Assembly (NCBI RefSeq): GCF_030128825.1
Contig: NZ_CP119127.1
Location: 1,612,001-1,676,000, forward strand
Source of the DNA: Sphingobium sp. WTD-1
GTDB taxonomy: Bacteria; Pseudomonadota; Alphaproteobacteria; Sphingomonadales; Sphingomonadaceae
Direction: 5' to 3'
DNA: 64,000 bases
The notes beneath the pieces are model-generated. The model saw only the letters and a list, made by a program, of their open reading frames with translations, ran no database searches and was not told the origin of the DNA. How positions within the stretch are numbered: the first letter of the stretch is position 1; each line of letters begins with the position of its first letter. Positions 1 to 64,000 of this stretch are shown here, piece after piece. A program made the position numbers and the translations under genes.

Positions 1-85
1 CAACGTCCGCAACCGCACCCAGGTCGCCATCGCCGCCAGCCATTTCGGCTGGATGCGCCCGGCGCTGAGCCGCGCCGCCGACTGA
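1..85 (+). CDS. LuxR-family response regulator, C-terminal fragment
   Basis: Only the last 27 codons are present, read from base 2 to the TGA at 83-85; the gene starts left of the window. The residues VRNRTQVAIAA match the end of the LuxR/GerE helix-turn-helix (the VRNRTQAVAIA pattern after the recognition helix), followed by a short tail ending SRAAD. It would be the DNA-binding end of a two-component response regulator or similar activator. It lies 28 bp upstream of the Gfo/Idh/MocA gene on the same strand, but whether it regulates that pair cannot be told. Confidence 0.6.
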   Translation, partial: NVRNRTQVAIAASHFGWMRPALSRAAD

Positions 86-113
86 AAATTGCCCTCTTGG
101 CGGGAGACGCCGC

Positions 114-1217
114 ATGGATCGTTCGCGACGCGAGTTGATGGGGGGCATCGGCGCCGGGCTGGTGCTGGCCGGCATGGGCAGCACGGCTGCCTGCGCCGCG
201 CCACAGCGCAAGCTGGGCTATGCCATTGTCGGCCTGGGCTATTATGCCACGCAGCAGATCATGCCCAATTTCGCCGGCTGCGAGCATGCGAAGCTGGTCG
301 CGCTGGTCAGCGGCACGCCGGCCAAGCTGGCGCAATATGGCGACCAGTACGGCATCCCCAAGACGCATCACTACAGCTATGCCGATTTCGACCGCATCCG
401 CGACAATCCCGATATCGACATCGTCTATATCGTCCTGCCCAACAGCCTCCATGCCGAATATAGCATCCGCGCCGCGCAGGCGGGCAAGCATGTGATGTGC
501 GAGAAGCCGATGGCGGTGTCGGTGGCCGAATGCCAGGCGATGATCGCCGCCTGCGCCAAGGCCGGGCGCAAGCTGATGATCGGCTATCGCTCGCGCTTCG
601 AACCCTATAATAAACTGGCGATCGAGCTCGCGCGGGGTGGCCATGTCGGGCCGACGCGGATCATCACCGCCGAACATGGCTTTCCGATCAAGGCCGGGCA
701 ATGGCGGCTCGACAGGCCCCTGTCGGGCGGCGGATCGATGATGGATATCGGCATCTACAGCCTCAACGCCGCGCGCTACCTGACCGGCGAGGAGCCGGTG
801 GAGGTGAGCGCCATCGCCAGCACCGACCGCAGCGACCCGCGCTTCGCCACCGTGGAAGACCGGATCGACTTCATGCTGCGCTTCCCGTCGGGCATCATCG
901 CCAATTGCGTGTCGAGCTACAGCTCGGCCCATAATGGCTATCGGGTGGTCGGCACCCAGGGCTGGATCGATATGGAGCCCGCGACCCAATATAGCGGCCA
1001 GACGATGACGATCCGCAAGGATGGCGCGACCGCGCCGCGCACATTGGCAGCGCCGGCGAAGAACCAGTTTGCCGCCCAGCTCGACCATCTGCCCGAATGC
1101 ATCGCGAACGGCACCGCGCCGATCGTCGCGGGTGAGGAGGGGCTGGCCGACCTGCGCGTGATCGAGGCGATCTATCGCTCGGCGGCGGAGCATCGTTCGG
1201 TGAGCCTGCCCGCATGA
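114..1217 (+). CDS. Gfo/Idh/MocA-family oxidoreductase with Tat signal
   Basis: A 367-residue NAD(P)-dependent sugar oxidoreductase of the Gfo/Idh/MocA family. The N-terminus carries a twin-arginine motif (SRRELMGG) and a hydrophobic stretch ending near ACAAP, so it is probably exported folded to the periplasm like Zymomonas glucose-fructose oxidoreductase. The Rossmann motif is IVGLGYYA (about residues 36-43), and EKP, typical of the family, falls near 128-130. A CGGGAG ribosome site precedes the ATG. It overlaps the next gene by 4 bp, implying translational coupling with a lactonase; glucose-fructose oxidoreductase makes a lactone that such an enzyme would open. The actual sugar substrate is unknown. 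Confidence 0.85.
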   Translation: MDRSRRELMGGIGAGLVLAGMGSTAACAAPQRKLGYAIVGLGYYATQQIMPNFAGCEHAKLVALVSGTPAKLAQYGDQYGIPKTHHYSYADFDRIRDNPDIDIVYIVLPNSLHAEYSIRAAQAGKHVMCEKPMAVSVAECQAMIAACAKAGRKLMIGYRSRFEPYNKLAIELARGGHVGPTRIITAEHGFPIKAGQWRLDRPLSGGGSMMDIGIYSLNAARYLTGEEPVEVSAIASTDRSDPRFATVEDRIDFMLRFPSGIIANCVSSYSSAHNGYRVVGTQGWIDMEPATQYSGQTMTIRKDGATAPRTLAAPAKNQFAAQLDHLPECIANGTAPIVAGEEGLADLRVIEAIYRSAAEHRSVSLPA

Positions 1218-2236
1218 TCGATCGTCGCACCCTGCTGGCCGGGATGGCCGCCCTGCCGCTGACCCACGCCCTGACCCATGGTCTGGCCCACGCCGCCGAG
1301 CTGCCCGCCGCACGGATCGACCGGATCGACCCCGCGCTCGACCGCATCATCGCGCCCGGCGCGCAGGTGGAGATAGTGGCGCAGGGCTATCGCTGGGCCG
1401 AGGGGCCGACCTGGGCCGCGCCGATCGACGCGCTGCTGTTCGGCGATCCGCCCTCCAACATCGTCTATCGCTGGACCCGCAAGGATGGCGTGTCGCCCTT
1501 CCTCTCGCCCTCCGGCCTGCAGACCGCGATCCCCAAGGAGATTCGCGAAGCCGGCCTTAACGGCATCGCGATCGACAGGGACGGCCATCTGGTCGGCGCC
1601 GACAGCGGCACGCGCGCGATCGTGCGGGTGGACCTCAAGACGAAGGCGCGGACCATCCTGGCCGACCGCTATCAGGGCAAGCGCTTCAACAGCCCCAATG
1701 ACCTGACCATCGCGGCCGATGGCAGCATCTATTTCAGCGATCCGCCCTATGGCCTGACCGATGGCGACACGTCATCGCTGCGCGAGATCGGTTTCAACGG
1801 CCTCTATCGACTGACGCCCGATGGCATGGTGACGCTGATCGACGGCAGCCATCGCCGGCCCAATGGCGTCACCCTCTCGCCCGACGGCCGCACGCTGTAT
1901 CTGGCTCTGTCGGACGAGAAGCGGCCGCAGGTTCTGGCCTATAGTCTGGGGGCCGACGGCATGCCCACGGGGCAGCGCCTGTTCCGCGACATGGCCAGGG
2001 AACTGGCGGCCGGCGAGCCGGGCCTGCCCGACGGGATCAAGACTGCCCCGGACGGCATCGTCTTTGCCACCGGCCCCGGCGGCGTCCATGTCTGCGCGCC
2101 CGACGGCAGGCTGCTCGGCAAGGTCCGCACCGGCAAGGCGATCGCCAATTGCTGCATCGGCGAGGGCGGCAAGACATTGTTCCTGACATCGGCCGACCGG
2201 CTGGCGGCAGTGCCGCTGATATCCGGCGGCGGCTAG
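1214..2236 (+). CDS. SMP-30/gluconolactonase-family protein, exported
   Basis: A 340-residue six-bladed beta-propeller of the SMP-30/gluconolactonase/LRE family. DRRTLLAG followed by a hydrophobic stretch to about residue 27 looks like a Tat-type signal peptide. Family landmarks include RWAEGPTW (about 45-52), FNSPNDLTIAADGSIYFSDP (about 156-175, metal-binding loop region) and PNGVTLSPDGRTLY further on. The ATG overlaps the stop of the oxidoreductase gene by 4 bp, so the two are co-translated. The likely job is hydrolysis of an aldonolactone made by the partner in the periplasm. Substrate specificity is inferred from context only. Confidence 0.85.
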   Translation: MIDRRTLLAGMAALPLTHALTHGLAHAAELPAARIDRIDPALDRIIAPGAQVEIVAQGYRWAEGPTWAAPIDALLFGDPPSNIVYRWTRKDGVSPFLSPSGLQTAIPKEIREAGLNGIAIDRDGHLVGADSGTRAIVRVDLKTKARTILADRYQGKRFNSPNDLTIAADGSIYFSDPPYGLTDGDTSSLREIGFNGLYRLTPDGMVTLIDGSHRRPNGVTLSPDGRTLYLALSDEKRPQVLAYSLGADGMPTGQRLFRDMARELAAGEPGLPDGIKTAPDGIVFATGPGGVHVCAPDGRLLGKVRTGKAIANCCIGEGGKTLFLTSADRLAAVPLISGGG

Positions 2237-2244
2237 CGACCAGT

Positions 2245-2376
2245 GACGATGTCGGGCTTTGACGGCTGACGACCATCTCCCGTCATTGCGAGCGTAGCGA
2301 AGCAATCCATCTCGCGCCGGTGGATTGCTTCGCTACGCTCGCAATGACGATGTCGGATTTTAGCGGCTAACGACCA
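2245..2376. repeat. REP-like perfect palindrome inside a direct repeat
   Basis: Positions 2281-2309 and 2321-2349 are perfect inverted repeats of 29 bp around an 11-nt loop; the core GCGAGCGTAGCGAAGCAATCC resembles the common sphingomonad/alphaproteobacterial REP element. The palindrome is flanked by a 31-bp direct repeat at 2245-2275 and 2346-2376 (26 of 31 identical by eye). It lies just after the lactonase stop codon and could act as a bidirectional transcription stop or mRNA stabiliser. Confidence 0.8.
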
Positions 2377-2485
2377 ATTTTGGTCGCTTACAGAACATCG
2401 TATAAGCCTTCTAAGCAAACATGGAATTTTGCGGTAAAAATTATTTAAATCCTTCATTTAATCCTGCTTAAAACTGAAACAATAA

Positions 2486-2842
2486 TTAATCTACCACAGA
2501 TATATCGTCCCTTGCTATAATATCCGTCATTATAATATTAATGTCCAAATCATTTTGATCCAATCTTCTTAGAAAAACTGACGATGATTTTATCGCTTTT
2601 CCAACAAAATCAAAAACAATTCCTGATATTTCATCATTCTCTCCAAAATCATGATTGTCATAACACTTATCTGCAAATAATTTCATTTCAACTACAGAGC
2701 CACAAGTGTATGTATCGCTAATTCCAAATTGCTTTCCAGTAAACTCCATATTTTTCGGCCAAAATTTGAGAATTTCTCTAATTAATGATTTAAGGTCTTC
2801 ATTTTTAATTTCAATTATTGGAAATGAGCCGTCTATCCACAT
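2486..2842 (-). CDS. AT-rich orphan gene, unknown function
   Basis: A 118-residue acidic protein beginning MWIDGSFPII and ending ARDDISVVD. I do not recognise a family. It has no signal peptide or membrane segment. The gene and its flanks (about 2380-2900) are strikingly AT-rich compared with everything around, with codons such as ATA, AAT and TTT that neighbours avoid, so it was acquired by transfer. AAAAAAGGGA lies directly against the ATG at 2848; the ATG at 2842, six bases further, has better spacing and is chosen here. Small acidic orphan genes of this kind are often immunity or anti-toxin proteins, but nothing here proves that. Confidence 0.5.
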   Translation of the reverse strand: MWIDGSFPIIEIKNEDLKSLIREILKFWPKNMEFTGKQFGISDTYTCGSVVEMKLFADKCYDNHDFGENDEISGIVFDFVGKAIKSSSVFLRRLDQNDLDINIIMTDIIARDDISVVD

Positions 2843-2848
2843 CACCAT

Positions 2849-3185
2849 TCCCTTTTTTGTATAGAGATTTGGCTTTAATGGCTCTCATTCTGGATGTTGG
2901 TCAATCGTGACATGACTTTATGGAGCGAAAACTCACTAAAGGAGACGCGAACGGCTGCCTTCTCGAACATGTTGCGCGAATTGGAAGCGCAACAGACCAA
3001 ACGGGTTGTGGGCAACATATCGGTGGATGCTTAGGTCCACGTTTCATGCAATGGCAGGGTTTCGCCGTTAACGTCTGCCATAGATATATTTTTGTCCAAA
3101 ACCGGCCATTCCGCTCCCCACCCCTTTTTGTCATAGCCTCCTGTGCGGGGATGGCGCTGTGAATCCGGCACCGCCTTGGGCAGGA
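2849..3185. other. Intergenic, no gene supported
   Basis: Two short open frames on opposite strands overlap here (about 2901-3162), but neither has a convincing ribosome site or a recognisable product. It is a transition from AT-rich transferred DNA back to host DNA. I see no RNA gene or repeat in it. Confidence 0.5.
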
Positions 3186-4052
3186 TTATTCCAGCATCGC
3201 GGCCAGGGCCGGGGTCACATATTCCTGGCCGCCCGTTTCGGTGCGCAGGATGAGGCGGGCAGCGAGGTCGTGGCGGGTGGCGAGGGCCATGCCGCGATCG
3301 GCGCCCAGCACGGTGATTGCAGTCGCCCAGGCGTCGGCCAGCATGGTGGAGGTGTGAAGCACGGTGACGGCGGCAACGCCCTCCGCAATGGGCGCGCCGG
3401 TCGCAGGGTTAATGCTGTGCGACAGGCGGCGATCACCCTCCATCCGGTAGCGGCGATAATCGCCCGAACTGGCCATGGAAAGGCCGCAGAGCGCGACCCG
3501 CAGCGTCGGGAGGTCGAGGCCCGGCGGGACTTCGGCATCGACCCACCAGGGCTGGATATCGGGCTTCACCCCTTCGCCGCGCAATTCGCCGCCAATTTCC
3601 ATCAGGAAGTTGGGGAGGCCGAGGCTGCGCAGGCAGGCCGCGACCGCATCGACGGCATAGCCCTTGGCAATGCCTGAAAAATCGAGCGCGACGTCGGCGG
3701 TGCGCCGGGCGCGGTCGTCATTGAGTTCGATGCAGGTCCAGGGCGCGACCGAGGCGGTGGCGCTGCCGCCGGCGAGGGCCGGGCCGAAGCCCCAGCGGGC
3801 GACGATGCCGCCGATCGCCGGGTCGAAGGCGCCGTTCGACAGGCGGGCCATGGCAAGGCCCGCGCGCAACACGCCCATCATCGCGGGCGGCAGGCGGGTC
3901 CATTGGCCGATCGGGCTGCGGTTGAAGCGGCTGATGTCGGAGCCGGCTTCCCAATTGCTCATCTCGCCGATCACGGCGGCCAGCACGGCCTCGATATGGG
4001 CCTGGCAGTCGGCGGGCGGATCGACGATGCGGGCCGACCATGTGGTGCCCAT
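3186..4052 (-). CDS. apbE: ApbE-family FAD:protein FMN transferase
   Basis: ApbE transfers FMN from FAD onto a Ser/Thr of extracytoplasmic redox proteins. The 288-residue product begins MGTTWSARI, the start of the ApbE core (TMGTxW). It has the SNWEAGSDISRFNR segment near residues 39-52, the DFSGIAKGYAVDAV segment (FAD binding) and the C-terminal DAWATAITVLG region. The ATG at 4052 is preceded by GGGAGGA seven bases away; an upstream frame is open, so a slightly longer N-terminus is possible. No signal peptide is seen with this start. It is last in a four-gene minus-strand operon whose DUF2271 member carries a flavinylation-type motif. Confidence 0.85.
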   Translation of the reverse strand: MGTTWSARIVDPPADCQAHIEAVLAAVIGEMSNWEAGSDISRFNRSPIGQWTRLPPAMMGVLRAGLAMARLSNGAFDPAIGGIVARWGFGPALAGGSATASVAPWTCIELNDDRARRTADVALDFSGIAKGYAVDAVAACLRSLGLPNFLMEIGGELRGEGVKPDIQPWWVDAEVPPGLDLPTLRVALCGLSMASSGDYRRYRMEGDRRLSHSINPATGAPIAEGVAAVTVLHTSTMLADAWATAITVLGADRGMALATRHDLAARLILRTETGGQEYVTPALAAMLE

Positions 4053-4162
4053 GGTCGGTCCTCCCAAAGTGACGATAGCGCCCTGACGCTGGCGCCCGGC
4101 AAATTGCTCGGGCGACAGGTCGGGCGCTATCGCGATCCGGACGGGATGGCCGGCGGGCCGGG

Positions 4163-5044
4163 TCAGGGCGCCAGCACTTCCAGCGTGGTGATGTAGGAGG
4201 CGCGCTTCTGCGGCGGGCCGGCCGGCGGCGCGGGCGGTGCGCCCTCCGGCTTGCCGCCCTGCGCGCCCGGACCACCGGGGCCGCCAGGGCCGCCTTCGCG
4301 GCCGCCACCTGTGCTGGCGTTCAGCCAGTACATGCCGGGGGCGCCCCATTTGACGGCCAGCTTGCCATCCTTGTCGGTGACGAGGTCCATCTGGCCCAGC
4401 GCATCGCGATAACGGATGCCGCCGGGGATGACGGTGACCTTGAGGTCGGCGGCGGGCTTGCCATCGAGCAGGAACTGGAAGGTCGCGGTCTCGCCCGATA
4501 CCAGGTCATTGGGATGGGTCACCGGGACCAGTTCGATGCCGGTGCCGGTCGGCTTGAAGATGGTGGTGGTCGGCGCGCCCAGCGTCACGAAGATCTCGTT
4601 GCGGTTGCTTGCCTCGGCGGTCTGGACATTGGTGGCGCCGGCGGGGATCGCCTGGGCCAGAGTGGCCTTGGTGGTGCCGCGCGGCAGGCGCTCCTGCTTG
4701 CCGTTGAGAGTGTAGCTGCCCATCACCATGGTCGAGACATTGGCGATGCGATAGGTGCCGGGCTTGGTCAGATGCACGTCGAAGGTCGAGCGATATTTGC
4801 CGGTGGCGGCATTTTCGATCTTGCCGGTGCTGCCATCCGGCTCGGTCACGGCGATGCCGTCGGTGCGCATCGGGAAATGTTCGAAATAGAAGAGGTCGTT
4901 GGAAACCGCCGCGTCGACCGTCACCCAGCTGTCGGTGCCCGACAGGGTGGTGGAGGAGGGCAGCATCCACTGACGATGCGCCTGGGCCGCGCCGGAGAGC
5001 ATCAGGGCGGCAAGCGCGCCCGCGATCAGATATTTGGCTTTCAT
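4163..5044 (-). CDS. DUF4198-family periplasmic protein
   Basis: A 293-residue secreted protein with signal peptide MKAKYLIAGALAALMLSGAAQA (cleavage near residue 22), then HRQWMLPSST and a DUF4198-type beta-sandwich. The C-terminal third holds a Gly/Pro-rich linker (GGPGGPGGPG, about 252-262) before a final strand ending TLEVLAP. DUF4198 proteins are periplasmic and frequently sit beside metal-uptake or PepSY/ApbE genes. Here it lies between DUF2271 and apbE, with small gaps, in one transcription unit. Its role in the redox system is unknown; metal binding is plausible from the HRQW start of the mature protein. Confidence 0.8.
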   Translation of the reverse strand: MKAKYLIAGALAALMLSGAAQAHRQWMLPSSTTLSGTDSWVTVDAAVSNDLFYFEHFPMRTDGIAVTEPDGSTGKIENAATGKYRSTFDVHLTKPGTYRIANVSTMVMGSYTLNGKQERLPRGTTKATLAQAIPAGATNVQTAEASNRNEIFVTLGAPTTTIFKPTGTGIELVPVTHPNDLVSGETATFQFLLDGKPAADLKVTVIPGGIRYRDALGQMDLVTDKDGKLAVKWGAPGMYWLNASTGGGREGGPGGPGGPGAQGGKPEGAPPAPPAGPPQKRASYITTLEVLAP

Positions 5045-5059
5045 GGTCTTTGTCCCCTG

Positions 5060-5593
5060 TTACTTGCCGAAGCTGACGCTGACGGCGCCGAGTTCGCTGC
5101 TGCCCTGCGCCTTGGCGGCGACGCCGGGCTTGGCCGGCCAGGTGAAGGGCAGGCGGACCAACTCGCGGCCGCCGACTTCACGGGCGGCTTCCACGACCAG
5201 CGTATATTTGCCCGGACCCAGGGCGCCGAGCGGCCCCTTGCCGGCGGTGAAGGCGATCTTCTGGTCGCCCGGCGCGCGGGTCGCGCCCGATACGCCATCG
5301 GCCGGGAAGCTCATCGTGCGGCCCGACACGCGCCACCACTGGCGGATGTCGCGCAGCCATTTGGTGCCTTCGCCCTTGGCCTTGTCGACATCATACCAGA
5401 CCGCGAGCGTGCGGGGGGCAGCGCCCTCCTTCTCCAGCCAGATGGCGACATAGGGGCGGTGATATTCAGCGACCGACAGGCGCGGGATATTGACCGTGAC
5501 GGTCATGGTCTGCGCGGTGGCCGGCGCGGCCAGCGCACCGGTGGCGCCAAGCGCGGCACCGCCAGACAGGATGAGCTTGGGACTGATCGGCAT
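5060..5593 (-). CDS. DUF2271 protein with flavinylation motif
   Basis: A 177-residue exported protein: signal peptide to about residue 28 (cleavage after ATA), then the DUF2271 domain with YVAIWLEKEG and WYDVDK. Residues 99-105 read DGVSGAT (bases 5279-5299), the DxxSGAT-type motif to which ApbE attaches FMN in NqrC/RnfG-like proteins. ApbE is encoded two genes downstream, and a PepSY-type membrane protein immediately upstream. I infer that this protein is a covalent flavoprotein taking part in periplasmic electron transfer. The start ATG at 5593 is chosen because it opens a clean signal peptide. Confidence 0.8.
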   Translation of the reverse strand: MPISPKLILSGGAALGATGALAAPATAQTMTVTVNIPRLSVAEYHRPYVAIWLEKEGAAPRTLAVWYDVDKAKGEGTKWLRDIRQWWRVSGRTMSFPADGVSGATRAPGDQKIAFTAGKGPLGALGPGKYTLVVEAAREVGGRELVRLPFTWPAKPGVAAKAQGSSELGAVSVSFGK

Positions 5594-5610
5594 GGAAAGA
5601 TGGACCCCCG

Positions 5611-6255
5611 TTAGTGGATGAAGAGGATGGCGAGCAGCGCCGGCAGCGCCAGGCCGATCGCGACCAGCGGCCAGGTGCTCGGCCGCTTGGCGGCGTGCAA
5701 CTGGAGCAGCAGCAGGCCGGTCAGCGCGAACAGGAAGCAGGCGACGGCGAAGATATCGATGAACCATTTCCACACGGTGCCGGCATTGCGGCCCTTGTGC
5801 AGGTCATTGAGGTAGCTGACCCAGCCGCGGCTGGTCGCTTCGCTGGTGACCTTGCCGTCATGCCGGTCGATCGACACCCAGCCATCGCCGCCGGGACGCG
5901 GCAGGGCAAGATAGACTTCGTCCGCCGACCATTCCGCCTCGCCCGCGCCGCTCTGGCCGATTTCCTTTTCGATCCATTGGGCGATCGGGGCGGGCAGGGG
6001 CTTCTTGGCGTCGGGCGCGTCATCGGCCGCGACCAGCTTCAACAGCGGGGCGGGCAGGGTGGCGCTCTTCTCCACGGTCTGGGGCGAACCCTCGACATCG
6101 GCAGCGTGGTTGAGGGTGATGCCGGTGAAGGCGAAGAGCAGCAGGCCGATCAGGCTGATCGCCGAACTCACCCAATGCCAGGTATGCAGCTGCTTCAGCC
6201 AGAATGCCTTGGCGCTCTTCTTTTTCTTGGGCTGGGTGCGGGCGGGAGCGTGCAT
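5611..6255 (-). CDS. PepSY-associated membrane protein
   Basis: A 214-residue inner-membrane protein. A basic N-terminus (KKKKSAKAFWLKQLHTWHW) leads into a first membrane segment (about 33-50), a periplasmic domain of about 100 residues with WVSIDRHDGKV and WVSYLNDLHKGRNAG, and two C-terminal membrane segments ending LLAILFIH. The HTWHW and LHKGR histidines are typical of PepSY_TM proteins, which are thought to carry electrons, probably through heme, across the membrane. It heads the DUF2271-DUF4198-apbE operon. The ATG at 6255 is preferred; a TTG at 6321 is the alternative. Confidence 0.8.
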   Translation of the reverse strand: MHAPARTQPKKKKSAKAFWLKQLHTWHWVSSAISLIGLLLFAFTGITLNHAADVEGSPQTVEKSATLPAPLLKLVAADDAPDAKKPLPAPIAQWIEKEIGQSGAGEAEWSADEVYLALPRPGGDGWVSIDRHDGKVTSEATSRGWVSYLNDLHKGRNAGTVWKWFIDIFAVACFLFALTGLLLLQLHAAKRPSTWPLVAIGLALPALLAILFIH

Positions 6256-6300
6256 CGAGGGAAGGGCGAGTCCTGTGGGAAATGAGGTGGCCCGAATAAC

Positions 6301-6313
6301 GCGAACGACTCGC
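6301..6313 (-). promoter_or_regulatory. Possible Fur-like operator
   Basis: GCGA-N5-TCGC is a short perfect inverted repeat 45 bp upstream of the PepSY-ApbE operon, next to an AT-rich stretch. Iron-regulated genes of sphingomonads often carry GCGA/TCGC dyads recognised by Fur. The dyad is seen; the regulator is a guess. Confidence 0.3.
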
Positions 6314-6564
6314 AATTGCAAACCGCTCGCAACAGGAAAAATGTATCAAAATGTAAGCGGTCGGGAACCAAAGCGCCGCACGCGCGTCTCCGCCTGCCGC
6401 CTCCTGCTTGACCACCATACTTGACGGGTGCGGCACGCCCCCCTAGCGAAATCAGCTTGGACAGCGATGTCGCGGGGATGCGATGTCTGTTTATCGGCCC
6501 TTATCCAGGCCGTTGCTGGCCGTTGGGCCCGTCGTCCAGACGGGGCCGTGACAAGGGACGATTT

Positions 6565-7671
6565 ATGCTGCTTTCGGTTGCCGCCACTGGAATGATGCTG
6601 ATGGCGGGACAGGGGGAGGTCGTGGACAGCGGCGCTCCTGTGGTGCCGGCCGCGGCCGTGGCGCTTGCGCCGGCGGAAACGTCCCAGCCGGTCCCTGTCG
6701 GTCCGGTCCAGCCCGCACAGGCGCCGTCACCCGACAGCCCCTATCCGCCGCCGGTCGTGCTGCCGACGCTAAGCCCGATCGCGGAGCAGCCCAAGGAAGA
6801 GGTGCCGGTCGATCCGAATGCGATCGTCGTGACCGGCGATACCGGGCTGCGCAAGCGCGATCCCTTCGCCGCGATCAACGAACAGTCTTTCGAGGCGGTC
6901 CAGGCGGTCGACAAGGCGCTGATCGAGCCGGTGGCCAAGGCCTATAACAAGGGTCTGCCGCGCCCGGTGCGCAAGGGACTGCGCAATTTCTTCTCGAATC
7001 TGGGCGAGCCGGTCGTGTTCGCGGCCTATATGCTGCAGTTCAAGCCGGGCAAGGCGTTCGAGACGGCCGGTCGCTTCGGCATCAACAGCACGCTGGGCTT
7101 CCTTGGCCTGTTCGATGTCGCCAAACGCAAGCCGTTCAACCTGCCCTATCGTCCCAATGGTCTGGCCAACACGCTGGGCTTTTATGGCATCGGTCCTGGC
7201 CCCTATATGTATCTGCCGCTGGTTGGCCCGACCACGCTGCGCGACATCATCGGCGACACGGTCGACAAGATGATCCTGCCCTTCGCGGTGGGCAAGCCCT
7301 TCACCCAGCCCACGGTCGTCATCCCGATGGCGGTGCTGGACCAGCTGGGCGAGCGCGCGGCGTTCGACGAGCGCATCCAGGCGATCCGTTCCGACGACAA
7401 TCCCTATGGCAGCTATCGCGACCTCTATCTCAACCAGCGCAAGGCGGAGATCGAGGCGCTGCACGGTCGCTACACGCCGGGCGTGACGCCGGTCTATGGT
7501 CCGGGGCTGCGCGTGCCGGGCAAGGACAAGCCGGCAGCTGACGCGCCGGTCGCGCCGGAGGCTGCGGCCCCGGTTGCTGCGGAGCCGGCACCGGCGCCCA
7601 CGCCTGTACCTGTGCCCGAACCGGCGCCCAAGCCGCTGATGGTGCAGCCGCTGCTCGCCGATCCGCGCTGA
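6565..7671 (+). CDS. mlaA: MlaA-family phospholipid transport lipoprotein
   Basis: MlaA (VacJ) is the outer-membrane component that removes mislocalised phospholipids with the MlaFEDB system. The 368-residue product opens with a hydrophobic N-terminus, then a Pro/Ala-rich linker, then the MlaA core: DPFAAINEQSFEAVQAVDK, NFFSNLGEPV, GRFGINSTLGFLGLFDVA and GIGPGPYMYLPLVGPTTLRD. No lipobox cysteine is visible near the start, unusual for the family. The C-terminus is an added Pro/Ala-rich tail (PAPAPTPVPVPEPAPK) not part of the core. Start 6565 has AAGGGA upstream. Confidence 0.88.
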   Translation: MLLSVAATGMMLMAGQGEVVDSGAPVVPAAAVALAPAETSQPVPVGPVQPAQAPSPDSPYPPPVVLPTLSPIAEQPKEEVPVDPNAIVVTGDTGLRKRDPFAAINEQSFEAVQAVDKALIEPVAKAYNKGLPRPVRKGLRNFFSNLGEPVVFAAYMLQFKPGKAFETAGRFGINSTLGFLGLFDVAKRKPFNLPYRPNGLANTLGFYGIGPGPYMYLPLVGPTTLRDIIGDTVDKMILPFAVGKPFTQPTVVIPMAVLDQLGERAAFDERIQAIRSDDNPYGSYRDLYLNQRKAEIEALHGRYTPGVTPVYGPGLRVPGKDKPAADAPVAPEAAAPVAAEPAPAPTPVPVPEPAPKPLMVQPLLADPR

Positions 7672-7693
7672 TCGCAGCGAAGACACGGAAAAG

Positions 7694-7740
7694 AAAAAGG
7701 CGCCCGATCACTGGATCGGGCGCCTTTTTCTTTTTTTTTT
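7694..7740 (+). terminator. Intrinsic terminator after mlaA
   Basis: A perfect 16-bp stem (7694-7709 with 7714-7729, loop ACTG) is followed by C and ten T residues at 7731-7740. It can end mlaA transcription. The A-tract on the left side of the stem would let it work for the converging gdhB transcript too. Twelve G residues follow at 7741-7752. Confidence 0.9.
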
Positions 7741-7793
7741 GGGGGGGGGGGGCGGCTGAAACCCCTTCCCGCTGAGGGGAAGGGGCGATGGCC

Positions 7794-10700
7794 TCAGCGG
7801 CCGAGCAGGCCGCGGGCCTGACCGGCGATTTCCGCCAGCATCGCGACATTGGGCGATGCCGCTGCCTTGGCGCGCTGCACCAGGGCGCGGAACTGCTGGA
7901 TGCGCGCACCGCGCTCGATCAGCCATTTCTCGACATGGTCCGACACGTCCTTGCCCTTGCCCTGGGCCAGGAAGTCGAGCCGCACCTGCTGCATGTCACG
8001 CGCGACGCCGGAGATGAGCAGCCGCTCCCACGGATCGGTCGGTTCCATGCGGGCGGCGGCCGACTGGACCCAGTCGATGCCGACAGCCTCGCCCAGATGG
8101 GTGAAGGCGCGGGTCAGTGCGATCTCGTCCATCTTCAGGCGACCGGCGAGCGCGGCGATGCCGACCGCGCCGTCCAGCTTGAACAGGCCCGCGGTGCGCA
8201 CGGCCAGCATGTCCGGTGCGCCGAGCGAGAGCAGGCGATCGGTAACGGCCGTGACGCGGCGGAACGCTTCGCTGGTCAGCAGGTCGTCGACCTGGTTGGC
8301 GAGCGTTTCGACGCCCTTGGCCAGGATCGCATGGCCGGCTTCGGGCAGGGTGCCGGCCGGCACGCTGCGCAGGATATCGGCGATCTGCGCGCGCATGCCG
8401 CTGGCGATGTCGCCGAACAGGGCCAGGCGGGCGGCTTCCGACATGTCGGCCGCGTCGATATCCGCCCACAGGGTGCGGATGTCGTAGAGCCGCTCGGCGA
8501 TGAGGAAGGCGCTGGCAAGATCGGCGAGCGAGCAGCCCTCTTCCTCGGCCAGTTCGAAGGGGTGGATGATGCCGAGGCGGTTGACGATGCGGTTCGCAAC
8601 CTTGGTGGCGATGATCTCCTTCTTGAGCGCATGGGCCGCGATCGCATCGGCTTCCTTCTCCTGCATGGCGGCAGGGAAGGCGGCGGCCAGTTCCGCGCCC
8701 ATGCTGGGATCGGTGGCAAGGTCGCCATGTTCGATCGCGTCCTGCAGCGCCAGCTTGGCGGTGGAGAGCAGCACGGCGAGTTCGGGGCGGGTGAGGCCCT
8801 GGCCATCCTGGCCCCGCCGCAGCAACTGGTCATTGGCGGCCAGCCCCTCGACCTGGCGGTCGAGACGGCCGGTTTCCTCGAACGTCTCGATCAGCCGGAC
8901 ATAGGAGGCCAGGTCCGCCGCGCCGCCGCTTTCGGCGATCGACAGGCCGAGCGCCTGAAGCCGGTTATCCTCCAGCACGATCGCGCCGACCGCATCGGTC
9001 ATGCTTTCGAGCAGGGCATTGCGCTTGTCGAAGGGCAGGCGGCCTTCCGCCATTTCCTTGTTCAGCGCGATCTTGATGTTGACCTCATTATCCGAGCAAT
9101 CGACGCCGGCACTATTGTCGATGAAGTCGGTGTTGATCCGCCCGCCATGCAGCGAGAAGGCGATGCGCCCGGCCTGCGTAGTGCCAAGATTCGCGCCTTC
9201 GCCCACCACCTTGACGCGCAGCTGTTCGGCATTGACGCGCAGCCGGTCATTGGCCGGATCGCCGACATCGCCATGGCTCTGCGCGGCGGCCTTCACATAG
9301 GTGCCGATGCCGCCGAACCACAGCAGGTCGTTGGGGCTCTTGAGGATCGCGGAGATGAGCGCGGTCGGCTCCATCTCGCTTTCGGTCACGCCCAGGATTT
9401 CCTGGACCTGCGGGGTGAGCGGGATCTTCTTGAGGCTGCGGGCGAACACGCCGCCGCCTTCGGAGATCAGGCCCTTGTCGTAATCCTCCCAGCTGGAGCG
9501 GGGCAGGGCGAACATCCGGTTGCGCTCTTCCCAGCTCTTGGCCGGATCGGGATTGGGGTCGAGGAAGATGTGGCGATGGTCGAAGGCGGCGACCAGCTTG
9601 ATCGCCTTGCTGAGCAGCATGCCGTTGCCGAACACGTCGCCCGACATGTCGCCGCAGCCCACGACCTTGACCGGCTCGCTCTGCACGTCGACGCCCATTT
9701 CGGCGAAGTGGCGCTGGACGCTGATCCAGGCGCCCTTGGCGGTGATGCCCATCGCCTTGTGGTCATAGCCGTTGGAGCCGCCGCTGGCGAAGGCGTCGCC
9801 CAGCCAGAAGTCCCGCTCCAGCGCGATTGCATTGGCGACGTCGCTGAAGGTCGCGGTGCCCTTGTCGGCGGCGACCACGAAATAGGGATCGTCGCCGTCG
9901 CGCACCACCACCTGGGCGGGGTGCTTCACCTTGTTCTTCACGATATTGTCGGTGATCGACAGCAGGGTGCGGATGAAGATGCGATAGCTTTCGGTGCCTT
10001 CGGCGAACCAGGCATCGCGATCGACCTGCGGATTGGGCAGCTGCTTGGGATAGAAGCCGCCCTTCGCGCCGGTCGGAACGATGACAGCGTTCTTGACACG
10101 TTGCGCCTTCATCAGGCCCAGGATTTCGGTGCGGAAATCGTCGCGCCGGTCGGACCAGCGCAGGCCGCCACGGGCGACCGGGCCGGCGCGTAGATGGATG
10201 CCCTCGACGCGCGGGCTGTAGACCCAGATTTCGCGCCAGGGCAGCGGCGCCGGCAGGCCGGGGACGAGCGCGCTGTCGATCTTGAACGCCAGCGCCTCGG
10301 CCGCGGCCGGGGCATAGAAGTTGGTGCGCAGCGTCGCGGTGATGACGGCGCGGATCAGGCGCAGCACGCGATCCTCGTCGATCGAGCTGACCTGTTCCAG
10401 GCCGGCGTCGATCTCCGCCTGGATGGCGGTCGCCTTGTCGCTGCCGTCCTGCGCGGCAGGATCGTGCAGCGCTTCGAACAGGGCGACGAGGTTGCGGGCG
10501 ACGCCCTGTTCACGGCGCAGCGTGTCGGCGAAGGTCGCCATGCCAAAGGCGGTGCCAGTCTGGCGCAGATAGCGGAACAGCGCGCGGAACAGCACTACCG
10601 CGCGCGGCGCGAAGCCGGCGGTGACGATCAGTTCGTTGAACCTGTCATTTTCGGCGACGCCTTCGATCACCTGGGCGATCGCCTCGGTCACCACTTCGGC

Positions 10701-12455
10701 GCGGTCGACCACCGCCTGGGCATCGCCGCCGGCCGGCAGTTCCAGCACGAAGCGCTGGACATGGCCGAGTGTGCCGCCGTCGATCGCCGTCGTCATCTCG
10801 TCGATCACGCGGAAGCCGAAATTCTCGAAGGCGGGAACGACTTCGGACAGGGCGATCGCGTCATGGCTGTAGAGCTTGAGGCGCAGCCGTTCGGCGCTGT
10901 CTTCCGGGTTGCGATAGATGCGGATCGACTTGTCGCCCGGACCCGCCAGGCCGTGGATCAGGCGGATGTCGACCGCCGCCTCGACCGGGCCGGCGCCGTT
11001 GCGATAGGCCATCGGGAAGCCGGGGGCGAAGCGCTGGGCCAGCGCCGCGGCGCGGCCGGCTTCCTCGCTTTCGGCCAGCGCTTCCTCGACGGCGGGCAGC
11101 CAGCCGCGCACCATCTGCTTGAGCTGACGATCGAGCGCGGCGTCATCGGGCACGACGCCGCCGTCACGCAGGTCGAGGGTGATGCGCAGCAGCGCCAGGC
11201 CACCTTCCTCCAGCGCGATCGACCAGCTCAATACCGGGCCATTCGCCGCCTTGGCCAGCATGTCCTGGATCGCGACGCGGCGCGCGGTCGACAGTTCGTC
11301 GCGCGGCAGCCAGACGAAGGCATAGAGGTGACGGGCGAGCGCGCTGGTGGCGAGCACCAGCTTGGGGCGCGGCCGGTCGGTCAGCGACATGAAGGTGAGC
11401 GCGAGATGCTCCAGCGTGTCGCGCTCGAAGCCGATCAGAATGTCATGCGGCAGGGTGGTGAGCGCATGGGCCAGCGTCTTGCCGGCATGGCCGGCCGGGT
11501 CGAAGCCATATTTGTCCATCAGCGCCGACAGCGCCGAGCGCAGCAGCGGCACCTTTTCCGGCGAGGCGGCAAGCGCCGCGCTGGTCCACATGCCGGCGTG
11601 GATCGACAGGCCGGTAACGCTCTTGCCCTCGCGCACCGGCAGGATGATGAGGTCCAGCAGCACGCCGCGATGCACGCGCGAGAGGATGTTGGACTTGATG
11701 ATGAGCGGGCTGCGCTTGCCTTCCTCGAACCAGGTGAAGGCGGCCTCGCGCGAGGCCGGCGCGATCATCGGCTTGTCGCGCAGCGCGCAGATGCCGAGCC
11801 GCTCTTCCGAGGTGCCGACCCGGCTGCACAGTTCATGGCCGATCTGGGTGAAATGGCCCGCGAGGAACCAGCGCAGCAGCGCGGCGCCTTCATCGTCGGT
11901 GACGGCATTGGCGTCGGCCGACATGGCTTCCTGCATGCGCGGCCAGTCGCGCACGGCGACGCGGACGTCGGCCAGCGTGTCTTCCAGCGCCTTTTCGAGC
12001 GCGCGGCGCGCCTTTGCGTCGGCCCGGTCGGCCTCGATATAGATCATCGATTCCCGCAATGCGCCCGGCGCATCATCGTCCAGGATCGCGGACAGGGTCC
12101 CGTCGGCGCCACGCGATATCGACAGGACGGGGTGGAGCAGCCGGTGAATGCTGATGTCGGCCGCCGCCAGGGTGGTGGCGATCGAATCGACTAAGAAGGG
12201 CATGTCGTCGTTGATCAGCGCGATCCGCATGAAGCGGCCGGTGGCGCCTTCGCCCAGCGTCTCGATCGCGATGCCGGGCTGGCCGGCCTTGCGCGCATTG
12301 GCGGTGCGACCCAGGAAGGCCGCAGCGGCGGCGATGGCCGCCTGATCAAATCCCTCGCTCTCGCCGGGCAGGGCGCCCTTTGCCAGGACGCCTTCCAGCG
12401 CCGCGCGAACAGTTGAATCGACTTCCTTGATATTGGGATCAGCCAGCGCCGTCAT
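7794..12455 (-). CDS. gdhB: NAD-specific glutamate dehydrogenase, large form
   Basis: Oxidises glutamate to 2-oxoglutarate and ammonia with NAD, feeding carbon from amino acids into the TCA cycle. The product has 1553 residues, in the range of the large bacterial NAD-GDH class (about 1600). An N-terminal ACT-like regulatory region (MRIALINDDMPFLVDS) precedes a long all-helical part and a catalytic core with RWSDRRDDFRTEILGLMKAQ and the lysine motif PTGAKGGFYPK, then GCGDMSGDVFGNGML of the nucleotide-binding domain. It is a single-gene unit. A second hairpin of CCCCTTCCC/GGGAAGGGG (about 7762-7786) lies at its 3' side. The large antisense open frames across it are GC-driven shadows. Confidence 0.93.
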   Translation of the reverse strand: MTALADPNIKEVDSTVRAALEGVLAKGALPGESEGFDQAAIAAAAAFLGRTANARKAGQPGIAIETLGEGATGRFMRIALINDDMPFLVDSIATTLAAADISIHRLLHPVLSISRGADGTLSAILDDDAPGALRESMIYIEADRADAKARRALEKALEDTLADVRVAVRDWPRMQEAMSADANAVTDDEGAALLRWFLAGHFTQIGHELCSRVGTSEERLGICALRDKPMIAPASREAAFTWFEEGKRSPLIIKSNILSRVHRGVLLDLIILPVREGKSVTGLSIHAGMWTSAALAASPEKVPLLRSALSALMDKYGFDPAGHAGKTLAHALTTLPHDILIGFERDTLEHLALTFMSLTDRPRPKLVLATSALARHLYAFVWLPRDELSTARRVAIQDMLAKAANGPVLSWSIALEEGGLALLRITLDLRDGGVVPDDAALDRQLKQMVRGWLPAVEEALAESEEAGRAAALAQRFAPGFPMAYRNGAGPVEAAVDIRLIHGLAGPGDKSIRIYRNPEDSAERLRLKLYSHDAIALSEVVPAFENFGFRVIDEMTTAIDGGTLGHVQRFVLELPAGGDAQAVVDRAEVVTEAIAQVIEGVAENDRFNELIVTAGFAPRAVVLFRALFRYLRQTGTAFGMATFADTLRREQGVARNLVALFEALHDPAAQDGSDKATAIQAEIDAGLEQVSSIDEDRVLRLIRAVITATLRTNFYAPAAAEALAFKIDSALVPGLPAPLPWREIWVYSPRVEGIHLRAGPVARGGLRWSDRRDDFRTEILGLMKAQRVKNAVIVPTGAKGGFYPKQLPNPQVDRDAWFAEGTESYRIFIRTLLSITDNIVKNKVKHPAQVVVRDGDDPYFVVAADKGTATFSDVANAIALERDFWLGDAFASGGSNGYDHKAMGITAKGAWISVQRHFAEMGVDVQSEPVKVVGCGDMSGDVFGNGMLLSKAIKLVAAFDHRHIFLDPNPDPAKSWEERNRMFALPRSSWEDYDKGLISEGGGVFARSLKKIPLTPQVQEILGVTESEMEPTALISAILKSPNDLLWFGGIGTYVKAAAQSHGDVGDPANDRLRVNAEQLRVKVVGEGANLGTTQAGRIAFSLHGGRINTDFIDNSAGVDCSDNEVNIKIALNKEMAEGRLPFDKRNALLESMTDAVGAIVLEDNRLQALGLSIAESGGAADLASYVRLIETFEETGRLDRQVEGLAANDQLLRRGQDGQGLTRPELAVLLSTAKLALQDAIEHGDLATDPSMGAELAAAFPAAMQEKEADAIAAHALKKEIIATKVANRIVNRLGIIHPFELAEEEGCSLADLASAFLIAERLYDIRTLWADIDAADMSEAARLALFGDIASGMRAQIADILRSVPAGTLPEAGHAILAKGVETLANQVDDLLTSEAFRRVTAVTDRLLSLGAPDMLAVRTAGLFKLDGAVGIAALAGRLKMDEIALTRAFTHLGEAVGIDWVQSAAARMEPTDPWERLLISGVARDMQQVRLDFLAQGKGKDVSDHVEKWLIERGARIQQFRALVQRAKAAASPNVAMLAEIAGQARGLLGR

Positions 12456-12787
12456 TCGCCTACCTCTTAGCCGCGGGGAAATGTCCCGCCGTTGCCGAAA
12501 CGGAGGAGGCGCTGGAACACCGCCAGACGACTCCTTGTCCTAGGGGCATCTATATGCCCCTCTCACCGGATCGTCTCAAGTATTGGTCGAAATAAAATTT
12601 CGCGCGCGTGAAATATTATGATGCAGCGCAGCATGGTCGGGCCGCCCGTTACTGGCGGATATCGATGTCCGAAAGGCATGGCCCGAAGAGCGGGCATGTC
12701 CCTATGCACTTGGAAAGCCGCGATGTCACGCCAAGATGGCGCGTTTGCGGCACGGCTGGGAGTGAGGGCCGGCGCCGAGACAAAATC
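12456..12787. other. Intergenic region with perfect hairpin upstream of gdhB
   Basis: No gene is supported here. Positions 12542-12549 and 12554-12561 are a perfect 8-bp inverted repeat (AGGGGCAT/ATGCCCCT, loop CTAT), about 90 bp upstream of the gdhB start. It has no T-tract, so an operator or 5'-leader hairpin is more likely than a terminator. Confidence 0.5.
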
Positions 12788-14062
12788 TCAGTCGGCGGCG
12801 GCCAGGATTACGCGCTGGCCCAGGTCCGATCCTTCCGGCAGGGCGCCGACGATCGCCAGCGTGCCATCTGCCTCGCGCCGGGCGACGACGACGGCCAGGC
12901 CATCATTGTCGGTGGCGACGGCCAGCGGATCGAGCGCGGTGGCGCATTTCATCGTGTCGCGGGCAGTCTGGCGCTTGTCGGGGCGGGCCGGCATGTCCGC
13001 GCGGCGGGCGGCGCGCTCGTCGCGGACCAGGGCCTTGAGGCCACCATCATAGCCGGCCAGATAGGCGGCGAAGCTGCCGACCGACAGGCTGGCGGTCGCG
13101 GCATGATCCAGCGCGGTCGCATATTCGGTGATGCGCGTCTTGTCATAGGTGGCGCCGAAGACCAGCTTGATGACGGCGGTCATAGGGCTGCGCGCCTGCG
13201 CCTTGATGCCATAATCTTCCAGCAGTTCGGCATATTCCTCGGCCGATCGGCGGGTCACCAGCGCAAAATCATAAGCGAGGCCGATCGCGCGATAGAGGGC
13301 GGCATGGCTGCGCGCCTCGCTGGTGCGGGCCTTTTCCGCCCCTTCGCGGGCGAGCGCCAGCCAGTCGGCGAGCGGCGCATCCTCGGTCGGCATCTCCATG
13401 CCGGTGAGGTCCAGCACGTCATCATCCTCGTCCGCGCCCGGTCCATCGGCCCAGATCGGCGCATCGCTGCGCGCCGGGGGATTGTGCAGCAAATTGGTGT
13501 CGACCTCGCGCTCGATCGCGACCGACAAAGCGTGGCTGGCCATTTCCTTCCAGTTGATCACGCCGAACACGAAGTCGATCGAATCGCCCTGCGCGGAAAA
13601 GGGCATCAGGATGCCGCGATAGAGAATCTCGCGGCCGCGCTGGTTGATGAACTCCGCCTCGAATCCGATCGGCGCGGCATTGGCGATGATCTGGAGATAA
13701 TGATCGGTCAGACGCGACAGCAGCGAACGGGCGGGAACATCGGCGATATGGCCGATCGGCCCCTCGATCTCGCATTCCTCGCGCAGCGCCGTGCCGAGAT
13801 AGACGATTGCCGGATTCTCGATGCCGGCGGTGAAATCGAGCAGCACGCTATAGGGACCGAAATCGTCCATCTGATCGGGCGACAGATCCTCGATCAGGGG
13901 CAGGGCGCGATCGCCCAGCAGCGACGCCCAATAATTATAGGCGCGCACCTGCATGCGCCGTTCCTCATATCCCACGGCGAGCGGACGGTCGATCGCGGCA
14001 TCACCGGGATATTCGAAATCGTCCTGGTCGTTGGCGACGTCATGCCCCCGCAGAATGTCCAT
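12788..14062 (-). CDS. PAS-like domain protein of sphingomonad type
   Basis: A 424-residue soluble, acidic protein. The first 190 residues (MQVRAYNYWASLLGDRALP, then FGPYSVLLDFTAGIENPAIVYLGTAL and EFINQRGREILYRGILMPFS) look like the PAS_5-like sensory fold seen in alphaproteobacteria. An acidic linker (ADEDDDVLDLTG, about 208-219) leads to a helical second half. I know of close relatives only as uncharacterised sphingomonad proteins. No signal peptide, membrane segment, kinase or output domain is visible, so the function is unknown; a sensor or scaffold role is only suggested by the PAS-like fold. It is transcribed divergently from the tRNA-Thr gene. Confidence 0.65.
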   Translation of the reverse strand: MDILRGHDVANDQDDFEYPGDAAIDRPLAVGYEERRMQVRAYNYWASLLGDRALPLIEDLSPDQMDDFGPYSVLLDFTAGIENPAIVYLGTALREECEIEGPIGHIADVPARSLLSRLTDHYLQIIANAAPIGFEAEFINQRGREILYRGILMPFSAQGDSIDFVFGVINWKEMASHALSVAIEREVDTNLLHNPPARSDAPIWADGPGADEDDDVLDLTGMEMPTEDAPLADWLALAREGAEKARTSEARSHAALYRAIGLAYDFALVTRRSAEEYAELLEDYGIKAQARSPMTAVIKLVFGATYDKTRITEYATALDHAATASLSVGSFAAYLAGYDGGLKALVRDERAARRADMPARPDKRQTARDTMKCATALDPLAVATDNDGLAVVVARREADGTLAIVGALPEGSDLGQRVILAAAD

Positions 14063-14226
14063 CCGGTCGGTCCTTGGAACAGAGAATAAGCGACTTTGCG
14101 CATGGCTGTGCCACGGGGATGGTAAACATGCCGTAAATTCGCGCGCAAAAGCGGAGTGATGGCGGGAGCCGTCAGCCGATTATGCGATGTGGGCGCGCGC
14201 GGCGACAAGAAAGTACATTTGAGCGC

Positions 14227-14254
14227 TTGTCCAATCGCCCGACCGCTGTTATCT
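14227..14254 (+). promoter_or_regulatory. Promoter of tRNA-Thr
   Basis: TTGTCC (14227-14232) and TTATCT (14249-14254) are spaced by 16 bp and end 12 bp before the mature tRNA 5' end, as expected for a strong sigma-70-type stable RNA promoter. Confidence 0.55.
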
Positions 14255-14266
14255 GCCCGCGCCAGT

Positions 14267-14342
14267 GCCGCTTTAGCTCAGTTGGTAGAGCATCGCATTC
14301 GTAATGCGAGGGTCACGTGTTCGAGTCACGTAAGCGGCACCA
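14267..14342 (+). tRNA. tRNA-Thr (anticodon CGU)
   Basis: A full cloverleaf can be drawn. The acceptor stem is GCCGCTT/AAGCGGC, perfect. The D stem is GCTC/GAGC. The anticodon stem is TCGCA/TGCGA with loop TTCGTAA, giving anticodon CGT (reads ACG, threonine). The T stem is ACGTG/CACGT with loop TTCGAGT. The discriminator A is at 14339 and CCA is encoded at 14340-14342. Its 3' end is the integration site of the element to the right. Confidence 0.95.
14313..14342. other. Probable left attachment site (attL) in tRNA-Thr
   Basis: The recombinase reading frame reaches its stop at 14313-14315 inside the tRNA T-arm, so the tRNA 3' end and the last recombinase codons share the same bases. This is the expected layout where an element has recombined into a tRNA 3' end and left the tRNA whole. 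I found no second copy of this tRNA end elsewhere in the window, so the right end should lie beyond 64000 if the element is intact. Confidence 0.6.
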
Positions 14343-15995
14343 TTTCGGTCCAAAACCGCGAGTCCCTAGCACCGCCGCCTCTACGCCAGAGACGGCGGTG
14401 AGGGTGCGTAGCAACTCGGTGCGCGTGCCGCAGATTCGCACATCCGTCTTGCTATGGACCTCGACCCGCTGAGCGACGGCACGCACATGGTTCCGCGCAT
14501 AGGAGCCGTCGTCATGGCGCAGCTTATGTTTCGCGGCCAGCGCGAACGCATGAAGGCTCTCGACGGTGATCTCCGGGCTGATGCGCTCGATATGCGCGAC
14601 AGCCCGCTCGGCATCCCCTCGGGCCTGGTCGCGGAGGGTGGTCAGCTCGGCGATGCGCGCCTTGAGCGACGGATCGCCCATATCGACCACTCCATTCTCG
14701 ATCGCCTCATAGAGTCGGGAGAGCTTGGTATCGGCCTCCGTCGCCCGACGCTCCATCTCGGCGACGTGCTGGCGGCGCTCCGTCACCCATTCCTCACGCC
14801 GGGCGATAAGCTGGTCCATCAGCACTTCAAGCCGAGCGGGATCGAGCAGCCGCTTCTCCAGATGCTCGATCACGGCCTCGTTCAGCCGGTCCATCGGCAG
14901 AGAGACGCCGGGGCAACCCGTTTTCCCCTTCGTGGCTTTGGTCGCGCAGGTGTAGTAGCGATACTCCTGACCGCTCCGGCTGGTGCCCGTGCGCAGCGTC
15001 ATCGCCGCACCGCAGCAGGCGCAGAAGCAGATGCCCGTCAGAAGCGTCGAACCGCCCACCGCGCGCGGCGGCATCATCTTGGGGCTGCGCGCCTTCAATG
15101 ACCGCTGCACGGCCTCGAACTCGGCCACCGTGACAATCGGCGGCACTTCCATGATGGCGTGCTCGGCCTCGGGCTTCCGACGCCCCTTCTTGACGTCATA
15201 GGTGTTGAAACGGTGCTGGCCGATATAGGTCGTGCGCGTCAGCACCTGATGCACCATGCCCTTGCCCCAGCGCCCACCATAGCGTGTGCGGATATTGTTC
15301 TCGTTGAGCCAGCACGCGATAGCCATGACTCCGATCGGCCCGCGTCCATCGGCGCCCTCCAGCGCCAGGCGGAAAATCCGGCGCACCGTCTCGGCATGGA
15401 TCGGATCGATCTCCAGCTTCTTCTTGATCTTCGTGCCCCGCTGCTCGGCCTCGACCACGCGGTAGCCGATCGGCGGACGGGCGCCGTTCCAGAAGCCTTG
15501 CCGCGCGTTCTCGTTCATCGCGCGTAGCGTATGCTTGGCAGTCTCTTTCGACTGATATTCGTCGAACAGCGTCATGATCCTGCGCATCATCTCGCCCGCG
15601 GGATCATCGCCGAGAACCTGCGTGATCGAGACAAGCTGCACGCCGTTCTTCGCCAGCTTGCGGACGTAGAACTCGAACTGGAACTGATCGCGGAAGAAGC
15701 GCGAGAAGCTATGCACGACCACCACGTCGAACGCGGGAGGCCTCTCCATCGCCGCATCGATCATATCCTGGAAGGCGGGACGGCGATCGTCGGTGCCCGA
15801 GACGCCCGGCTCGACGAACTCGGCCGCGACCTCCCAGCCGTTCGAGAGGCAGTAACCCTCAAGCTGGCGGCGTTGATCGGGGATCGACAAGTCGTGATCC
15901 GCCTGGCGCGGAGTGGAAACGCGCAGGTAGAGCGCGGCGCGAGCCGTCGCCACGACCGGCGGCGTCTCGGGTTTGGCGGGGGCGACAGTCGCCAT
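14313..15995 (-). CDS. Large serine recombinase (ICE integrase)
   Basis: A 560-residue site-specific recombinase. The resolvase domain begins ALYLRVSTPRQ (about residues 21-31) with the nucleophile serine in LRVST. The recombinase DNA-binding domain spans about 180-290 (NARQGFWNGARPPIGYRV). A zinc ribbon follows with CACC and YTCATKATKGKTGC (about 325-365), then a long coiled coil (about 380-470). It reads away from the element toward the tRNA, and its last codons (KWCRLRDSNT) are antisense to the tRNA-Thr 3' end. It is presumably responsible for integration and excision. No directionality factor is obvious beside it; the small HTH gene at 21527 is the nearest candidate. Confidence 0.9.
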   Translation of the reverse strand: MATVAPAKPETPPVVATARAALYLRVSTPRQADHDLSIPDQRRQLEGYCLSNGWEVAAEFVEPGVSGTDDRRPAFQDMIDAAMERPPAFDVVVVHSFSRFFRDQFQFEFYVRKLAKNGVQLVSITQVLGDDPAGEMMRRIMTLFDEYQSKETAKHTLRAMNENARQGFWNGARPPIGYRVVEAEQRGTKIKKKLEIDPIHAETVRRIFRLALEGADGRGPIGVMAIACWLNENNIRTRYGGRWGKGMVHQVLTRTTYIGQHRFNTYDVKKGRRKPEAEHAIMEVPPIVTVAEFEAVQRSLKARSPKMMPPRAVGGSTLLTGICFCACCGAAMTLRTGTSRSGQEYRYYTCATKATKGKTGCPGVSLPMDRLNEAVIEHLEKRLLDPARLEVLMDQLIARREEWVTERRQHVAEMERRATEADTKLSRLYEAIENGVVDMGDPSLKARIAELTTLRDQARGDAERAVAHIERISPEITVESLHAFALAAKHKLRHDDGSYARNHVRAVAQRVEVHSKTDVRICGTRTELLRTLTAVSGVEAAVLGTRGFGPKWCRLRDSNT

Positions 15996-16040
15996 GACAA
16001 CATCCTTTCATCAACCTGCGGCCCACAGCGGCGACCGCGA

Positions 16041-16550
16041 CTACATTTTCTCCAGCCCCCGCCCCGCCGAGGACGCCAGCAGGAACAGCCGGTTCGGCCG
16101 CCGCGGGAAGGGCGCAAAGCCAAGCCCTTCGTAGAAAGCTGCCGCGCGTTCATCCTTGGCGTCGACGATGATGGCCAGCACCGCCAGCGTTTCCGCGGCG
16201 CCGAGAATGCGGCGTATCGCATCCACCGCCAGCACTTCACCGAAGCCCTTGCCACGCATCCGAACGTCCCGTGCAAGGCGTCCGATCAGCGCCGCTGGAT
16301 AACCGCTCTCGTAGCGCGGCAGCTTGCGCGCGATTTCCTCCGGCAATTCGCCCAGCTCCAGCTTGAAGGCGCTCAGGCTGTAAAAGCCGACGACGCCCAA
16401 CTCCGAATCCGCTGCGACGAAGACACGCGCGACATCGCGGCGGTCATCCTGACCGGCGCGTCGCCGGAACCAGCCATCCAGATCGGCCTGCCCGCAAGAG
16501 AAGCGCGACCGATCGTGATGCTTGCCGAGGGCTTCAAAGACGATCGCCAA
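16041..16550 (-). CDS. GNAT-family toxin of a TacT-type toxin-antitoxin pair
   Basis: A 169-residue acetyltransferase of the class that blocks translation by acetylating charged aminoacyl-tRNAs (TacT, AtaT, ItaT). Visible are the N-terminal FSCGQADLDGWFRRRAGQDD element typical of the toxin class, RDVRMRGKGFGEVLAVDAIRR (acetyl-CoA binding R-x-x-G-x-G/A region, about 94-114) and the C-terminal AAAFYEGLGFAPFP with the conserved tyrosine. It follows the DUF1778 antitoxin gene by 3 bp, in one operon. It should stabilise the ICE in the host. The target aminoacyl-tRNA cannot be told from sequence. Confidence 0.9.
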   Translation of the reverse strand: MAIVFEALGKHHDRSRFSCGQADLDGWFRRRAGQDDRRDVARVFVAADSELGVVGFYSLSAFKLELGELPEEIARKLPRYESGYPAALIGRLARDVRMRGKGFGEVLAVDAIRRILGAAETLAVLAIIVDAKDERAAAFYEGLGFAPFPRRPNRLFLLASSAGRGLEKM

Positions 16551-16553
16551 TCG

Positions 16554-16844
16554 TCAGCCCACGAGATCGCGGTGACGGCGCATGGCCGCGATCAGCCGCT
16601 CGGACGGCTCCGGCGGGTTCATCAGCGCCTCGAAGAAGGCATCCCGATCTGCGCCGGTCAGCACCAGGCGTTGATGCTCGTCCAGCACGCGCCGCGCGCC
16701 TTCATAGGCCAGATCACCGGCCGTCAGGCCAGTGACCGCCGTCGCCTGTTGAATCAAATCCTTGGCCGACGCGCTCACGCGCAGCTCGATCCGCTCGCGC
16801 TTGATCTCGCGCTCCGGTTTCCGGCGTTTCTGAACGGCTGACAT
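16554..16844 (-). CDS. DUF1778 (TacA-type) antitoxin
   Basis: A 96-residue antitoxin with a ribbon-helix-helix N-terminus (RIELRVSASAKDLIQQATAV, about 17-36) that binds operator DNA, and a C-terminal tail (NPPEPSERLIAAMRRH) that neutralises the GNAT toxin encoded 3 bp downstream. Start 16844 is chosen over a longer open frame because AAGGAG lies seven bases upstream and the promoter at 16866-16894 would place the transcript start just before it. It presumably represses its own promoter together with the toxin. Confidence 0.9.
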   Translation of the reverse strand: MSAVQKRRKPEREIKRERIELRVSASAKDLIQQATAVTGLTAGDLAYEGARRVLDEHQRLVLTGADRDAFFEALMNPPEPSERLIAAMRRHRDLVG

Positions 16845-16865
16845 GCCCGATCTCCTTTGACCGTT

Positions 16866-16894
16866 AATGTACGGCATAATACCGTGCCAGTCAA
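16866..16894 (-). promoter_or_regulatory. Autoregulated promoter of the toxin-antitoxin operon
   Basis: On the minus strand TTGACT (16894-16889) and TACATT (16871-16866) are separated by exactly 17 bp. A 15-bp imperfect palindrome (ACGGCAT-A-ATACCGT, 16871-16885) fills most of the spacer and touches the -10 box. Binding of the antitoxin dimer there would block RNA polymerase, the standard arrangement for this family. Confidence 0.7.
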
Positions 16895-16960
16895 CTTCGC
16901 CGAAGCGCGTGGGCCGCATCATCCGATCGTAGAAGCACGGGACAGCAGAGCCGATTTTCA

Positions 16961-17203
16961 TCATGGCAGCGACCCGAACAGGGCGTCCAGTTCCTCACGA
17001 AAAGCGCCTTCGATGACGCGCAGCTCGGCATCGCCGATGGGAACCTGCTCGGGCCAGTCGTCGGTAACGATTATCGGCGCGCTGGTAGCGCTCCTGCGAG
17101 ACGATGCGCGCGTCGGATGCGGCTGCATGTAATCGTGCAGGTCTTCCAGCCCTTCCGACCAGCCGCGGGGTGCGCGGCGGCGACGTTTGCGAGAGAGTGC
17201 CAT
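16961..17203 (-). CDS. Small ICE protein, unknown function
   Basis: An 80-residue product with a very basic N-terminus (MALSRKRRRRAPRGWSEG) and an acidic C-terminal half ending FREELDALFGSLP. I do not recognise a family. It lies upstream of the toxin-antitoxin operon on the same strand, and its C-terminal end is 67 bp from the promoter just described. The ribosome site is weak. The charge pattern suggests nucleic acid binding, but that is conjecture, and the gene could be spurious. Confidence 0.4.
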   Translation of the reverse strand: MALSRKRRRRAPRGWSEGLEDLHDYMQPHPTRASSRRSATSAPIIVTDDWPEQVPIGDAELRVIEGAFREELDALFGSLP

Positions 17204-17402
17204 ATGCTCAAGCTGCCGCGCATCTCTCGGGAATCCAGCAAAATCGCCCTTGGCCGCATACGTGCCGGTCCCGTAGCGGCGGCGGCGGGATTCGGCGCAC
17301 GGCGGCGCAAGGCGGAAATAGCGAAGCGTAGCGTAGCAGAGATACGTGCTCACGGCGGGATCGCGGATGCCGTGTGCAGCCCGGTTTGCTATCCTTCCGC
17401 AC

Positions 17403-17642
17403 ATGGACTCGCGGACGCACATCGACACTGACAGAATCGACGAGGCGGTGCTTGCCCTGCTGTGGCTCAACCGCAGCACCACCGGCACGGCCTGGAAAGG
17501 CTTCGACTGGAGCGCGATGGATCGACTGCACGAACGCGGACTGATTTCCGATCCGGCGCGCAAGGCGAAGTCGGTGCATCTGACGGACGAAGGCATGGCC
17601 GAGGCTGAGCGCCTGTTCAACGCGCTGTTCGCTCGCCCCTGA
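17403..17642 (+). CDS. DUF6429-family small protein
   Basis: A 79-residue protein starting MDSRTHIDTDRIDEAVLALL, with WKGFDWSAMDRLHERGLI and the end KSVHLTDEGMAEAERLF. This matches the DUF6429 family: small proteins with a winged-helix-like LTDEG pattern, found on plasmids and ICEs and also on chromosomes. Function is unknown. The HxRGLIxxPxxKxKSVxLTxEG arrangement resembles a transcription-factor fragment. It is transcribed divergently from the preceding small gene. Confidence 0.7.
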   Translation: MDSRTHIDTDRIDEAVLALLWLNRSTTGTAWKGFDWSAMDRLHERGLISDPARKAKSVHLTDEGMAEAERLFNALFARP

Positions 17643-18003
17643 ATCCTGCCACGCCGATGCGAAAGCCATAACCCGGCCATCGCTGGTGGCTCCGCTGAAA
17701 TGCCGGGTGCATCAGTGTCTCCCGTCCTGCCTGCCTGACCGACCCTCGCGGCCTCCCTCGTGGCTTGATCTGTTCGTGTCCACCTGGCGGCGCAACGGCG
17801 CCGGGCAGCTTTTTTCCGCCGCCTTCGGCTTTGCAGCGCGAAGCAAAAAAGCCGCCCTTCGGCCGTCTCTTGGCCGCAAGCCCACCCCGCCGCGCAAGCG
17901 CGACGGGAACCCCGAGCAGCGGTGCGCAGCCGACTGTCCCCGATCCTCGACATGCCACGAGGCCGCGAAGGGCGCGGTCCCGAGTCAAGAAAGGACTGAC
18001 GAC
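17643..18003. other. Intergenic leader of the DUF736 gene with inverted repeat
   Basis: No gene is supported in these 361 bp. GCTTTTTT (17808-17815) and AAAAAAGC (17845-17852) form an inverted repeat around a GC-rich centre containing smaller hairpins (GCCGCCTTCGGC). It could be a bidirectional terminator or a conserved ICE non-coding element. AGGA just before 18004 is the DUF736 ribosome site. Confidence 0.45.
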
Positions 18004-18303
18004 ATGATCTGCGGAAACTTCACGGCAACCGATCGCGGCTTCCACGGCGAAATCCGGTTTTTCGGCCTCAGCGAAAAGGTGGAAATCCTTCGGATCGACG
18101 ACAAGGCAAGCGACAAGTCGCCCGACTATCGCATCGTTGCCGCCGACGACGAGCGCATCGAATTCGGCGTTGGCTGGCTCAAGGCCACCAAAGACCAGAA
18201 GCCTTACGCTTCACTCAAGCTCAATCCGGTCCTGGCGCCGGACGTTCATCTTCGGCTTGTCTCGACCGAGACAACCGGCAAGTTCGAGCTGAAGGTCGAC
18301 TGA
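18004..18303 (+). CDS. DUF736-family ICE protein
   Basis: A 99-residue protein starting MICGNFTATDRGFHGEIRFFG with PDYRIVAADDERIEFGVGW and LVSTETTGKFELKVD at the end. This is the DUF736 family, small proteins almost confined to conjugative plasmids and ICEs of Proteobacteria. They are often near mobilisation genes and sometimes proposed to be single-strand DNA or anti-restriction factors; no role is proven to my knowledge. A second DUF736 gene lies at 27266. The start is fixed by an AGGA ribosome site eight bases upstream. Confidence 0.85.
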   Translation: MICGNFTATDRGFHGEIRFFGLSEKVEILRIDDKASDKSPDYRIVAADDERIEFGVGWLKATKDQKPYASLKLNPVLAPDVHLRLVSTETTGKFELKVD

Positions 18304-18784
18304 TCGCGAGAGCGTCCCGCCAGCAATGGCGGGGCGCTCCCTTTCCGGTCCCGGATGGATCTTCACTGTATCCGCCAGCGCCGCTCACCCTGGCGACCTG
18401 CCGCACAATGATCGCAATCTCAGGCTGGGGCTGACCGAGCAGGGATCGGCCTATGGCCGAGCCGGTATCCCGGCTGTCCTCTGCGTGAGTGGAAAAGAGG
18501 GCGGGACAAGCCCGCAAAGCGAGCCCGCCCACGCGGGCAGGTCTTCCCGTGCGCGCCGCCTGGGCGGCGCGATCGTTGCTAAGGACGTTGTCCTCGCGCC
18601 GGTCAAGGTAAGTGGAACCGTCCGGGGCGGTATCCCCACCTTCCGCGGCTTCGCCTTGTGCAGGCGGGTGATTCCCCTCCGCCCCGGCCGCCCTTGCCCC
18701 GTTGCTACCCTTGGCTCGCCGCCGGGCAGAAGTTCAGGCGCGGCATTCCGCTTCGCTGAACTTCAGACCCAAAGGATTTGAGAC
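18304..18784. other. Long GC-rich leader upstream of the adenine methyltransferase
   Basis: These 481 bp hold no supportable gene. A perfect 9-bp inverted repeat, GAAGTTCAG (18729-18737) and CTGAACTTC (18756-18764), ends 20 bp before the methyltransferase ATG, just ahead of the AAAGGA ribosome site. It could be an operator or a leader hairpin affecting translation. Confidence 0.5.
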
Positions 18785-19453
18785 ATGACCAGCAAGGCAC
18801 AGGCTCCCCGCAATGTGATTTTCAACGGTGATTGCATTGAAGTGATGCAGGCTTTCGATAGCGGCACGGTGGATTTCATCCTGACCGATCCGCCCTATGT
18901 GACCCGCTACCGGGACCGTCAGGGCCGCAAGGTTGCCAATGACGATAACGGCCGGTGGCTGCGTCCGGCGTTTCGGGAAATGCACCGCGTCCTGAAGGAT
19001 GGCGGTTTCGCGGTTTCCTTCTATGGCTGGAACAAGGTGGATTTGTTCATGGACGCATGGAAGGCGGCGGGCTTCCGCGTCGTCGGCCATCTTGTGTTTC
19101 GCAAGCGTTATGCGTCATCGGCCCGCTTCCTCCGCTATGAGCACGAACAGGCTTATTTGCTGGCGAAGGGCAATCCGGCCCGGCCCGCGCGTCCTATCGC
19201 CGACGTGCTCGATTTTCCTTACAGCGGGAACCGTTTGCATCCCACGCAAAAGCCGGTTGAGGCGCTGACTCCGTTGATCGAGGCTTTCACGCAGCCGGGC
19301 GAGCTTGTGCTGGACCCGTTCAGCGGCAGCGGTTCGTCACTGGCGGCAGCCCAGCAACTCGGCCGCGACTGGACCGGCATCGAACTCGACAACGGCCATT
19401 ACCACACCGCGAGCAAGCGGCTGGAACGCCCGGCGCGGAGGGTGGCGGCTTAG
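18785..19453 (+). CDS. Orphan DNA methyltransferase, DPPY (beta) type
   Basis: A 222-residue SAM-dependent DNA methyltransferase. Motif order is DPPY at residues 35-38 (catalytic, in FILTDPPY), then HPTQKP, then DPFSGSG (about 177-183, SAM binding), the beta-group order used by CcrM- and YhdJ-like N6-adenine or N4-cytosine enzymes. It has no restriction partner nearby, so it likely modifies the element's own DNA for protection on entry into a new host. It begins after a long leader with a 9-bp inverted repeat and is followed at 42 bp by a small gene. Recognition sequence unknown. Confidence 0.9.
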   Translation: MTSKAQAPRNVIFNGDCIEVMQAFDSGTVDFILTDPPYVTRYRDRQGRKVANDDNGRWLRPAFREMHRVLKDGGFAVSFYGWNKVDLFMDAWKAAGFRVVGHLVFRKRYASSARFLRYEHEQAYLLAKGNPARPARPIADVLDFPYSGNRLHPTQKPVEALTPLIEAFTQPGELVLDPFSGSGSSLAAAQQLGRDWTGIELDNGHYHTASKRLERPARRVAA

Positions 19454-19495
19454 GCCGCCTCCCTTTCCGGCTCTCCCATTTTGAAAGGCACGATC

Positions 19496-19735
19496 ATGGC
19501 CGCTCCCTATGTCGCCCGCTTCACGCGGCTGCACCCCAAGCTCTGGGCGCCCTACGGCATCACCGCCTATCCGTATGGTTTTCACGACTGGCCGCCCGAG
19601 GAAGCCGCCCCGGTCTGGATACCGCGAGCCCATATCATCACCGCGCGCGGCGCCGCGTTCCTCGACCTCGGCGATTGCACCACGCTTGAACAGGCGATCG
19701 AAGCCTGCTGGACCCATTTTGCAAGCCTTCGCTGA
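19496..19735 (+). CDS. Small ICE protein, unknown function
   Basis: A 79-residue product, MAAPYVARFTRLHPKLWAPYGITAYPYGFHDWPPEEAAPVW in part, rich in aromatic residues and proline, with a final TLEQAIEACWTHFASLR helix. No family is recognised. AAAGG precedes the ATG at 19496 and the gene follows the methyltransferase closely, so it is probably co-transcribed with it. It has no signal peptide or membrane segment. Confidence 0.6.
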   Translation: MAAPYVARFTRLHPKLWAPYGITAYPYGFHDWPPEEAAPVWIPRAHIITARGAAFLDLGDCTTLEQAIEACWTHFASLR

Positions 19736-20211
19736 CATCCCATGCCGCCGCCGACCCACCCAGGCCGGCGGCGGCCGCGCGTCCCAAAGGTCCGCGCGGC
19801 CGTCATGGCGCGCGCTCGCCGGGCGCTGCCCGGCTCGCAAGAGACAGTAGCCAGAACGGCATCCCCGTCCTAAGAAGGACGTGGGCCGCTACGCGGCGGC
19901 CTGGGGTTGGTAGCCCCACGTTCAACGGTTTGGCGCCGGCCGTGACGGCGCCGCCATCCTTGACCACATGGTCGGGGAGCCTGTGACGTATACAACAGGC
20001 TTCCGGGCTAAAGGTCACAGGGCCGATTGAACGCGGTTTACCACTCCCCGATCAGGGTCAGGAGCAAGTTTGCGGGGGCGCACCGCAGACAAACCGCTTC
20101 TCGCCCGGATCGACCGTTGCGGAGCGCGCGCGAAGCCATGCCCGCCGCGCGCATGGAATTGTCTCCGTTTCGGTCTAAAAGGTTAACGGGGACTGGAGGA
20201 ACGGGGGCGTT
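19736..20211. other. Intergenic region without supportable gene
   Basis: These 476 bp are GC-rich at first (to about 19960) and then more mixed. Open frames on either strand lack ribosome sites and recognisable products. Short hairpins are present (for example GGCGCCGGCCGTGACGGCGCC near 19935) but I can assign no function. Confidence 0.45.
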
Positions 20212-20478
20212 ATGACCGGCAAGCATTTCGAGGATCGCGCGCCCGACGCGCCGCGGCTTACCGCCTATGACGAGGATCACCTCGCCGACTATATCCGCCT
20301 GCTCGATACCGACGACGAGGGCGCCGACTGGCGAGATGCGGCGGCGCATATCTTCGGGATCGATCCCCGTGCCGAACCCGAGCGCGCCCGCGTGATGCAC
20401 GAAAGCCATCTCGCCCGCGCGCGCTGGATGACCGAAGTGGGCTACGCATATCTCCTCGGCCCGCGCGCCACGGAATAG
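20212..20478 (+). CDS. Small acidic ICE protein, unknown function
   Basis: An 88-residue acidic protein (MTGKHFEDRAPDAPRLTAYDEDHLADYIRLLDTDDEGADW) with a helical C-terminus ending WMTEVGYAYLLGP. I recognise it only as a type that accompanies DUF2285 and RepA genes in alphaproteobacterial ICEs; it has no assigned function. It lies 153 bp upstream of the DUF2285 gene. No membrane segment or signal is seen. GGAGG and GGGGG tracts precede the ATG. Confidence 0.6.
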   Translation: MTGKHFEDRAPDAPRLTAYDEDHLADYIRLLDTDDEGADWRDAAAHIFGIDPRAEPERARVMHESHLARARWMTEVGYAYLLGPRATE

Positions 20479-20631
20479 GTTAACATTCAGACCGGAATGG
20501 ATTTTTCCGGTCGCGGATTCCGATGCGCGGGCGGCATCGCACCGCGCAGCCTTCGCGCTGTCGGGATGCAGCGCTTCTCCCGATCCTCGGCGGTCCAGAC
20601 TCCGCACAAAGAGCGGCTGGGGAGGATGCTC

Positions 20632-21397
20632 ATGCCGACACCGCCACGACGGCGCTCGCGACGTGCCGGCAATGCGCCGGCCACGCCCGGCCGCGCCGAA
20701 TTCGCCGCCGCGTTCCTTCAACGCAACCGCCAGTATCGCGCAGAACGGGCGCGTCTCAGGCGCAACGCCCCGGCGAGCGAGCGAATAGCGCTCGCCCGCC
20801 GCTGGGGGTTGTCCTTTCGCCTACCTGCCTGATGAGCTGTCGGGCACGGTGATCTGGCGGCCGGAACTCACCGCCGTCACCGTGATCCTCGACGCCGCGC
20901 CGGAGGAATATGCCGGCGCAGCGGCAATCGACCCGCTGGCGCTCGGCGCGCTGCTCGCCGACCGGGCCGGGATCGACGGCCGTCATGTCGTCGTCGCTGA
21001 CGCGGCCGGCGAGCATCGGCTGTGGCTACGCGATCCGACGCCCGGCCAGCCGCTCGCCGCGATCGTCCCGCTCGACAAGGATTTCATCAAGCGCATCTTC
21101 AGCCTGCTGCGTTTCCATCGGCTCATGTCGGGCAAGCGACCCGGCCCGTTGCCGCGCGGATGGCCACTCACCGCAATTCGCACGGCCCGGCTCGAGTTGA
21201 TGCTTCGCGCGCTCGATCTGCGCCTCGCCGGGGCGACATATCGCGAAATCGCGATCGCGCTCGGCAAGGACGAAGCCGGGCATCTCTCGGCGTCCGACTT
21301 CAAGAACTCGGACGCCCGGTCCTTCGCCTATCGCCTGGTGCGCGACGCCACCGCCATGATGAAGGGCGACTACCGCAAGCTGCTGCGCTTCCGCTGA
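20632..21397 (+). pseudogene. DUF2285 DNA-binding protein, interrupted by a frameshift
   Basis: Two pieces of one protein lie in different frames. The first (20632-20832) starts MPTPPRRRSRR after GGGGAGG and contains EFAAAFLQRNRQYRAERARLRR and ARRWGLSF, the usual N-terminal part of ICE DUF2285 proteins. The second continues one frame over as AYLPDELSGTVIWRPEL and runs to 21397 with LRALDLRLAGATYREIAIAL and MKGDYRKLLRFR, the DUF2285 DNA-binding domain. A one-base change near the G5 tract at about 20806-20811 would join them. The downstream part could be translated alone from a GTG at 20849 (182 residues). Loss of function, a sequencing indel or programmed shifting are all possible. Confidence 0.65.
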
Positions 21398-21526
21398 TAG
21401 CGCCCACCGCGTGACCGCGGCCGGGGGGTGGTCACATCGGCGCAGCTGCGAATCTTCGTTCCCCACCCTGCCGTGAGCACTTCGCCATGATCGCCTCCTG
21501 CCATCCCGCTTCGCAGGAGACGCTCG

Positions 21527-21793
21527 TTGTCCAGGCCGCCCGTCACCCTTCCGCCCCGCTACCTGCGGACCCCCGAAGCGGCGCGCTTCCTCGGTCTCTC
21601 CGGCCGCACGCTTGAGAAGCACCGCTATTTCGGGAGCGGCCCGGCCTATCGCCGGATCGGCGGACGGGTGGTCTATTCGGTCGACGACCTGCGCGCCTGG
21701 GCCGACCTCGGCACCAAATATTCCACGTCCGACCCCGGCCAGAACGATCTCATGCCGCAGCGGGATGCGGCGATCACGCAGAGCCGCCGATGA
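21527..21793 (+). CDS. AlpA/excisionase-like helix-turn-helix protein
   Basis: An 88-residue protein with a MerR/AlpA-type winged helix: YLRTPEAARFLGLSGRTLEKHRYFGSGPAYRRIGGRVVYSVDDLRAW in part. Such proteins act as transcription regulators of ICE genes or as recombination directionality factors. The start is TTG, eight bases after AGGAG. It overlaps the repA gene by 4 bp (ATGA), so it is translated with RepA and may control replication or excision. No tail domain is seen beyond the DNA-binding part. Confidence 0.8.
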   Translation: MSRPPVTLPPRYLRTPEAARFLGLSGRTLEKHRYFGSGPAYRRIGGRVVYSVDDLRAWADLGTKYSTSDPGQNDLMPQRDAAITQSRR

Positions 21794-22671
21794 AGCCGCG
21801 CGCCGCCTCCCGTTCCGGCGAGCGCGCCCAACTCGCGCTGTTCCCGTCGCTCGGGCACGACATCGCGCCGCGCGACGCCCAGGACCTCATGGCCTGGCCG
21901 TTCTTCAGCCTCGCCAAGCGCAGGCGGGTGACGCCGATCGACTTCCGCATGGGCGCGACCTGGATATCGGTCGAGGCGGTGCCCGAGCACGGCATGGCGA
22001 CCATATGGGACGCCGACGTGCTGATATGGGCGGCGAGCCAGATCGTCGCGGCACGCGACGCGGGGCTGCCGACCTCGCGCCTGATGGCGACGACGCCGCA
22101 CGAAATCCTCACCTTCACCGGACGCGGCACCGGCAAGGATCATTATGACCGGCTGAAGGCCGCGCTCGACCGGCTGCAATCCACTACGGTCGCCACGTCG
22201 ATCCGCCAGCAGCACCAGCGCCGCCGCCATCGCTTCTCGTGGATCAACGAGTGGCAGGAGCGGCTCGACGGCGAGGGGCGGCCGCTCGGTATCGAACTGA
22301 TCCTGCCCGACTGGTTCTATGCCGGCGTGGTCGATCGCACGTTCGTCCTCACCATCGACCGGGCCTATTTCGACCTGACCGGAGGGCTGGAACGCTGGCT
22401 CTACCGGATCGTGCGCAAGCATGGCGGCCAGCAGGAAGGCGGCTGGAGCTTCGACGTTTCGCACCTCCACCTGAAATCCGGCGCGCTCTCGCCCTTGAAG
22501 CAATTCGCGTTCGAGCTGCGCGGCATCGTCCGCCGCCAGTCCCTTCCGGGTTACGCGCTGGCGATCGAGCGCGCGTTCGGCCGTGAGCGGCTGACCTTCG
22601 CGCCCGTGCCTGCCGATCCGTTCGAGACGGCGGCGCGGCGCATGGGGCTGGCTGTGGATAACCGGCCATGA
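21790..22671 (+). CDS. repA: Replication initiator protein RepA
   Basis: A 293-residue replication initiator of the RepA class found on alphaproteobacterial plasmids and ICEs (LMAWPFFSLAKRRRVTPIDF, then LMATTPHEILTFTGRGTGKDHYDRLKAALDRL and a second winged helix around YRIVRKHGGQQEGGWSFDVSHLHLKSG). It would bind iterons and load the replisome. The gene is followed at once by three 23-24 bp iterons and lies between two perfect DnaA boxes, so the element carries a complete-looking replication module. It is co-translated with the small HTH protein. No ParAB pair is visible in the window. Confidence 0.88.
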   Translation: MKPRAASRSGERAQLALFPSLGHDIAPRDAQDLMAWPFFSLAKRRRVTPIDFRMGATWISVEAVPEHGMATIWDADVLIWAASQIVAARDAGLPTSRLMATTPHEILTFTGRGTGKDHYDRLKAALDRLQSTTVATSIRQQHQRRRHRFSWINEWQERLDGEGRPLGIELILPDWFYAGVVDRTFVLTIDRAYFDLTGGLERWLYRIVRKHGGQQEGGWSFDVSHLHLKSGALSPLKQFAFELRGIVRRQSLPGYALAIERAFGRERLTFAPVPADPFETAARRMGLAVDNRP

Positions 22672-22996
22672 GACTCGGCCTATTGAAAACCGCCGGACTC
22701 GGCCGATTAAAAACCGCTGACTCGGCCTATAAAAAACCCGCCCCCCACGCAAGCCTCTGGAATCGCTCGCGTAATCGCCCCCCTTCTAACTATGCTAACA
22801 GTAAAGAATACTTCGTATTCTTTCTAACGCGATTTCGAGCTGTGGATAATTCGCGAGACGGTGCGAAGTATCAGGCAGTAAATCCGCCGTTTCCACTACG
22901 CTATACTACTACGCCTTTTCCGCGAGGCGATCAATCGTCCAGAGGGCGTGATGCGAAAGCGATCCGCCATCCGGTGATGGCGCCGGGAGGCGGCCG
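22653..22996. other. Probable origin of replication (oriV)
   Basis: Perfect DnaA boxes (TGTGGATAA) lie at 22653-22661, at the end of repA, and at 22841-22849. Between them are three iterons and an AT-rich stretch, with a perfect 9-bp inverted repeat AAAGAATAC/GTATTCTTT at 22803-22823. The AT-rich part stands out sharply from the GC-rich ICE. This is a textbook iteron origin and no protein gene fits here. Confidence 0.75.
22672..22741 (+). repeat. Three RepA iterons
   Basis: Three direct repeats start at 22672, 22696 and 22719, each GACTCGGCC(T/G)AT followed by an A-rich segment and CCGC. Spacing is 24 and 23 bp, about two helix turns. Position directly after repA is the classic iteron arrangement. 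Confidence 0.8.
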
Positions 22997-23638
22997 ATGA
23001 TCGGCTATGCTTCCCGCACTGGCACACGCCGCAATCTCGATGCTCTGCGGCGCGCGGGCTGGCGGCTGATGGTCTCCGCAAAGGGACCGTTGCGCCCGGA
23101 ACGCTTCCGCTACGCGCTCGACAATGGCGCATGGACGGCTTTTCAGCGGGGCGAGCCGTTCGACGTGCCCGCGTTCGAGAAGGCGGTTGCTCTGCTCGGG
23201 TCGGGGGCCGACTGGATCGTGCTGCCCGACATCGTGGCGGGCGGCCTCGCTTCGCTGCGCTTCTCGCTCGACTGGCTGGACGCGCTGCGCAACCGGCCCG
23301 AGCTGCGCGACGCGCAATATCTGCTCGCCGTCCAGAACGGCATGGAGCCGCCGCACGTCGCGGCGGTGGTCGGCCCGGAGATCGGTATCTTCGTCGGCGG
23401 CGATACGCCGTGGAAACTGGCGACGATGGCGACATGGGCGCGGCTCGCGCATGAGCGTGGCGCCATCTGCCATGTCGGCCGCGTCAACACCGCGCGGCGC
23501 ATCCGCCTTTGCGCGGCAGCAGGGGCCGACAGCTTCGATGGCTCGGGCGTCTCGCGCTTCGCCTCCGCTTTGCCGCCGCTCGATCTCGCCCGGCGGCAGC
23601 CGGACATCGAAGCCTGGCTTGCGGGGCAGCGGCCATGA
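22997..23638 (+). CDS. TGT-like TIM-barrel protein, DpdA-like
   Basis: A 213-residue protein that I read as a small member of the tRNA-guanine transglycosylase-like family, nearest to DpdA enzymes that insert 7-deazaguanines into DNA. Supporting segments are ALDNGAW (40-46), WIVLPDIV (73-80), LAVQNG (110-115), FVGGDTPWK (132-140), HVGRVNT (159-165) and ADSFDGSGVSRF (177-188). The zinc site of true tRNA enzymes is not evident. It overlaps a PP-loop gene by 4 bp and sits beside three DNA methyltransferase genes. No deazaguanine synthesis genes (queC, queD, queE, folE) are visible here, so the base would come from the host. Function is inferred. Confidence 0.5.
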   Translation: MIGYASRTGTRRNLDALRRAGWRLMVSAKGPLRPERFRYALDNGAWTAFQRGEPFDVPAFEKAVALLGSGADWIVLPDIVAGGLASLRFSLDWLDALRNRPELRDAQYLLAVQNGMEPPHVAAVVGPEIGIFVGGDTPWKLATMATWARLAHERGAICHVGRVNTARRIRLCAAAGADSFDGSGVSRFASALPPLDLARRQPDIEAWLAGQRP

Positions 23639-24783
23639 TCGCCGTCCAGCACTTCGGCAGCATCTCGGGCGGCAAGGACAGCCAAGCCGTTCTCTGCAAG
23701 ATGGTCGAGCGGATCGAGCGCAAGGGGCTGGCCGCGTTCGGCAACAACGCCCCGCGCTTCCTCTGTGCCGACAACGGCCATGAGAACCCGATCACGCTCG
23801 ATCATATCGCCTATCTCGACGACTGGCTGCGGCAGCGCACCGGCCTGCACATCGAGATCGTGTCGGCCAACGATGTGCCCGGCCTCACCGACGCGGCGGC
23901 CTTCGCCCGTAAGCGCGGGATTCTTCGTGAGGAATGGTCGAACGAAAAGCGGCGGACGCGCCATAGAGGCGCGTGCAACCAGCGCCGGGACGCATGGCAG
24001 GCAGGCACGATCACCAGGGCCGAGTGGATGGCCGGGTGCGATTGTCCCGTCCTGGTCTCGCCACCTGTCCCCGATCACCTGATCGAGCGGGCGCTCGGGC
24101 TGCTGCATCCCACCGGCATCCCGTTCCTCGACATGGCGATGCTGCACGGCCGGTTTCCCGGCACGAAGACGCGCTTCTGCACCGACGAGACCAAGCTGAT
24201 CCCGATGATGCACCGCAAGCGCCCGCTGCTCGACGCGGGCGTGCCGGTGATCGACTGGATCGGCGAACGGGCCGACGAGAGCCCGGCGCGGGCGAAGAAA
24301 CCGCCCATCCAGTCGAAGCGGTATCCGGTCGGGGCGCGCCAAGTGCTCTACCGGCCCATCTTCCGCTGGTCGGCCGCTGACACCTTCGCCATCTCCGAGC
24401 GCCACGGCCTGCGCCACAACCCGCTTTACACGATGGGCATGAGCCGGGTCGGCTGCTCGACCTGCATCATGGTCAAAAAGCGCGAATTGCGCGCCTGGTC
24501 CATGCGCTTCCCGGCCGAGGTAGACCGCGTGCGCGAGTGGGAGCAGCTGGTCAGCCTCGTGTCCCGCCGCAGCGCCGTCGCCGGCACGCCGGCATCGCTG
24601 CTGCCCGCGCCGACCGTCCCGGGCGATCCCGCCGATCATGGCCGGGCGACCATCGACAGGGCGATCGCGTGGTCGCGCACAAGCCGGGGCGGGCGCAACT
24701 ACGACCTGTTCATCGACCAGGAGCAGCGCGAGGCCGATGAGCACGGCCTGCGCTGCGACAGCGAATACGGGCTGTGCGAATGA
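23635..24783 (+). CDS. PP-loop ATPase of the PAPS-reductase family
   Basis: A 382-residue protein with an N-terminal PP-loop (SISGGKDSQAVL, about residues 9-20) that binds ATP and adenylates a substrate, as in PAPS reductase, DndC and related base-modifying enzymes. Cysteine pairs in GCDCPV (about 142-147) and VGCSTCIMVKK (about 277-287) could carry a metal cluster, as in DndC-like proteins. It begins within the stop codon of the DpdA-like gene and its TGA overlaps the cytosine methyltransferase start, so the three are one translational unit. A DNA-modification role is suggested by this context. Ordinary sulfate reduction is unlikely on an ICE. Confidence 0.7.
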   Translation: MIAVQHFGSISGGKDSQAVLCKMVERIERKGLAAFGNNAPRFLCADNGHENPITLDHIAYLDDWLRQRTGLHIEIVSANDVPGLTDAAAFARKRGILREEWSNEKRRTRHRGACNQRRDAWQAGTITRAEWMAGCDCPVLVSPPVPDHLIERALGLLHPTGIPFLDMAMLHGRFPGTKTRFCTDETKLIPMMHRKRPLLDAGVPVIDWIGERADESPARAKKPPIQSKRYPVGARQVLYRPIFRWSAADTFAISERHGLRHNPLYTMGMSRVGCSTCIMVKKRELRAWSMRFPAEVDRVREWEQLVSLVSRRSAVAGTPASLLPAPTVPGDPADHGRATIDRAIAWSRTSRGGRNYDLFIDQEQREADEHGLRCDSEYGLCE

Positions 24784-26126
24784 TGCGCGCGCTCGACCTG
24801 TTCAGCGCAGCGGCGGGCGGCTGGTCGCTTGGCCTGCATCGCGCCGGCTTCATTACCGTCGCCGCCTGCGAGATCGTCGAGTGGCGCCGCATCCTCTACG
24901 CGGAGAACAATCCCCATGTCAGACTCTACGATGACGTGCGCGCCCTCACGGCAGCTCGACTTGTTTCCGACCTCGGATTCCTACCCGACATCATCGTCGG
25001 ATCGCCGCCGTGCCAGGACATCTCCAGCGCCAACACCAAAGGCAGGGGAATCGAAGGCGAACGGTCGGGCCTCTACCTCGAAGCCGTCCGCCTGGTCGGA
25101 GATTGCCGGCCTCGCTGGTTCGCTTTTGAGAACAGCGCTAATCTCAGAACTCGCGGCGCTGACCGGCTGCTCCTTCTCCTGGAAACGCTCGGCTACGCCT
25201 GCGAACCGTGCGTGGTGGCTGCTGAAAATGTCGGCGCCAACCATGTCCGCAAGCGATCATGGCTCATCGGCTACGACCCCGGCCAGCTTGCCGACGCCGC
25301 GCACCAGCGACGCGGCACACGGCCCGGAGATGTGCAAGGTGCGCGGAGAGAAGCGGACTGGCATGAACCTGCCGACGATGATGCACCCCGCTGCATTGAA
25401 CAGGCTGCCGACCCCGCTGGCGACGGACGGGATGACGGACGGCGCGGGCGGCGGAGCGGGATCAACATATCCGCTGCGGATGATTCTGGCGACGCCGCGC
25501 AAGTCGGATGCGGAACGCGGCGGCCGGGGGGATGTGCTCAGCCAGTTGCAGGGCCATGCCAGCCGCCATGCGGGCATGATGCCGACGCCCGTCAAACCGA
25601 ACGGCGGCCGGAGATTGAGCGCGCAGGAGATCGAGACGGGACGCCGGGCGAATGGCGCGAAGGCGCAGATCGACACGCCGAACCTGCTGCGCCATGCCGC
25701 GGAACTCCTGCCGACTCCCACGAAGCGGGACAGCCGGATGGACAGCTGGAGTCCGGCCTACGACCGCAGGAAATCCCCGACGATGGACGCGGTGATGGAC
25801 GGGGCTATGACCGATCGCGCGCCGGACAAATGGGCGGGCGCTCGCGCGCTGGCGGCGATGCTGCGGAGCCGTGGGCTGACTGGAACGGCGGCCTTGCCCG
25901 TCACTTACGGCTGGATGATGGGCTTTCCGCCTGGGTGGCTGGCACGCGCGTTGCGGTCGGCGGTCCACGCGGGACGGCTGCTGCCAGCCTGATCGTCGAG
26001 GCGTTCGGCGACGCCGTTCTCCCGCAAATCCCCGAAGCCATCGGCCGCGCGATCCTGCGCACCGAAGCCGCGCTCGATCTCGTGCTCGGCCGCGCATCCC
26101 TCGACAGCGCCGGAGACGAACGATGA
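24780..26126 (+). CDS. DNA cytosine-C5 methyltransferase
   Basis: A 448-residue m5C methyltransferase. Motif I is LFSAAAGGWSLGLHRAGF (7-24), motif IV GSPPCQDIS with catalytic Cys78, motif VI FENSANLRTRG (116-126), motif VIII GANHVRKRSWLIG (152-164), and the motif X-like end AFGDAVLPQIPEAIGRAI (about 405-422). Between motif VIII and the end the frame reads as low-complexity Gly/Arg/Asp-rich sequence, whereas another frame of the same DNA shows the LPTPxxxD and MMGFPPGW signatures usual in this region of phage and ICE enzymes. Either two compensating frameshifts or overlapping genes are present. The ATG at 24780 overlaps the upstream stop. No restriction partner is seen. Confidence 0.75.
   Translation: MMRALDLFSAAAGGWSLGLHRAGFITVAACEIVEWRRILYAENNPHVRLYDDVRALTAARLVSDLGFLPDIIVGSPPCQDISSANTKGRGIEGERSGLYLEAVRLVGDCRPRWFAFENSANLRTRGADRLLLLLETLGYACEPCVVAAENVGANHVRKRSWLIGYDPGQLADAAHQRRGTRPGDVQGARREADWHEPADDDAPRCIEQAADPAGDGRDDGRRGRRSGINISAADDSGDAAQVGCGTRRPGGCAQPVAGPCQPPCGHDADARQTERRPEIERAGDRDGTPGEWREGADRHAEPAAPCRGTPADSHEAGQPDGQLESGLRPQEIPDDGRGDGRGYDRSRAGQMGGRSRAGGDAAEPWADWNGGLARHLRLDDGLSAWVAGTRVAVGGPRGTAAASLIVEAFGDAVLPQIPEAIGRAILRTEAALDLVLGRASLDSAGDER
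24916..25992 (+). CDS. Overlapping reading frame with LPTP repeats
   Basis: A 358-codon open frame, one base out of phase with the cytosine methyltransferase and lying wholly inside it. From about 25270 it reads SLPTPRTSD, RLPTPLATDG, MPTPVKPNG, LLPTPTKRD and finally ALPVTYGWMMGFPPGWL, features that in phage methyltransferases lie between motif VIII and the C-terminus. Upstream it has LTGCSFSWKRSATPANRAWW, a string I associate with phage proteins of the same type. GGAG lies ten bases before the ATG at 24916. It may be a second protein encoded over the methyltransferase, or the true middle of that enzyme displaced by frameshifts. Confidence 0.45.
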   Translation: MSDSTMTCAPSRQLDLFPTSDSYPTSSSDRRRARTSPAPTPKAGESKANGRASTSKPSAWSEIAGLAGSLLRTALISELAALTGCSFSWKRSATPANRAWWLLKMSAPTMSASDHGSSATTPASLPTPRTSDAAHGPEMCKVRGEKRTGMNLPTMMHPAALNRLPTPLATDGMTDGAGGGAGSTYPLRMILATPRKSDAERGGRGDVLSQLQGHASRHAGMMPTPVKPNGGRRLSAQEIETGRRANGAKAQIDTPNLLRHAAELLPTPTKRDSRMDSWSPAYDRRKSPTMDAVMDGAMTDRAPDKWAGARALAAMLRSRGLTGTAALPVTYGWMMGFPPGWLARALRSAVHAGRLLPA

Positions 26127-26710
26127 GCGACCCCGCGCGTCCACAGCATATCGATTTCAGCGGGTTTGAAGCCGCGCTGCGCCGGCAGGCGGCGGAACGG
26201 GAAGCACCTCACCGCAGCCCGCCCATACCGTCCGCAATCGCAGCCGCCTCCCGGCTGACCGAAGTCGAACTCACCTGGATCGAGAAGAAGCTGGAGCACT
26301 GGATACGCTTCGGCCGTATCGCCCACGACCGCATCCTCACGCGCCGAACGCGCGTGGTGAGCTTTCGGCCCGGCGCGATATTCACCTTCGTCCGCTGGTC
26401 CGCCAACGACTATGGCACGATCACCTCGCGCATCGACGTCTTGCGGGCGGTGGATGCCGGCGAACCATACACCACGCTGCCCTTCGTGCGGCCGGGCGGC
26501 GACATCCTCCTGCATATCGAGAGCTGGCCGAAGGTGAGCCAGGTGCTCGCCGCGATCGACGCGGTGGAAGCGGCGGGTGTCGATCCCTGCGATGCCGCGT
26601 CCGACCACTGGCGCCACGTTCACAACCGCATCGCCGCGGGCCATGAGCCGCGTCCCTACACGATGGAGCGCCATCGCGCCTGGCTCAAGCGCCGGGAGAT
26701 CGAAGGATGA
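26123..26710 (+). CDS. DUF2840-family ICE protein
   Basis: A 195-residue protein with SRLTEVELTWIEKKLEHWIRFG, FRPGAIFTFVRWSANDYGTITSRIDVLRA and GGDILLHIESWPKVSQVLAAID, matching the DUF2840 family. These genes accompany traF, DUF736 and the relaxase in sphingomonad and rhizobial ICEs. Function is not known. It overlaps both neighbours by 4 bp, so it belongs to a translationally coupled transfer operon. No signal peptide or membrane segment is visible. Confidence 0.8.
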   Translation: MSDPARPQHIDFSGFEAALRRQAAEREAPHRSPPIPSAIAAASRLTEVELTWIEKKLEHWIRFGRIAHDRILTRRTRVVSFRPGAIFTFVRWSANDYGTITSRIDVLRAVDAGEPYTTLPFVRPGGDILLHIESWPKVSQVLAAIDAVEAAGVDPCDAASDHWRHVHNRIAAGHEPRPYTMERHRAWLKRREIEG

Positions 26711-27285
26711 CGCGCCGCCGTTATGTCATGGCGACGGCCATCGCCGCATTCGCCTTCGCCGCGGCGTTCGTCATCACCGCAGCCGTCGATCCGCTTCCGC
26801 GCGTGATCTGGAACGCCAGCGCCAGCGCGCCGATCGGCCTTTACCGCGTCCATCCCGACCGCGATCCGCCCACCGGGGCGCTGGTCGCCATCACGCCGCC
26901 AGAGCGGCTCTCCCGCTGGCTTTCGGCGCGAGGTTACCTGCCCGAGGGCGTGCCGCTCCTGAAACATGTCTCGGCGAAAACGGGGCAGCGCGTGTGCCGC
27001 ATCGGCGCCGTGGTGCGCGTCGATGGCCGGCGCGTCGCTATGGCCCGCGCGCGTGACGGTCGGGGCCGCCCGCTGCCGGTCTGGCAGGGGTGCCGGACGC
27101 TCGGCCCCGGCGAGATATTCCTGCTCAACCCATCCGTCCCGGACAGTCTCGACGGCCGCTATTTCGGCCCGCTTCCGGCTTCCACCGTCATCGGACGCGC
27201 GACGCCGCTGCATCTGCGCGCGCCGTCCCCGTCGCTTTCAACCCCCAGTGAAAAGGAGATCGGCCATGCCGACGAATATCTTTGA
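26707..27285 (+). CDS. traF: TraF-type S26 signal peptidase
   Basis: A 192-residue inner-membrane serine protease of the TraF/LepB (S26) family, which in RP4 matures and cyclises the TrbC pilin. One membrane anchor covers about residues 8-27. The catalytic serine is S40 in NASASAPIGLYR and the general-base lysine is K86 in VPLLKHV. The conserved GDxF-like end reads LGPGEIFLLNPSVPDSLDGRYFGPLP. It overlaps DUF2840 by 4 bp and DUF736 by 20 bp. The likely substrate, TrbC, is encoded at 34696. Confidence 0.85.
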   Translation: MTRRRYVMATAIAAFAFAAAFVITAAVDPLPRVIWNASASAPIGLYRVHPDRDPPTGALVAITPPERLSRWLSARGYLPEGVPLLKHVSAKTGQRVCRIGAVVRVDGRRVAMARARDGRGRPLPVWQGCRTLGPGEIFLLNPSVPDSLDGRYFGPLPASTVIGRATPLHLRAPSPSLSTPSEKEIGHADEYL

Positions 27286-27598
27286 ACCCACCGCTAGCGG
27301 CTATGCTGGACGTGCCCGTTATTTCGGCATCAACGAGCAGATCGTGCTGGTCGCGATCGATCCGGGCGATGCCGAAAACGCGCCCGACTACCGTGTCCAC
27401 CTCGACGACGAGGACGGCCCCGAGGTCGGCGGCGCGTGGAAACGGGTCGGTGAACGCGCGGGCGATTACATCGCGCTGGAGATCGACAGCCCGCTTTTCG
27501 GCTCGCCGTTCCGGCCGGTGCTGTTCCGCGCCGATGACGAGGGTCGGACGTTCCGGCTGTCGTGGAAGCGCCCCCGGCCTCGCGACGACCGGAACTGA
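27266..27598 (+). CDS. DUF736-family ICE protein, second copy
   Basis: A 110-residue protein starting MPTNIFEPTASGYAGRARYFG, with PDYRVHLDDEDGPEVGGAWK and FRADDEGRTFRLSWKRP. It has the DUF736 pattern shared with the gene at 18004 (G-x-G-x-I/A-R-x-FG, PDYR, final F-x-L). It is diverged, so the pair is old and not a recent duplication. The ATG at 27266 has AAAAGGAG upstream, and the gene starts inside the end of traF. Position next to the transfer genes suggests a role in conjugation or early entry. Confidence 0.85.
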   Translation: MPTNIFEPTASGYAGRARYFGINEQIVLVAIDPGDAENAPDYRVHLDDEDGPEVGGAWKRVGERAGDYIALEIDSPLFGSPFRPVLFRADDEGRTFRLSWKRPRPRDDRN

Positions 27599-27601
27599 TC
27601 C

Positions 27602-28465
27602 GTGCCTTTCCCGGTCATCCCTCTGTTCGCGGAAAGATCGCATCATCCCTCCGTCCCGCTCGGTCGCAGGCCGGCCGGCGCGCGCAGCGAAGGTCAAGGG
27701 CGGCCCCCGGCCGGCGCATCGCGCGCACCCTTTACCGGAGCGAGCACGCTGGCAGGCTGGCGGCGGAGCGGGGGCGGATCGGTCGTCCTGCTCGCGGTTC
27801 TGCTGCTGTCGTCCGGTATCGGGCCGGACGCGGCGCGGGCACAGGACGCGCCGGCCGAACGCACGGCAACCAGCCATCCCTGGGCCGTTCACGTCGCAGA
27901 CGCCGCGCGGCGCTTCGGCATCCCCGAGGCATGGATTTGGGCGGTGATGCGCGTCGAGAGCAACGGCGATTCCCGTGCGGTATCCTCGGCTGGCGCGATG
28001 GGCCTGATGCAGATCATGCCCGGCACATGGGCGAACCTGCGCATTCGTCACGGGCTGGGGCGCGATCCCTACAATGTGCGCGACAATATTATGGCGGGCG
28101 CGGCCTATCTGCGCGCGATGCACGACCGCTACGGCAACGCGACGGCGATGCTGGCGGCCTACAATGCCGGGCCGGGCCGCTACGACGAATACCTCTCGCG
28201 CGGCCGCCCGCTGCCCGCCGAGACACGCGCCTATCTTGCAAAGCTGGCGGCCATCACCGGCAGCGCGGGCGACAGCCAGCTTGCCGCCGCGCCGCCGTCC
28301 GATCGCTTCGCCTGGCGCCGGGCCGCATTGTTCGCTGCGCGGCCGAACGACGATCCGGCCGCACTGGAAACGTCACCCGGAAAACACGCGGACGACATGC
28401 GCGCGGCGGTAGAACCGGCCGCGAACAGTCTGTTCGTCGCGCTGTCAGGGCGGAGGCAGCCGTGA
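27602..28465 (+). CDS. Lytic transglycosylase (VirB1-like)
   Basis: A 287-residue peptidoglycan-cleaving enzyme that opens the wall for the type IV secretion channel. An unusually long basic N-terminus precedes a hydrophobic signal segment (about 59-80). The SLT domain starts near residue 93, with catalytic glutamate E119 in AVMRVESNGDSRAVS, then GAMGLMQIMPGTW and AMLAAYNAGPGRYDEYL. The GTG at 27602 directly follows DUF736; a start nearer the hydrophobic segment is possible. The stop overlaps the next gene by 4 bp. Confidence 0.88.
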   Translation: MPFPVIPLFAERSHHPSVPLGRRPAGARSEGQGRPPAGASRAPFTGASTLAGWRRSGGGSVVLLAVLLLSSGIGPDAARAQDAPAERTATSHPWAVHVADAARRFGIPEAWIWAVMRVESNGDSRAVSSAGAMGLMQIMPGTWANLRIRHGLGRDPYNVRDNIMAGAAYLRAMHDRYGNATAMLAAYNAGPGRYDEYLSRGRPLPAETRAYLAKLAAITGSAGDSQLAAAPPSDRFAWRRAALFAARPNDDPAALETSPGKHADDMRAAVEPAANSLFVALSGRRQP

Positions 28466-29043
28466 AGATCGCCTACGCCGATCCGCCTTATATCGGCTGC
28501 GCGCATCTCTATCGCAATCATCCCGACTATGCGGGCGAGGTCGATCATGCGGCGCTGATCGAGCGGCTCCAGCGCGACTATGACGGCTGGATATTGCACG
28601 CCGCAGCGACGCCGGAATCGGTCGCCGTTCTCGCGCCGCTGATCCGCGAAACCGGCGCGCGGTGGATGGCGTGGGTCAAGGGCTTTGCCGCCTTCAAGCG
28701 CAACGTGCCGGTCGCCTGGGCGTGGGAACCCGTCATCGTGAAGCCCGCGCGCAAACCCGTGGTCAGCAAGCGCCTGGTCATGCGCGACTGGATCGAATGC
28801 CCGATCACGCTGCGCCGCGGCCTCACCGGCGCGAAGCCCGAAGCGGTCTGTCATTGGGCGTTCGAGACGGTCGCCGCGCGTCCCGAAGATGCGCTCGACG
28901 ACCTGTTTCCCGGCACCGGAGCCGTCGCCGAAGCTTGGCGGACCTGGCGCCTCAAGTTCGCGCTGCCGGGCGATCCCGTTGCAGCATCGCCGCGGCCCGG
29001 CAGCGCGCCGTCCGCAAGCCGGCGGCAGGCCGGCGCACCATGA
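28462..29043 (+). CDS. Small DNA methyltransferase-like protein (DPPY)
   Basis: A 193-residue protein starting MKIAYADPPYIG: the catalytic DPPY is at residues 7-10 and a SAM-binding FPGTG (DDLFPGTGAVAEAW, about 148-161) lies near the end, the order of beta-type N6-adenine methyltransferases. It is much shorter than most, with no recognisable target-recognition region, so it may act on single-stranded DNA, need a partner, or be inactive. A GTG start is indicated by GGAGG six bases upstream and by overlap with the transglycosylase stop. It adds a third methyltransferase to the element. Confidence 0.7.
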   Translation: MKIAYADPPYIGCAHLYRNHPDYAGEVDHAALIERLQRDYDGWILHAAATPESVAVLAPLIRETGARWMAWVKGFAAFKRNVPVAWAWEPVIVKPARKPVVSKRLVMRDWIECPITLRRGLTGAKPEAVCHWAFETVAARPEDALDDLFPGTGAVAEAWRTWRLKFALPGDPVAASPRPGSAPSASRRQAGAP

Positions 29044-29285
29044 CCGCCCCCGTTTTCAGATTGCCCGGTTGGAAGGTGGAAGTGCCTGGAAGGGCAGGAA
29101 AAAGCCGAAGGAAGGGACGGCAAGATAGAAAGCGCACCCCAAATTCGCTGAAAGCCTTTGTCTTTCAACGATTTGGCGCGGGTGCGTCGGTCGGCGAGCG
29201 TGCCGCTCGGAAGAAAAAAGCAAGTCATTTCAAAGCGCCGAATGGCACCACAGGCCATTTTCGGCGGAAAGCAGCCCGGCCGTGA
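29040..29285 (+). CDS. Short basic protein, doubtful
   Basis: An 81-codon frame, MTAPVFRLPGWKVEVPGRAG at the start, very rich in Lys and Arg. Its ATG overlaps the methyltransferase stop and its TGA overlaps the relaxase GTG, the same coupling used by real genes around it. No family is recognised and the composition (GRQDRKRTPNSLKAF) is simple. It may be real and help translation pass from one gene to the next, or it may be non-coding. Confidence 0.35.
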   Translation: MTAPVFRLPGWKVEVPGRAGKSRRKGRQDRKRTPNSLKAFVFQRFGAGASVGERAARKKKASHFKAPNGTTGHFRRKAARP

Positions 29286-31048
29286 GCGAGGACGAGGATT
29301 TCCGCGTCCGGCCGGGCAAGGTCAGGAACAGGGGAGCCGGCCAGGGCCGCAAGGCGCAAGGATTTGTCGTCCAGGTGCTCCGCGTCGCCGCGCGCAGCGG
29401 CGGAGGCCGGCGAACGGGCGGCTGGGGCGGATCGCGGCGCGTCGGGCAATCGAACTTCGGCCGGGGCCGCACGTCCTTCGCGCGCAGCCGGCTGTTCGGA
29501 TCGGGCCGGCGCGTGCTGGTCAAGATCGTGCCCCTCACCCGCTTCCACCGGAACGGGCGGCCGAGGGCGCCGCTCTCCGCGCACATCGCCTATCTCAAGC
29601 GCGAGGGCGTCACCCGTGACGGATCGCCCGCGCGGATGTTCGACGCCAATGGCGACGGCGCCGACGACCGCGCCTTCGCCGATCGCTGCAAGGACGACCG
29701 GCATCATTTCAGGATCATCGTCTCGCCCGAGGATGCGGCGGACCTCACCGACCTGCGCGAATATACCCGCGATCTCGTTCGCCAGATGGAAGCCGATCTC
29801 GGGACGCGTCTCGAATGGATCGCGGTCGATCACTGGAACACCGACAATCCCCACGTCCATCTGCTCGTGCGCGGCGTCGATGACCAGGGGGCCGACCTCG
29901 TTATCAACCGGGAGTATATCAGCCACAATCTGCGCTCGCGCGCCGAGGAACTGGCCTATGCCGAACTCGGCCCCAAGCCCGAGCATGAAATCCAGCGCGC
30001 GCTCGAACGCGAGGTGACGGCCGAACGCTGGACCAGGCTCGACGCTGAGATCGATCGCACGGCGGACGCACTCGGCGTCATCGACTTGCGCCCCCAGCAG
30101 CCCGGACCCGACGATCCCCAGGTCCGCCGCCTGATGATCGGCCGCTTGCAGCATCTGGAGACGATGGGGCTCGCAGCCGAGGCCACGCCCGGTCAGTGGG
30201 CACTGGCGGCGGATGCGCAAGCCAGGTTGCGCGAGCTGGGCACGCGCGGCGACATCATCCGCACGATCGGCAAGGCGCTGAACGATCGCGGCCTGCAGCG
30301 CCCGCTCGACAGCTACGAGATCGTCAGCGCCGCGCCGCAAAAGCCCATCGTCGGCCGGTTGATCGACAAGGGGCTGCACGACGAGCTGCATGGCTCGGCC
30401 TATGCCGTGATCGACGGCATCGACGGGCGCACCCACCATGTCCGGCTTCCGGGCATCGAGGCGCTGGAGCGCAGCCCGGATATCGGCGGCATCGTCGAGC
30501 TGCGCGCTATCGGCCGGCCGGGCGATCCGAAGCCGACGATGTTCCTGGCGACGCGATCCGATCTCGACCTCGCCGCCCAGGTGAACGCGACAGGCGCGAC
30601 CTGGCTTGATCATCGTCTCATCGAGCGCCGCCGTGCGGTGACGGCCGCCGGGTTCGGATCGGAGGTGCAGCAGGCGCTCGACCAGCGCACCGATCATCTC
30701 GTGCGCGAAGGACTGGCCCGCCGCTTCGGCAACCGCGTGGTTCTGCAAGGCAACCTGATCGACACGCTTCGCCGCCGCGAGCTGGACGCGACAGGTGCCG
30801 AAATCGCGGGCCGGACGGGACTCGCCTACCGCCCCACCAGTCCCGGCGACAAGGTCGCCGGGACATGCCGCCAGCGCCTCGCGCTCGCCTCGGGCCGCTT
30901 CGCGATGATCGACGACGGGTTGGGCTTCCGGCTCGTGCCTTGGTCGAACGACCTCGAACGCCAGCTGGGCCGGCAGATCGCAGGCGTCGCCCGCGACGGC
31001 GGCGGCATCGGCTGGTCGCTGGGCCGCAAGCGCGGCCTCGGCATCTGA
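29282..31048 (+). CDS. Relaxase, VirD2/TraI type with DUF3363
   Basis: A 588-residue relaxase that would nick oriT and lead the transferred strand. The N-terminal 75 residues are basic and low in complexity. The nuclease domain shows HIAYLKREGV (possible active tyrosine), DRHHFRIIVSPEDA and the metal-binding histidine motif DHWNTDNPHVHLLVRG (about 184-199). The C-terminal DUF3363 region covers about 270-580 (PGDKVAGTCRQRLALASGRFAMIDDGLGF near the end). GTG start. It is followed 15 bp downstream by traG. oriT itself was not located; it should be near this operon or its leader. Confidence 0.88.
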   Translation: MSEDEDFRVRPGKVRNRGAGQGRKAQGFVVQVLRVAARSGGGRRTGGWGGSRRVGQSNFGRGRTSFARSRLFGSGRRVLVKIVPLTRFHRNGRPRAPLSAHIAYLKREGVTRDGSPARMFDANGDGADDRAFADRCKDDRHHFRIIVSPEDAADLTDLREYTRDLVRQMEADLGTRLEWIAVDHWNTDNPHVHLLVRGVDDQGADLVINREYISHNLRSRAEELAYAELGPKPEHEIQRALEREVTAERWTRLDAEIDRTADALGVIDLRPQQPGPDDPQVRRLMIGRLQHLETMGLAAEATPGQWALAADAQARLRELGTRGDIIRTIGKALNDRGLQRPLDSYEIVSAAPQKPIVGRLIDKGLHDELHGSAYAVIDGIDGRTHHVRLPGIEALERSPDIGGIVELRAIGRPGDPKPTMFLATRSDLDLAAQVNATGATWLDHRLIERRRAVTAAGFGSEVQQALDQRTDHLVREGLARRFGNRVVLQGNLIDTLRRRELDATGAEIAGRTGLAYRPTSPGDKVAGTCRQRLALASGRFAMIDDGLGFRLVPWSNDLERQLGRQIAGVARDGGGIGWSLGRKRGLGI

Positions 31049-31063
31049 ACAAGGAGATAAACC

Positions 31064-33046
31064 ATGCCCGCTACCAAAATCCTCTGGGGCCAGATCATCG
31101 CCGTCTTCCTGATCGTGCTCGCCGCGATCTGGAGCGCCACGCAATGGACGGCGGCGGCGCTGGCATATCAGCCCGAGCTTGGCGAACCCTGGTTCATGGC
31201 GCTCGGCTGGCCGGTCTATCCGCCTTACGCCTTTTTCTGGTGGTGGTTCAGCTTCGATGCCTATGCGCCCGGCATTTTCCAGACCGGCGCCTATATCGCC
31301 GCGTCGGGCGGGTTCGTGGCGGTCGCGGTCGCCATCGCCATGTCGGTGTGGCGTGCGCGCGAGGCGAAGAACGCGGAAACCTATGGCTCGGCGCGCTGGG
31401 CGACCGAGGACGAGGTGCGCGCGGCCGGACTGCTCGGCGACGACGGCGTGGTGATCGGCAAGCTGGGCCGCGCCTATCTGCGCCATGACGGTCCCGAGCA
31501 TGTGCTGTGCTACGCGCCGACCCGCAGCGGCAAGGGCGTGGGGCTGGTGGTGCCCTCGCTCCTGACCTGGCCGGCGTCGGCGATCGTCCATGACATCAAA
31601 GGCGAGAACTGGACGCTGACCGCTGGCTTCCGCGCGCAGCATGGCCGCGTCCTGCTGTTCGACCCGACCAACGCGGCGTCGGACGCCTACAACCCGCTGC
31701 TGGAGGTGCGGCGCGGCCAGTGGGAAGTCCGCGACGTGCAGAACGTGGCCGATGTGCTGGTCGACCCGGAAGGCTCGTTGGAGAAACGCAACCACTGGGA
31801 AAAGACCAGCCATGCGCTGCTGGTCGGCGCGATCCTGCATGTGCTCTACGCCGAGCCCGACAAGACGCTTGCCGGCGTCGCGGCCTTCCTGTCCGATCCG
31901 GCGCGCACGATCGAACAGACGCTGGCCGCGATGATGGCGACACCGCATCTCGGCGAAGCCGGGGTGCATCCGGTGGTTGCTTCGGCCGCGCGCGAGCTGC
32001 TCAACAAGAGCGACAACGAACGCTCGGGCGTGCTCAGCACCGCCATGTCGTTTCTAGGGCTTTACCGCGATCCCGTCGTCGCCCAGGTCACGCGCGCCTG
32101 CCACTGGCGCGTCATGGATCTGGTCGCGGGCGAACTGCCAACAACGCTCTACCTCGTCATTCCGCCCAGCGACATCTCGCGGACCAAACCGCTCATCCGC
32201 CTGATGCTCAACCAGATCGGGCGGCGGCTGACGGAGGAACTGAACCAGGGCAACCGGCATCGCCTGCTGCTGATGCTCGACGAGTTTCCCGCACTCGGGA
32301 GATTGGATTTTTTCGAGAGCGCGCTGGCGTTCATGGCCGGCTATGGCCTGAAATCCTTTCTGATCGCGCAGTCGCTCAACCAGATCGAGAAAGCCTACGG
32401 ACAGGACAATGCGATTCTCGACAACTGCCACGTCCGGGTGAGCTTCGCGACCAACAACGAGAAAACGGGGGAGCGCGTGTCGAAGGCGCTCGGCACCAAG
32501 ACCGAGATGCGGGCGATGAAGAATTATGCCGGGCACAGGCTCTCGCCCTGGCTCGGGCATCTGATGGTCTCGCGCTCCGAAACCGCCCGGCAGCTTCTGA
32601 CGCAGGGCGAAGTCATGCAGCTGCCGCCCGACGAGGAAATCGTCATGGTGTCGGGCGTCCAGCCGATCCGCGCGAAAAAGGCGGCCTATTATGCCGATCC
32701 CCGTCTCGCCGCGCGGATCATGCCGCCGCCCGATCCGGCCGCATCGCCACCGCGGGAGGTCCGTCCCCACGACTGGACGGGGCTCGCCGCCACGGCCGAT
32801 CCCGCCGAGATCGCGGCGATCATCCGGCGCCAGGAGGATGCCGCCAACAGCGGGCTGCGCCGCGAGCCCGAGCTTCCCGATCATGTCGCCATCGTGAAGG
32901 AGACGGCGCCCGCACCGCCCGCGCAGGAATTTTCCATCGTCGAGGACGAGCCCGAGGACGCCGCGCGCCAGGCCGCGGCGCGGCGCCGGATGCAAGGCAT
33001 CGCACGGCAGGCGTCGCTCGATCCCGACGACGGCATCGAAATGTAG
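31064..33046 (+). CDS. traG: TraG/VirD4-family coupling protein
   Basis: A 660-residue inner-membrane ATPase that delivers the relaxase-DNA complex to the type IV channel. Two N-terminal membrane segments (about 8-28 and 80-100) precede the Walker A YAPTRSGKGVG (about 149-159) and Walker B LLLMLDEFPALGRL (about 403-416), with IAQSLNQIEKAYG after it. The C-terminal tail (from about 560) is Pro/Ala/Glu-rich and divergent. GGAG precedes the ATG. It is followed by a CopG-type gene 9 bp later. Confidence 0.92.
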   Translation: MPATKILWGQIIAVFLIVLAAIWSATQWTAAALAYQPELGEPWFMALGWPVYPPYAFFWWWFSFDAYAPGIFQTGAYIAASGGFVAVAVAIAMSVWRAREAKNAETYGSARWATEDEVRAAGLLGDDGVVIGKLGRAYLRHDGPEHVLCYAPTRSGKGVGLVVPSLLTWPASAIVHDIKGENWTLTAGFRAQHGRVLLFDPTNAASDAYNPLLEVRRGQWEVRDVQNVADVLVDPEGSLEKRNHWEKTSHALLVGAILHVLYAEPDKTLAGVAAFLSDPARTIEQTLAAMMATPHLGEAGVHPVVASAARELLNKSDNERSGVLSTAMSFLGLYRDPVVAQVTRACHWRVMDLVAGELPTTLYLVIPPSDISRTKPLIRLMLNQIGRRLTEELNQGNRHRLLLMLDEFPALGRLDFFESALAFMAGYGLKSFLIAQSLNQIEKAYGQDNAILDNCHVRVSFATNNEKTGERVSKALGTKTEMRAMKNYAGHRLSPWLGHLMVSRSETARQLLTQGEVMQLPPDEEIVMVSGVQPIRAKKAAYYADPRLAARIMPPPDPAASPPREVRPHDWTGLAATADPAEIAAIIRRQEDAANSGLRREPELPDHVAIVKETAPAPPAQEFSIVEDEPEDAARQAAARRRMQGIARQASLDPDDGIEM

Positions 33047-33055
33047 GAGGCTCCC

Positions 33056-33484
33056 ATGCGCGTCCGTCTCAACGTCTATTTTCCGCCCGAACTGGCCCGC
33101 CAGGTGAGCGAGCTGGCGATCCGCCGCCGCATCTCGCGCTCGGCTATCGTGGAAGCGGCCGTTACGTCCTGGATGTCGCCGGACGGCGCCGACCGGATGG
33201 AGGCCGCGTTCGCGCGGCGGCTCGACCGTCTCTCGCGCCAGGTTCAGCGGCTCGAACGCAACACCGGCCTCACCACCGAGGCGCTGGCGCTGTTCGTGCG
33301 TTTCTGGCTGGCGGTCACGCCACCGCTGCCCGACGAGGATCAGGCGGCGGCCCAGGTCAAGGGGCGCAAGCGCTATGAGGGTTTTGTCGAGACGCTCGGC
33401 CGGCGCTACGCCAGCGGCAAGAGCCTGCTCGATGAGATACCGGAGGATATTGCAGGTCGTGACGGCGGCTCAGCCGACACATGA
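33056..33484 (+). CDS. CopG-type ribbon-helix-helix transfer protein
   Basis: A 142-residue protein whose first 45 residues (MRVRLNVYFPPELARQVSELAIRRRISRSAIVEAAV in part) form a ribbon-helix-helix DNA-binding domain. A coiled-coil-like middle (RRLDRLSRQVQRLERNTGLTTEALALFVRFWL) and a polar tail follow. In P-type systems this position holds TraJ-like accessory proteins that bind oriT or regulate transfer. It is the last gene of the relaxase-traG operon, 228 bp before trbB. AGGAGG lies just before the ATG. Confidence 0.8.
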   Translation: MRVRLNVYFPPELARQVSELAIRRRISRSAIVEAAVTSWMSPDGADRMEAAFARRLDRLSRQVQRLERNTGLTTEALALFVRFWLAVTPPLPDEDQAAAQVKGRKRYEGFVETLGRRYASGKSLLDEIPEDIAGRDGGSADT

Positions 33485-33663
33485 CAGTGTGCGAACCAAT
33501 CGGGGCCGGCCATGCGCGACTCGGCCAGCTATGTTCGCGAAAATAGCGCGGGCGGAGAGCGGCGCCGAAAGTGTCCGACCGCAACGCGCACTTATCTACC
33601 GCCGTCACTACTACGCCCTGACATAGTTGTTGCCCCGCGCGATTTCCTGTCTCTCTTGATGTG

Positions 33664-33705
33664 CCCCTGACGCCGGGCGGCGGTTCGCCCGGCCCAATTC
33701 AGGGG
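33664..33705 (+). promoter_or_regulatory. Two-step hairpin covering the trbB ribosome site
   Basis: Outer arms CCCCTGA (33664-33670) and TCAGGGG (33699-33705) enclose inner arms GCCGGGCG (33672-33679) and CGCCCGGC (33686-33693), all perfect. The AGGGG at 33701-33705 is the apparent ribosome site for the TTG start of trbB at 33713, so folding would hide it. There is no T-tract for a terminator. Confidence 0.6.
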
Positions 33706-33712
33706 CCGTTCC

Positions 33713-34699
33713 TTGTCCGTCCAGTCGATCCGATCCGAAGCGAACATGCGCGGCGCGCGGATGCTGCGCACGGCGCTGGGGCCGTCGATCGCGGCCTGGC
33801 TCGACGATGCCGCCGTGATCGAGGTGATGCTGAACCCGGACGGCCGGCTGTGGGTCGACCGGCTGGGCGAAGGCATCGGCGACACCGGCATGATGCTCGG
33901 CGCGGCGGATGGCGAGCGCATCGTGCGCCTGGTCGCGCACCATGTCGGCGTCGAGGTCCATGCCCGGTCCCCGCGCGTCTCGGCCGAACTACCCGAAGGA
34001 GGGGAGCGGTTCGAGGGGCTGCTGCCGCCTGTCGTCGCCGCCCCGGCCTTCGCGATCCGCAAGCCGGCCGTCGCGGTGTTCACGCTGGGCGACTATGCCG
34101 CGGCCGGCATCATGTCGTCCGCCCAGGCGGACACGCTCCGGCAGGCTGTTTCGGCCCGCGCCAACATCCTCGTGGCGGGCGGCACCGGCAGCGGCAAGAC
34201 CACGCTGGTCAACGCGCTCCTGGCCGAGGTCGCAAAGACGACTGATCGCATCGTCCTGATCGAGGACACGCGCGAGCTTCAGTGCGCCGCGCCGAACCTT
34301 GTCGCCATGCGGACCAAGGATGGCGTCGTCTCGCTGTCCGATCTCGTGCGGTCCAGCCTGCGCCTGCGTCCCGACCGTATCCCCATCGGCGAGGTGCGCG
34401 GCGCGGAGGCCCTCGACCTCCTCAAGGCCTGGGGCACCGGGCACCCCGGCGGCATCGGCACCATCCACGCCGGGACCGCGATCGGCGCGCTGCGCCGCAT
34501 GGAGCAACTCATCCAGGAGGCCGTCGTCACGGTCCCCCGCGCGCTGCTGGCCGAGACCATCGACCTTATCGCCGTGCTGGTCCGCGACGGGCACGGCCGC
34601 CGTCTCGCCGAACTGGCCCGCGTCGAAGGGCTCGACGCCGCGACCGGCGACTACCGCCTCACGCCGCTCATCACCCCCCAGACCGGAGACCTGCCATGA
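33713..34699 (+). CDS. trbB: TrbB, conjugal transfer ATPase (VirB11-like)
   Basis: A 328-residue hexameric secretion ATPase, first gene of the trb cluster. It has [34 protein letters not shown], Walker [13 protein letters not shown] (about 155-166), the Asp box [10 protein letters not shown] and the Walker B-type region [33 protein letters not shown]. The TTG start follows AGGGG by seven bases; ATG at 33746 is the alternative. It overlaps trbC by 4 bp. The leader hairpin suggests translational control of the whole trb operon. Confidence 0.92.
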
Positions 34700-35064
34700 C
34701 CAACGACGCCAAGCCCATCAGGACCATGAAGGGCCGCCTGCTCGGCGGCACCATGCTCGACCGCCTCGGCCATATCGGCATCACCGCCGCTGGCCTGCTC
34801 TACGCGATGCCCGCCCATGCGGGCGGATCGTCGATGCCGTGGGAAGCGCCGCTGCAAAGCATCCTCGAATCGATCGAGGGGCCGGTTGCCAAGATCATCG
34901 CGGTGATGATCATCATCGTGACCGGCCTGACCCTGGCCTTCGGCGATACGTCGGGCGGGGCGCGGCGAATGATCCAGATCGTGTTCGGCCTCAGTATCGC
35001 GTTCGCGGCCAGCTCCTTCTTTTTGAGCTTCTTCTCGTTCGGCGGCGGGGCGCTGATCGCATGA
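34696..35064 (+). CDS. trbC: TrbC, conjugal pilin (VirB2-like)
   Basis: A 122-residue pilin precursor. A long leader ends with a hydrophobic stretch and PAHAGGSSMPWEAPLQ, the likely cleavage region. Two membrane segments (about 64-83 and 95-115) flank a short polar loop with GDTSGGARRM, as in VirB2/TrbC. It probably is matured by the TraF peptidase at 26707. It is coupled by 4-bp overlaps to trbB and trbD. Confidence 0.9.
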   Translation: MTNDAKPIRTMKGRLLGGTMLDRLGHIGITAAGLLYAMPAHAGGSSMPWEAPLQSILESIEGPVAKIIAVMIIIVTGLTLAFGDTSGGARRMIQIVFGLSIAFAASSFFLSFFSFGGGALIA

Positions 35065-35342
35065 CGGGCGCGGCCGATCACGGCGAGCCCATCGCGGGCT
35101 ATTTCGCGCCGGTCCATCGGGCGCTGACCGAGCCGATATTGCTCGGTGGCGCCCCGCGTTCGCTCGCCATCGTCAATGGGACGTTGGCGGGCGCGATCGG
35201 CCTGGGCCTGCGCCTCTGGATCGCGGGCCTCGCCCTCTGGGCCATCGGTCACGCGCTCTCGGTCTGGGCGGCGCGGCGCGACCCGCAATTCGTGGACGTG
35301 GCCCGCCGCCACCTCCGCTATCCGACGTGGATGCGGCCATGA
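35061..35342 (+). CDS. trbD: TrbD (VirB3-like)
   Basis: A 93-residue inner-membrane protein with a charged N-terminus (GYFAPVHRALTEPILLGGAPRSLAIVNG), one or two membrane segments (about 38-65) and the typical end DPQFVDVARRHLRYPTWMRP. It is the VirB3 counterpart and works with TrbE. Overlaps of 4 bp join it to trbC and trbE. Confidence 0.9.
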   Translation: MTGAADHGEPIAGYFAPVHRALTEPILLGGAPRSLAIVNGTLAGAIGLGLRLWIAGLALWAIGHALSVWAARRDPQFVDVARRHLRYPTWMRP

Positions 35343-37786
35343 TGAGCCTGCGCGAATACAGGAACCACGCCGCGCATCTGGCCGACTTCCTGCCCTGGGC
35401 CGCGTTGGTCGGCGAGGGCGTCGTTCTGAATAAGGACGGGAGTTTCCAGAGGACGGCGAAGTTTCGCGGCCCCGATCTTGACAGCGCGACGCCGGCCGAG
35501 CTGGTCGCCACCACCGCGCGGCTCAACAATGCGCTGCGCCGGCTGGGCTCGGGCTGGGCGATCTTCGTCGAGGCGCAGCGCACGCCCGCGCTCGACTACC
35601 CGGAATCCGATTTCCCCGATCCCGTCTCGGCGCTGGTCGACATGGAACGCCGGGAGCAGTTCCGCGAGGAAGGCGCGCATTTCGAGAGCGGCTATTATCT
35701 GACGCTGCTCTGGATGCCCCCGGCCGAGGACGCCGCCCGCGCCGAAACCTGGCTCTATGAAGGCCGTTCCGGCACGGGCGTCGATCCGTGGGAGTTGCTC
35801 AAGGGCTTCACCGACCGCGGCGATCGCGTTCTCAATCTGGTCGAGGGCTTCGTGCCCGAGGTCCGCTGGCTCGATGACGCCGAGACGCTGACCTGGCTGC
35901 ACAGCACGATCTCGACCCGTCGCCAGCGCGTGCGCGTGCCCGAGACGCCGATGCACCTCGATGCGCTGCTCGCCGACGAGCCGCTGACCGGCGGGCTCGA
36001 ACCCCGTCTGGGCGACCATCATCTCCGCACGCTCACCATCACCGGATTCCCCAGCGTCACCTTTCCCGGCCTGCTCGACGAGCTGAACCGGCTCGCTTTC
36101 GAGTATCGCTGGTCGACGCGGGCGATCATGCTGGACAAGACCGATGCGACGAAGCTGCTGACCCGCATCCGCCGCCAGTGGTTCGCCAAGCGCAAGAGCG
36201 TCGCGGCGATCCTCAAGGAAGTCATGACCAACGAGGCATCGACGCTGCTCGACAGCGACGCCTCCAACAAAGCCCTGGACGCCGACACCGCCCTGCAGGA
36301 GCTGGGCGCCGACTATGCCGGCATGGCCTATGTCACCGCCACGGTGACGGTGTGGGATCGCGATCCCGCGATTGCCGCCGAGAAGCTGCGGCTGGCCGAG
36401 AAGATCATCCAGGGCCGCGACTTCACGGTGATCCCCGAGGGGATGAACGCCATAGAAGCGTGGCTCGGCTCACTTCCGGGCCACACCTACGCCAACGTCC
36501 GCCAGCCCCCGGTCTCCACCCTCAATCTCGCCCACCTGATCCCCCTGTCAGCGGTATGGGCGGGGCCGGAACGGGACGAGCATTTCGGACAGCCCCCTTT
36601 GCTCTACGCGAGGACCGAAGGCTCGACCCCGTTCCGGTTTTCCCTCCACGTCGGCGATGTCGGCCACACCCTGATCGTCGGGCCGACCGGCTCGGGCAAG
36701 TCGGTGCTGCTCGCGCTGATGGCGATGCAGTTCCGCCGCTATGCGGGGGCGCAGGTCTTCGCGTTCGACTTTGGCGGCAGCATCCGCGCCGCCGCGCTCG
36801 GCATGGGCGGCGACTGGCAGGATTTGGGCGGAATGCTCGCCGACGAGGCCGGCGATGGTGTCCAGCTTCAGCCGCTCGCCCGGATCGACGATCCGGCCGA
36901 GCGCGCCTGGGCCGCCGAATGGCTGGCCGCGATCCTCGCCAGCGAGAACGTCACCGTCGATCCGCAGGCGAAGGACCATCTCTGGTCGGCGCTGACCTCG
37001 CTCGCCACCGCGCCGGTCGCGGAACGCACCCTGACCGGGCTCGCCGTTCTCCTCCAGAGCCAGCAGCTCAAGCAGGCATTGGCGCCGTGGTGCGTGGGTG
37101 GCGCCTGGGGCCGACTGCTCGACGCCGAGAGCGAACGGCTCGGCGACGCGGCGATCCAGGCGTTCGAGACCGAAGGATTGATGGAAAGCGGCGCGGCGCC
37201 GGCCGTGCTCTCTTATCTGTTCCACCGCGTCGCCGGCCGGCTCGACGGCAGCCCCACGCTCGTCATCATCGACGAAGGCTGGCTGGCGCTGGGATCGCCG
37301 GCCTTCGCCAAACAGCTATCGGAATGGCTGGTGACGCTGCGCAAGAAGAATGCGAGCGTCATCTTCGCCACCCAGTCGCTCGCCCAGATCGAGGGCAGCC
37401 CGATCGCGCCCGCCATCGTCGAGAGCTGCCCGACGCGCATCCTCCTGCCCAACGAGCGCGCGGCCGAGCCGCAGATCGCGGTGATCTACGAGCGGTTCGG
37501 GCTCAACGCGCGGCAGATCGAAATCCTCAGCCGGGCGACGCCCAAGCGCGATTATTACTGCCAGTCGCGGCGCGGCAACCGCCTGTTCGAGCTGGGGCTG
37601 GGTGAGGTCGCGCTGGCCTTCGCCGCCTCCTCCTCCAAGACAGACCAGCTCGCCATCGCCGGGATCATCGAAACCCACGGCGTAGACGCCTTTGCCGCCG
37701 AATGGCTGCGGCATCGCGGCTGCGCCTGGGCCGTCGAGCTTCTTCCTGAAGCCCATCGCCACCCCCACCAGGAGTTGCCCCTATGA
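35339..37786 (+). CDS. trbE: TrbE, conjugal transfer ATPase (VirB4-like)
   Basis: An 815-residue ATPase that energises pilus assembly and DNA transfer. The VirB4 N-terminal domain covers about 1-400; Walker A is IVGPTGSGKSVLL (about 444-456), Walker B LVIIDEGWLALGSP (about 640-653), then VIFATQSLAQIEGSP. Length is normal for the family. The ATG at 35339 overlaps the trbD stop; a second ATG follows at once. The stop overlaps trbJ by 4 bp. Confidence 0.94.
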   Translation: MMSLREYRNHAAHLADFLPWAALVGEGVVLNKDGSFQRTAKFRGPDLDSATPAELVATTARLNNALRRLGSGWAIFVEAQRTPALDYPESDFPDPVSALVDMERREQFREEGAHFESGYYLTLLWMPPAEDAARAETWLYEGRSGTGVDPWELLKGFTDRGDRVLNLVEGFVPEVRWLDDAETLTWLHSTISTRRQRVRVPETPMHLDALLADEPLTGGLEPRLGDHHLRTLTITGFPSVTFPGLLDELNRLAFEYRWSTRAIMLDKTDATKLLTRIRRQWFAKRKSVAAILKEVMTNEASTLLDSDASNKALDADTALQELGADYAGMAYVTATVTVWDRDPAIAAEKLRLAEKIIQGRDFTVIPEGMNAIEAWLGSLPGHTYANVRQPPVSTLNLAHLIPLSAVWAGPERDEHFGQPPLLYARTEGSTPFRFSLHVGDVGHTLIVGPTGSGKSVLLALMAMQFRRYAGAQVFAFDFGGSIRAAALGMGGDWQDLGGMLADEAGDGVQLQPLARIDDPAERAWAAEWLAAILASENVTVDPQAKDHLWSALTSLATAPVAERTLTGLAVLLQSQQLKQALAPWCVGGAWGRLLDAESERLGDAAIQAFETEGLMESGAAPAVLSYLFHRVAGRLDGSPTLVIIDEGWLALGSPAFAKQLSEWLVTLRKKNASVIFATQSLAQIEGSPIAPAIVESCPTRILLPNERAAEPQIAVIYERFGLNARQIEILSRATPKRDYYCQSRRGNRLFELGLGEVALAFAASSSKTDQLAIAGIIETHGVDAFAAEWLRHRGCAWAVELLPEAHRHPHQELPL

Positions 37787-38502
37787 AGTCCACCATCCTG
37801 CGCCGCGCCCTTACGGCCGGCGTTCTCGCCACGTCGAGCATCATCGGCATCACCGCGTCCGCACCAGCGCACGCGCAGTTCGGCGGGATTGTCTATGATC
37901 CCACCAACTACGCGCAGAACGTGCTGACCGCCGCCCGGTCGCTGCAACAGATCAACAACCAGATTCAGCAAATCCAGCAGCAGGCGACCAGCCTCATCAA
38001 CGAGGCGCGCAATCTCGCTTCGCTGCCGCTCTCGACGGTCGACACGCTCCAGCAGCAGGTCCGGCAGACGCAGCAGCTGCTCGGACAGGCCCAGCGCATC
38101 GCCTACGATGTTCGGAACATCCAGCAGGCGTTCGAGGGCCGCTACAAGGGAACCGCGCTCACCGGCACCAACGCGCAGATGATCGCCAACGCCAATGCGC
38201 GCTGGGAGGACAGCGTCGGCGCGTTCCAGGACGCCTTGCAGGTGCAGGCGGGCGTGGTCGGCAATATCGACGACGCCCGCACCACGATGAACAGCCTGGT
38301 CACGGCCAGCCAGTCCGCGACCGGCGCGCTCCAGGCGGCGCAGGCGGGCAACCAGCTTCTCGCCCTGCAATCGCAGCAGCTCGCCGACCTCACCGCCGCC
38401 GTCGCCGCGCAAGGCCGGGCGCAGTCGCTCGACGCCGCGCGACAGGCCGCGATCGAGGCGGAAGGGCGCGAACGCTTCCGCCGCTTCTTCGGCCGCAACT
38501 GA
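37783..38502 (+). CDS. trbJ: TrbJ (VirB5-like)
   Basis: A 239-residue periplasmic protein with a signal peptide (MKSTILRRALTAGVLATS, cleavage after PAHA near residue 31), FGGIVYDPTNYAQNVLTAARSL, then Gln-rich coiled coil (about 45-110) and a second helical region ending RERFRRFFGRN. TrbJ is a minor pilus component in mating-pair formation. It follows trbE with a 4-bp overlap. Confidence 0.92.
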   Translation: MKSTILRRALTAGVLATSSIIGITASAPAHAQFGGIVYDPTNYAQNVLTAARSLQQINNQIQQIQQQATSLINEARNLASLPLSTVDTLQQQVRQTQQLLGQAQRIAYDVRNIQQAFEGRYKGTALTGTNAQMIANANARWEDSVGAFQDALQVQAGVVGNIDDARTTMNSLVTASQSATGALQAAQAGNQLLALQSQQLADLTAAVAAQGRAQSLDAARQAAIEAEGRERFRRFFGRN

Positions 38503-38517
38503 CGGGGAGCCCTGCCA

Positions 38518-38907
38518 ATGTCCCGCAACGCCAAGATCGCCGGTGTCGCAGCGCTCGGCGGCATCATGCTGGCCGTCGCGCTTGCTGGCTTGCGTGAACC
38601 GAACGACCCGCCCCTCGGCGCGGTCCTTCCTACCATTGAGCAGGGAGAGCAACAGAAGCGGCTGACGCGCGAACTGGAGCGTTGCGCTTCGCTCACCATG
38701 CCGGATTCCGGGTGCGAGCAGGCATGGGCGGCGAACCGCCGCCGCTTCTTCGGAAAGGATAGCGACGCGCCCGCGACGGCCGGGAATGCATCGCTCCCCG
38801 CCGCCTACAATAGCGCGGGCAGCGATGGCAGCCGGGCGAACGAGGCTATCCGGCCGGAGCTGCCCGGCAACTTTGTCGCCGATCAGGCCGGGAGCACCGC
38901 GCCATGA
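38518..38907 (+). CDS. TrbK-alt, putative entry-exclusion protein
   Basis: A 129-residue protein with one N-terminal membrane segment (about 7-24) and a short periplasmic domain with ELERCASLTMPDSGCEQAWAANRRRFFG: two cysteines and an RRRFFG end, the TrbK-alt pattern. Such proteins sit between trbJ and trbL and are thought to prevent redundant entry of the same element. The C-terminal 40 residues are Ala/Ser-rich. A second protein with the same Cys and FFG pattern is at 43453. It overlaps trbL by 4 bp. Confidence 0.8.
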   Translation: MSRNAKIAGVAALGGIMLAVALAGLREPNDPPLGAVLPTIEQGEQQKRLTRELERCASLTMPDSGCEQAWAANRRRFFGKDSDAPATAGNASLPAAYNSAGSDGSRANEAIRPELPGNFVADQAGSTAP

Positions 38908-40244
38908 GCGATACCGGCATCGTCGATACCTTCCTCGACACCTTCTCCACCTACATCGATTCCGGCTTCGGCCTGCTTGGCGGCGAGGTCGGCTTCCTAT
39001 CGTCGACGCTGATCGCGATCGACGTGACCATCGCCGGGCTATTCTGGGCCTGGGGCGCCGACGAGGACGTGATCCAGCGGCTGGTCAGGAAAACCCTCTA
39101 TATCGGCGCCTTCGCCTTCATCATCGGCAATTTCCAGTCGCTTGCGACGATCGTGTTCGAGAGCTTCGCCGGGCTGGGCCTCAAAGCGAGCGGCGGCACG
39201 CTGACAATCGGCGAGTTCATGAAGCCGAGCACCATTGCCGCCAAAGGGCTGGATGCGGCGCAGCCGCTGATCGACGCGGCCGAGGCGTTCAGCAGCCTGT
39301 GGGCGGTATTCGCGAATCTCGCGATCATCGTCGTGCTGCTGCTGTCCTACCTGATCGTCATCCTCGCCTTCTTCTTCATGGCCGGGCAGGTCTTCGTGAC
39401 GCTGATCGAGTTCAAGCTGGTGACGCTGGCCGGGTTCGTCCTGCTCCCGTTCGCCTTCTGGAACCGCACCTCGTTCATGGCCGAAAAGGTGCTGGGGCAT
39501 ATCGTCTCCAGCGGGATCAAGGTGCTCGTGCTCGCCGTCATCATCGGGATCGGCACGACCTTGTTCAGCACGTTCACGGTCACGATCGGACCCGAGCCCA
39601 ACGCGCGGCAGGTTCTGGGAATCGCGCTCGGCGCGCTGTCGCTGCTCGGCCTGTCGATCTTCGGCCCCGGCATCGCCAACGGCATCGTCTCGGGCGGCCC
39701 GCAGCTCGGCGCGGGCGCAGCGGCCGGAACCGTGCTGGCGGCAGGCGGCGCGCTGGTCGGTGGCGCAGCCGCCGCGAAGCTGGGCCTGGGCGCTGCCGCC
39801 TCGACCATAGGCGCGACCGGCCGGATGACCGGCGCCGCCGCACGAGGCGGCGCGCGCATGGCTGGCGGCGCAGCGGGCGCTTACAGCGTCGGCTCGTTCG
39901 GCAGGAGCGGCGCGGGCGCGGTGGCGGGCGGCATGGCCGCTGTCGGACAGAAGGCGGCGAGTGGCGCTGCCAGTGCCGCGTTCTCGCCGCTGCGCCGGAT
40001 GGCCGGAAAAGCCGGCGCATCCATGAAGGATAACTTCCGCACGGGCGCCCGCGCCGGCCTCGGTGCTGCGCCCGCATCGGGAAGCTCCGCGCCCGCAGCC
40101 CCGGCTTCCGCTCAGCCCGCATGGGCCTTGGCCATGAAGAACCGCCAGTCCGCCAGTCACGGCGCGACCGTGCTCGCCCACACGATGAAGGCCGGCGACA
40201 GCCACGGCGGCGGCGCCGGTCCCGACGTCAAGGAAAGGGAATGA
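38904..40244 (+). CDS. trbL: TrbL (VirB6-like)
   Basis: A 446-residue polytopic inner-membrane protein, the channel component. Five or six membrane segments lie in the first 270 residues (GFLSSTLIAIDVTIAGLFWAWG, TLAGFVLLPFAFWNRTSFMAEKVLG). The remainder is a Gly/Ala-rich low-complexity tail, usual for TrbL. It overlaps trbK-alt and ends 6 bp before trbF. Confidence 0.92.
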   Translation: MSDTGIVDTFLDTFSTYIDSGFGLLGGEVGFLSSTLIAIDVTIAGLFWAWGADEDVIQRLVRKTLYIGAFAFIIGNFQSLATIVFESFAGLGLKASGGTLTIGEFMKPSTIAAKGLDAAQPLIDAAEAFSSLWAVFANLAIIVVLLLSYLIVILAFFFMAGQVFVTLIEFKLVTLAGFVLLPFAFWNRTSFMAEKVLGHIVSSGIKVLVLAVIIGIGTTLFSTFTVTIGPEPNARQVLGIALGALSLLGLSIFGPGIANGIVSGGPQLGAGAAAGTVLAAGGALVGGAAAAKLGLGAAASTIGATGRMTGAAARGGARMAGGAAGAYSVGSFGRSGAGAVAGGMAAVGQKAASGAASAAFSPLRRMAGKAGASMKDNFRTGARAGLGAAPASGSSAPAAPASAQPAWALAMKNRQSASHGATVLAHTMKAGDSHGGGAGPDVKERE

Positions 40245-40250
40245 TCCGAA

Positions 40251-40934
40251 ATGTTCCGACGACCCACCATCCGCTACGGCGAGACCCCCGAGCCCGCCAC
40301 GCCCTATCAGCGCGCAGCGCAGGTCTGGGACGACCGCATCGGCTCCGCCCGCGTGCAGGCCAGGAACTGGCGCCTCGCCTTCTTCGGCGCGCTTGCCTTG
40401 TCGGGCGGGCTCACCGCCGGCCTCGTCTGGCAATCCGCCCGCGGCCACATCGTTCCCTGGGTGGTCGAGGTCGATCGGCTGGGTGAAGCGCAGGCGGTCG
40501 CCCCGGCCGAAGCCGGCTACCGCCCGACCGACCCGCAGATCGCGTTCCATCTCGCCCGCTTCATCGAGCAGGTCAGAGCGATCCCGGCCGATCCGGTTAT
40601 CGTCCGCCAGAACTGGCTGCGCGCCTACGACTTCACGACCGATCGGGGAGCGGTGGCGCTCAACGACTACGCCCGCGCCAACGACCCCTTCGCCAATGTC
40701 GGCCGGGTGCAGGTCGCGGTGGACGTGTCGAGCGTGATCCGGGCATCGCCCGACAGCTTCCGCGTGGCCTGGATCGAGCGGCGCTATCAGGACGGTAGCC
40801 TCGCCGCCACCGAACGCTGGTCCGCGATCCTCACCGTCGTCGTGCAGCCGCCGCGCACGCCCGACGCCCTGCGCAAGAACCCGCTCGGCGTCTTCGTCAA
40901 CGCTTTGAATTGGTCAAGGGAGCTGTCGCAATGA
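40251..40934 (+). CDS. trbF: TrbF (VirB8-like)
   Basis: A 227-residue inner-membrane protein: cytoplasmic N-terminus with TPYQRAAQVWDDRIGSARVQARNWR, one membrane segment (about 42-62), and a periplasmic NTF2-like domain with FIEQVRAIPADPVIVRQNW and WIERRYQDGSLAATERWSAILTVVVQPP. It nucleates assembly of the secretion core. The stop overlaps trbG by 4 bp. Confidence 0.93.
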   Translation: MFRRPTIRYGETPEPATPYQRAAQVWDDRIGSARVQARNWRLAFFGALALSGGLTAGLVWQSARGHIVPWVVEVDRLGEAQAVAPAEAGYRPTDPQIAFHLARFIEQVRAIPADPVIVRQNWLRAYDFTTDRGAVALNDYARANDPFANVGRVQVAVDVSSVIRASPDSFRVAWIERRYQDGSLAATERWSAILTVVVQPPRTPDALRKNPLGVFVNALNWSRELSQ

Positions 40935-41953
40935 CGCACACGCCATTTCGCCGTTCCGCCTCGGCGGTCCTGCTTGTCTCCGCCACCGCGCTCGCCGGCT
41001 GCGCCACCACATCGGCGAAGCCGCCCTCCATAGCCTACGACGATCCGCCGCGCGAGATCGCGGCGACGCCGGCCGCGGAACCGCCGCGCCCCGTCGAGGT
41101 GGTGACGATCCCCGAACCTCTGCCGCTCCCCGGCCAATTGAAGCCGGTCGCGGCCGGAGCGGCGACTTCCGAGCCCGCCGATCCGCGCCGCCGCGTCGGG
41201 GCAGCCAACGCCGCCGCGCGCATCCAGCCCACCCGCGACGGCTATGTGAACGCGATCCAGCAATATCCATGGACCGAAGGTGCGCTCTATCAGGTCTATG
41301 CCGCGCCCGGACAGGTGACGGACATCGCCTTGCAGGAAGGCGAGCAGCTCGTGGGGCCGGGGCCGGTCGCGGCCGGCGATACGGTCAGGTGGATCATCGG
41401 CGACACGGTGAGCGGCAGCGGCGCGACGGCGCGCGTGCATATCCTCGTGAAGCCGACGCGGCCCGACCTTTTCACGAACCTCATCATCAACACTTCCCGG
41501 CGCACCTATCATCTGGAGCTGCGCGCGACGGCTTCGACCTACATGGCGTCGGTATCGTGGACCTATCCGCAGGACGCGCTGATCGCCTTGCGCGGGGCCA
41601 ACGCCGCCGCGGCATCCGCCGCCCCTGTGGCGAGCGGACTCGACCTCGCCGCGCTCAATTTCCGCTACCGGATCGAGGGCGACCGCGTGGCCTGGCGTCC
41701 GGCCCGTGCGTTCGACGACGGCCGGCAGGTGTTCGTCGAGTTTCCGGCCGGGATCTCGCAGGGCGAGATGCCGCCGCTGTTCGTGACCGGCCTGGCCGAC
41801 GACGCCGAGCTGGTCAATTACCGCGTGCAGGGCCGCTACATGGTGGTGGACCGGCTGTTCACCGCCGCCGAGCTGCGCCTGGGCGACCGGCGCAGCGAGC
41901 GGCGCGTGCGGATCGTGCGCGACGGCGCGGAACCGCGCCGCAGGGGGCGGTGA
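40931..41953 (+). CDS. trbG: TrbG (VirB9-like), lipoprotein-type signal
   Basis: A 340-residue outer-membrane core protein. The N-terminus has a lipobox (ATALAGC, Cys24), unusual for VirB9 itself but common in TrbG. The middle includes YPWTEGALYQVYAAPGQVTDIALQEGE and WIIGDTVSGSG, and the C-terminal domain FRYRIEGDRVAWRPARAFDDG and LVNYRVQGRYMVVDRLFTAAELRLG. It overlaps trbI by 1 bp. Confidence 0.93.
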   Translation: MTHTPFRRSASAVLLVSATALAGCATTSAKPPSIAYDDPPREIAATPAAEPPRPVEVVTIPEPLPLPGQLKPVAAGAATSEPADPRRRVGAANAAARIQPTRDGYVNAIQQYPWTEGALYQVYAAPGQVTDIALQEGEQLVGPGPVAAGDTVRWIIGDTVSGSGATARVHILVKPTRPDLFTNLIINTSRRTYHLELRATASTYMASVSWTYPQDALIALRGANAAAASAAPVASGLDLAALNFRYRIEGDRVAWRPARAFDDGRQVFVEFPAGISQGEMPPLFVTGLADDAELVNYRVQGRYMVVDRLFTAAELRLGDRRSERRVRIVRDGAEPRRRGR

Positions 41954-43215
41954 TGGCCGATCCCGCCGCCACGCCCGTCCAGCCTGCACGTGAGCAATCT
42001 GTGCCGGCCGCGCCGCAGGCATCCCCGCAACCCGCATCCGCGAATCCCGCCGCCTTCCAGCTTCGCGGGCCGGCGCCGCGCGTCATGCGCCTGTCGAGGA
42101 AGGCGCTGGCCACGCTCGGCGTCGTCGCCGGCTTGAGCATCGGCGGCTCGCTTTATTATGCGCTCGCGCCCAAAGGGGAGAAGGCGGCCAGGGAACTCTA
42201 CAATACCGACAGCCGCGCCGCGGCGGAGACCATCACGTCGGGGCCGAAGGATTACGGCCAGGTTCCGAAACTCGGAAAGCCGCTCCCCGGCGATCTCGGC
42301 GGGCCGATCGTCTCGGCGCAGCAGCGCGGGCAAGACGTGCCCGCGCCGCCGATCGGCGCGCAGCCCGATCCGCGCGCCCAGGCCGCCGAAGCTGCGCGCC
42401 AGCGCATCGCCCAGGAACGCGACGCCGCCCGCACCAGCACGGTGTTCCTTGGGCAAAGCGGTGCCGGGGCCGTCGCGATGCCATCCTTGCCCGGATTGGC
42501 GATAGCAGCGCCGGACACCTCCGCTCCGCAATTCCCGGAACAGCAAGACGGCTCAGCGGCGCAGGGCGATCAGGCCGGAAAGCGGGCGTTCATGGCGCAG
42601 GCCGCCAACCGGCGCACAGTCAGCGCCGAGCGGCTGACCGCGCCGGTTTCGCCCAACATCGTGCAGGCGGGCAGCATCATCCCCGCCGCACTCATCACCG
42701 GCATCCGCTCCGACCTGCCCGGCCAGATCACCGCCCAGGTGACGGCTAACGTCTATGACAGCCCCACAGGGCGCATCCTGCTCATTCCGCAGGGCGCGCG
42801 ACTGATCGGCGAATATGACAGCGAGGTTGCTGCGGGGCAGACCCGCGTGCTGCTCGCCTGGGACCGGCTCATCATGCCGGACGGCCACTCTATCGTTCTC
42901 GAGCGCCAGCCCGGCGCCGATGCGGCGGGTTATGCCGGCTTGCAGGACCGCGTGAATCAGCATTGGGGCAATCTGCTGAAAGCCGCAGCGGTCTCGACCT
43001 TGCTCGGCGTCGGGACCGAGCTGGGGGCCGACAGCGAGGACGACCTGACTCGCGCGCTCCGTCGCGGCTCGCAGGACACCATCAATCAGACCGGCCAGCA
43101 GATCGTGCGGCGGCAATTGAATGTGCAACCGACACTCACCATCCGGCCGGGGCATCCGCTCAGGATCGTCCTGACCCGCGACCTTGTATTGGAGCCCGTT
43201 GGAGGCACACGATGA
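41953..43215 (+). CDS. trbI: TrbI (VirB10-like)
   Basis: A 420-residue protein spanning both membranes. A Pro/Ala-rich cytoplasmic N-terminus precedes one inner-membrane segment (about 50-70), a Pro-rich periplasmic linker and the VirB10 beta-barrel domain from about 220 (IIPAALITGIRSDLPGQITAQV, GARLIGEYDSEVAAGQTRVLLAWDRL, RPGHPLRIVLTRDLVL). It closes the core complex. The stop overlaps the DUF2274 gene by 4 bp. Confidence 0.93.
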   Translation: MADPAATPVQPAREQSVPAAPQASPQPASANPAAFQLRGPAPRVMRLSRKALATLGVVAGLSIGGSLYYALAPKGEKAARELYNTDSRAAAETITSGPKDYGQVPKLGKPLPGDLGGPIVSAQQRGQDVPAPPIGAQPDPRAQAAEAARQRIAQERDAARTSTVFLGQSGAGAVAMPSLPGLAIAAPDTSAPQFPEQQDGSAAQGDQAGKRAFMAQAANRRTVSAERLTAPVSPNIVQAGSIIPAALITGIRSDLPGQITAQVTANVYDSPTGRILLIPQGARLIGEYDSEVAAGQTRVLLAWDRLIMPDGHSIVLERQPGADAAGYAGLQDRVNQHWGNLLKAAAVSTLLGVGTELGADSEDDLTRALRRGSQDTINQTGQQIVRRQLNVQPTLTIRPGHPLRIVLTRDLVLEPVGGTR

Positions 43216-43433
43216 CGAAACTGAAGCTGGGGCCGATCCCGGAGGACAAGCCCGTCAAGCTCGCCGTGGAGTTGCCCGCCACCGTGCATCGCGATCTCGT
43301 CGCCTATTCAGACGCGCTCGCGAAGGAGACCGGGCAACAGCCGTTCGCACCGGAGAAACTCGTCGCGCCGATGCTGGAGCGGTTCATGGCGACCGACCGC
43401 GCCTTTCGCCGGCATCGCGCGCAGGGGAGTTGA
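43212..43433 (+). CDS. DUF2274-family protein
   Basis: A 73-residue protein, MTKLKLGPIPEDKPVKLAVE at the start, with LPATVHRDLVAYSDALAKETG resembling a ribbon-helix-helix. It matches DUF2274, which nearly always follows trbI in this ICE family. Function is unknown; a regulator of the trb operon is plausible. It is the last gene of the trb operon and converges with the next gene. Confidence 0.88.
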   Translation: MTKLKLGPIPEDKPVKLAVELPATVHRDLVAYSDALAKETGQQPFAPEKLVAPMLERFMATDRAFRRHRAQGS

Positions 43434-43452
43434 AGGCGGTGTAAATCCCGCC

Positions 43453-43758
43453 TCAGTTGCCGAAGAACCGCTTGTGCCGCGCCCTGCCGTCCGCCTCCGT
43501 GACGGCCATCTCGGCATTGAAGCATTCGTCGCCGCGCACCGAGCCTTCCGCGCATTGCGTCAGAACCTGCCGGGCCTCGCCGAGATGCGCCGCAAAATAC
43601 TGCTTGCCGCGCGGCTCAGCCGGCGAAGCAGCGGGAGCCGGGCTCGCGACGACTTGCGCCTGCTCGACCGGCGCGATTACCGGCCGGAGCACGAAACCCG
43701 CTCCGAACCCGACGATCAGCGTGACCAGCACGATGATGAGTGTCTTGCCTTGCGCCAT
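43453..43758 (-). CDS. Second TrbK-like membrane protein
   Basis: A 101-residue protein with one N-terminal membrane segment (KTLIIVLVTLIVGFGAGFVL) and a periplasmic part ending VLTQCAEGSVRGDECFNAEMAVTEADGRARHKRFFGN in part. The Cys-x(9)-Cys spacing and RFFG(N) end match the TrbK-alt protein encoded inside the trb operon. It is therefore likely another entry-exclusion or immunity component, but transcribed on its own from the other strand. AAAGGAG lies seven bases before the ATG at 43758, which fixes the start. Confidence 0.7.
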   Translation of the reverse strand: MAQGKTLIIVLVTLIVGFGAGFVLRPVIAPVEQAQVVASPAPAASPAEPRGKQYFAAHLGEARQVLTQCAEGSVRGDECFNAEMAVTEADGRARHKRFFGN

Positions 43759-43844
43759 GACGCGCTCCTTTCTCCGGTTGCAAATCAGGCCGGCCATTGG
43801 TTGCGATCCGGCTTGTTAACGTCGCATGTCACTGTCTCGCGCGT

Positions 43845-44756
43845 TCACGGAATGTCGAACGACAGTGCATGGCGGTCGCGCACGAAGGCGAGGAACCGCC
43901 GCAGTGCGGGATTGCCGTTGTCCTCTCGCCAATAGCCGGAATAGCTGACGAACGCCGGTCCCTGCTCGCCGAGGATGGGCCGATAGACGACGTCGGGATA
44001 GCGCGCGCCGGTCCCACCCTCGCAGATGATCGAGACACCGAGCCCGCCGCCGAGCACGCTCAGTATCGCTTCCCGGCTCGCCTGGTGCATCCTGATATCG
44101 GGAGGCTCGCCCGCCATCATCAGACGGCCGAGCAGTATGTCGCGAATCTCCGGGCCGGGATCGGCGCCGGGCAGCAGGAAACGCTCGCCACGCAGATCGG
44201 TCCAGTGAACGGTCTCGCGCCCGGCCAGGACATGACTGTCGGGCAGGGCGATCATCACGCGCTCGTTCCAGAACGACGCGTGCCGGAAATCGGCGTGGTT
44301 CGCTTCGCCCACCAGGATCGCGATGTCGATCTCGCCCGTATCGAGGCCGGCAAGCAATGCGCCCCGGTCGGCCTCCACGCCATCGACCTCGACGTCGGGG
44401 TGGGCCGCGCGCCAGCCCAGTATCGTCGCGCGCAGATGGCCGGCCGAAATCGCGCTGTTGTGCCCGATCATCAGCCCGCCGGCGCGGCCCTGACCAGCCG
44501 CCCGCATCATTGTCGCCATCTTTTCCGCGTTCGCCACCATCGGTCGCGCCGCGCGGATGAACTGCGCGCCGGCAAGGGTCATGGTGACGCCCGCTTGCGA
44601 GCGATTGAAAATTCTGCCGCCGATCACCCGCTCCAGCTTCAGGATGGCGCGGCTCAGGGTGGATTGCTCGACGTCTAGCGCCCGCGACGCGCGATATAAG
44701 CTGCCGTGATCGGCTGCTGCAATGGCAAATCGGAGTTGGCGAATGTCGAAAGGCAT
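43845..44756 (-). CDS. LysR-family regulator beside the trb operon
   Basis: A 303-residue LysR-type regulator. The N-terminal winged helix reads IRQLRFAIAAADHGSLYRASRALDVEQSTLSRAILKLERVIG in part; the effector domain follows (MIGHNSAISAGHLRATILGWR onward). AAGGAG precedes the ATG at 44756 by five bases. A LysR gene often closes the trb block in sphingomonad ICEs, so it may control transfer. It could instead serve the catabolic cargo that starts about 470 bp to the right. It marks the last recognisable backbone gene. Confidence 0.88.
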   Translation of the reverse strand: MPFDIRQLRFAIAAADHGSLYRASRALDVEQSTLSRAILKLERVIGGRIFNRSQAGVTMTLAGAQFIRAARPMVANAEKMATMMRAAGQGRAGGLMIGHNSAISAGHLRATILGWRAAHPDVEVDGVEADRGALLAGLDTGEIDIAILVGEANHADFRHASFWNERVMIALPDSHVLAGRETVHWTDLRGERFLLPGADPGPEIRDILLGRLMMAGEPPDIRMHQASREAILSVLGGGLGVSIICEGGTGARYPDVVYRPILGEQGPAFVSYSGYWREDNGNPALRRFLAFVRDRHALSFDIP

Positions 44757-45226
44757 CGGAACTCCTTCGACATTCATTCCACGCGAGGCGCGGTCAGAAG
44801 TGACTGATAACTTCTGGCTTGGCGGCTTTTGGCAAAGCATCTCAGCGTTGTTTCAATACTGGAGAGGACCGAATCCTTAGTTACGTCGCCAGGATGGACG
44901 GCCACCCGAACCGTCAACAGCGGATGAAGCACCTGGCGAGCAAGCGCTGCGGAGGCTAGAGAAGACGCCGTCCTTGCAGTCGATCTGCTTGCCCAGGTGA
45001 TCACTGGTGCGGTCGAAGTCCCCCTACGGTGTCTCAGGGAATGAGAACCGAAGCTCATGCCGCAGGAGGCGGCCTGCACCAAAGCGACAAGGACGCCTCT
45101 CGACTGTAGGCTACTCGAAGCCGTGACGGGGTAGTCGGCGAACGCCATACAAGTCGATCGACTAAGGTGCGGATACAGCGAGGCCACGCGATCATGCCTA
45201 CTTTCTAATTTCGACGCCCGGCCGCC
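44757..45226. other. Junction between ICE backbone and cargo, no gene supported
   Basis: These 470 bp contain a 137-codon open frame on the minus strand (44774-45187) without a ribosome site or recognisable product; I do not call it. Base composition shifts here from the GC-rich backbone to the less GC-rich catabolic genes. The tail of a lost mobile element is possible, but I could identify no terminal repeats. Confidence 0.4.
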
Positions 45227-46426
45227 TCAGATTTTTTCGAGCAGTATTGCGACGCCTTGACCGACTCCGACGCACATTGTGCAGAGAGCCTTGCGTGCAC
45301 CGCTGCGAATGAGTTCCTCAGTCGCTGTGAGTACGAGCCGCGTGCCGGACATCCCAAGGGGGTGGCCCAGCGCGATTGCTCCACCGTTCGGATTGACGTG
45401 GTCGGCACAGTCGGGAAGGCCGAGTAGCCTCAGGACCGCCAAACTCTGGCTCGCGAATGCCTCATTGAGCTCGATCACATCGATCGAGCTCAATGGGATG
45501 CCGAACCGCTCAAGGAGTTTCTGGCTCGCTGGCGCGGGCCCGATCCCCATGATGCGGGGTGCCACTCCCGCGACAGCTGCCCCGAGGATTTTCGCCCGCG
45601 GCGCAAGCCCGTAGGAGTCAACTGCTGCCTTGCTGGCCACAACGATTGCGGCAGCCCCGTCGTTGATGCCGCTCGAATTGCCGGCGGTTACTGTCCCGCC
45701 ATCACCGGCGATGGGCTTCAATGCCGCTAGCCGCTCGATTGTAGTCGCACGAAGATGTTCATCATGCTCGAATTTTAGTTCTGTGCCCTTTGGCCCAGCG
45801 ACCCTCACCGGTACGATTTCCAGTGAAAGCCGCCCACTTATTTGGGCGGTAGCCGCACGACGCTGGCTTTCCAAGGCGAAGGTGTCTTGGTCGTCTCGGC
45901 TTATACCGAACTCGTGCGCGACGTTTTCGGCGGTCTCCGGCATGGAATCGGTTCCGTATCGCTCCTTCATCAGGGCATTTGCGAACCTCCAGCCTATGGT
46001 GGTGTCATGGATCACGTTGGCGCGCGAAAACGCGCTTTCCGCTTTTGGCAAGACGAATGGCGCCCTAGACATGCCTTCCACACCGCCGGCCACTATCAGA
46101 TTTGCTTCTCCTGTCTTGATCGCGCGAGCAGCAAGGATGACAGCGTCCATCCCCGAACCGCAAAGCCGGTTGACCGTCGTACCCGGGCATTGCTCGCCAA
46201 GACCAGAAAGCAGAGCCGACATACGTGCGATGTTACGGTTGTCCTCGCCTGCCTGATTGGCACAGCCAAGAATTACCTCATCGACATTTCCATCGATAAG
46301 CGGCCACTCGGACTTGAGAGCGGAGAGCGGCACCGCAGCGAGATCGTCGATCCGAATACTGGACAGACTTCCGCCATAGCGTCCGATGGCGGTGCGCACG
46401 GCCCCGCAGATATAAGCTTCGCTCAA
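45227..46426 (-). CDS. pcaF: 3-oxoadipyl-CoA thiolase
   Basis: Cleaves 3-oxoadipyl-CoA to succinyl-CoA and acetyl-CoA, the last step of the beta-ketoadipate pathway. The 399-residue protein opens SEAYICGAVRTAIGRYGG and has GCANQAGEDNRNIARMSALL, both strongly PcaF-like. The nucleophile is C89 in VNRLCGSGMDAV; GGAIALGHPLGMSG carries the active-site His and CTMCVGVGQG the second Cys. The open frame extends further upstream, but a TTG at 46426, after AGAGGGA, gives the family's normal N-terminus. It follows the FMN-reductase gene by 46 bp in one unit. It would consume carbon from protocatechuate. Confidence 0.88.
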   Translation of the reverse strand: MSEAYICGAVRTAIGRYGGSLSSIRIDDLAAVPLSALKSEWPLIDGNVDEVILGCANQAGEDNRNIARMSALLSGLGEQCPGTTVNRLCGSGMDAVILAARAIKTGEANLIVAGGVEGMSRAPFVLPKAESAFSRANVIHDTTIGWRFANALMKERYGTDSMPETAENVAHEFGISRDDQDTFALESQRRAATAQISGRLSLEIVPVRVAGPKGTELKFEHDEHLRATTIERLAALKPIAGDGGTVTAGNSSGINDGAAAIVVASKAAVDSYGLAPRAKILGAAVAGVAPRIMGIGPAPASQKLLERFGIPLSSIDVIELNEAFASQSLAVLRLLGLPDCADHVNPNGGAIALGHPLGMSGTRLVLTATEELIRSGARKALCTMCVGVGQGVAILLEKI

Positions 46427-46472
46427 GTCAGTTTCCCTCTGTCGCGTCAGACCGAGCGGCCGGTCAATTTCG

Positions 46473-47066
46473 TCAGCCGGATATCGCGTGATTGTCAGGC
46501 GCATTCGCCCAGTTCGTCATGCGGATGACATCCTCCAGCTTTCGCAACTGAGCTTCGATCATGGTACGCAAGGTGCCATCGAGAAGCTGCGAACGATCCT
46601 CGCTGAACTTGCTTGGCGCCAGACCCACGAAAATCTCGGGCGTCGCTACCAGATTGGCCTCAAGAAAGGTCAGCATCATCCGCATGTGATATTGCATTCG
46701 CGCTCCACCGAGCGGGCCGGCGCTCGCGGACTGAAGAGCAACAGCCTTTCCTTTCAGCGGCTGATTCTCGACTCGCGAAAGCCAGTCGAAAGCATTCTTC
46801 AGCGCTCCCGGGATGGTCCAGTTATATTCTGGACTCACAATTACCACTCCGTCGGAGCGGCGAATGGCTTCCGCCAGCGCGAGGACTGCTTCGGGTGTCC
46901 CGGCGCGCTGATGTTCATCGGCGTCATAGAATGGAAATTCAGCAAAGGACGGCGCGGTATCCATCGCAAACGATGCAGGTGCGAGCGACGGGAGCAGGCG
47001 GAGGAGTGCCGAGTTGTAAGACCCTGCCCGGAGGCTCCCGCTGATCATAAGTACGCGTACCGACAT
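46473..47066 (-). CDS. NADPH-dependent FMN reductase
   Basis: A 197-residue flavodoxin-like reductase. The FMN phosphate loop is SGSLRAGSYNSALL (9-22), and SPEYNWTIPGALKNAFDWLSR (78-98) is the second signature of the SsuE/ChrR/YieF family. It may reduce flavins, quinones or nitro groups. Here it is divergent from a nitroreductase and upstream of pcaF, so supply of reduced flavin or a helper role in nitroaromatic reduction is likely. An inverted repeat at 47080-47094 lies 14 bp before its start. Confidence 0.85.
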   Translation of the reverse strand: MSVRVLMISGSLRAGSYNSALLRLLPSLAPASFAMDTAPSFAEFPFYDADEHQRAGTPEAVLALAEAIRRSDGVVIVSPEYNWTIPGALKNAFDWLSRVENQPLKGKAVALQSASAGPLGGARMQYHMRMMLTFLEANLVATPEIFVGLAPSKFSEDRSQLLDGTLRTMIEAQLRKLEDVIRMTNWANAPDNHAISG

Positions 47067-47079
47067 TCCGTATCCCCAT

Positions 47080-47094
47080 GCAGAAAAGATCTGC
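47080..47094. promoter_or_regulatory. Possible LysR-type operator
   Basis: GCAGA-N5-TCTGC is a perfect interrupted dyad of 15 bp in the 124-bp divergent promoter between the FMN-reductase and nitroreductase genes. LysR regulators commonly bind such dyads; a LysR gene lies at 48573. Confidence 0.4.
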
Positions 47095-47190
47095 AGCGAC
47101 CTATCGTCTTGTGATGATTAGCGTCAAACTTGGGGCTTTGATCGTTCCCTGGAATTTTATCTTTAATAAACAGGAAGTTGTAGTCGCTTC

Positions 47191-48042
47191 ATGCTCGTGA
47201 TGAGAGTGCCGCATTTGGGTAATGCGTACTATTCACTTCTGAGTGATCGATCCGGGTGGCAAATCCGAAGGAGCATTGCCCCGTTAGTGCAGGCATTTTT
47301 GGAGCCGTACAGGTTGAGACCTCTCAGTGAAAAACGAGCGACCCTTCGGGTTCGGGATCGTGATCATGCTTCGATCGACGACGTCATCCGGTCGAGGACC
47401 TCGACGCGAAAATTCAGGACCGAGCCGGTTGGGGAGGAGCTGGTACGCGAAATCCTCGATGCCGCGCGGCACGCGCCGAGTGGAGCGAACATCCAGCCTT
47501 GGCGGGTTTATGTGGTTTCCGGCGAAATTCAGCACAAGATCGGCTCGACTCTCCTCCTGGCGCATGAAACTGAGAAAGACAGCTACGCTTCCGAGTATGC
47601 CTATTATGCGGAAGAGCTGCCGGAACCCTATCTTTCCCGGAAGAAGGACTTCGGCAGAATATTCTACGGATCACTGGGAATCGAGCAGGCCGACATGACG
47701 GGACGTGCACGACAGACCGGCAAGAACTATGGATTCTTCGGCGCTCCGGTCGGTCTCATCGTGACGATTGATCGACGTCTGGAACAGGGCAGCTGGCTGG
47801 ATCTGGGAATGTTCCTGCAGAATATCATGCTGAGTGCAAAAGGGCGTGGCCTGAGCAGCTGCCCTCAGGAAACGTTCGCGAAGTACCACAAGCTATTGCG
47901 GACACTTCTCCCCATTGCAGATGCGGAAATGGTCGTTTGTGGAATTTCCATGGGCTTTGAGGAGGACGGCAACGCCATTGAACCTCGTTTGATGCCCAGA
48001 GCGCCAGTCGATGAATTTGCATGTTTTCTCGGCTTCAATTGA
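47191..48042 (+). CDS. pnbA: Nitroreductase, probable 4-nitrobenzoate reductase
   Basis: An FMN-dependent nitroreductase-family protein. The core begins SIDDVIRSRTSTRKFRTEP (FMN phosphate binding), then ARHAPSGANIQPWRVYVVSG, and ends with LGMFLQNIMLSAKGRGLSSCPQETF, the standard layout. About 50 residues upstream of the core are atypical, so the real start may be later than the ATG at 47191; no alternative has a good ribosome site. The gene is followed 15 bp downstream by a PnbB-like gene. Together they would turn 4-nitrobenzoate into protocatechuate, this enzyme making 4-hydroxylaminobenzoate with NAD(P)H. Family is certain, substrate inferred from the neighbour. Confidence 0.8.
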   Translation: MLVMRVPHLGNAYYSLLSDRSGWQIRRSIAPLVQAFLEPYRLRPLSEKRATLRVRDRDHASIDDVIRSRTSTRKFRTEPVGEELVREILDAARHAPSGANIQPWRVYVVSGEIQHKIGSTLLLAHETEKDSYASEYAYYAEELPEPYLSRKKDFGRIFYGSLGIEQADMTGRARQTGKNYGFFGAPVGLIVTIDRRLEQGSWLDLGMFLQNIMLSAKGRGLSSCPQETFAKYHKLLRTLLPIADAEMVVCGISMGFEEDGNAIEPRLMPRAPVDEFACFLGFN

Positions 48043-48057
48043 GGATTGGATTTATCC

Positions 48058-48597
48058 ATGGGACATCGCGATCAGCTGATCGAACGCAGCATTTCCTTTC
48101 TCTCTGAAGTGAAGGACATGACCGCAAGCCGCGACTTGGAAGTCTGGCTGAACGAGAAGTACGGCCCCGCTACCGACACATATCGTGAACTCGCTACACT
48201 CATTCGATACGGCATCGACGAAGGTTGGGCGGCAAACCAGGAGATCGCTGGCAAGAGCTATCGTCGCAGCCGAATCATCGAGCCAGGGCCAGAAACCTTT
48301 CATTTCAGCATTACCGCCGTCTTCATGGACAGCAACGATGCGCGTGCCATTCGCGACGCGGACGGAGAGATCATCTTGCGTGGCGACTACCATGGTCATC
48401 CCTACGGTGAGTTGAACATGGTGGTTCCGATAGACGAGGGTGCCCAACTCCGCGGCTTGCACGGCTGGCAAGGTCCGGGCTGGACGGCTCCGGACCCAGG
48501 AAGTCGGCACTATCCCGAGGTGCGTGGCGGTGCGGTGATTGCATTGTTCTATCTTCCGGCAGGCCGCATCAGCTATGACTTTGCTCCGCCTAACTGA
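48058..48597 (+). CDS. pnbB: 4-hydroxylaminobenzoate lyase (PnbB/DUF4863 family)
   Basis: A 179-residue protein of the PnbB (DUF4863) family, which converts 4-hydroxylaminobenzoate to protocatechuate and ammonium. Segments I associate with the family are EVWLNEKYGPATDTYRELATLIR, GWAANQEIAGKSYRRSRI, YHGHPYGELNMVVPID and the C-terminal ALFYLPAGRISYDFAPP; the histidines in YHGHPYGE suggest a cupin-like metal site. It is the second gene after the nitroreductase. Its 3' end overlaps the converging LysR gene by 25 bp (48573-48597). This gene is the firmest link of the cluster to nitroaromatic catabolism. Confidence 0.82.
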   Translation: MGHRDQLIERSISFLSEVKDMTASRDLEVWLNEKYGPATDTYRELATLIRYGIDEGWAANQEIAGKSYRRSRIIEPGPETFHFSITAVFMDSNDARAIRDADGEIILRGDYHGHPYGELNMVVPIDEGAQLRGLHGWQGPGWTAPDPGSRHYPEVRGGAVIALFYLPAGRISYDFAPPN

Positions 48598-49571
48598 TCG
48601 CCGTCGGAAACCAGACGAGATACCAAGCTCCGCAAAATGCTTCTGAACCATATCAATCCTTCATCCTTGTCGGATCGCTGGTGCCAGATCATGCCGATCT
48701 GCTGTGAGGCACAGGGATAGGGAAGTTTGTCGAGCCTTACTGGATGGGTCCTGCAGAAATGTGCGCCTAGCGGGTGTGGAATGATGGCGGTGAGATTTGC
48801 CTCCACGACAAGCTCGGGCAATAGCAGCGCATGGGGGATGGCCAACAATGGACGGGGTATCAAGCCGCAATTCCGAAATGCGCGCTCAAGTGCTGCCTTG
48901 TCGTACATCTCGGTTCTTCGGCCCAATCCCCTTTCATAGATGAAGCCGCCGATTGCGCCCTCTTCTTCGCCGCCGACGGACACCACGGCCAGTCGCCGGC
49001 TATGCAGTTGGTCGGATCTCTCGATAGGCGTGCTGCCAATGGGAGAGATCAGCACGTCGCGATAGGCAGCCATCGGATCGAACCGCATGTGCTCGGGCCA
49101 TTCTGAGAAGCTTCCCAAGGCCACATCGATCCGACCGAGATCAATCATCTCTCCCAGATCCACGCGCGTGCCCGGTTTGACGACTAGAGATACACCGGGC
49201 GCGCTGCGCCCGAACTCGCGCAGCAGGTTTTGAACCGTGAGTATCGAGAGTGCGTCGCTCGCGGCCAGCGTAAACGTACGATCCGATGTGGCAGGATCAA
49301 ATTCTTGCCGTTCAACAGCTGTCCGAACTATCGCCAGCGCCGCCACGATCTCCGGAGCGAGTTCCAGCGCGCGTGCCGTTGGCTTGAGACCCCTGCGTGT
49401 TCTCAGAAATAGGTCGTCGCCGAGCTGGTCGCGGAGGCGGGCGAGGGCGTGGCTGACCGCCGATTGGCTCGTGCACAGCAGGCGACTGGCCCGGAGGGCG
49501 CTCCGCTCCTCCATGACCGCCGCGAAAACGCGAAGGAGGTTGAGGTCCAGCTGTTTGAACGATGGGGCCAT
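48573..49571 (-). CDS. LysR-family regulator of the nitrobenzoate genes
   Basis: A 332-residue LysR-type regulator: LDLNLLRVFAAVMEERSALRASRLLCTSQSAVSHALARLRDQLGDDLF in part (winged helix, about 7-55), then an effector domain of the NodD/PcpR-like class (LAASDALSILTVQNLLREFGR). ATG 49571 gives the usual start; a GTG at 49604 is also open. It converges on pnbB with a 25-bp overlap and diverges from the aldehyde dehydrogenase gene at 49797. I infer that it controls the dehydrogenase and perhaps the pnb pair, with an aromatic acid as effector. Confidence 0.87.
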   Translation of the reverse strand: MAPSFKQLDLNLLRVFAAVMEERSALRASRLLCTSQSAVSHALARLRDQLGDDLFLRTRRGLKPTARALELAPEIVAALAIVRTAVERQEFDPATSDRTFTLAASDALSILTVQNLLREFGRSAPGVSLVVKPGTRVDLGEMIDLGRIDVALGSFSEWPEHMRFDPMAAYRDVLISPIGSTPIERSDQLHSRRLAVVSVGGEEEGAIGGFIYERGLGRRTEMYDKAALERAFRNCGLIPRPLLAIPHALLLPELVVEANLTAIIPHPLGAHFCRTHPVRLDKLPYPCASQQIGMIWHQRSDKDEGLIWFRSILRSLVSRLVSDGDQLGGAKS

Positions 49572-49796
49572 TGAACCATATTGCCGGAAAAGACGGACAA
49601 GCACTTTTGTTCTGGCCGCTCAGACATTTGAAGGCTTCCATATGGCTGCACAAACGAGCCGCATCGGAAGGGATGCGTAATGTGCAAGTCCGCATAAGCA
49701 AATGACCGCCGGGCAAATGTGGCAGCTAGCCGTTCCCCGCATAAACTTCCCGATCATCGATTGTCCGTGAGGCGGACGAGGCTCGGAGGCAACGGC

Positions 49797-51203
49797 ATGG
49801 AAAACTATAGGATGTTGGTAGGCGGTAGCCTCATCGACGGAGACGAGATGGCCGATGTCATCAATCCGGCAACGGCAACGGTCGTTGCGAAAGCGCCTGT
49901 GGCAGACGCTGCTATTGTCGAAGCCGCCGTCTCAGCAGCGCATGCAGCGTTCGCGAGCTGGTCCATCGTGCCTCAGGCCGAGCGCGGCCAACTTGTCGCG
50001 CAACTTGCGAGTGGCATCGAAGCACAAAGCGCAAAGTTTGCTCGACTCCTCGTCGAGGAGCAGGGCAAGCCTCTCGGACTTGCCGAAATGGAAGTCGGGC
50101 AAACGGTTTACATTTTGCGCGCGTTTGCGAGCATGGAAACGACCGAGGAAGTCCTTCGCGATAATGAGGGAGAACGCATAGTCGAACATCGCACGCCGCT
50201 CGGGGTCGTCGCCATGATTACCCCCTGGAACTTCCCATTGCTTCTGCTGGCCACCAAATTGGCTCCGGGTCTGACTGCCGGCAATTGTGTCGTTGTCAAG
50301 CCAGCCCCGTCGACGCCCTTGACAACTCTGCTTCTGGGCGAGCTTTGCGCTGACATTTTCCCTGCCGGTGTCGTGAACATCATCAACGGACCAAGCCAGA
50401 TCGGAGCGCTGCTGACGGAACACCCACTCATCGCGAAGATCGCGTTTACAGGTTCGACGAGCACGGGGCGCCACGTAATGGCGAGCGCCGCATCGACGAT
50501 CAAGCGCCTGACCTTGGAACTAGGTGGCAATGACGCTGCCATCGTGATGAACGATATCGATCCTGAGGAAGTCGCCGAGCGCATTTTCGCTGGCGCAATG
50601 GTGAACTCGGGCCAAGTCTGTGTCGCCATAAAGCGGGTATATGTTCACGAGAATGTGTACGATGCGGTATGCGAGCGGCTAGCGGCCCTTGCTGAAGCTG
50701 CGGTCGTCGGTGATGGTTTTTCTCAAGGTGTGCAATTCGGGCCGTTGCAGAACGAAGCGCAATTTGCGCGCGCAAAAGAGTTTCTCCGGGAGGCTGCGAG
50801 AGATGGCACGATCATTGCCGGCGGCGATCCTATCGACCGACCGGGCTATTTCATTCCCCCGACGATCGTTCGTGATATTGACGACAGCGCGCGGCTGGTG
50901 ACCGAGGAGCAATTTGCTCCCATTCTTCCGATATTGAAGTATGTCGACCTTGACGATGTCATTGCGCGCGCCAATTTTGGTACGTTCGGATTGGCCGCTA
51001 GCGTCTGGGGCAAGGATCTCGATGCCGCCTATGGCATCGCTCAAAAGCTCGATGCTGGAACGGTTTGGGTAAACAAGCATTTCGACCTCCCGCCGGATGT
51101 GCCTTTCAGGGGGGCAAAGCAGTCGGGCCTCGGCGCAGAGCTCGGCCGCGAGGGCATGGCCGAATACAGCCAGCCCAAGATCATTAACATGGCCACTCAG
51201 TAG
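49797..51203 (+). CDS. NAD(P)-dependent aldehyde dehydrogenase, cargo copy 1
   Basis: A 468-residue aldehyde dehydrogenase. Motifs are PWNFPLLLLATKLAPGLTAGN, FTGSTSTGRHV, the general base E241 in LTLELGGND, the nucleophile C275 in MVNSGQVCVAIKR, and EEQFAPILPIL. The ATG at 49797 follows GGAGG. It stands between the LysR gene (divergent) and the AraC gene. With a nitrobenzoate module on one side and an aldolase on the other, the best guess is oxidation of 4-nitrobenzaldehyde to 4-nitrobenzoate. The family alone does not show this. Confidence 0.88.
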   Translation: MENYRMLVGGSLIDGDEMADVINPATATVVAKAPVADAAIVEAAVSAAHAAFASWSIVPQAERGQLVAQLASGIEAQSAKFARLLVEEQGKPLGLAEMEVGQTVYILRAFASMETTEEVLRDNEGERIVEHRTPLGVVAMITPWNFPLLLLATKLAPGLTAGNCVVVKPAPSTPLTTLLLGELCADIFPAGVVNIINGPSQIGALLTEHPLIAKIAFTGSTSTGRHVMASAASTIKRLTLELGGNDAAIVMNDIDPEEVAERIFAGAMVNSGQVCVAIKRVYVHENVYDAVCERLAALAEAAVVGDGFSQGVQFGPLQNEAQFARAKEFLREAARDGTIIAGGDPIDRPGYFIPPTIVRDIDDSARLVTEEQFAPILPILKYVDLDDVIARANFGTFGLAASVWGKDLDAAYGIAQKLDAGTVWVNKHFDLPPDVPFRGAKQSGLGAELGREGMAEYSQPKIINMATQ

Positions 51204-51326
51204 AGTCGGCTTCTTGGTTGATGGCCGGAGGCGAATCGGTTGTGCGATAGCGCCGAAAAGGCTATAGTGTCAGTTTGATCGAAAGAGTGAATCAAAGTGA
51301 GTGACGTCAACTCAGATGAATGAGCC

Positions 51327-51352
51327 GCAATAACGATCGATATCGTTGTTGC
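51327..51352. promoter_or_regulatory. 26-bp near-perfect palindrome before the AraC gene
   Basis: GCAAT-AACGAT-CGAT-ATCGTT-GTTGC: the inner arms are perfect and the outer arms match at 4 of 5. It lies in a 381-bp non-coding stretch (51204-51584) between the dehydrogenase and the AraC gene, about 230 bp upstream of the latter. No T-tract follows; an operator is likelier than a terminator. I see no other feature in this gap. Confidence 0.45.
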
Positions 51353-51584
51353 GGCGATGAGCTGGATGCAGTCAACGCCTAGCGTGCTGCGTGCAGGATG
51401 CCGCTATATTTCTGCGGAGTTCTGTCATGCTGGCGTTGACTCGGCGCTATCGCCGTCACCTGTCTTCCTATCTATTTGACGCAGTAAATGCGGCGTATGA
51501 GCCATTGCTGCGCTCATATGATCAATATCTTCATGTTCGACGCATGTCGTTCGTCGGTTCGTGGCACATCGGGGAGGAATCCCT

Positions 51585-52568
51585 ATGACAGCCATGCTCG
51601 CAGAACGAATGCTGAATCTGGTCCCACGCGACTACGAGATCGTCGAGCGCGAAGATGTCGGTTTGACCGCTCTGATCGCGACACGGCCGCAAAGGATGGA
51701 CGCGGAGGGGTTCCGGAACGTCCTGATATTCCCAGGTGGTGTAACGGTAAGCTGGGCTTCGCTCCATCGTCTCCGAGATGTGCAAGAAAGTGAGGAGAGC
51801 GATGGCGCCCTCCGGATCCACATACGCATGGCAGGGCGTTCCATCATCACTTCTGCATCAGCTCGATCATTCGAAATCGAACCAAGAAGCTGCACCGTAC
51901 CAATCAGCCCTGCGGGAGTGGTGCGTACTCAAAGCTTTTTTTCGGGGGACGAAGAGCGATCTGTAACGGTTTCGTGCGACAAAAACTACTTGATAGAGTA
52001 TCTCGGCTTGGACCCGAGCCTATACTCCGGGGCGCTCAGTGACTACCTGAACGACGTGAACGGGATATGCGGGATCATATCTACCGATTTGTCGTTCGAG
52101 CTTCGAGAAGCGGCCGCCGCTTTCTTCGAGGCTGCTGGTGCACCGTTCGCTCGCTGTCTCCTTCTGCAATCCAGAGCCAATGACATCATTCGCATCTTCT
52201 TCGAGCAGATTGTTCGGCGAGATGCTCGCGGTTCGCAGCCGCGGTCAAGAGACAGACTCGCTGTCGCTCGCGTCATGAAAATCCTTGAGGACAGGTATCA
52301 ACAGCCGCCGCCTGCAAACGAAATTGCTCGCCAAGCCGGCATGAGCTTGTCGAAGCTTAGCAAGCTGTTCAAGGCAGTCGAGGGTAAGACGATGATGGAA
52401 TATCTCCTCATGGTAAGGATGCGGCGGGCTTTGGACCTGATGCGTGAGGGCGATCTGTCGATAACGCAGATTTCTTACGAAGTCGGATACGAGTACCCGG
52501 CCAATTTTTCGACGGCTTTCCGACGGTTTTTCGGCACATCGCCTCGTGAAGCACTGTCCCAAGTCTGA
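51585..52568 (+). CDS. AraC-family regulator
   Basis: A 327-residue regulator with a C-terminal double helix-turn-helix (about 228-325): PPPANEIARQAGMSLSKLSKLFKAVEGKTMMEYLLMVRMRRALDLM in part, then ITQISYEVGYEYPANFSTAFRRFFGTSPREAL, the classic AraC signature. The N-terminal 220 residues are a ligand or dimerisation domain I do not recognise. GGGAGGA precedes the ATG at 51585 by seven bases. It converges with the long minus-strand catabolic block whose last gene ends at 52603, and is a candidate regulator of it. Confidence 0.9.
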   Translation: MTAMLAERMLNLVPRDYEIVEREDVGLTALIATRPQRMDAEGFRNVLIFPGGVTVSWASLHRLRDVQESEESDGALRIHIRMAGRSIITSASARSFEIEPRSCTVPISPAGVVRTQSFFSGDEERSVTVSCDKNYLIEYLGLDPSLYSGALSDYLNDVNGICGIISTDLSFELREAAAAFFEAAGAPFARCLLLQSRANDIIRIFFEQIVRRDARGSQPRSRDRLAVARVMKILEDRYQQPPPANEIARQAGMSLSKLSKLFKAVEGKTMMEYLLMVRMRRALDLMREGDLSITQISYEVGYEYPANFSTAFRRFFGTSPREALSQV

Positions 52569-52602
52569 CCCAAGGCGAGGCTGGACGCTTCACCTGCCGA
52601 GC

Positions 52603-53712
52603 TTAACATCGGTCTGGCAAGCGGCGAGAAATGTCTGCGAGCACCTGGTCGAAAATCTGCTCGCCTCGATGCAGAACATAGTTCTGCCAGTGCGGATCGT
52701 CGGGCGCGAAGAAAGCTTTGAAAGCATCGCGTGCCGCTTTGAGCCTCGGATCGTCAGGCGTGCTGGCGAGATGCCGGGTATGGCGATGCTCGTTGATCAT
52801 TGCAGCGACGAGCTGCGGCTGCGGTAGCGTGCCGATCTCGAGCACGCCGGCGATTACTTCCGCGTCTGGAAGCATCGCTTCGTAACCATCAGTCGTGTGA
52901 CCGGTCGTTTCATACGTGGTGGCGGTAGGGCGAGCCCGAGGAGCGAGAATCCAATCGCCGAATACCTCGTGAGCTCGTTCGAGCTTCGAGCCCGTCTGCA
53001 TCGCGACAACGCAACCATGAGCGTAAGGCCCGTAGCCGGTGTGATAATCTACCATGTAGACGTGCCGCGCTGATCTCCCTTCCTCAGTGATGATTTGCTC
53101 GATCGTGCTGCGGGACCAGGCCGGTTCCTTCCCCCCAAAGCCAATGCCGCTCGGGAAATGATACTGTCCGGAGAGGGCCACGTTGATGAAGGCTCCCAAG
53201 CCATTTTCCTCGATGAACCTTTCAATGATTGCGTCGGAACCTGCGACATCCGCAGGTTCCAGAGAAGCAGAGTCGATCGCCTCCTGAAGATCGATGAGCC
53301 TTTCCGAAACCTCTGTCTGCGTCGGAAATACGGTGAAGTTTCGGCACAGGTCTACATTGTCTTCCGTATAGCGCCGGCCATGAGCCGAGCCCCAGGGGTT
53401 GATAGCATGGATCAGCACGACCTTGACGTCCGCAGGCAAGGCAGCGAGCTTTCCGCCATTGACCAGGTCGATCTGACAGGCGGAACCTGCGATCAGTTCA
53501 GGGCCATGAACGCCGGAGGTGAGGAAAACGGTGTTGGCCGCTTGTGGGGATCCGAAGACAGCTACATCCACGTGTAGAGGCTCACCGGATGGTCCGCTTA
53601 GTGGATGTTCGATCGAATAGATCCTTGCAGCTTTGCCCGTCGTAGCCTGCAGAAAGTTATCACGTGCTGCCAAGTACGTTTGATTGAATACCTGCAGGTT
53701 TTTAGACATCAT
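52603..53712 (-). CDS. M14/DUF2817 zinc hydrolase, possible N-acyl amino acid deacylase
   Basis: A 369-residue metallohydrolase of the M14 carboxypeptidase/aspartoacylase-like superfamily (DUF2817). Zinc ligands fit HGPE in TSGVHGPELIAGSA (about 68-71) and the His of YMVDYHTGYGPYA (about 213-225); a C-terminal glutamate in VLEIGTLPQPQ is the probable catalytic base. Aspartoacylase-type relatives remove acyl groups from N-acyl amino acids. It is the last gene of the minus-strand block with an alcohol oxidase, aldehyde dehydrogenase and aldolase, so hydrolysis of an N-acyl group from an aryl-serine is proposed. AAAGGAG precedes two adjacent ATGs (53712 or 53709). Confidence 0.78.
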   Translation of the reverse strand: MMSKNLQVFNQTYLAARDNFLQATTGKAARIYSIEHPLSGPSGEPLHVDVAVFGSPQAANTVFLTSGVHGPELIAGSACQIDLVNGGKLAALPADVKVVLIHAINPWGSAHGRRYTEDNVDLCRNFTVFPTQTEVSERLIDLQEAIDSASLEPADVAGSDAIIERFIEENGLGAFINVALSGQYHFPSGIGFGGKEPAWSRSTIEQIITEEGRSARHVYMVDYHTGYGPYAHGCVVAMQTGSKLERAHEVFGDWILAPRARPTATTYETTGHTTDGYEAMLPDAEVIAGVLEIGTLPQPQLVAAMINEHRHTRHLASTPDDPRLKAARDAFKAFFAPDDPHWQNYVLHRGEQIFDQVLADISRRLPDRC

Positions 53713-53731
53713 CGATCTCCTTTAGGAAAAT

Positions 53732-54742
53732 CTAGGGGAGGTGTGGTTGGGACGCTTTTGCCTCTTTGGCGAAAATGATTGAGCGCTCATCGAGCAGACA
53801 CGTGTTGATCTTCGGGTTTTCGGCTCGGCTGCCCGATCGATGGTTGACCAGATAAAGTCCGAGACCGACGAGCGCTCCGCCGATAATCTGATGGAGCCCC
53901 AGCACCGAACCAAGAAAGGGCACAGCGAGGAGGGATGTGAAGAGGGGAGCAAGGAAGAGGAAGCTGCTTGCCCGTGTTGCCCCACCCTTGGACAGAGCGA
54001 CGAACCAAAGCCCAAATGACCCGGCCGAAGCAGGTATGGAAAGCCAGAGAAACCATATTACCTGGGCAAAATCGAGATGTGTCGGCCAGCGCTCACACTT
54101 AAGCTGCGCGATCGACATGAGAGTTAGGGCACCAACGAGCATCTGCCAGAAGTTGAGCGTGGCAGGCCGCAGGTTTGGCTGAAACTTTCTATGTGCAATT
54201 GTTGCCCCCGCCCAACAGAAGGCGGCCGCGATAGCCAGCCCGTGGCCAATCAAGCCGTTTGCGGACACCGTGATCTTGCCCCCGACGATGACGGGGATAC
54301 CTGCGCATCCGACGACCATGCCAAGGCGATTTATCCGGTTGAGCTGCTCACCCAGCGCCCTTCCTGCGACGAGCATCACGATCAACGGGTTCGTGAAGAG
54401 GAGGATCGCAACGGTCGCAGCATCGATGAAGCGCATAGCTGCAGACACCAACGCCATGACCGCCGCAATCTGAAGGAGACCGAGCAGCAGCGTCAGGACT
54501 GCATCGCGCCGGCGGGGCGAACGCCAGCGAAATCCATCGCGTGGAGATTCCATCAGAAGAAACGGGAGAAGTGAGAGCGTCGCAACGAGAAAGCGGCACC
54601 CCGATAGCAGCAGCGGAGGCAAGCCACTCTTCAAGAGCAACTGTGTCGCAACAAAGCTTGAACCCATTAGGAAGGTCGATGAAAAGATTATAACCAAAAA
54701 GCTGGCGCCTTGCCCCGAAGGCGACCTCGAAAAAGGAGACAT
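53732..54742 (-). CDS. EamA/DMT-family transporter
   Basis: A 336-residue membrane protein with about ten transmembrane segments in two EamA repeats (FLMGSSFVATQLLLKSGLPPLLLSGCRFLVATL and, in the second half, CWAGATIAHRKF then LAPLFTSLLAVPFLGSVLGLHQIIGGALVGLGLYLV, each in part). The last 35 residues are a polar tail. Drug/metabolite transporters of this class usually export amino acids or amphiphiles. Within a block of aldolase and hydrolase genes it could move an amino acid product or the toxic substrate. The gene follows the aldolase by 13 bp. Confidence 0.85.
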   Translation of the reverse strand: MSPFSRSPSGQGASFLVIIFSSTFLMGSSFVATQLLLKSGLPPLLLSGCRFLVATLSLLPFLLMESPRDGFRWRSPRRRDAVLTLLLGLLQIAAVMALVSAAMRFIDAATVAILLFTNPLIVMLVAGRALGEQLNRINRLGMVVGCAGIPVIVGGKITVSANGLIGHGLAIAAAFCWAGATIAHRKFQPNLRPATLNFWQMLVGALTLMSIAQLKCERWPTHLDFAQVIWFLWLSIPASAGSFGLWFVALSKGGATRASSFLFLAPLFTSLLAVPFLGSVLGLHQIIGGALVGLGLYLVNHRSGSRAENPKINTCLLDERSIIFAKEAKASQPHLP

Positions 54743-54755
54743 GGTCTAATTTCGG

Positions 54756-55802
54756 TCAGCTCAGGATTTCCGCGAAGTCCTGCAGATCGGTCGCATCGTT
54801 CATTGGACTTGTTACAAAGCGATATAGGCCCTCGTCTCCAGCGATGGCTATTTCGGTCTCTAAAGATGCGCGCCTGTAGAAGAAGGCTCCAGCCGCTTGA
54901 AGTCTCTCGGCTTCTTTGATTTTCATGATCGCGAAGACAATGTTGGCTTCGGGCGTCCAAGCGATCCGAGCTGCACCAGATCGCATCAGTATTGCAGTTA
55001 GTTCCGCCGCAAGCCTGTTAGCCTGCCTCGCCCACTTCCGCCAATTGTCTTCTGAAAGATAGGTTTCGAGCTGGGCAGAGATGAAGCGGGACTTTGAGAA
55101 CAGATGCCCGGCCTGCTTTTGTGCATAAATCATATGTTCCGCATACCGAGGATTGAATACGAGGAGCGCTTCGGCGCACCAGCAGCCATTCTTGCTCGCA
55201 CCGAAGGAGAGCATGTCGACGCCCTGCCTCCATGTCATGTCGGCGGGTGTGACATCGAGAGCGACGAGAGCGTTTGCAAACCGAGCCCCATCCATGTGGA
55301 CCGCGATATTCCTCTTTCGGGCTATGGACGCGATTTCAGCAATCTGATCGAGCTGATAGAGGGTGCCCCACTCGGTCGCCTGTGTAAGCGTAACTGCTGA
55401 CGGCTGACCGACGTGGACAAAGCCCTCCGGCAGTCGGCCGAGCGCAGCAGCAAACTTCTCAGGGGCAATTTTGCCCAGCGCGCCTTCGACAGGGGTGATC
55501 CGCAGGCCTCCGCCGATCTTCTCGATGGCTCCACATTCTTCTTCGAACATATGCGCATTTGCATGGCTGAACACCACGCCGCCGGGGCGACCAGCTGCCG
55601 ACATCGCAAGACTGTTGGCAGCGGTGCCGGTTCCCACGAGAAACATCTCGAGATCGTGCTCGAATATCTCCTGGAAGCGATGGACGAGCGATCGATCGAG
55701 TTCGGAATTGCCATATGCGGCGGCGAAGCCGTCGCAATGGTCGACGAGAGCCTGAGCCACTTCAGGAAGGGCGCCCCCCCAGTTATCGGAAGCGAAATGC
55801 AT
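54756..55802 (-). CDS. ltaE: Threonine aldolase-family PLP enzyme, possible phenylserine aldolase
   Basis: A 348-residue PLP enzyme of the threonine aldolase/beta-eliminating lyase family. It begins FASDNWGG (substrate and PLP contacts), has VGTGTAANSLA (57-67), HMDGARFANA (169-178) and the PLP lysine K204 in MLSFGASKNGCWCAEALL. Threonine aldolases split beta-hydroxy amino acids into glycine and an aldehyde and often accept aryl-serines. Neighbouring alcohol oxidase, two aldehyde dehydrogenases and a nitrobenzoate module make nitrophenylserine a plausible substrate, giving 4-nitrobenzaldehyde and glycine. A glycine riboswitch stands upstream of this same-strand block. Confidence 0.87.
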   Translation of the reverse strand: MHFASDNWGGALPEVAQALVDHCDGFAAAYGNSELDRSLVHRFQEIFEHDLEMFLVGTGTAANSLAMSAAGRPGGVVFSHANAHMFEEECGAIEKIGGGLRITPVEGALGKIAPEKFAAALGRLPEGFVHVGQPSAVTLTQATEWGTLYQLDQIAEIASIARKRNIAVHMDGARFANALVALDVTPADMTWRQGVDMLSFGASKNGCWCAEALLVFNPRYAEHMIYAQKQAGHLFSKSRFISAQLETYLSEDNWRKWARQANRLAAELTAILMRSGAARIAWTPEANIVFAIMKIKEAERLQAAGAFFYRRASLETEIAIAGDEGLYRFVTSPMNDATDLQDFAEILS

Positions 55803-55874
55803 CGGTCATATCTCCCTGGCCAAGCGATCGATCGTGCGTACGAGGGCCATCGGCTCCTGCGGTACGATATCTCC

Positions 55875-57491
55875 TCAGTGGCTTCTTCGGATCAGATCGG
55901 CCGCCCGTTCGCCAATCATGATGCACGGTGCATTTGTATTCGCGCTAACCAGCGTCGGCATGATCGAGGCATCCGCAACGCGAAGACCGGTGACGCCCTT
56001 GACGCGCAACTCCGGATCGAGAACCGCTGTCGGCCCAATTCCCATCGCGCAAGTGCCAGTCGGGTGGTACATCAGGAAGGCGCTCTGACGGATATACTCG
56101 ATCCAATCAGCGTCGGTTTCGACCTGCTTTCCGGGTAAGCGTTCACCTTTGTCATATTCACTGAATGGCTTGGAACGGAAAATCTTGCGCACGATCCGGC
56201 ATCCTTCGATGAGCTGCTTGATCTCATCATCTCCGCCGAGCAGCTCATGTTGGATAATCGGCCGCTCACTTGGATCGGTGGAGCGGAGCAGCAACTGACC
56301 GCGCGTCTCGGGCCGGCAGATGTTGATGGCAACGCCAATTGCCGCACGCTTGTACAGGTGTACGCCGTCCGGCGTGAAGTCGTACGCGATCGGCGAGAAC
56401 GACAGTTGGATGTTGGGCCACTCGAGATGGTCTCGCGTGCGAATGAACGCGAGAGCGGAGGCAACGCATGCCGTGGCTGGCCCTCGCCCAAACAAAGCGA
56501 AGTTCAAGCCATGCTTGACTATCCTGGCGACGCTTTGCACTTCGACATTGAGGCTATCGATGCCGACATGGGTCGACATCAACACTCCGGGATGTTCCTG
56601 CAGATTTTGCCCCACTCCCGGGGAATCGACGACAACAGGGATGCCATGCTCGCCAAGATGCTTTGCCGGGCCAATGCCCGAGAGCATCAATATTTTCGGC
56701 GACGACAACGCGCCGCCGCAAAGAATGACCTCCTTGTTTGCCAAGTAGCGAACCGTGCGCCCGTTCTGAACGCCTTCGACGCCGATCGCGCGGCCTTTCT
56801 CGATCAGTACCCGACTGACCATGAAATGCGTCTCGACCTTCAGATTGGATCGGCGCTTCGCCTTGGCCAGATAGGCGCGTGCCGTTGAATGTCGCCAACC
56901 CTTGTTCTGGGTGGCTTGGCAGGGGCCGATACCCTCTTGCTCGGCACCGTTGGTATCCGGATTGTGCGGAATCCCCGCACGTACGCCAGAAGCGATGAAT
57001 GCGTCGGCCAACGTGGTCGATAGGCGGGCATTCGATACGCGCAGAGGGCCCTTGTCGCCGCGAAAGCGCGAGCCGCCGTTTTCGTTCGTCTCGGCCTTGT
57101 TAAAGAACGGAAGCACGTCGTCATAGGACCAGCCCTTGCAGCCGAGCTGAGCCCATTGATCATAATCGCCGCGATTGCCGCGAACATACATCATCCCGTT
57201 GATCGACGAGCCGCCGCCGAGGACTTTGCCGGCCGGCCACATGTCTGCTCGATCGTTTCGTGAGGCATCCGGTTCCGCTTGATAGAACCAGTTGTACTCA
57301 GGATTCATGATCGCTTTGATCGAGCCCGCCGGAATCCGAATGAAAGGCGAGCTGTCCCACCCGCCGGCTTCGAGCAACGCGACCTCAAAACGCTTCTCTT
57401 CGCTTAGCCGAGATGCGACCACCGCGCCACTCGAACCGCCCCCAACGACGATAAAGTCCGTAGTTCTAATATCTTGCACAATGCCCTCCAT
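55875..57491 (-). CDS. GMC-family FAD alcohol oxidase/dehydrogenase
   Basis: A 538-residue glucose-methanol-choline oxidoreductase. The FAD dinucleotide motif is FIVVGGGSSGAVVASRLSE (13-31), the GMC signature 1 GKVLGGGSSINGMMYVRGN (about 88-106), and signature 2 GALSSPKILMLSGIGP (about 260-275). The active-site His is in YHPTGTCAMG (about 476) and the partner Asn in SANTNAPCIMIGERAAD. It oxidises primary alcohols to aldehydes. From memory, GMC enzymes (CapO) oxidise the C3-hydroxyl of chloramphenicol in sphingomonads; this gene is a candidate of that kind because of its neighbours. It ends 72 bp before the aldolase gene. Confidence 0.88.
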   Translation of the reverse strand: MEGIVQDIRTTDFIVVGGGSSGAVVASRLSEEKRFEVALLEAGGWDSSPFIRIPAGSIKAIMNPEYNWFYQAEPDASRNDRADMWPAGKVLGGGSSINGMMYVRGNRGDYDQWAQLGCKGWSYDDVLPFFNKAETNENGGSRFRGDKGPLRVSNARLSTTLADAFIASGVRAGIPHNPDTNGAEQEGIGPCQATQNKGWRHSTARAYLAKAKRRSNLKVETHFMVSRVLIEKGRAIGVEGVQNGRTVRYLANKEVILCGGALSSPKILMLSGIGPAKHLGEHGIPVVVDSPGVGQNLQEHPGVLMSTHVGIDSLNVEVQSVARIVKHGLNFALFGRGPATACVASALAFIRTRDHLEWPNIQLSFSPIAYDFTPDGVHLYKRAAIGVAINICRPETRGQLLLRSTDPSERPIIQHELLGGDDEIKQLIEGCRIVRKIFRSKPFSEYDKGERLPGKQVETDADWIEYIRQSAFLMYHPTGTCAMGIGPTAVLDPELRVKGVTGLRVADASIMPTLVSANTNAPCIMIGERAADLIRRSH

Positions 57492-57585
57492 GTGAAGGCC
57501 GCTCTAGCGCACCTCGGAAAGTTGGACTTTTGCGGTAGTCGCAAACAGATTTGGCGCTTGGGCCGATCTGCGATGTCGGCGGTGG

Positions 57586-59052
57586 CTAGCGATCCAGCGG
57601 CGCGAGGCAGCCAATTTGCTCCACGGCCATCCGACGGCTGTAGCTGGAGAGAGCGTCAACGCCGAACTCGATTCCGTAGCCGGACTGACCGGCAGGCTCC
57701 AGTGGAAGCGCCAGACCAGTCGCCGAGTCCTGACCAGCGACGGACTTGATCTTCAAATGACCGACGCAGAGTTCCTGCCGTAACATGTTGGCTCGAGCCA
57801 ACTCGCCGGTCCAGAGCGTCATCGCCAACCCGTAGCCGCCGAGGCCGGCCAGTCTCACGGCATCGGAGATGCTATCATATGGAACGACTGCAAGGATCGG
57901 ACCGAAATATTCATCTCGCAATATCGGCGATGTTGGGTCATCCGCTCTGACCACTGTCAGCGAATGATTCAGCATGTCGTGCTGCACGGGACGACCATCG
58001 CGGATGACTTGTTCGCCGCGACCGAGGGCCATGTCGACTGCCGATCGGATCCTGTCCGAATGAGCCTTGGACGCCAAGGGCCCGAATTTTGTGTTCGGCT
58101 CGAGAGGATCACCCGGCAAGAAATCTGCTGCAGCGGCTACGAGAGCGTCCGAGAATTGGTCAATACGATCGCTTGGGACGAGGATTTTTGAGCGGGCGAC
58201 GCAAAGCTGACCGCTATTTGCATATGCTTCCGCTACAGCGTCGATGGCTATGCCCTGATAGTCGGTCATGTCGTCAAGAACCACGATCGCGTTCTTTCCT
58301 CCGGCCTCGATGATAGCAGGCACGAGCCGCTCGGCCGCGAGCTTGGCGACAGAGCGGCCCGTCTGGGTCGAGCCCGTGAAGGCAAGCATTGCAACCCCGG
58401 GATGGCTGCAGAGCGCTGCGCCCGTCGCCGCTCCGCCAGGGAGGACAGACAGCAGACCGACGGGGATGCCCGCCTCTTCGGCGAGGGTGCCAATCAGTAT
58501 CGCGGAGCGGGGCGAAATCTCGGACGGTTTCAGCACCATGCCATTGCCGGCCGCGAGTGCTGGCCCAACTTTCATGGCGGCGTTTATACTTGGGTAATTC
58601 CACGAGACCATCGCGCCAACGACACCGTAGGGCACTCTCAGCGACAGAGAGATCGCCTCGCGCGACGACGCAATGACTTCTCCGCAAGCCTTGTCGATTG
58701 CCTGAGCGTACCAGCGCACAATGTGAGCGGCAACGCAGGCTTCCATCGTCGCAACGGCTATCGGTTTGCCCATGTCGACACAGTCGAGCATGCCGATGCG
58801 CTCGGCGGCGGCCTCTATTGCGTCGCCCCACCGCAGCATCGCCATTCGCCGTTCACTCGGCGCGAGCCGGTGCCACAAACCAGCAGCTCGACCCGCTGAA
58901 CCGACGGCCCGCTCGACATCAGCGTGTCCGCCGGCGCGAAACTGAAGGGCTCTGTCCGGAGCGGTCGGGCTCGTCCAGTCGATGACTTCGCCGCTCATCG
59001 GGGTCAGGCTCCCGATAATTCCATCAAAGCTCGTCATGTCGATCTCGGTCAC
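57586..59052 (-). CDS. NAD(P)-dependent aldehyde dehydrogenase, cargo copy 2
   Basis: A 488-residue aldehyde dehydrogenase: VSWNYPSINAAMKVGPALAAGNGMVLKPSE in part, FTGSTQTGRSVAKLAAERL, the base Glu in IIEAGGKNAIVV, and the nucleophile Cys in YANSGQLCVARSK. The C-terminus GQSGYGIEFGVDALSSYS is usual. GTG start with AAAGGA six bases upstream. It is directly upstream of the GMC oxidase by 94 bp, so it probably takes over the aldehyde made by that enzyme and yields a carboxylate. It is distinct in sequence from the copy at 49797. Confidence 0.9.
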   Translation of the reverse strand: MTEIDMTSFDGIIGSLTPMSGEVIDWTSPTAPDRALQFRAGGHADVERAVGSAGRAAGLWHRLAPSERRMAMLRWGDAIEAAAERIGMLDCVDMGKPIAVATMEACVAAHIVRWYAQAIDKACGEVIASSREAISLSLRVPYGVVGAMVSWNYPSINAAMKVGPALAAGNGMVLKPSEISPRSAILIGTLAEEAGIPVGLLSVLPGGAATGAALCSHPGVAMLAFTGSTQTGRSVAKLAAERLVPAIIEAGGKNAIVVLDDMTDYQGIAIDAVAEAYANSGQLCVARSKILVPSDRIDQFSDALVAAAADFLPGDPLEPNTKFGPLASKAHSDRIRSAVDMALGRGEQVIRDGRPVQHDMLNHSLTVVRADDPTSPILRDEYFGPILAVVPYDSISDAVRLAGLGGYGLAMTLWTGELARANMLRQELCVGHLKIKSVAGQDSATGLALPLEPAGQSGYGIEFGVDALSSYSRRMAVEQIGCLAPLDR

Positions 59053-59132
59053 GGCAAATCCTTTGACAGCGAAGCAGCGTTTCGCTGCGGGCCGACGCTC
59101 CTTAACAAGGACACGATTCCTGAGTGGTCAAA

Positions 59133-59157
59133 GCCGCCGGCCAGTGAGGCCGGCGGC
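59133..59157 (-). terminator. Strong hairpin after the TonB receptor
   Basis: GCCGCCGGCC (59133-59142) and GGCCGGCGGC (59148-59157) form a perfect 10-bp stem with a 5-nt loop, six bases past the receptor's stop codon. On the minus strand only TTT follows, so termination may be partial and the downstream catabolic genes may be expressed by read-through or from their own promoter. Confidence 0.6.
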
Positions 59158-59163
59158 GGATGT

Positions 59164-61353
59164 TCACCAGCTGTAGTTCAGCTTCACGCCAAACTTGCGA
59201 GGTGGAAGCACCGAGGCGCGGGTGAACGGTTGGAACGGCGGTGCGAACCGGCGTGTAATGTTGAAGTTGTCCGTCACATTGTCGACGTAAACGGTCAGCT
59301 CCCATCGGTCTCTCTTCAGACTGGCGCGGAGGTCGAGCTGGTCATAGGATTGAACCTGCAGGATCGGATCAAACGGAGGAGCCCCGTTACCGGAATAATA
59401 CGGCCCCACATAACGATAGTCGGCTGCGAGATTGAGTTCAGTGTCACCGATCGAGACAGTGTAATCTGCGCCGCCTGAAGCAGTCCACTTGGGGACATAA
59501 GGCAACGCATCGCCGGTCAGATGGGATCCTACCGGGCTCGTAATAGAGGTGAAGCGCGCGTCGGTATATGCAGCGTTCCCGCGAATCTTGAATCCGCGGA
59601 ACGGCATGGCGGTTGCTTCGAACTCGAACCCGCGGTTACGGGAGGCACCGACATTGGCAGTGACACCGACAGGGAGACCGGTGACCGGGCTGATGGCAAC
59701 AGAAGCCAGCTGCATGTCGTCCACCTGAACGATGAAACCAGCAACGCTGGCGATCAGGTGTCGGTCAAAGAGCGACGCTTTCAGCCCCACCTCATAATTG
59801 GTCGACTTTTCGTTGTCGAAAGCGATCCCAACGGCTGCACTGCTACCCGGATATTTGTCAAAGCCGCCTGAGCGATAACCTCGCGACACAGTCGCGTAAG
59901 TCATGACATCAGGCGTCCAGTGAACGGAGAATGAAGCGGACGGCGAGAAATTGCTGAAGCTTTTTGACGTGACTCCGCTGAACGCGTCGTTCGCGCCCAC
60001 AGCCGGCACGATCACGACGCCCTGCTGGAATGCCCGCGTCCGCTCCCAGCCATATCGCCCGCCGACAGTCAGCTCGAAGCGATCGTTGAACTTGTAGCCG
60101 ACTTGACCGAAAGCGGCCCAGCCGCGACGCCGCAACCTCGTCGCTTCCCGCACGTCGTTGGCGGGATTGAAAATCGGCGGAAAGGCGCAGATCGTACAGC
60201 CAGACAAGGCGAAATTGCGGTTCTGTTCGTGGATATCCTGAAAGGCGTACAATCCGCCAAGCCATGTGAAAGACCCGCCGCTCCTCGACTCGAAACGAAG
60301 TTCTTCGGAGAGTGCTGACTGGGTCGTGCGCTGGTCCTGAAAGTTGTCGGGGTCCGAATATCCATCAAAGTCGTACCAGAATTCGGTCTTTACGTGCTGA
60401 TATCCGGTGATCGACTTGATCGTAAACGCCGGAAGATCGTACGACATGGTTAGAGAGCCGCCAAAGCTCGTGTCGGGCGAGACAACCTTGCGATCATCGA
60501 GTGTGGCATAACGCTTCGCGCCGTCGTCCACGACGCCGTAACCGAGATAACCGTTTCTGTTGCGAGAACCATCCAGTCGGAGAATGATCTCGAAGTCTTC
60601 GGTGGGCAATGCGCGAAGCACGAAGCGCCCGGCCAGGCTGCGAAGCGTATCCTGATCCTTGTCGATGGTCAGGTTGTGGATGTAGCCATCGGTGCTGTAA
60701 TATTGACCAGAAAGGCTAGCGAAGAGCTTGTCCTCCACCAATGGGCCGCTGAAACTCGCGCCGAGGCGAACGCTATTGAAGTCCGCATATTCTGCGCGCA
60801 GCTTCCCACGAAAGGTGCCGTCGGGCTTCGCGGTCACAATGTTCAGTGCACCGCCTTCGGTGTTTCTGCCAAAAAGGGTACCTTGCGGCCCACGCAAAAC
60901 CTCGATGCGCTCCAAGTCGAGGAAGCCAGTGTCGAATGCCAGGCTCGGTTGATAGACGCCATCGACGAAGGTTCCGACAGCGGGATCGTTGGATGCCGCC
61001 GCTCCGACGCCGCGAAGTACGAGATAGGTCTGGTTGGGAAGCGGCCCGAACGCCTGGTTCTGGCTGGTGAAGAGGCTCGGAACCGTCCCGATCAGGTTTG
61101 TCACATTGTCGATGCCCTTCTGTTCGAGGGCAGCTCCGCCGATCGCCGAGACCGCCACCGGGATATCCTGGAGGCGTTCTTCGCGCTTGCGGGCGGTAAC
61201 GACAATGTCGAGCGATCCGCCCGATGAGGACGCGGAAGAATCTTGAGGCGCCTCGGGTGTCGCCTGCCCGAAGGCTGGCGTCGCCGATCCGGCCAGAACA
61301 GTAGCGGCAAGCAGGGCCGCTACCGACCCGTTCGTTCTATTCGACCGAGACAT
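59164..61353 (-). CDS. TonB-dependent outer-membrane receptor
   Basis: A 729-residue receptor. The signal peptide ends near residue 29 (TPAFGQA). A TonB-box-like stretch lies about 49-54 (LDIVVTARKREERLQDIPVAVSAIGG continues into the plug). The plug has YLVLRGVGAAASNDPAVGTFVDGVY and LEVLRGPQGTLFGRNTEGGALN-type segments, and the barrel ends with KFGVKLNYSW, with a terminal aromatic residue. It is of the sphingomonad type used for large or hydrophobic nutrients, so uptake of the cargo substrate is likely. AAGGGGGG lies just before the ATG. Confidence 0.92.
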   Translation of the reverse strand: MSRSNRTNGSVAALLAATVLAGSATPAFGQATPEAPQDSSASSSGGSLDIVVTARKREERLQDIPVAVSAIGGAALEQKGIDNVTNLIGTVPSLFTSQNQAFGPLPNQTYLVLRGVGAAASNDPAVGTFVDGVYQPSLAFDTGFLDLERIEVLRGPQGTLFGRNTEGGALNIVTAKPDGTFRGKLRAEYADFNSVRLGASFSGPLVEDKLFASLSGQYYSTDGYIHNLTIDKDQDTLRSLAGRFVLRALPTEDFEIILRLDGSRNRNGYLGYGVVDDGAKRYATLDDRKVVSPDTSFGGSLTMSYDLPAFTIKSITGYQHVKTEFWYDFDGYSDPDNFQDQRTTQSALSEELRFESRSGGSFTWLGGLYAFQDIHEQNRNFALSGCTICAFPPIFNPANDVREATRLRRRGWAAFGQVGYKFNDRFELTVGGRYGWERTRAFQQGVVIVPAVGANDAFSGVTSKSFSNFSPSASFSVHWTPDVMTYATVSRGYRSGGFDKYPGSSAAVGIAFDNEKSTNYEVGLKASLFDRHLIASVAGFIVQVDDMQLASVAISPVTGLPVGVTANVGASRNRGFEFEATAMPFRGFKIRGNAAYTDARFTSITSPVGSHLTGDALPYVPKWTASGGADYTVSIGDTELNLAADYRYVGPYYSGNGAPPFDPILQVQSYDQLDLRASLKRDRWELTVYVDNVTDNFNITRRFAPPFQPFTRASVLPPRKFGVKLNYSW

Positions 61354-61510
61354 AAACCCCCCTTATTATTTGCTGGAAGGAGCCGTACGCATGCCGCGCC
61401 AGCTGCCTGTCCAACTTCATAAGGCGAACGTCCTCCTCGCTGCTTTTGCCAATCTCTCTTCAATCATTGCACTTATGTGAAATACCTTTGCCGCGTTGCG
61501 CGGGCAATGA

Positions 61511-61936
61511 TCAGTCCTTCGCGAACAGATTTGCCTCTTCGATGCCCGCAAGTGCACAAGCTTCGTCATTGTCCGAGGTGTCGCCGGTAACGCCGACGGC
61601 ACCCAGTGTCTGGCCGTCGCTGTCAACCACGATCACTCCTCCGGCGGCCGGCACCATACCGAGAGGCGCTATGCCTACGAGCGAGTTGAAAAATGTCGGT
61701 CGTTCGGCCGCGATCGCCGCGATCGAGCGGGAAGAGACGCCGAGATTCAAGGCGCCGGCCGCCTTCGCGATAGCAATTGCTGGTCGAAGATGCGACGCGC
61801 CGTCCGCTCGGTGCAGGACTATTGTATGACCTCCCGGATCGAGCACGGCTACGCATAGCGGCTTCAGTCCTTTTTCGGCACCGGCCTTGAGAGTGCGAAG
61901 TGCAATATTCTGGGCTTGCTTCAAGCTTAGGATCAT
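61511..61936 (-). CDS. GlcG/HbpS-family protein
   Basis: A 141-residue protein: LSLKQAQNIALRTLKAGAEKGLKPLCVAVLDPGGHTIVLHRADGA in part, FFNSLVGIAPLGMVPAAGGVIVVDSDG and AVGVTGDTSDNDEACALAGIE. This is the GlcG/HbpS (PduO C-terminal-like) family, whose members bind heme or cobalamin or accompany glycolate oxidase genes. It follows the DadA-like gene by 36 bp. A link to glyoxylate or glycolate made from glycine is attractive but unproven. Confidence 0.85.
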   Translation of the reverse strand: MILSLKQAQNIALRTLKAGAEKGLKPLCVAVLDPGGHTIVLHRADGASHLRPAIAIAKAAGALNLGVSSRSIAAIAAERPTFFNSLVGIAPLGMVPAAGGVIVVDSDGQTLGAVGVTGDTSDNDEACALAGIEEANLFAKD

Positions 61937-61972
61937 TCTCGAAATCCTTCTGATGAATAATGTGGATCGAAG

Positions 61973-63205
61973 CTACGCGGCGAAGTCGCTGTCCAGGCGC
62001 ATGGCGATCATCTCGGCAGTTGCAGCGGAAAGCGTCCAGCCAAGATGGCCGTGGCCGGTGTTGTAGTAGACGCCACGCACTCTCCCCGGCCTGACAACAG
62101 GCAGCATATCGGGCGTCATGGGGCGCAGGCCTGCCCATGGGGTGACGCTGTCAGTATCCATTTTGGGGAACAGGCGTTCCGACCAGCGCAGCAACGGGCG
62201 GATCCGGTCAGCGCGAATATCTAGGTTGAACCCATTGAACTCTGCGGTGCCGGCCACCCGGAATCGATCTGGACCGAGGCGGCTTGTGACGATCTTCGCA
62301 GCGTCGTCGAGCAGGCTGACACTCGGTGCAGCTGTTCGGCTCTGCTCGTCTCTCAAGTTTACAGTGATGGAATAGCCCTTCACCGGATAAATGTTTACTT
62401 TCTCGCCGAGCTTTCTGGCGATTTCTCGGCTTTCAACCCCTGCGCAGACAACGATGGCATCAGCTGTCTGAGAGGCGATCGGCCGACCACTCTCGTCATC
62501 GGTCAAGCTGATGGTACAAATCCGGTTCTGTATCTCCACTCGCCGGACAGCAGCTCCAAACTTGAAAATCACGCCTCGGCGTGCACACGCATCTGCGAGC
62601 CCGCGTGTGAACTTGTGGATGTCGCCCGTGGCGTCCCCCGGGGTGAAGAATCCGGCGTGAAGAGCGCCTTGCAGGCTCGGCTCGATCGCGCGCATTTCTC
62701 CAGCTGACACTGCGTGCCTTTCGAGCCCGCCCTTGAGGAGGAGGGCGTTGCCCACTTCGGCAGCACGAAACTCCTGTTCATTGTGGTAGAGATGAAGGAT
62801 TCCGCATCGCTTCAGATCGAAATCGATGCCCTCTGCTTCCGCAATGGTGAACATATGCCTTCGCGCGTCGAGTGCGAGACGAACGGTCGCGATCGTGTTT
62901 CTTTCGTGCCGAAAGATATTGCCGCAAAACTCGGCGAGCCACCCGTATTTGTGAAGGCCGGGCTTGAGGTTCAGCAACAACGGCGCGTCATTTTTCAAGA
63001 GCCATCTCATACCCTTTGCGATGGTGGCCCAGCTGTTCCAGACTTCGGCATTGCTTGCGGAGAGCTGGCCACCGTTGGCAAATGAGGTGACCATCGCCGG
63101 ATAGCGGCGACGATCGTAGACGGTGACTTCATGACCGCGGACAGCCAAGCTGTAGGCGGTTGTTACGCCGGTAATGCCGGCGCCGATGATGCTAATACGT
63201 GCCAC
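61973..63205 (-). CDS. dadA: DadA-family FAD amino acid dehydrogenase, possibly glycine-oxidising
   Basis: A 410-residue FAD-dependent D-amino acid dehydrogenase-like enzyme. The dinucleotide motif is ISIIGAGITGVTTAYSLAVRG (4-24), followed by YPAMVTSFANGGQLSASNAEVW, and the C-terminal FAD part is WAGLRPMTPDMLPVVRPGRVRGVYYNTGHGHLGWTLSAAT in part. Such enzymes deaminate D-amino acids, and some act on glycine or sarcosine. A tandem glycine riboswitch (63238-63388) precedes the GTG start at 63205, so glycine or a glycine-derived substrate is the best guess. GGGGAG is nine bases upstream and lies in a hairpin. It heads the minus-strand gene block. Confidence 0.85.
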   Translation of the reverse strand: MARISIIGAGITGVTTAYSLAVRGHEVTVYDRRRYPAMVTSFANGGQLSASNAEVWNSWATIAKGMRWLLKNDAPLLLNLKPGLHKYGWLAEFCGNIFRHERNTIATVRLALDARRHMFTIAEAEGIDFDLKRCGILHLYHNEQEFRAAEVGNALLLKGGLERHAVSAGEMRAIEPSLQGALHAGFFTPGDATGDIHKFTRGLADACARRGVIFKFGAAVRRVEIQNRICTISLTDDESGRPIASQTADAIVVCAGVESREIARKLGEKVNIYPVKGYSITVNLRDEQSRTAAPSVSLLDDAAKIVTSRLGPDRFRVAGTAEFNGFNLDIRADRIRPLLRWSERLFPKMDTDSVTPWAGLRPMTPDMLPVVRPGRVRGVYYNTGHGHLGWTLSAATAEMIAMRLDSDFAA

Positions 63206-63206
63206 T

Positions 63207-63220
63207 GGGAGCCGCTCCCC
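63207..63220 (-). promoter_or_regulatory. dadA: Hairpin masking the dadA ribosome site
   Basis: On the minus strand GGGAG (63219-63215), loop CGG and CTCCC (63211-63207) pair perfectly. The left arm is the ribosome site GGGGAG of the GTG start at 63205. It is the likely expression platform of the riboswitch just upstream. Confidence 0.6.
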
Positions 63221-63237
63221 AAAAGGTGGTGGATGCG

Positions 63238-63388
63238 CCCCATCTGTCCGCTGTGCCTGAGATCGCTATCCCGTCGGCGGGCACCCAGGCGGGCGCCACT
63301 CTCCAGATATCTTGATGCCCTGCGGTCCTTTTGCCTGAGAGTTTCCGGGGCGGTTGCTCCTTCGGCGCCGGCGAACGGTCTCTCCCGC
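63238..63388 (-). ncRNA. Tandem glycine riboswitch
   Basis: Two glycine aptamers lie head to tail, ending 33 nt before the dadA start. The first (63388-63322) reads GGGAGAG, GCCGAAGGAGCAA and CTCTCAGGCAAAAGGAC, essentially the consensus. The second (63307-63238) reads TCTGGAGAG, CCGACGGGATAG, ATCTCAGGCACAGC and GGACAGATGGGG; its CCGA(A/C)GG loop is one base off. A short linker joins them (about 14 nt). Binding of glycine would change access to the ribosome site in the following hairpin. Glycine riboswitches usually govern gcv or glycine transport genes, so its position before a DadA-type oxidase within a xenobiotic cluster is notable. Confidence 0.87.
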
Positions 63389-63551
63389 AATGGCAAGTCT
63401 GGCCTGCCTGGAAATGTGCGCTCAAGTCAATTCGGACGACCGAGAATGACGAAACCGCAAACGTCCTTCACATATCGTCAAAAGCAGCAGCTCCATGCCG
63501 ATGCGAAGGATAAGGTTCGAAGGAAAATTCCGAACAGTTCCGAGGCTTATA

Positions 63552-64000
63552 ATGCTTTCAAAAATTCGAGGCAGCGCGTCCGAAGCGCTTGAGGGTTTGC
63601 TGTTCGACGGAATGTCGATCATGTCGGGTGGCTTTGGCCTTTGCGGAAACCCGGAGAACCTTATCGCGGAGCTTTATCGAAGCGGTACCCGAGGGCTTAC
63701 AGTGATTTCGAACAACGCGGGCGCAGAAGGCTTTGGTCTGTGGCAGCTGCTGCAAAGCAGGCAGATCAGTCGCATGATCGCATCGTATATTGGCGACAAT
63801 CGTCTTTTTGAGCGGCAGTTCCTGGATGGTGACATCGAACTTGAGCTGAATCCGCAAGGTACGTTAGCCGAGCGCATTCGCGCCGGCGGCGCCGGCATTG
63901 CGGCATTCTATACCCGGACCGGGGTAGGAACCGTCGTCGCGCAAGACAAGCCTGTCGAAACTTTCGACGGCGATGAATATATTCGAGAGCGCTGGCTGAA
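63552..64000 (+). CDS. 3-oxoacid/3-oxoadipate CoA-transferase subunit A, partial
   Basis: The first 149 codons of a CoA-transferase subunit A; the gene runs off the right edge. It starts [20 protein letters not shown] and has the family signature [17 protein letters not shown] (about 22-38), then [19 protein letters not shown] and [20 protein letters not shown] with GVGT. It transfers CoA from succinyl-CoA to 3-oxoadipate (PcaI) or acetoacetate (ScoA); the two cannot be separated here. With the pcaF-like thiolase at 45227 the first reading is preferred. It is divergent from the riboswitch-dadA unit; 63389-63551 holds the promoters. Confidence 0.85.

Follow-up and report, generated by a model that had tools for sequence, protein, structure and literature searches.

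This locus of Sphingobium sp. WTD-1 has a block of genes that may serve for the complete breakdown of chloramphenicol and that appears transferable between bacteria. The term "window" is used for the whole stretch of 64,000 nucleotides that was analyzed.

Organization of the Gene Block

At ~45 kb of the window the GC content dropped from ~0.68 to 0.56−0.60. The block contained the following features:

45227..46504, −, pcaF, 3-oxoadipyl-CoA thiolase (TIGR02430, 627 bits, cut-off 597)
46473..47066, −, NADPH-dependent FMN reductase family protein (PF03358)
47191..48042, +, nitroreductase with a putative PnbA role, 4-nitrobenzoate to 4-hydroxylaminobenzoate (PF00881; nearest solved chains 3gr3 and 7dp0)
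48046..48597, +, pnbB, 4-hydroxylaminobenzoate lyase yielding protocatechuate (PF16155, 199.6 bits)
48573..49604, −, LysR-type regulator (PF00126/PF03466)
49719..51203, +, aldehyde dehydrogenase 2 (ALDH2), likely a 4-nitrobenzaldehyde dehydrogenase from its place near pnbAB (PF00171)
51561..52568, +, AraC-type regulator (PF12833)
52603..53712, −, DUF2817 M14-like metallo-amidohydrolase, proposed N-dichloroacetyl-nitrophenylserine deacylase (PF10994, 274 bits)
53732..54742, −, EamA/DMT transporter (PF00892)
54756..55802, −, L-threonine/phenylserine aldolase family protein, proposed 4-nitrophenylserine aldolase (PF01212)
55875..57479, −, capO (GMC), chloramphenicol C3 oxidoreductase, with the published GTG start (the frame opens at 57491)
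57586..59052, −, aldehyde dehydrogenase 1 (ALDH1), likely converting the C3 aldehyde to the acid (PF00171)
59164..61353, −, TonB-dependent outer-membrane receptor (PF00593/PF07715)
61973..63205, −, DadA-type FAD amino-acid dehydrogenase, proposed to convert glycine to glyoxylate (NF009074, 665.6 bits, cut-off 494)
63313..63397 and 63234..63316, −, tandem glycine riboswitch (RF00504, 67.7 and 35.6 bits)
63495.., +, pcaI (CoA-transferase A), running past the window to 64262

Further genes lay outside the window, all within 10 kb of its edge, and were numbered by continuing the window coordinates past 64000:

64259..64921, pcaJ
64912..65631, pcaH
65624..66319, pcaG
66316..67449, pcaB (337.5 bits, under the TIGR02426 cut-off of 355.75)
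67462..68634, pcaDC
68761..69930, MFS gene
70115..70939, −, frame of a type II haloacid dehalogenase, likely ATG at 70771 (TIGR01428, 193.6 bits, cut-off 125.4; DehIVa alignment)
71074..73272, +, malate synthase G

The genes named in the preliminary description (pcaF, the nitroreductase, PnbB, both aldehyde dehydrogenases, DUF2817, the aldolase, GMC, TonB and CoA-transferase A) were recovered as open frames in their places, each matching the named family. Two starts had to be moved upstream, since 48058 (PnbB) and 49797 (the second aldehyde dehydrogenase) were internal ATG codons of frames running from 48046 and 49719, respectively. The EamA, FMN reductase, LysR and AraC genes had not been listed there. 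The two aldehyde dehydrogenases were 31% identical.

PnbB was present as one copy in the genome and in 8 of the 396 sampled genomes of the order, its own included; hence, the grouping of these genes was not attributed to chance. When the flanking pca genes, the dehalogenase and malate synthase G were added, a candidate gene was available for every carbon piece of chloramphenicol, the ring through protocatechuate, and dichloroacetate and glycine through glyoxylate. The dichloroacetate arm and the malate synthase, as well as the second-species copy described below, were absent from the earlier window-only reading.

Oxidation of Chloramphenicol by CapO

Both published capO primers of Sphingomonas sp. 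CL5.1, in their gene-specific parts, matched the GMC gene at its ends (57460−57479, minus strand, and 55875−55894, plus strand) with 0 mismatches and in the right orientation. Therefore, by two 20-base matches, the GMC gene was taken to be the same gene as capO of CL5.1. The nearest solved GMC protein by far was the chloramphenicol-inactivating oxidoreductase 8b7s (614 bits, residues 6−532 of 534), a homologue and not the same protein as the CapO of the window.

As described in PMC9590159, CapO expressed in P. putida KT2440 turned chloramphenicol into the C3 aldehyde and the acid, and CL5.1 degraded chloramphenicol with no other carbon or nitrogen source while capO was induced. Thus, the earlier proposal of chloramphenicol as the substrate was borne out for the first step. 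In the text of PMC9590159, capO was treated by itself, the amide hydrolase was called uncertain and the C1−C2 cleavage was called oxidative; its main text did not describe the locus as mobile or horizontally acquired.

Proposed Degradation Route

We consider it probable that this is a chloramphenicol catabolic block, as in CL5.1 or identical to it at capO, which lies on a conjugative-type element in tRNA-Thr and encodes the full route below. The steps after CapO were inferred by us. CapO oxidizes the C3 hydroxyl of chloramphenicol to the aldehyde and the acid, and ALDH1 would assist the second oxidation. The DUF2817 hydrolase, by its fold family, would grip the new carboxylate and remove dichloroacetate, giving L-threo-4-nitrophenylserine, which the aldolase would split into 4-nitrobenzaldehyde and glycine. 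From 4-nitrobenzaldehyde, protocatechuate would be reached through ALDH2, the nitroreductase and PnbB, and pcaHG-B-DC-IJ-F would complete the breakdown of the ring. The haloacid dehalogenase of the block would convert dichloroacetate to glyoxylate, the tandem riboswitch would sense glycine, the DadA-type enzyme would oxidize glycine to glyoxylate, and the extra malate synthase G would take up glyoxylate from both arms.

The order given in the preliminary description, C3 oxidation, N-deacylation, aldol cleavage, 4-nitrobenzoate and protocatechuate, was consistent with the protein families, and its carbon balance closed with the flank; its first step is the one demonstrated for CapO. The accessible text of the cited chloramphenicol papers described no assays of the later steps.

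Proposed Amide Hydrolysis and C1−C2 Bond Cleavage

The DUF2817 protein carried HxxE...H metal ligands, a catalytic E and an M14 fold, as in M14-type metallo-hydrolases (carboxypeptidase / AspA-AstE). The fold was of the M14 carboxypeptidase type, with Foldseek TM-scores that were low (0.33 to 0.48 by query, among the 50 matches listed); a sequence search for solved relatives gave 0 matches. We proposed that it is a putative N-dichloroacetyl-nitrophenylserine deacylase.

The aldolase matched solved PF01212 fold-type I PLP enzymes over its whole length and held their invariant lysine, presumably K204 as the PLP lysine. Among solved proteins it was nearest to L-threonine aldolases and to 1v72 (PDB), a phenylserine aldolase from Pseudomonas putida, and both kinds matched equally well. 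It was proposed to be a putative 4-nitrophenylserine aldolase. The proposed route retraces the biosynthesis of chloramphenicol, where C2 derives from an L-amino acid, so that an L-type aldolase fits.

The aldolase gene adjoined capO and lay two genes from the hydrolase, which argues against the principal alternative, a cut of the C1−C2 bond at the C3-aldehyde stage. In that case a retro-aldol reaction, spontaneous or by an unlisted enzyme, would give 4-nitrobenzaldehyde and N-dichloroacetyl-aminoacetaldehyde; ALDH1 would form N-dichloroacetyl-glycine, DUF2817 would release glycine and dichloroacetate, and the aldolase would be accessory. Such a reaction is favored by chemistry, as β-hydroxy aldehydes are prone to retro-aldol cleavage, and an N-acyl-glycine would suit DUF2817 too. 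The formation of P-171, P-169 and P-185 by CL5.1 and Caballeronia PC1, with glycine and dichloroacetate inferred to arise from P-185 (both described in PMC9590159), and the similar Route II described for Nocardia CS1 (PMC13400229) point the same way. However, P-226, the expected aldolase substrate, was reported with CL5.1 (PMC9590159). We regard the cleavage at the aldehyde stage as unlikely, with enough in its favor to be weighed seriously. C1−C2 cleavage products of earlier intermediates were described in PMC9590159, so that the bond may also be cut by other means than the aldolase, and the two routes may run together.

Proposed Glycine and Dichloroacetate Arms

The glycine riboswitch noticed earlier was confirmed and extended to a tandem pair directly upstream of the DadA-type gene, both aptamers scoring above the RF00504 gathering cut-off of 32 bits. 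A lone aptamer at 63313−63397 was ruled out by finding the second at 63234−63316; one overlapping lower-scoring match was left out of the listing. The NCBIfam name of the dadA product was D-amino acid dehydrogenase, not glycine oxidase, and its two solved relatives at E ≤ 1e-10 were both glycine oxidases. In S. taxi, similar riboswitch DNA lay near the gene for L-serine ammonia-lyase, and in Paraburkholderia it preceded that of a D-amino acid dehydrogenase; two further sites, one close to transposases and one lacking annotation, were uninformative. We therefore no longer regard the combination of riboswitch and dadA as unique to the chloramphenicol route; given the like pair in Paraburkholderia, the pair is not specific to the route.

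As proposed in PMC9590159, dadA was assigned to the oxidative deamination of nitrophenylserine (P-226), which would leave glycine as a side product for the glycine cleavage system; the dadA locus of that work may not be the same as the dadA of this block. The presence of the gene in the block, its score above the cut-off of the D-amino acid dehydrogenase model, and P-225 with the reduced products inferred from that step in PMC9590159 agree with deamination. The upstream riboswitch and the glycine oxidase relatives speak against it, as does the L configuration of C2 after C3 oxidation, which is unsuited to a D-enzyme unless C2 is isomerised, a change reported for Caballeronia PC1 (PMC9590159). 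Deamination of P-226 by DadA was therefore judged improbable, and dadA is open to reinterpretation as a glycine enzyme.

In the dichloroacetate arm, a pure culture of CL5.1 left ~37 mg/L of dichloroacetate (PMC9590159), so that the dehalogenase may have little activity, may not be expressed or may act on another acid.

GMC enzymes are broad in substrate, and homologues of the aldolase and of DUF2817 are common, so that another nitroaromatic or aryl-serine might be the native substrate and chloramphenicol a side substrate of CapO. Thiamphenicol is also degraded by CL5.1, according to the title of a cited reference, but a different native substrate is very improbable given the degradation of chloramphenicol by CL5.1 without other carbon or nitrogen and the capO induction noted above (PMC9590159) and the dichloroacetate-arm and 4-nitrobenzoate-arm genes beside capO, which amount to the sum of the parts of chloramphenicol.

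Apparent Mobile Element and Distribution

The element had the following features:

14267..14342, +, tRNA-Thr (CGT), left edge of the element (ARAGORN)
14313..15995, −, large serine recombinase that is probably the element's integrase (PF00239+PF07508+PF13408)
34299..43215, +, type IV secretion (conjugation) genes: VirB3, TraG-type P-loop, TrbL/VirB6, VirB8, CagX/VirB9 and TrbI/VirB10 (Pfam)
121996..122021 (window-equivalent, outside the window), repeat of the 3' part of tRNA-Thr

An integrase at a tRNA gene and direct repeats on both sides were thus found, as in an ICE. A right-hand att site was searched for near 80.7 kb and was not found; the repeat instead lay at the far position, after prophage genes of this genome. 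No relaxase was detected among the 20 left-arm frames scanned, which were part of the frames; type IV secretion genes were present. Over 66.5 kb the element was 99.4% identical to a copy at the same tRNA gene in a second species, and all cargo differences fell within two tracts. A third allele was present in the protein database, and Sphingobium CAP-1 is, like WTD-1, among the other reported degraders. The near-identical copy in the second species suggests that the catabolic trait as a whole is able to move, and the element is apparently conjugative-type, inserted in tRNA-Thr and transferable-looking. Among the top-ranked results of a literature search, none described by title a mobile element carrying chloramphenicol breakdown.

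Conservation of the cluster elsewhere was not borne out by searches of aldolase loci, family-wide DNA and plasmids. At E ≤ 1e-15, the 45 loci with an aldolase relative (a few only 4−9 kb long) held the aldolase alone in 43 cases and DUF2817 or PnbB in none; one gave nothing (L054) and one also had a 40% GMC and ALDH pieces (L017). The PnbB loci of other genomes (L088−L095), which at ~3.4 kb each hardly covered the neighborhood, gave a PnbB match in 7 of 8 (27−39%; none in L094). No near-identical DNA copy other than its own was listed among 397 sampled genomes of the family, the best other match being 64% over ~1.5 kb (G220). In the plasmid collection, where own-strain records were possibly hidden, no record reached ≥60% identity for the aldolase, GMC or DUF2817; a DNA query gave 41 matching records, none with more than 2% of the query covered, and the six at ≥99% covered 45−48 riboswitch bases.

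Comparison with Known Systems

The preliminary description had overstated the novelty of the route. GMC oxidation was published for CL5.1, and an oxidation-deacylation-aldol route with a threonine aldolase was already proposed for Nocardia testacea CS1 (PMC13400229, June 2026); the DUF2817 deacylase family and the glycine sensor stand as new candidates. As described there, the chd cluster of CS1 likewise combines a GMC oxidase, an aldehyde dehydrogenase, an L-threonine aldolase, an amide hydrolase, PnbA, PnbB and glycine disposal, and the set of GMC, ALDH, threonine aldolase and PnbAB was all present in our block. ChdB and CapO share 30% identity, according to that paper. In place of the annotated hippurate hydrolase (ChdD), the block has the PF10994 (DUF2817/M14) candidate; in place of the IclR regulator (ChdR) and the oligopeptide transporter, it has LysR, AraC, TonB and EamA. 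For glycine disposal CS1 relies on SdaA together with the glycine cleavage system, whereas the riboswitch, the DadA-type enzyme and malate synthase would serve here. The accessible text of PMC13400229 names no dehalogenase and makes no mention of haloacid or glyoxylate, whereas a dehalogenase is present in the flank of our block. The pnbAB route for 4-nitrobenzoate that PMC13400229 cites from Pseudomonas putida TW3 also uses a nitroreductase and PnbB, then protocatechuate; in the present case a single element combines these genes with capO, the aldolase and genes for 3,4-cleavage.

Candidate novelties are the DUF2817 protein, the occurrence of a glycine arm and a dichloroacetate arm within a single block, and the apparent mobility. 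In a joint reading on which we were almost evenly divided, leaning slightly against, a self-transferring element would carry complete mineralisation of an antibiotic as its biosynthesis backwards. DUF2817 would be a new kind of N-dichloroacetyl-arylserine deacylase, the phenylserine-type aldolase would make the C−C cut, both two-carbon pieces would meet at glyoxylate, and the glycine riboswitch would act as product sensor. The cluster would have been assembled independently of the actinobacterial chd, with its capO half still reshuffled by recombination between species.

The block appears able to take chloramphenicol apart completely as food, and it offers candidate genes for two steps left open by the CL5.1 work, amide hydrolysis and C1−C2 cleavage. 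A second cluster, built differently from that of Nocardia but sharing its proposed chemistry, points to repeated assembly of chloramphenicol clusters. The apparent mobility of the trait bears on the clean-up of antibiotic waste and on the origin of antibiotic-consuming bacteria.

Identification of the first enzyme

The gene block was soundly observed: by frame and profile searches, the genes named in the preliminary description were recovered as open frames belonging to the families assigned to them. The genome consisted of 5,674,265 bases in 6 contigs (window, G000:C1:1612001-1676000), and the GC content fell from ~0.68 to 0.56-0.60 near 45 kb. Beyond the right edge, in continued window numbering (window-equivalent), pcaI, pcaJ, pcaH, pcaG, pcaB, pcaDC, an MFS transporter, a type II haloacid dehalogenase and malate synthase G followed, to window-equivalent 73.3 kb. 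Curated NCBIfam cut-offs were exceeded by pcaF, pcaI, pcaJ, pcaH, pcaG, pcaDC, DadA, malate synthase G and the dehalogenase, and the score of pcaB fell short of its cut-off (337.5 vs 355.75). An FMN reductase gene (46473-47066) shared 32 bases with pcaF and takes no place among the assigned pathway steps.

The gene-specific 20-base parts of both capO primers printed in section 32 of PMC9590159, a paper on Sphingomonas sp. CL5.1, were compared with the window, along with shuffled controls. Each part occurred once with 0 mismatches, at 57460-57479 (-) and 55875-55894 (+), and the shuffles gave 0 sites. Because both published parts matched without a mismatch, the GMC gene of the window is, as judged from its sequence, capO. 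In the paper the gene starts with a GTG, here at position 57479, which puts it four codons into the listed open frame. The closest solved structure was 8b7s, a "chloramphenicol-inactivating oxidoreductase" (614 bits; runner-up, 360). The sections of PMC9590159 consulted describe the conversion of chloramphenicol to the C3 aldehyde and acid by capO expressed in Pseudomonas putida KT2440, and assign C2 isomerisation to Caballeronia PC1. The proposed chloramphenicol route was therefore right at its first step, on the capO primers and the published CapO activity, and its later steps are predictions well supported by family, place and carbon balance.

Glycine and dichloroacetate

The dadA-like gene was preceded by a tandem glycine riboswitch (67.7 + 35.6 bits). 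One further glycine riboswitch was found in the genome, also tandem, upstream of a GcvT gene that is followed by a GcvP-type frame. The DadA protein passed the NCBIfam D-amino acid dehydrogenase model, and both of its solved relatives at E <= 1e-10 were glycine oxidases. Given the riboswitch and these relatives, conversion of glycine to glyoxylate would be the preferred role of the DadA-type enzyme.

The block dehalogenase, whose nearest relative was DehIVa, alone among 4 matches in the genome exceeded the TIGR01428 cut-off. It would convert dichloroacetate to glyoxylate, to be followed by malate synthase, as was likewise predicted in the portion of PMC9590159 consulted. The malate synthase G of the block was a second copy, 69% identical to another elsewhere in the genome. 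The ~37 mg/L of dichloroacetate left over in pure culture of CL5.1, reported in the same paper, counts against this arm.

The element and its second copy

The element began at the following feature:

14267-14342, tRNA-Thr gene, then a large serine recombinase and type IV secretion genes

The end of this tRNA recurs as a 63-base repeat at window-equivalent 121971-122033. No relaxase was found among the 20 frames scanned of the tRNA-Thr-side arm. The stretch between the block and the right-hand repeat (window-equivalent 80740-122033; extracted loci L007-L009) contained a tRNA-Thr(TGT), two tRNA-Met genes and prophage genes for a tyrosine integrase, terminase, portal and tail. The element also carried three DNA methylase genes (18785-19453, 24774-26126 and L007:941-2251), one of N6/N4 and two of C5 type, perhaps for self-protection during transfer.

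In G603, a genome classed as another species of the genus, 66.5 kb matched window 14224-80724 at 99.4%, at its own tRNA-Thr; DNA to the left was only 76-82% alike. A 6.45-kb core was full-length in only these two of the 94 genus genomes, the remaining matches listed being short. The forward capO primer site was present in G603, and the exact reverse site was not found there. Right of 80.7 kb the two genomes diverged: G000 (strain WTD-1) has prophage genes, and G603 has different DNA in which a tyrosine recombinase is followed by a second serine-recombinase gene. This second serine recombinase (G603:C1:270660-272328; locus L126) was 88.7% alike in DNA and began at the next tRNA-Thr repeat, pointing to tandem elements at one tRNA gene.

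Of the 396 mismatches between the copies, 14 lay at the tRNA edge and 3 at 76-79 kb, the others falling in the tracts 49597-52358 (136) and 55764-61346 (243); the 3 gap columns lay at 21423 and 55840-55841. Every cargo difference, including 2 gap columns, fell within these two tracts, and the cargo outside them (~20 of 28 kb) was identical. One tract held ALDH2 (an aldehyde dehydrogenase) and AraC, the other capO, ALDH1 (a second aldehyde dehydrogenase) and the TonB receptor, and changes in their genes fell mostly at third codon positions. Homologous replacement by a cluster diverged by 4-5% would leave such a trace, a putative recombination mosaic around capO.

In the protein database, the aldolase was matched at 95% and capO at 98.5%, 4,498,106 bases being the longest contig listed for each, and the cluster of the DUF2817 protein, the proposed amide hydrolase, comprised 9 sequences on 47 contigs, which supports the existence of further alleles. 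In entries P0171 and P0261, an aldolase and a capO-like protein were truncated or frameshifted (identity where aligned, 100% and 97%); each lay on a 3,300,232-base contig, and they represent either assembly errors or decayed genes.

Comparison with Nocardia testacea CS1

On metabolite, annotation and transcript evidence, an identical reaction order was proposed for Nocardia testacea CS1, with ChdA, ChdB, ChdC, ChdD and PnbAB (PMC13400229, in the parts consulted); the word "heterologous" is absent from its main text. The chd hydrolase is annotated there differently from the window's candidate, and the identity of ChdB to CapO is given as 30%. None of the words haloacid, glyoxylate, riboswitch, mobile or horizontal appears in the text of PMC13400229. 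Its Figure 1C depicts clusters from six other degraders and may already include parts of the window locus. The pathway logic was thus already proposed for CS1, as far as the consulted parts of that paper set it out, and the window block would be a differently composed version of it, predicted from genes.
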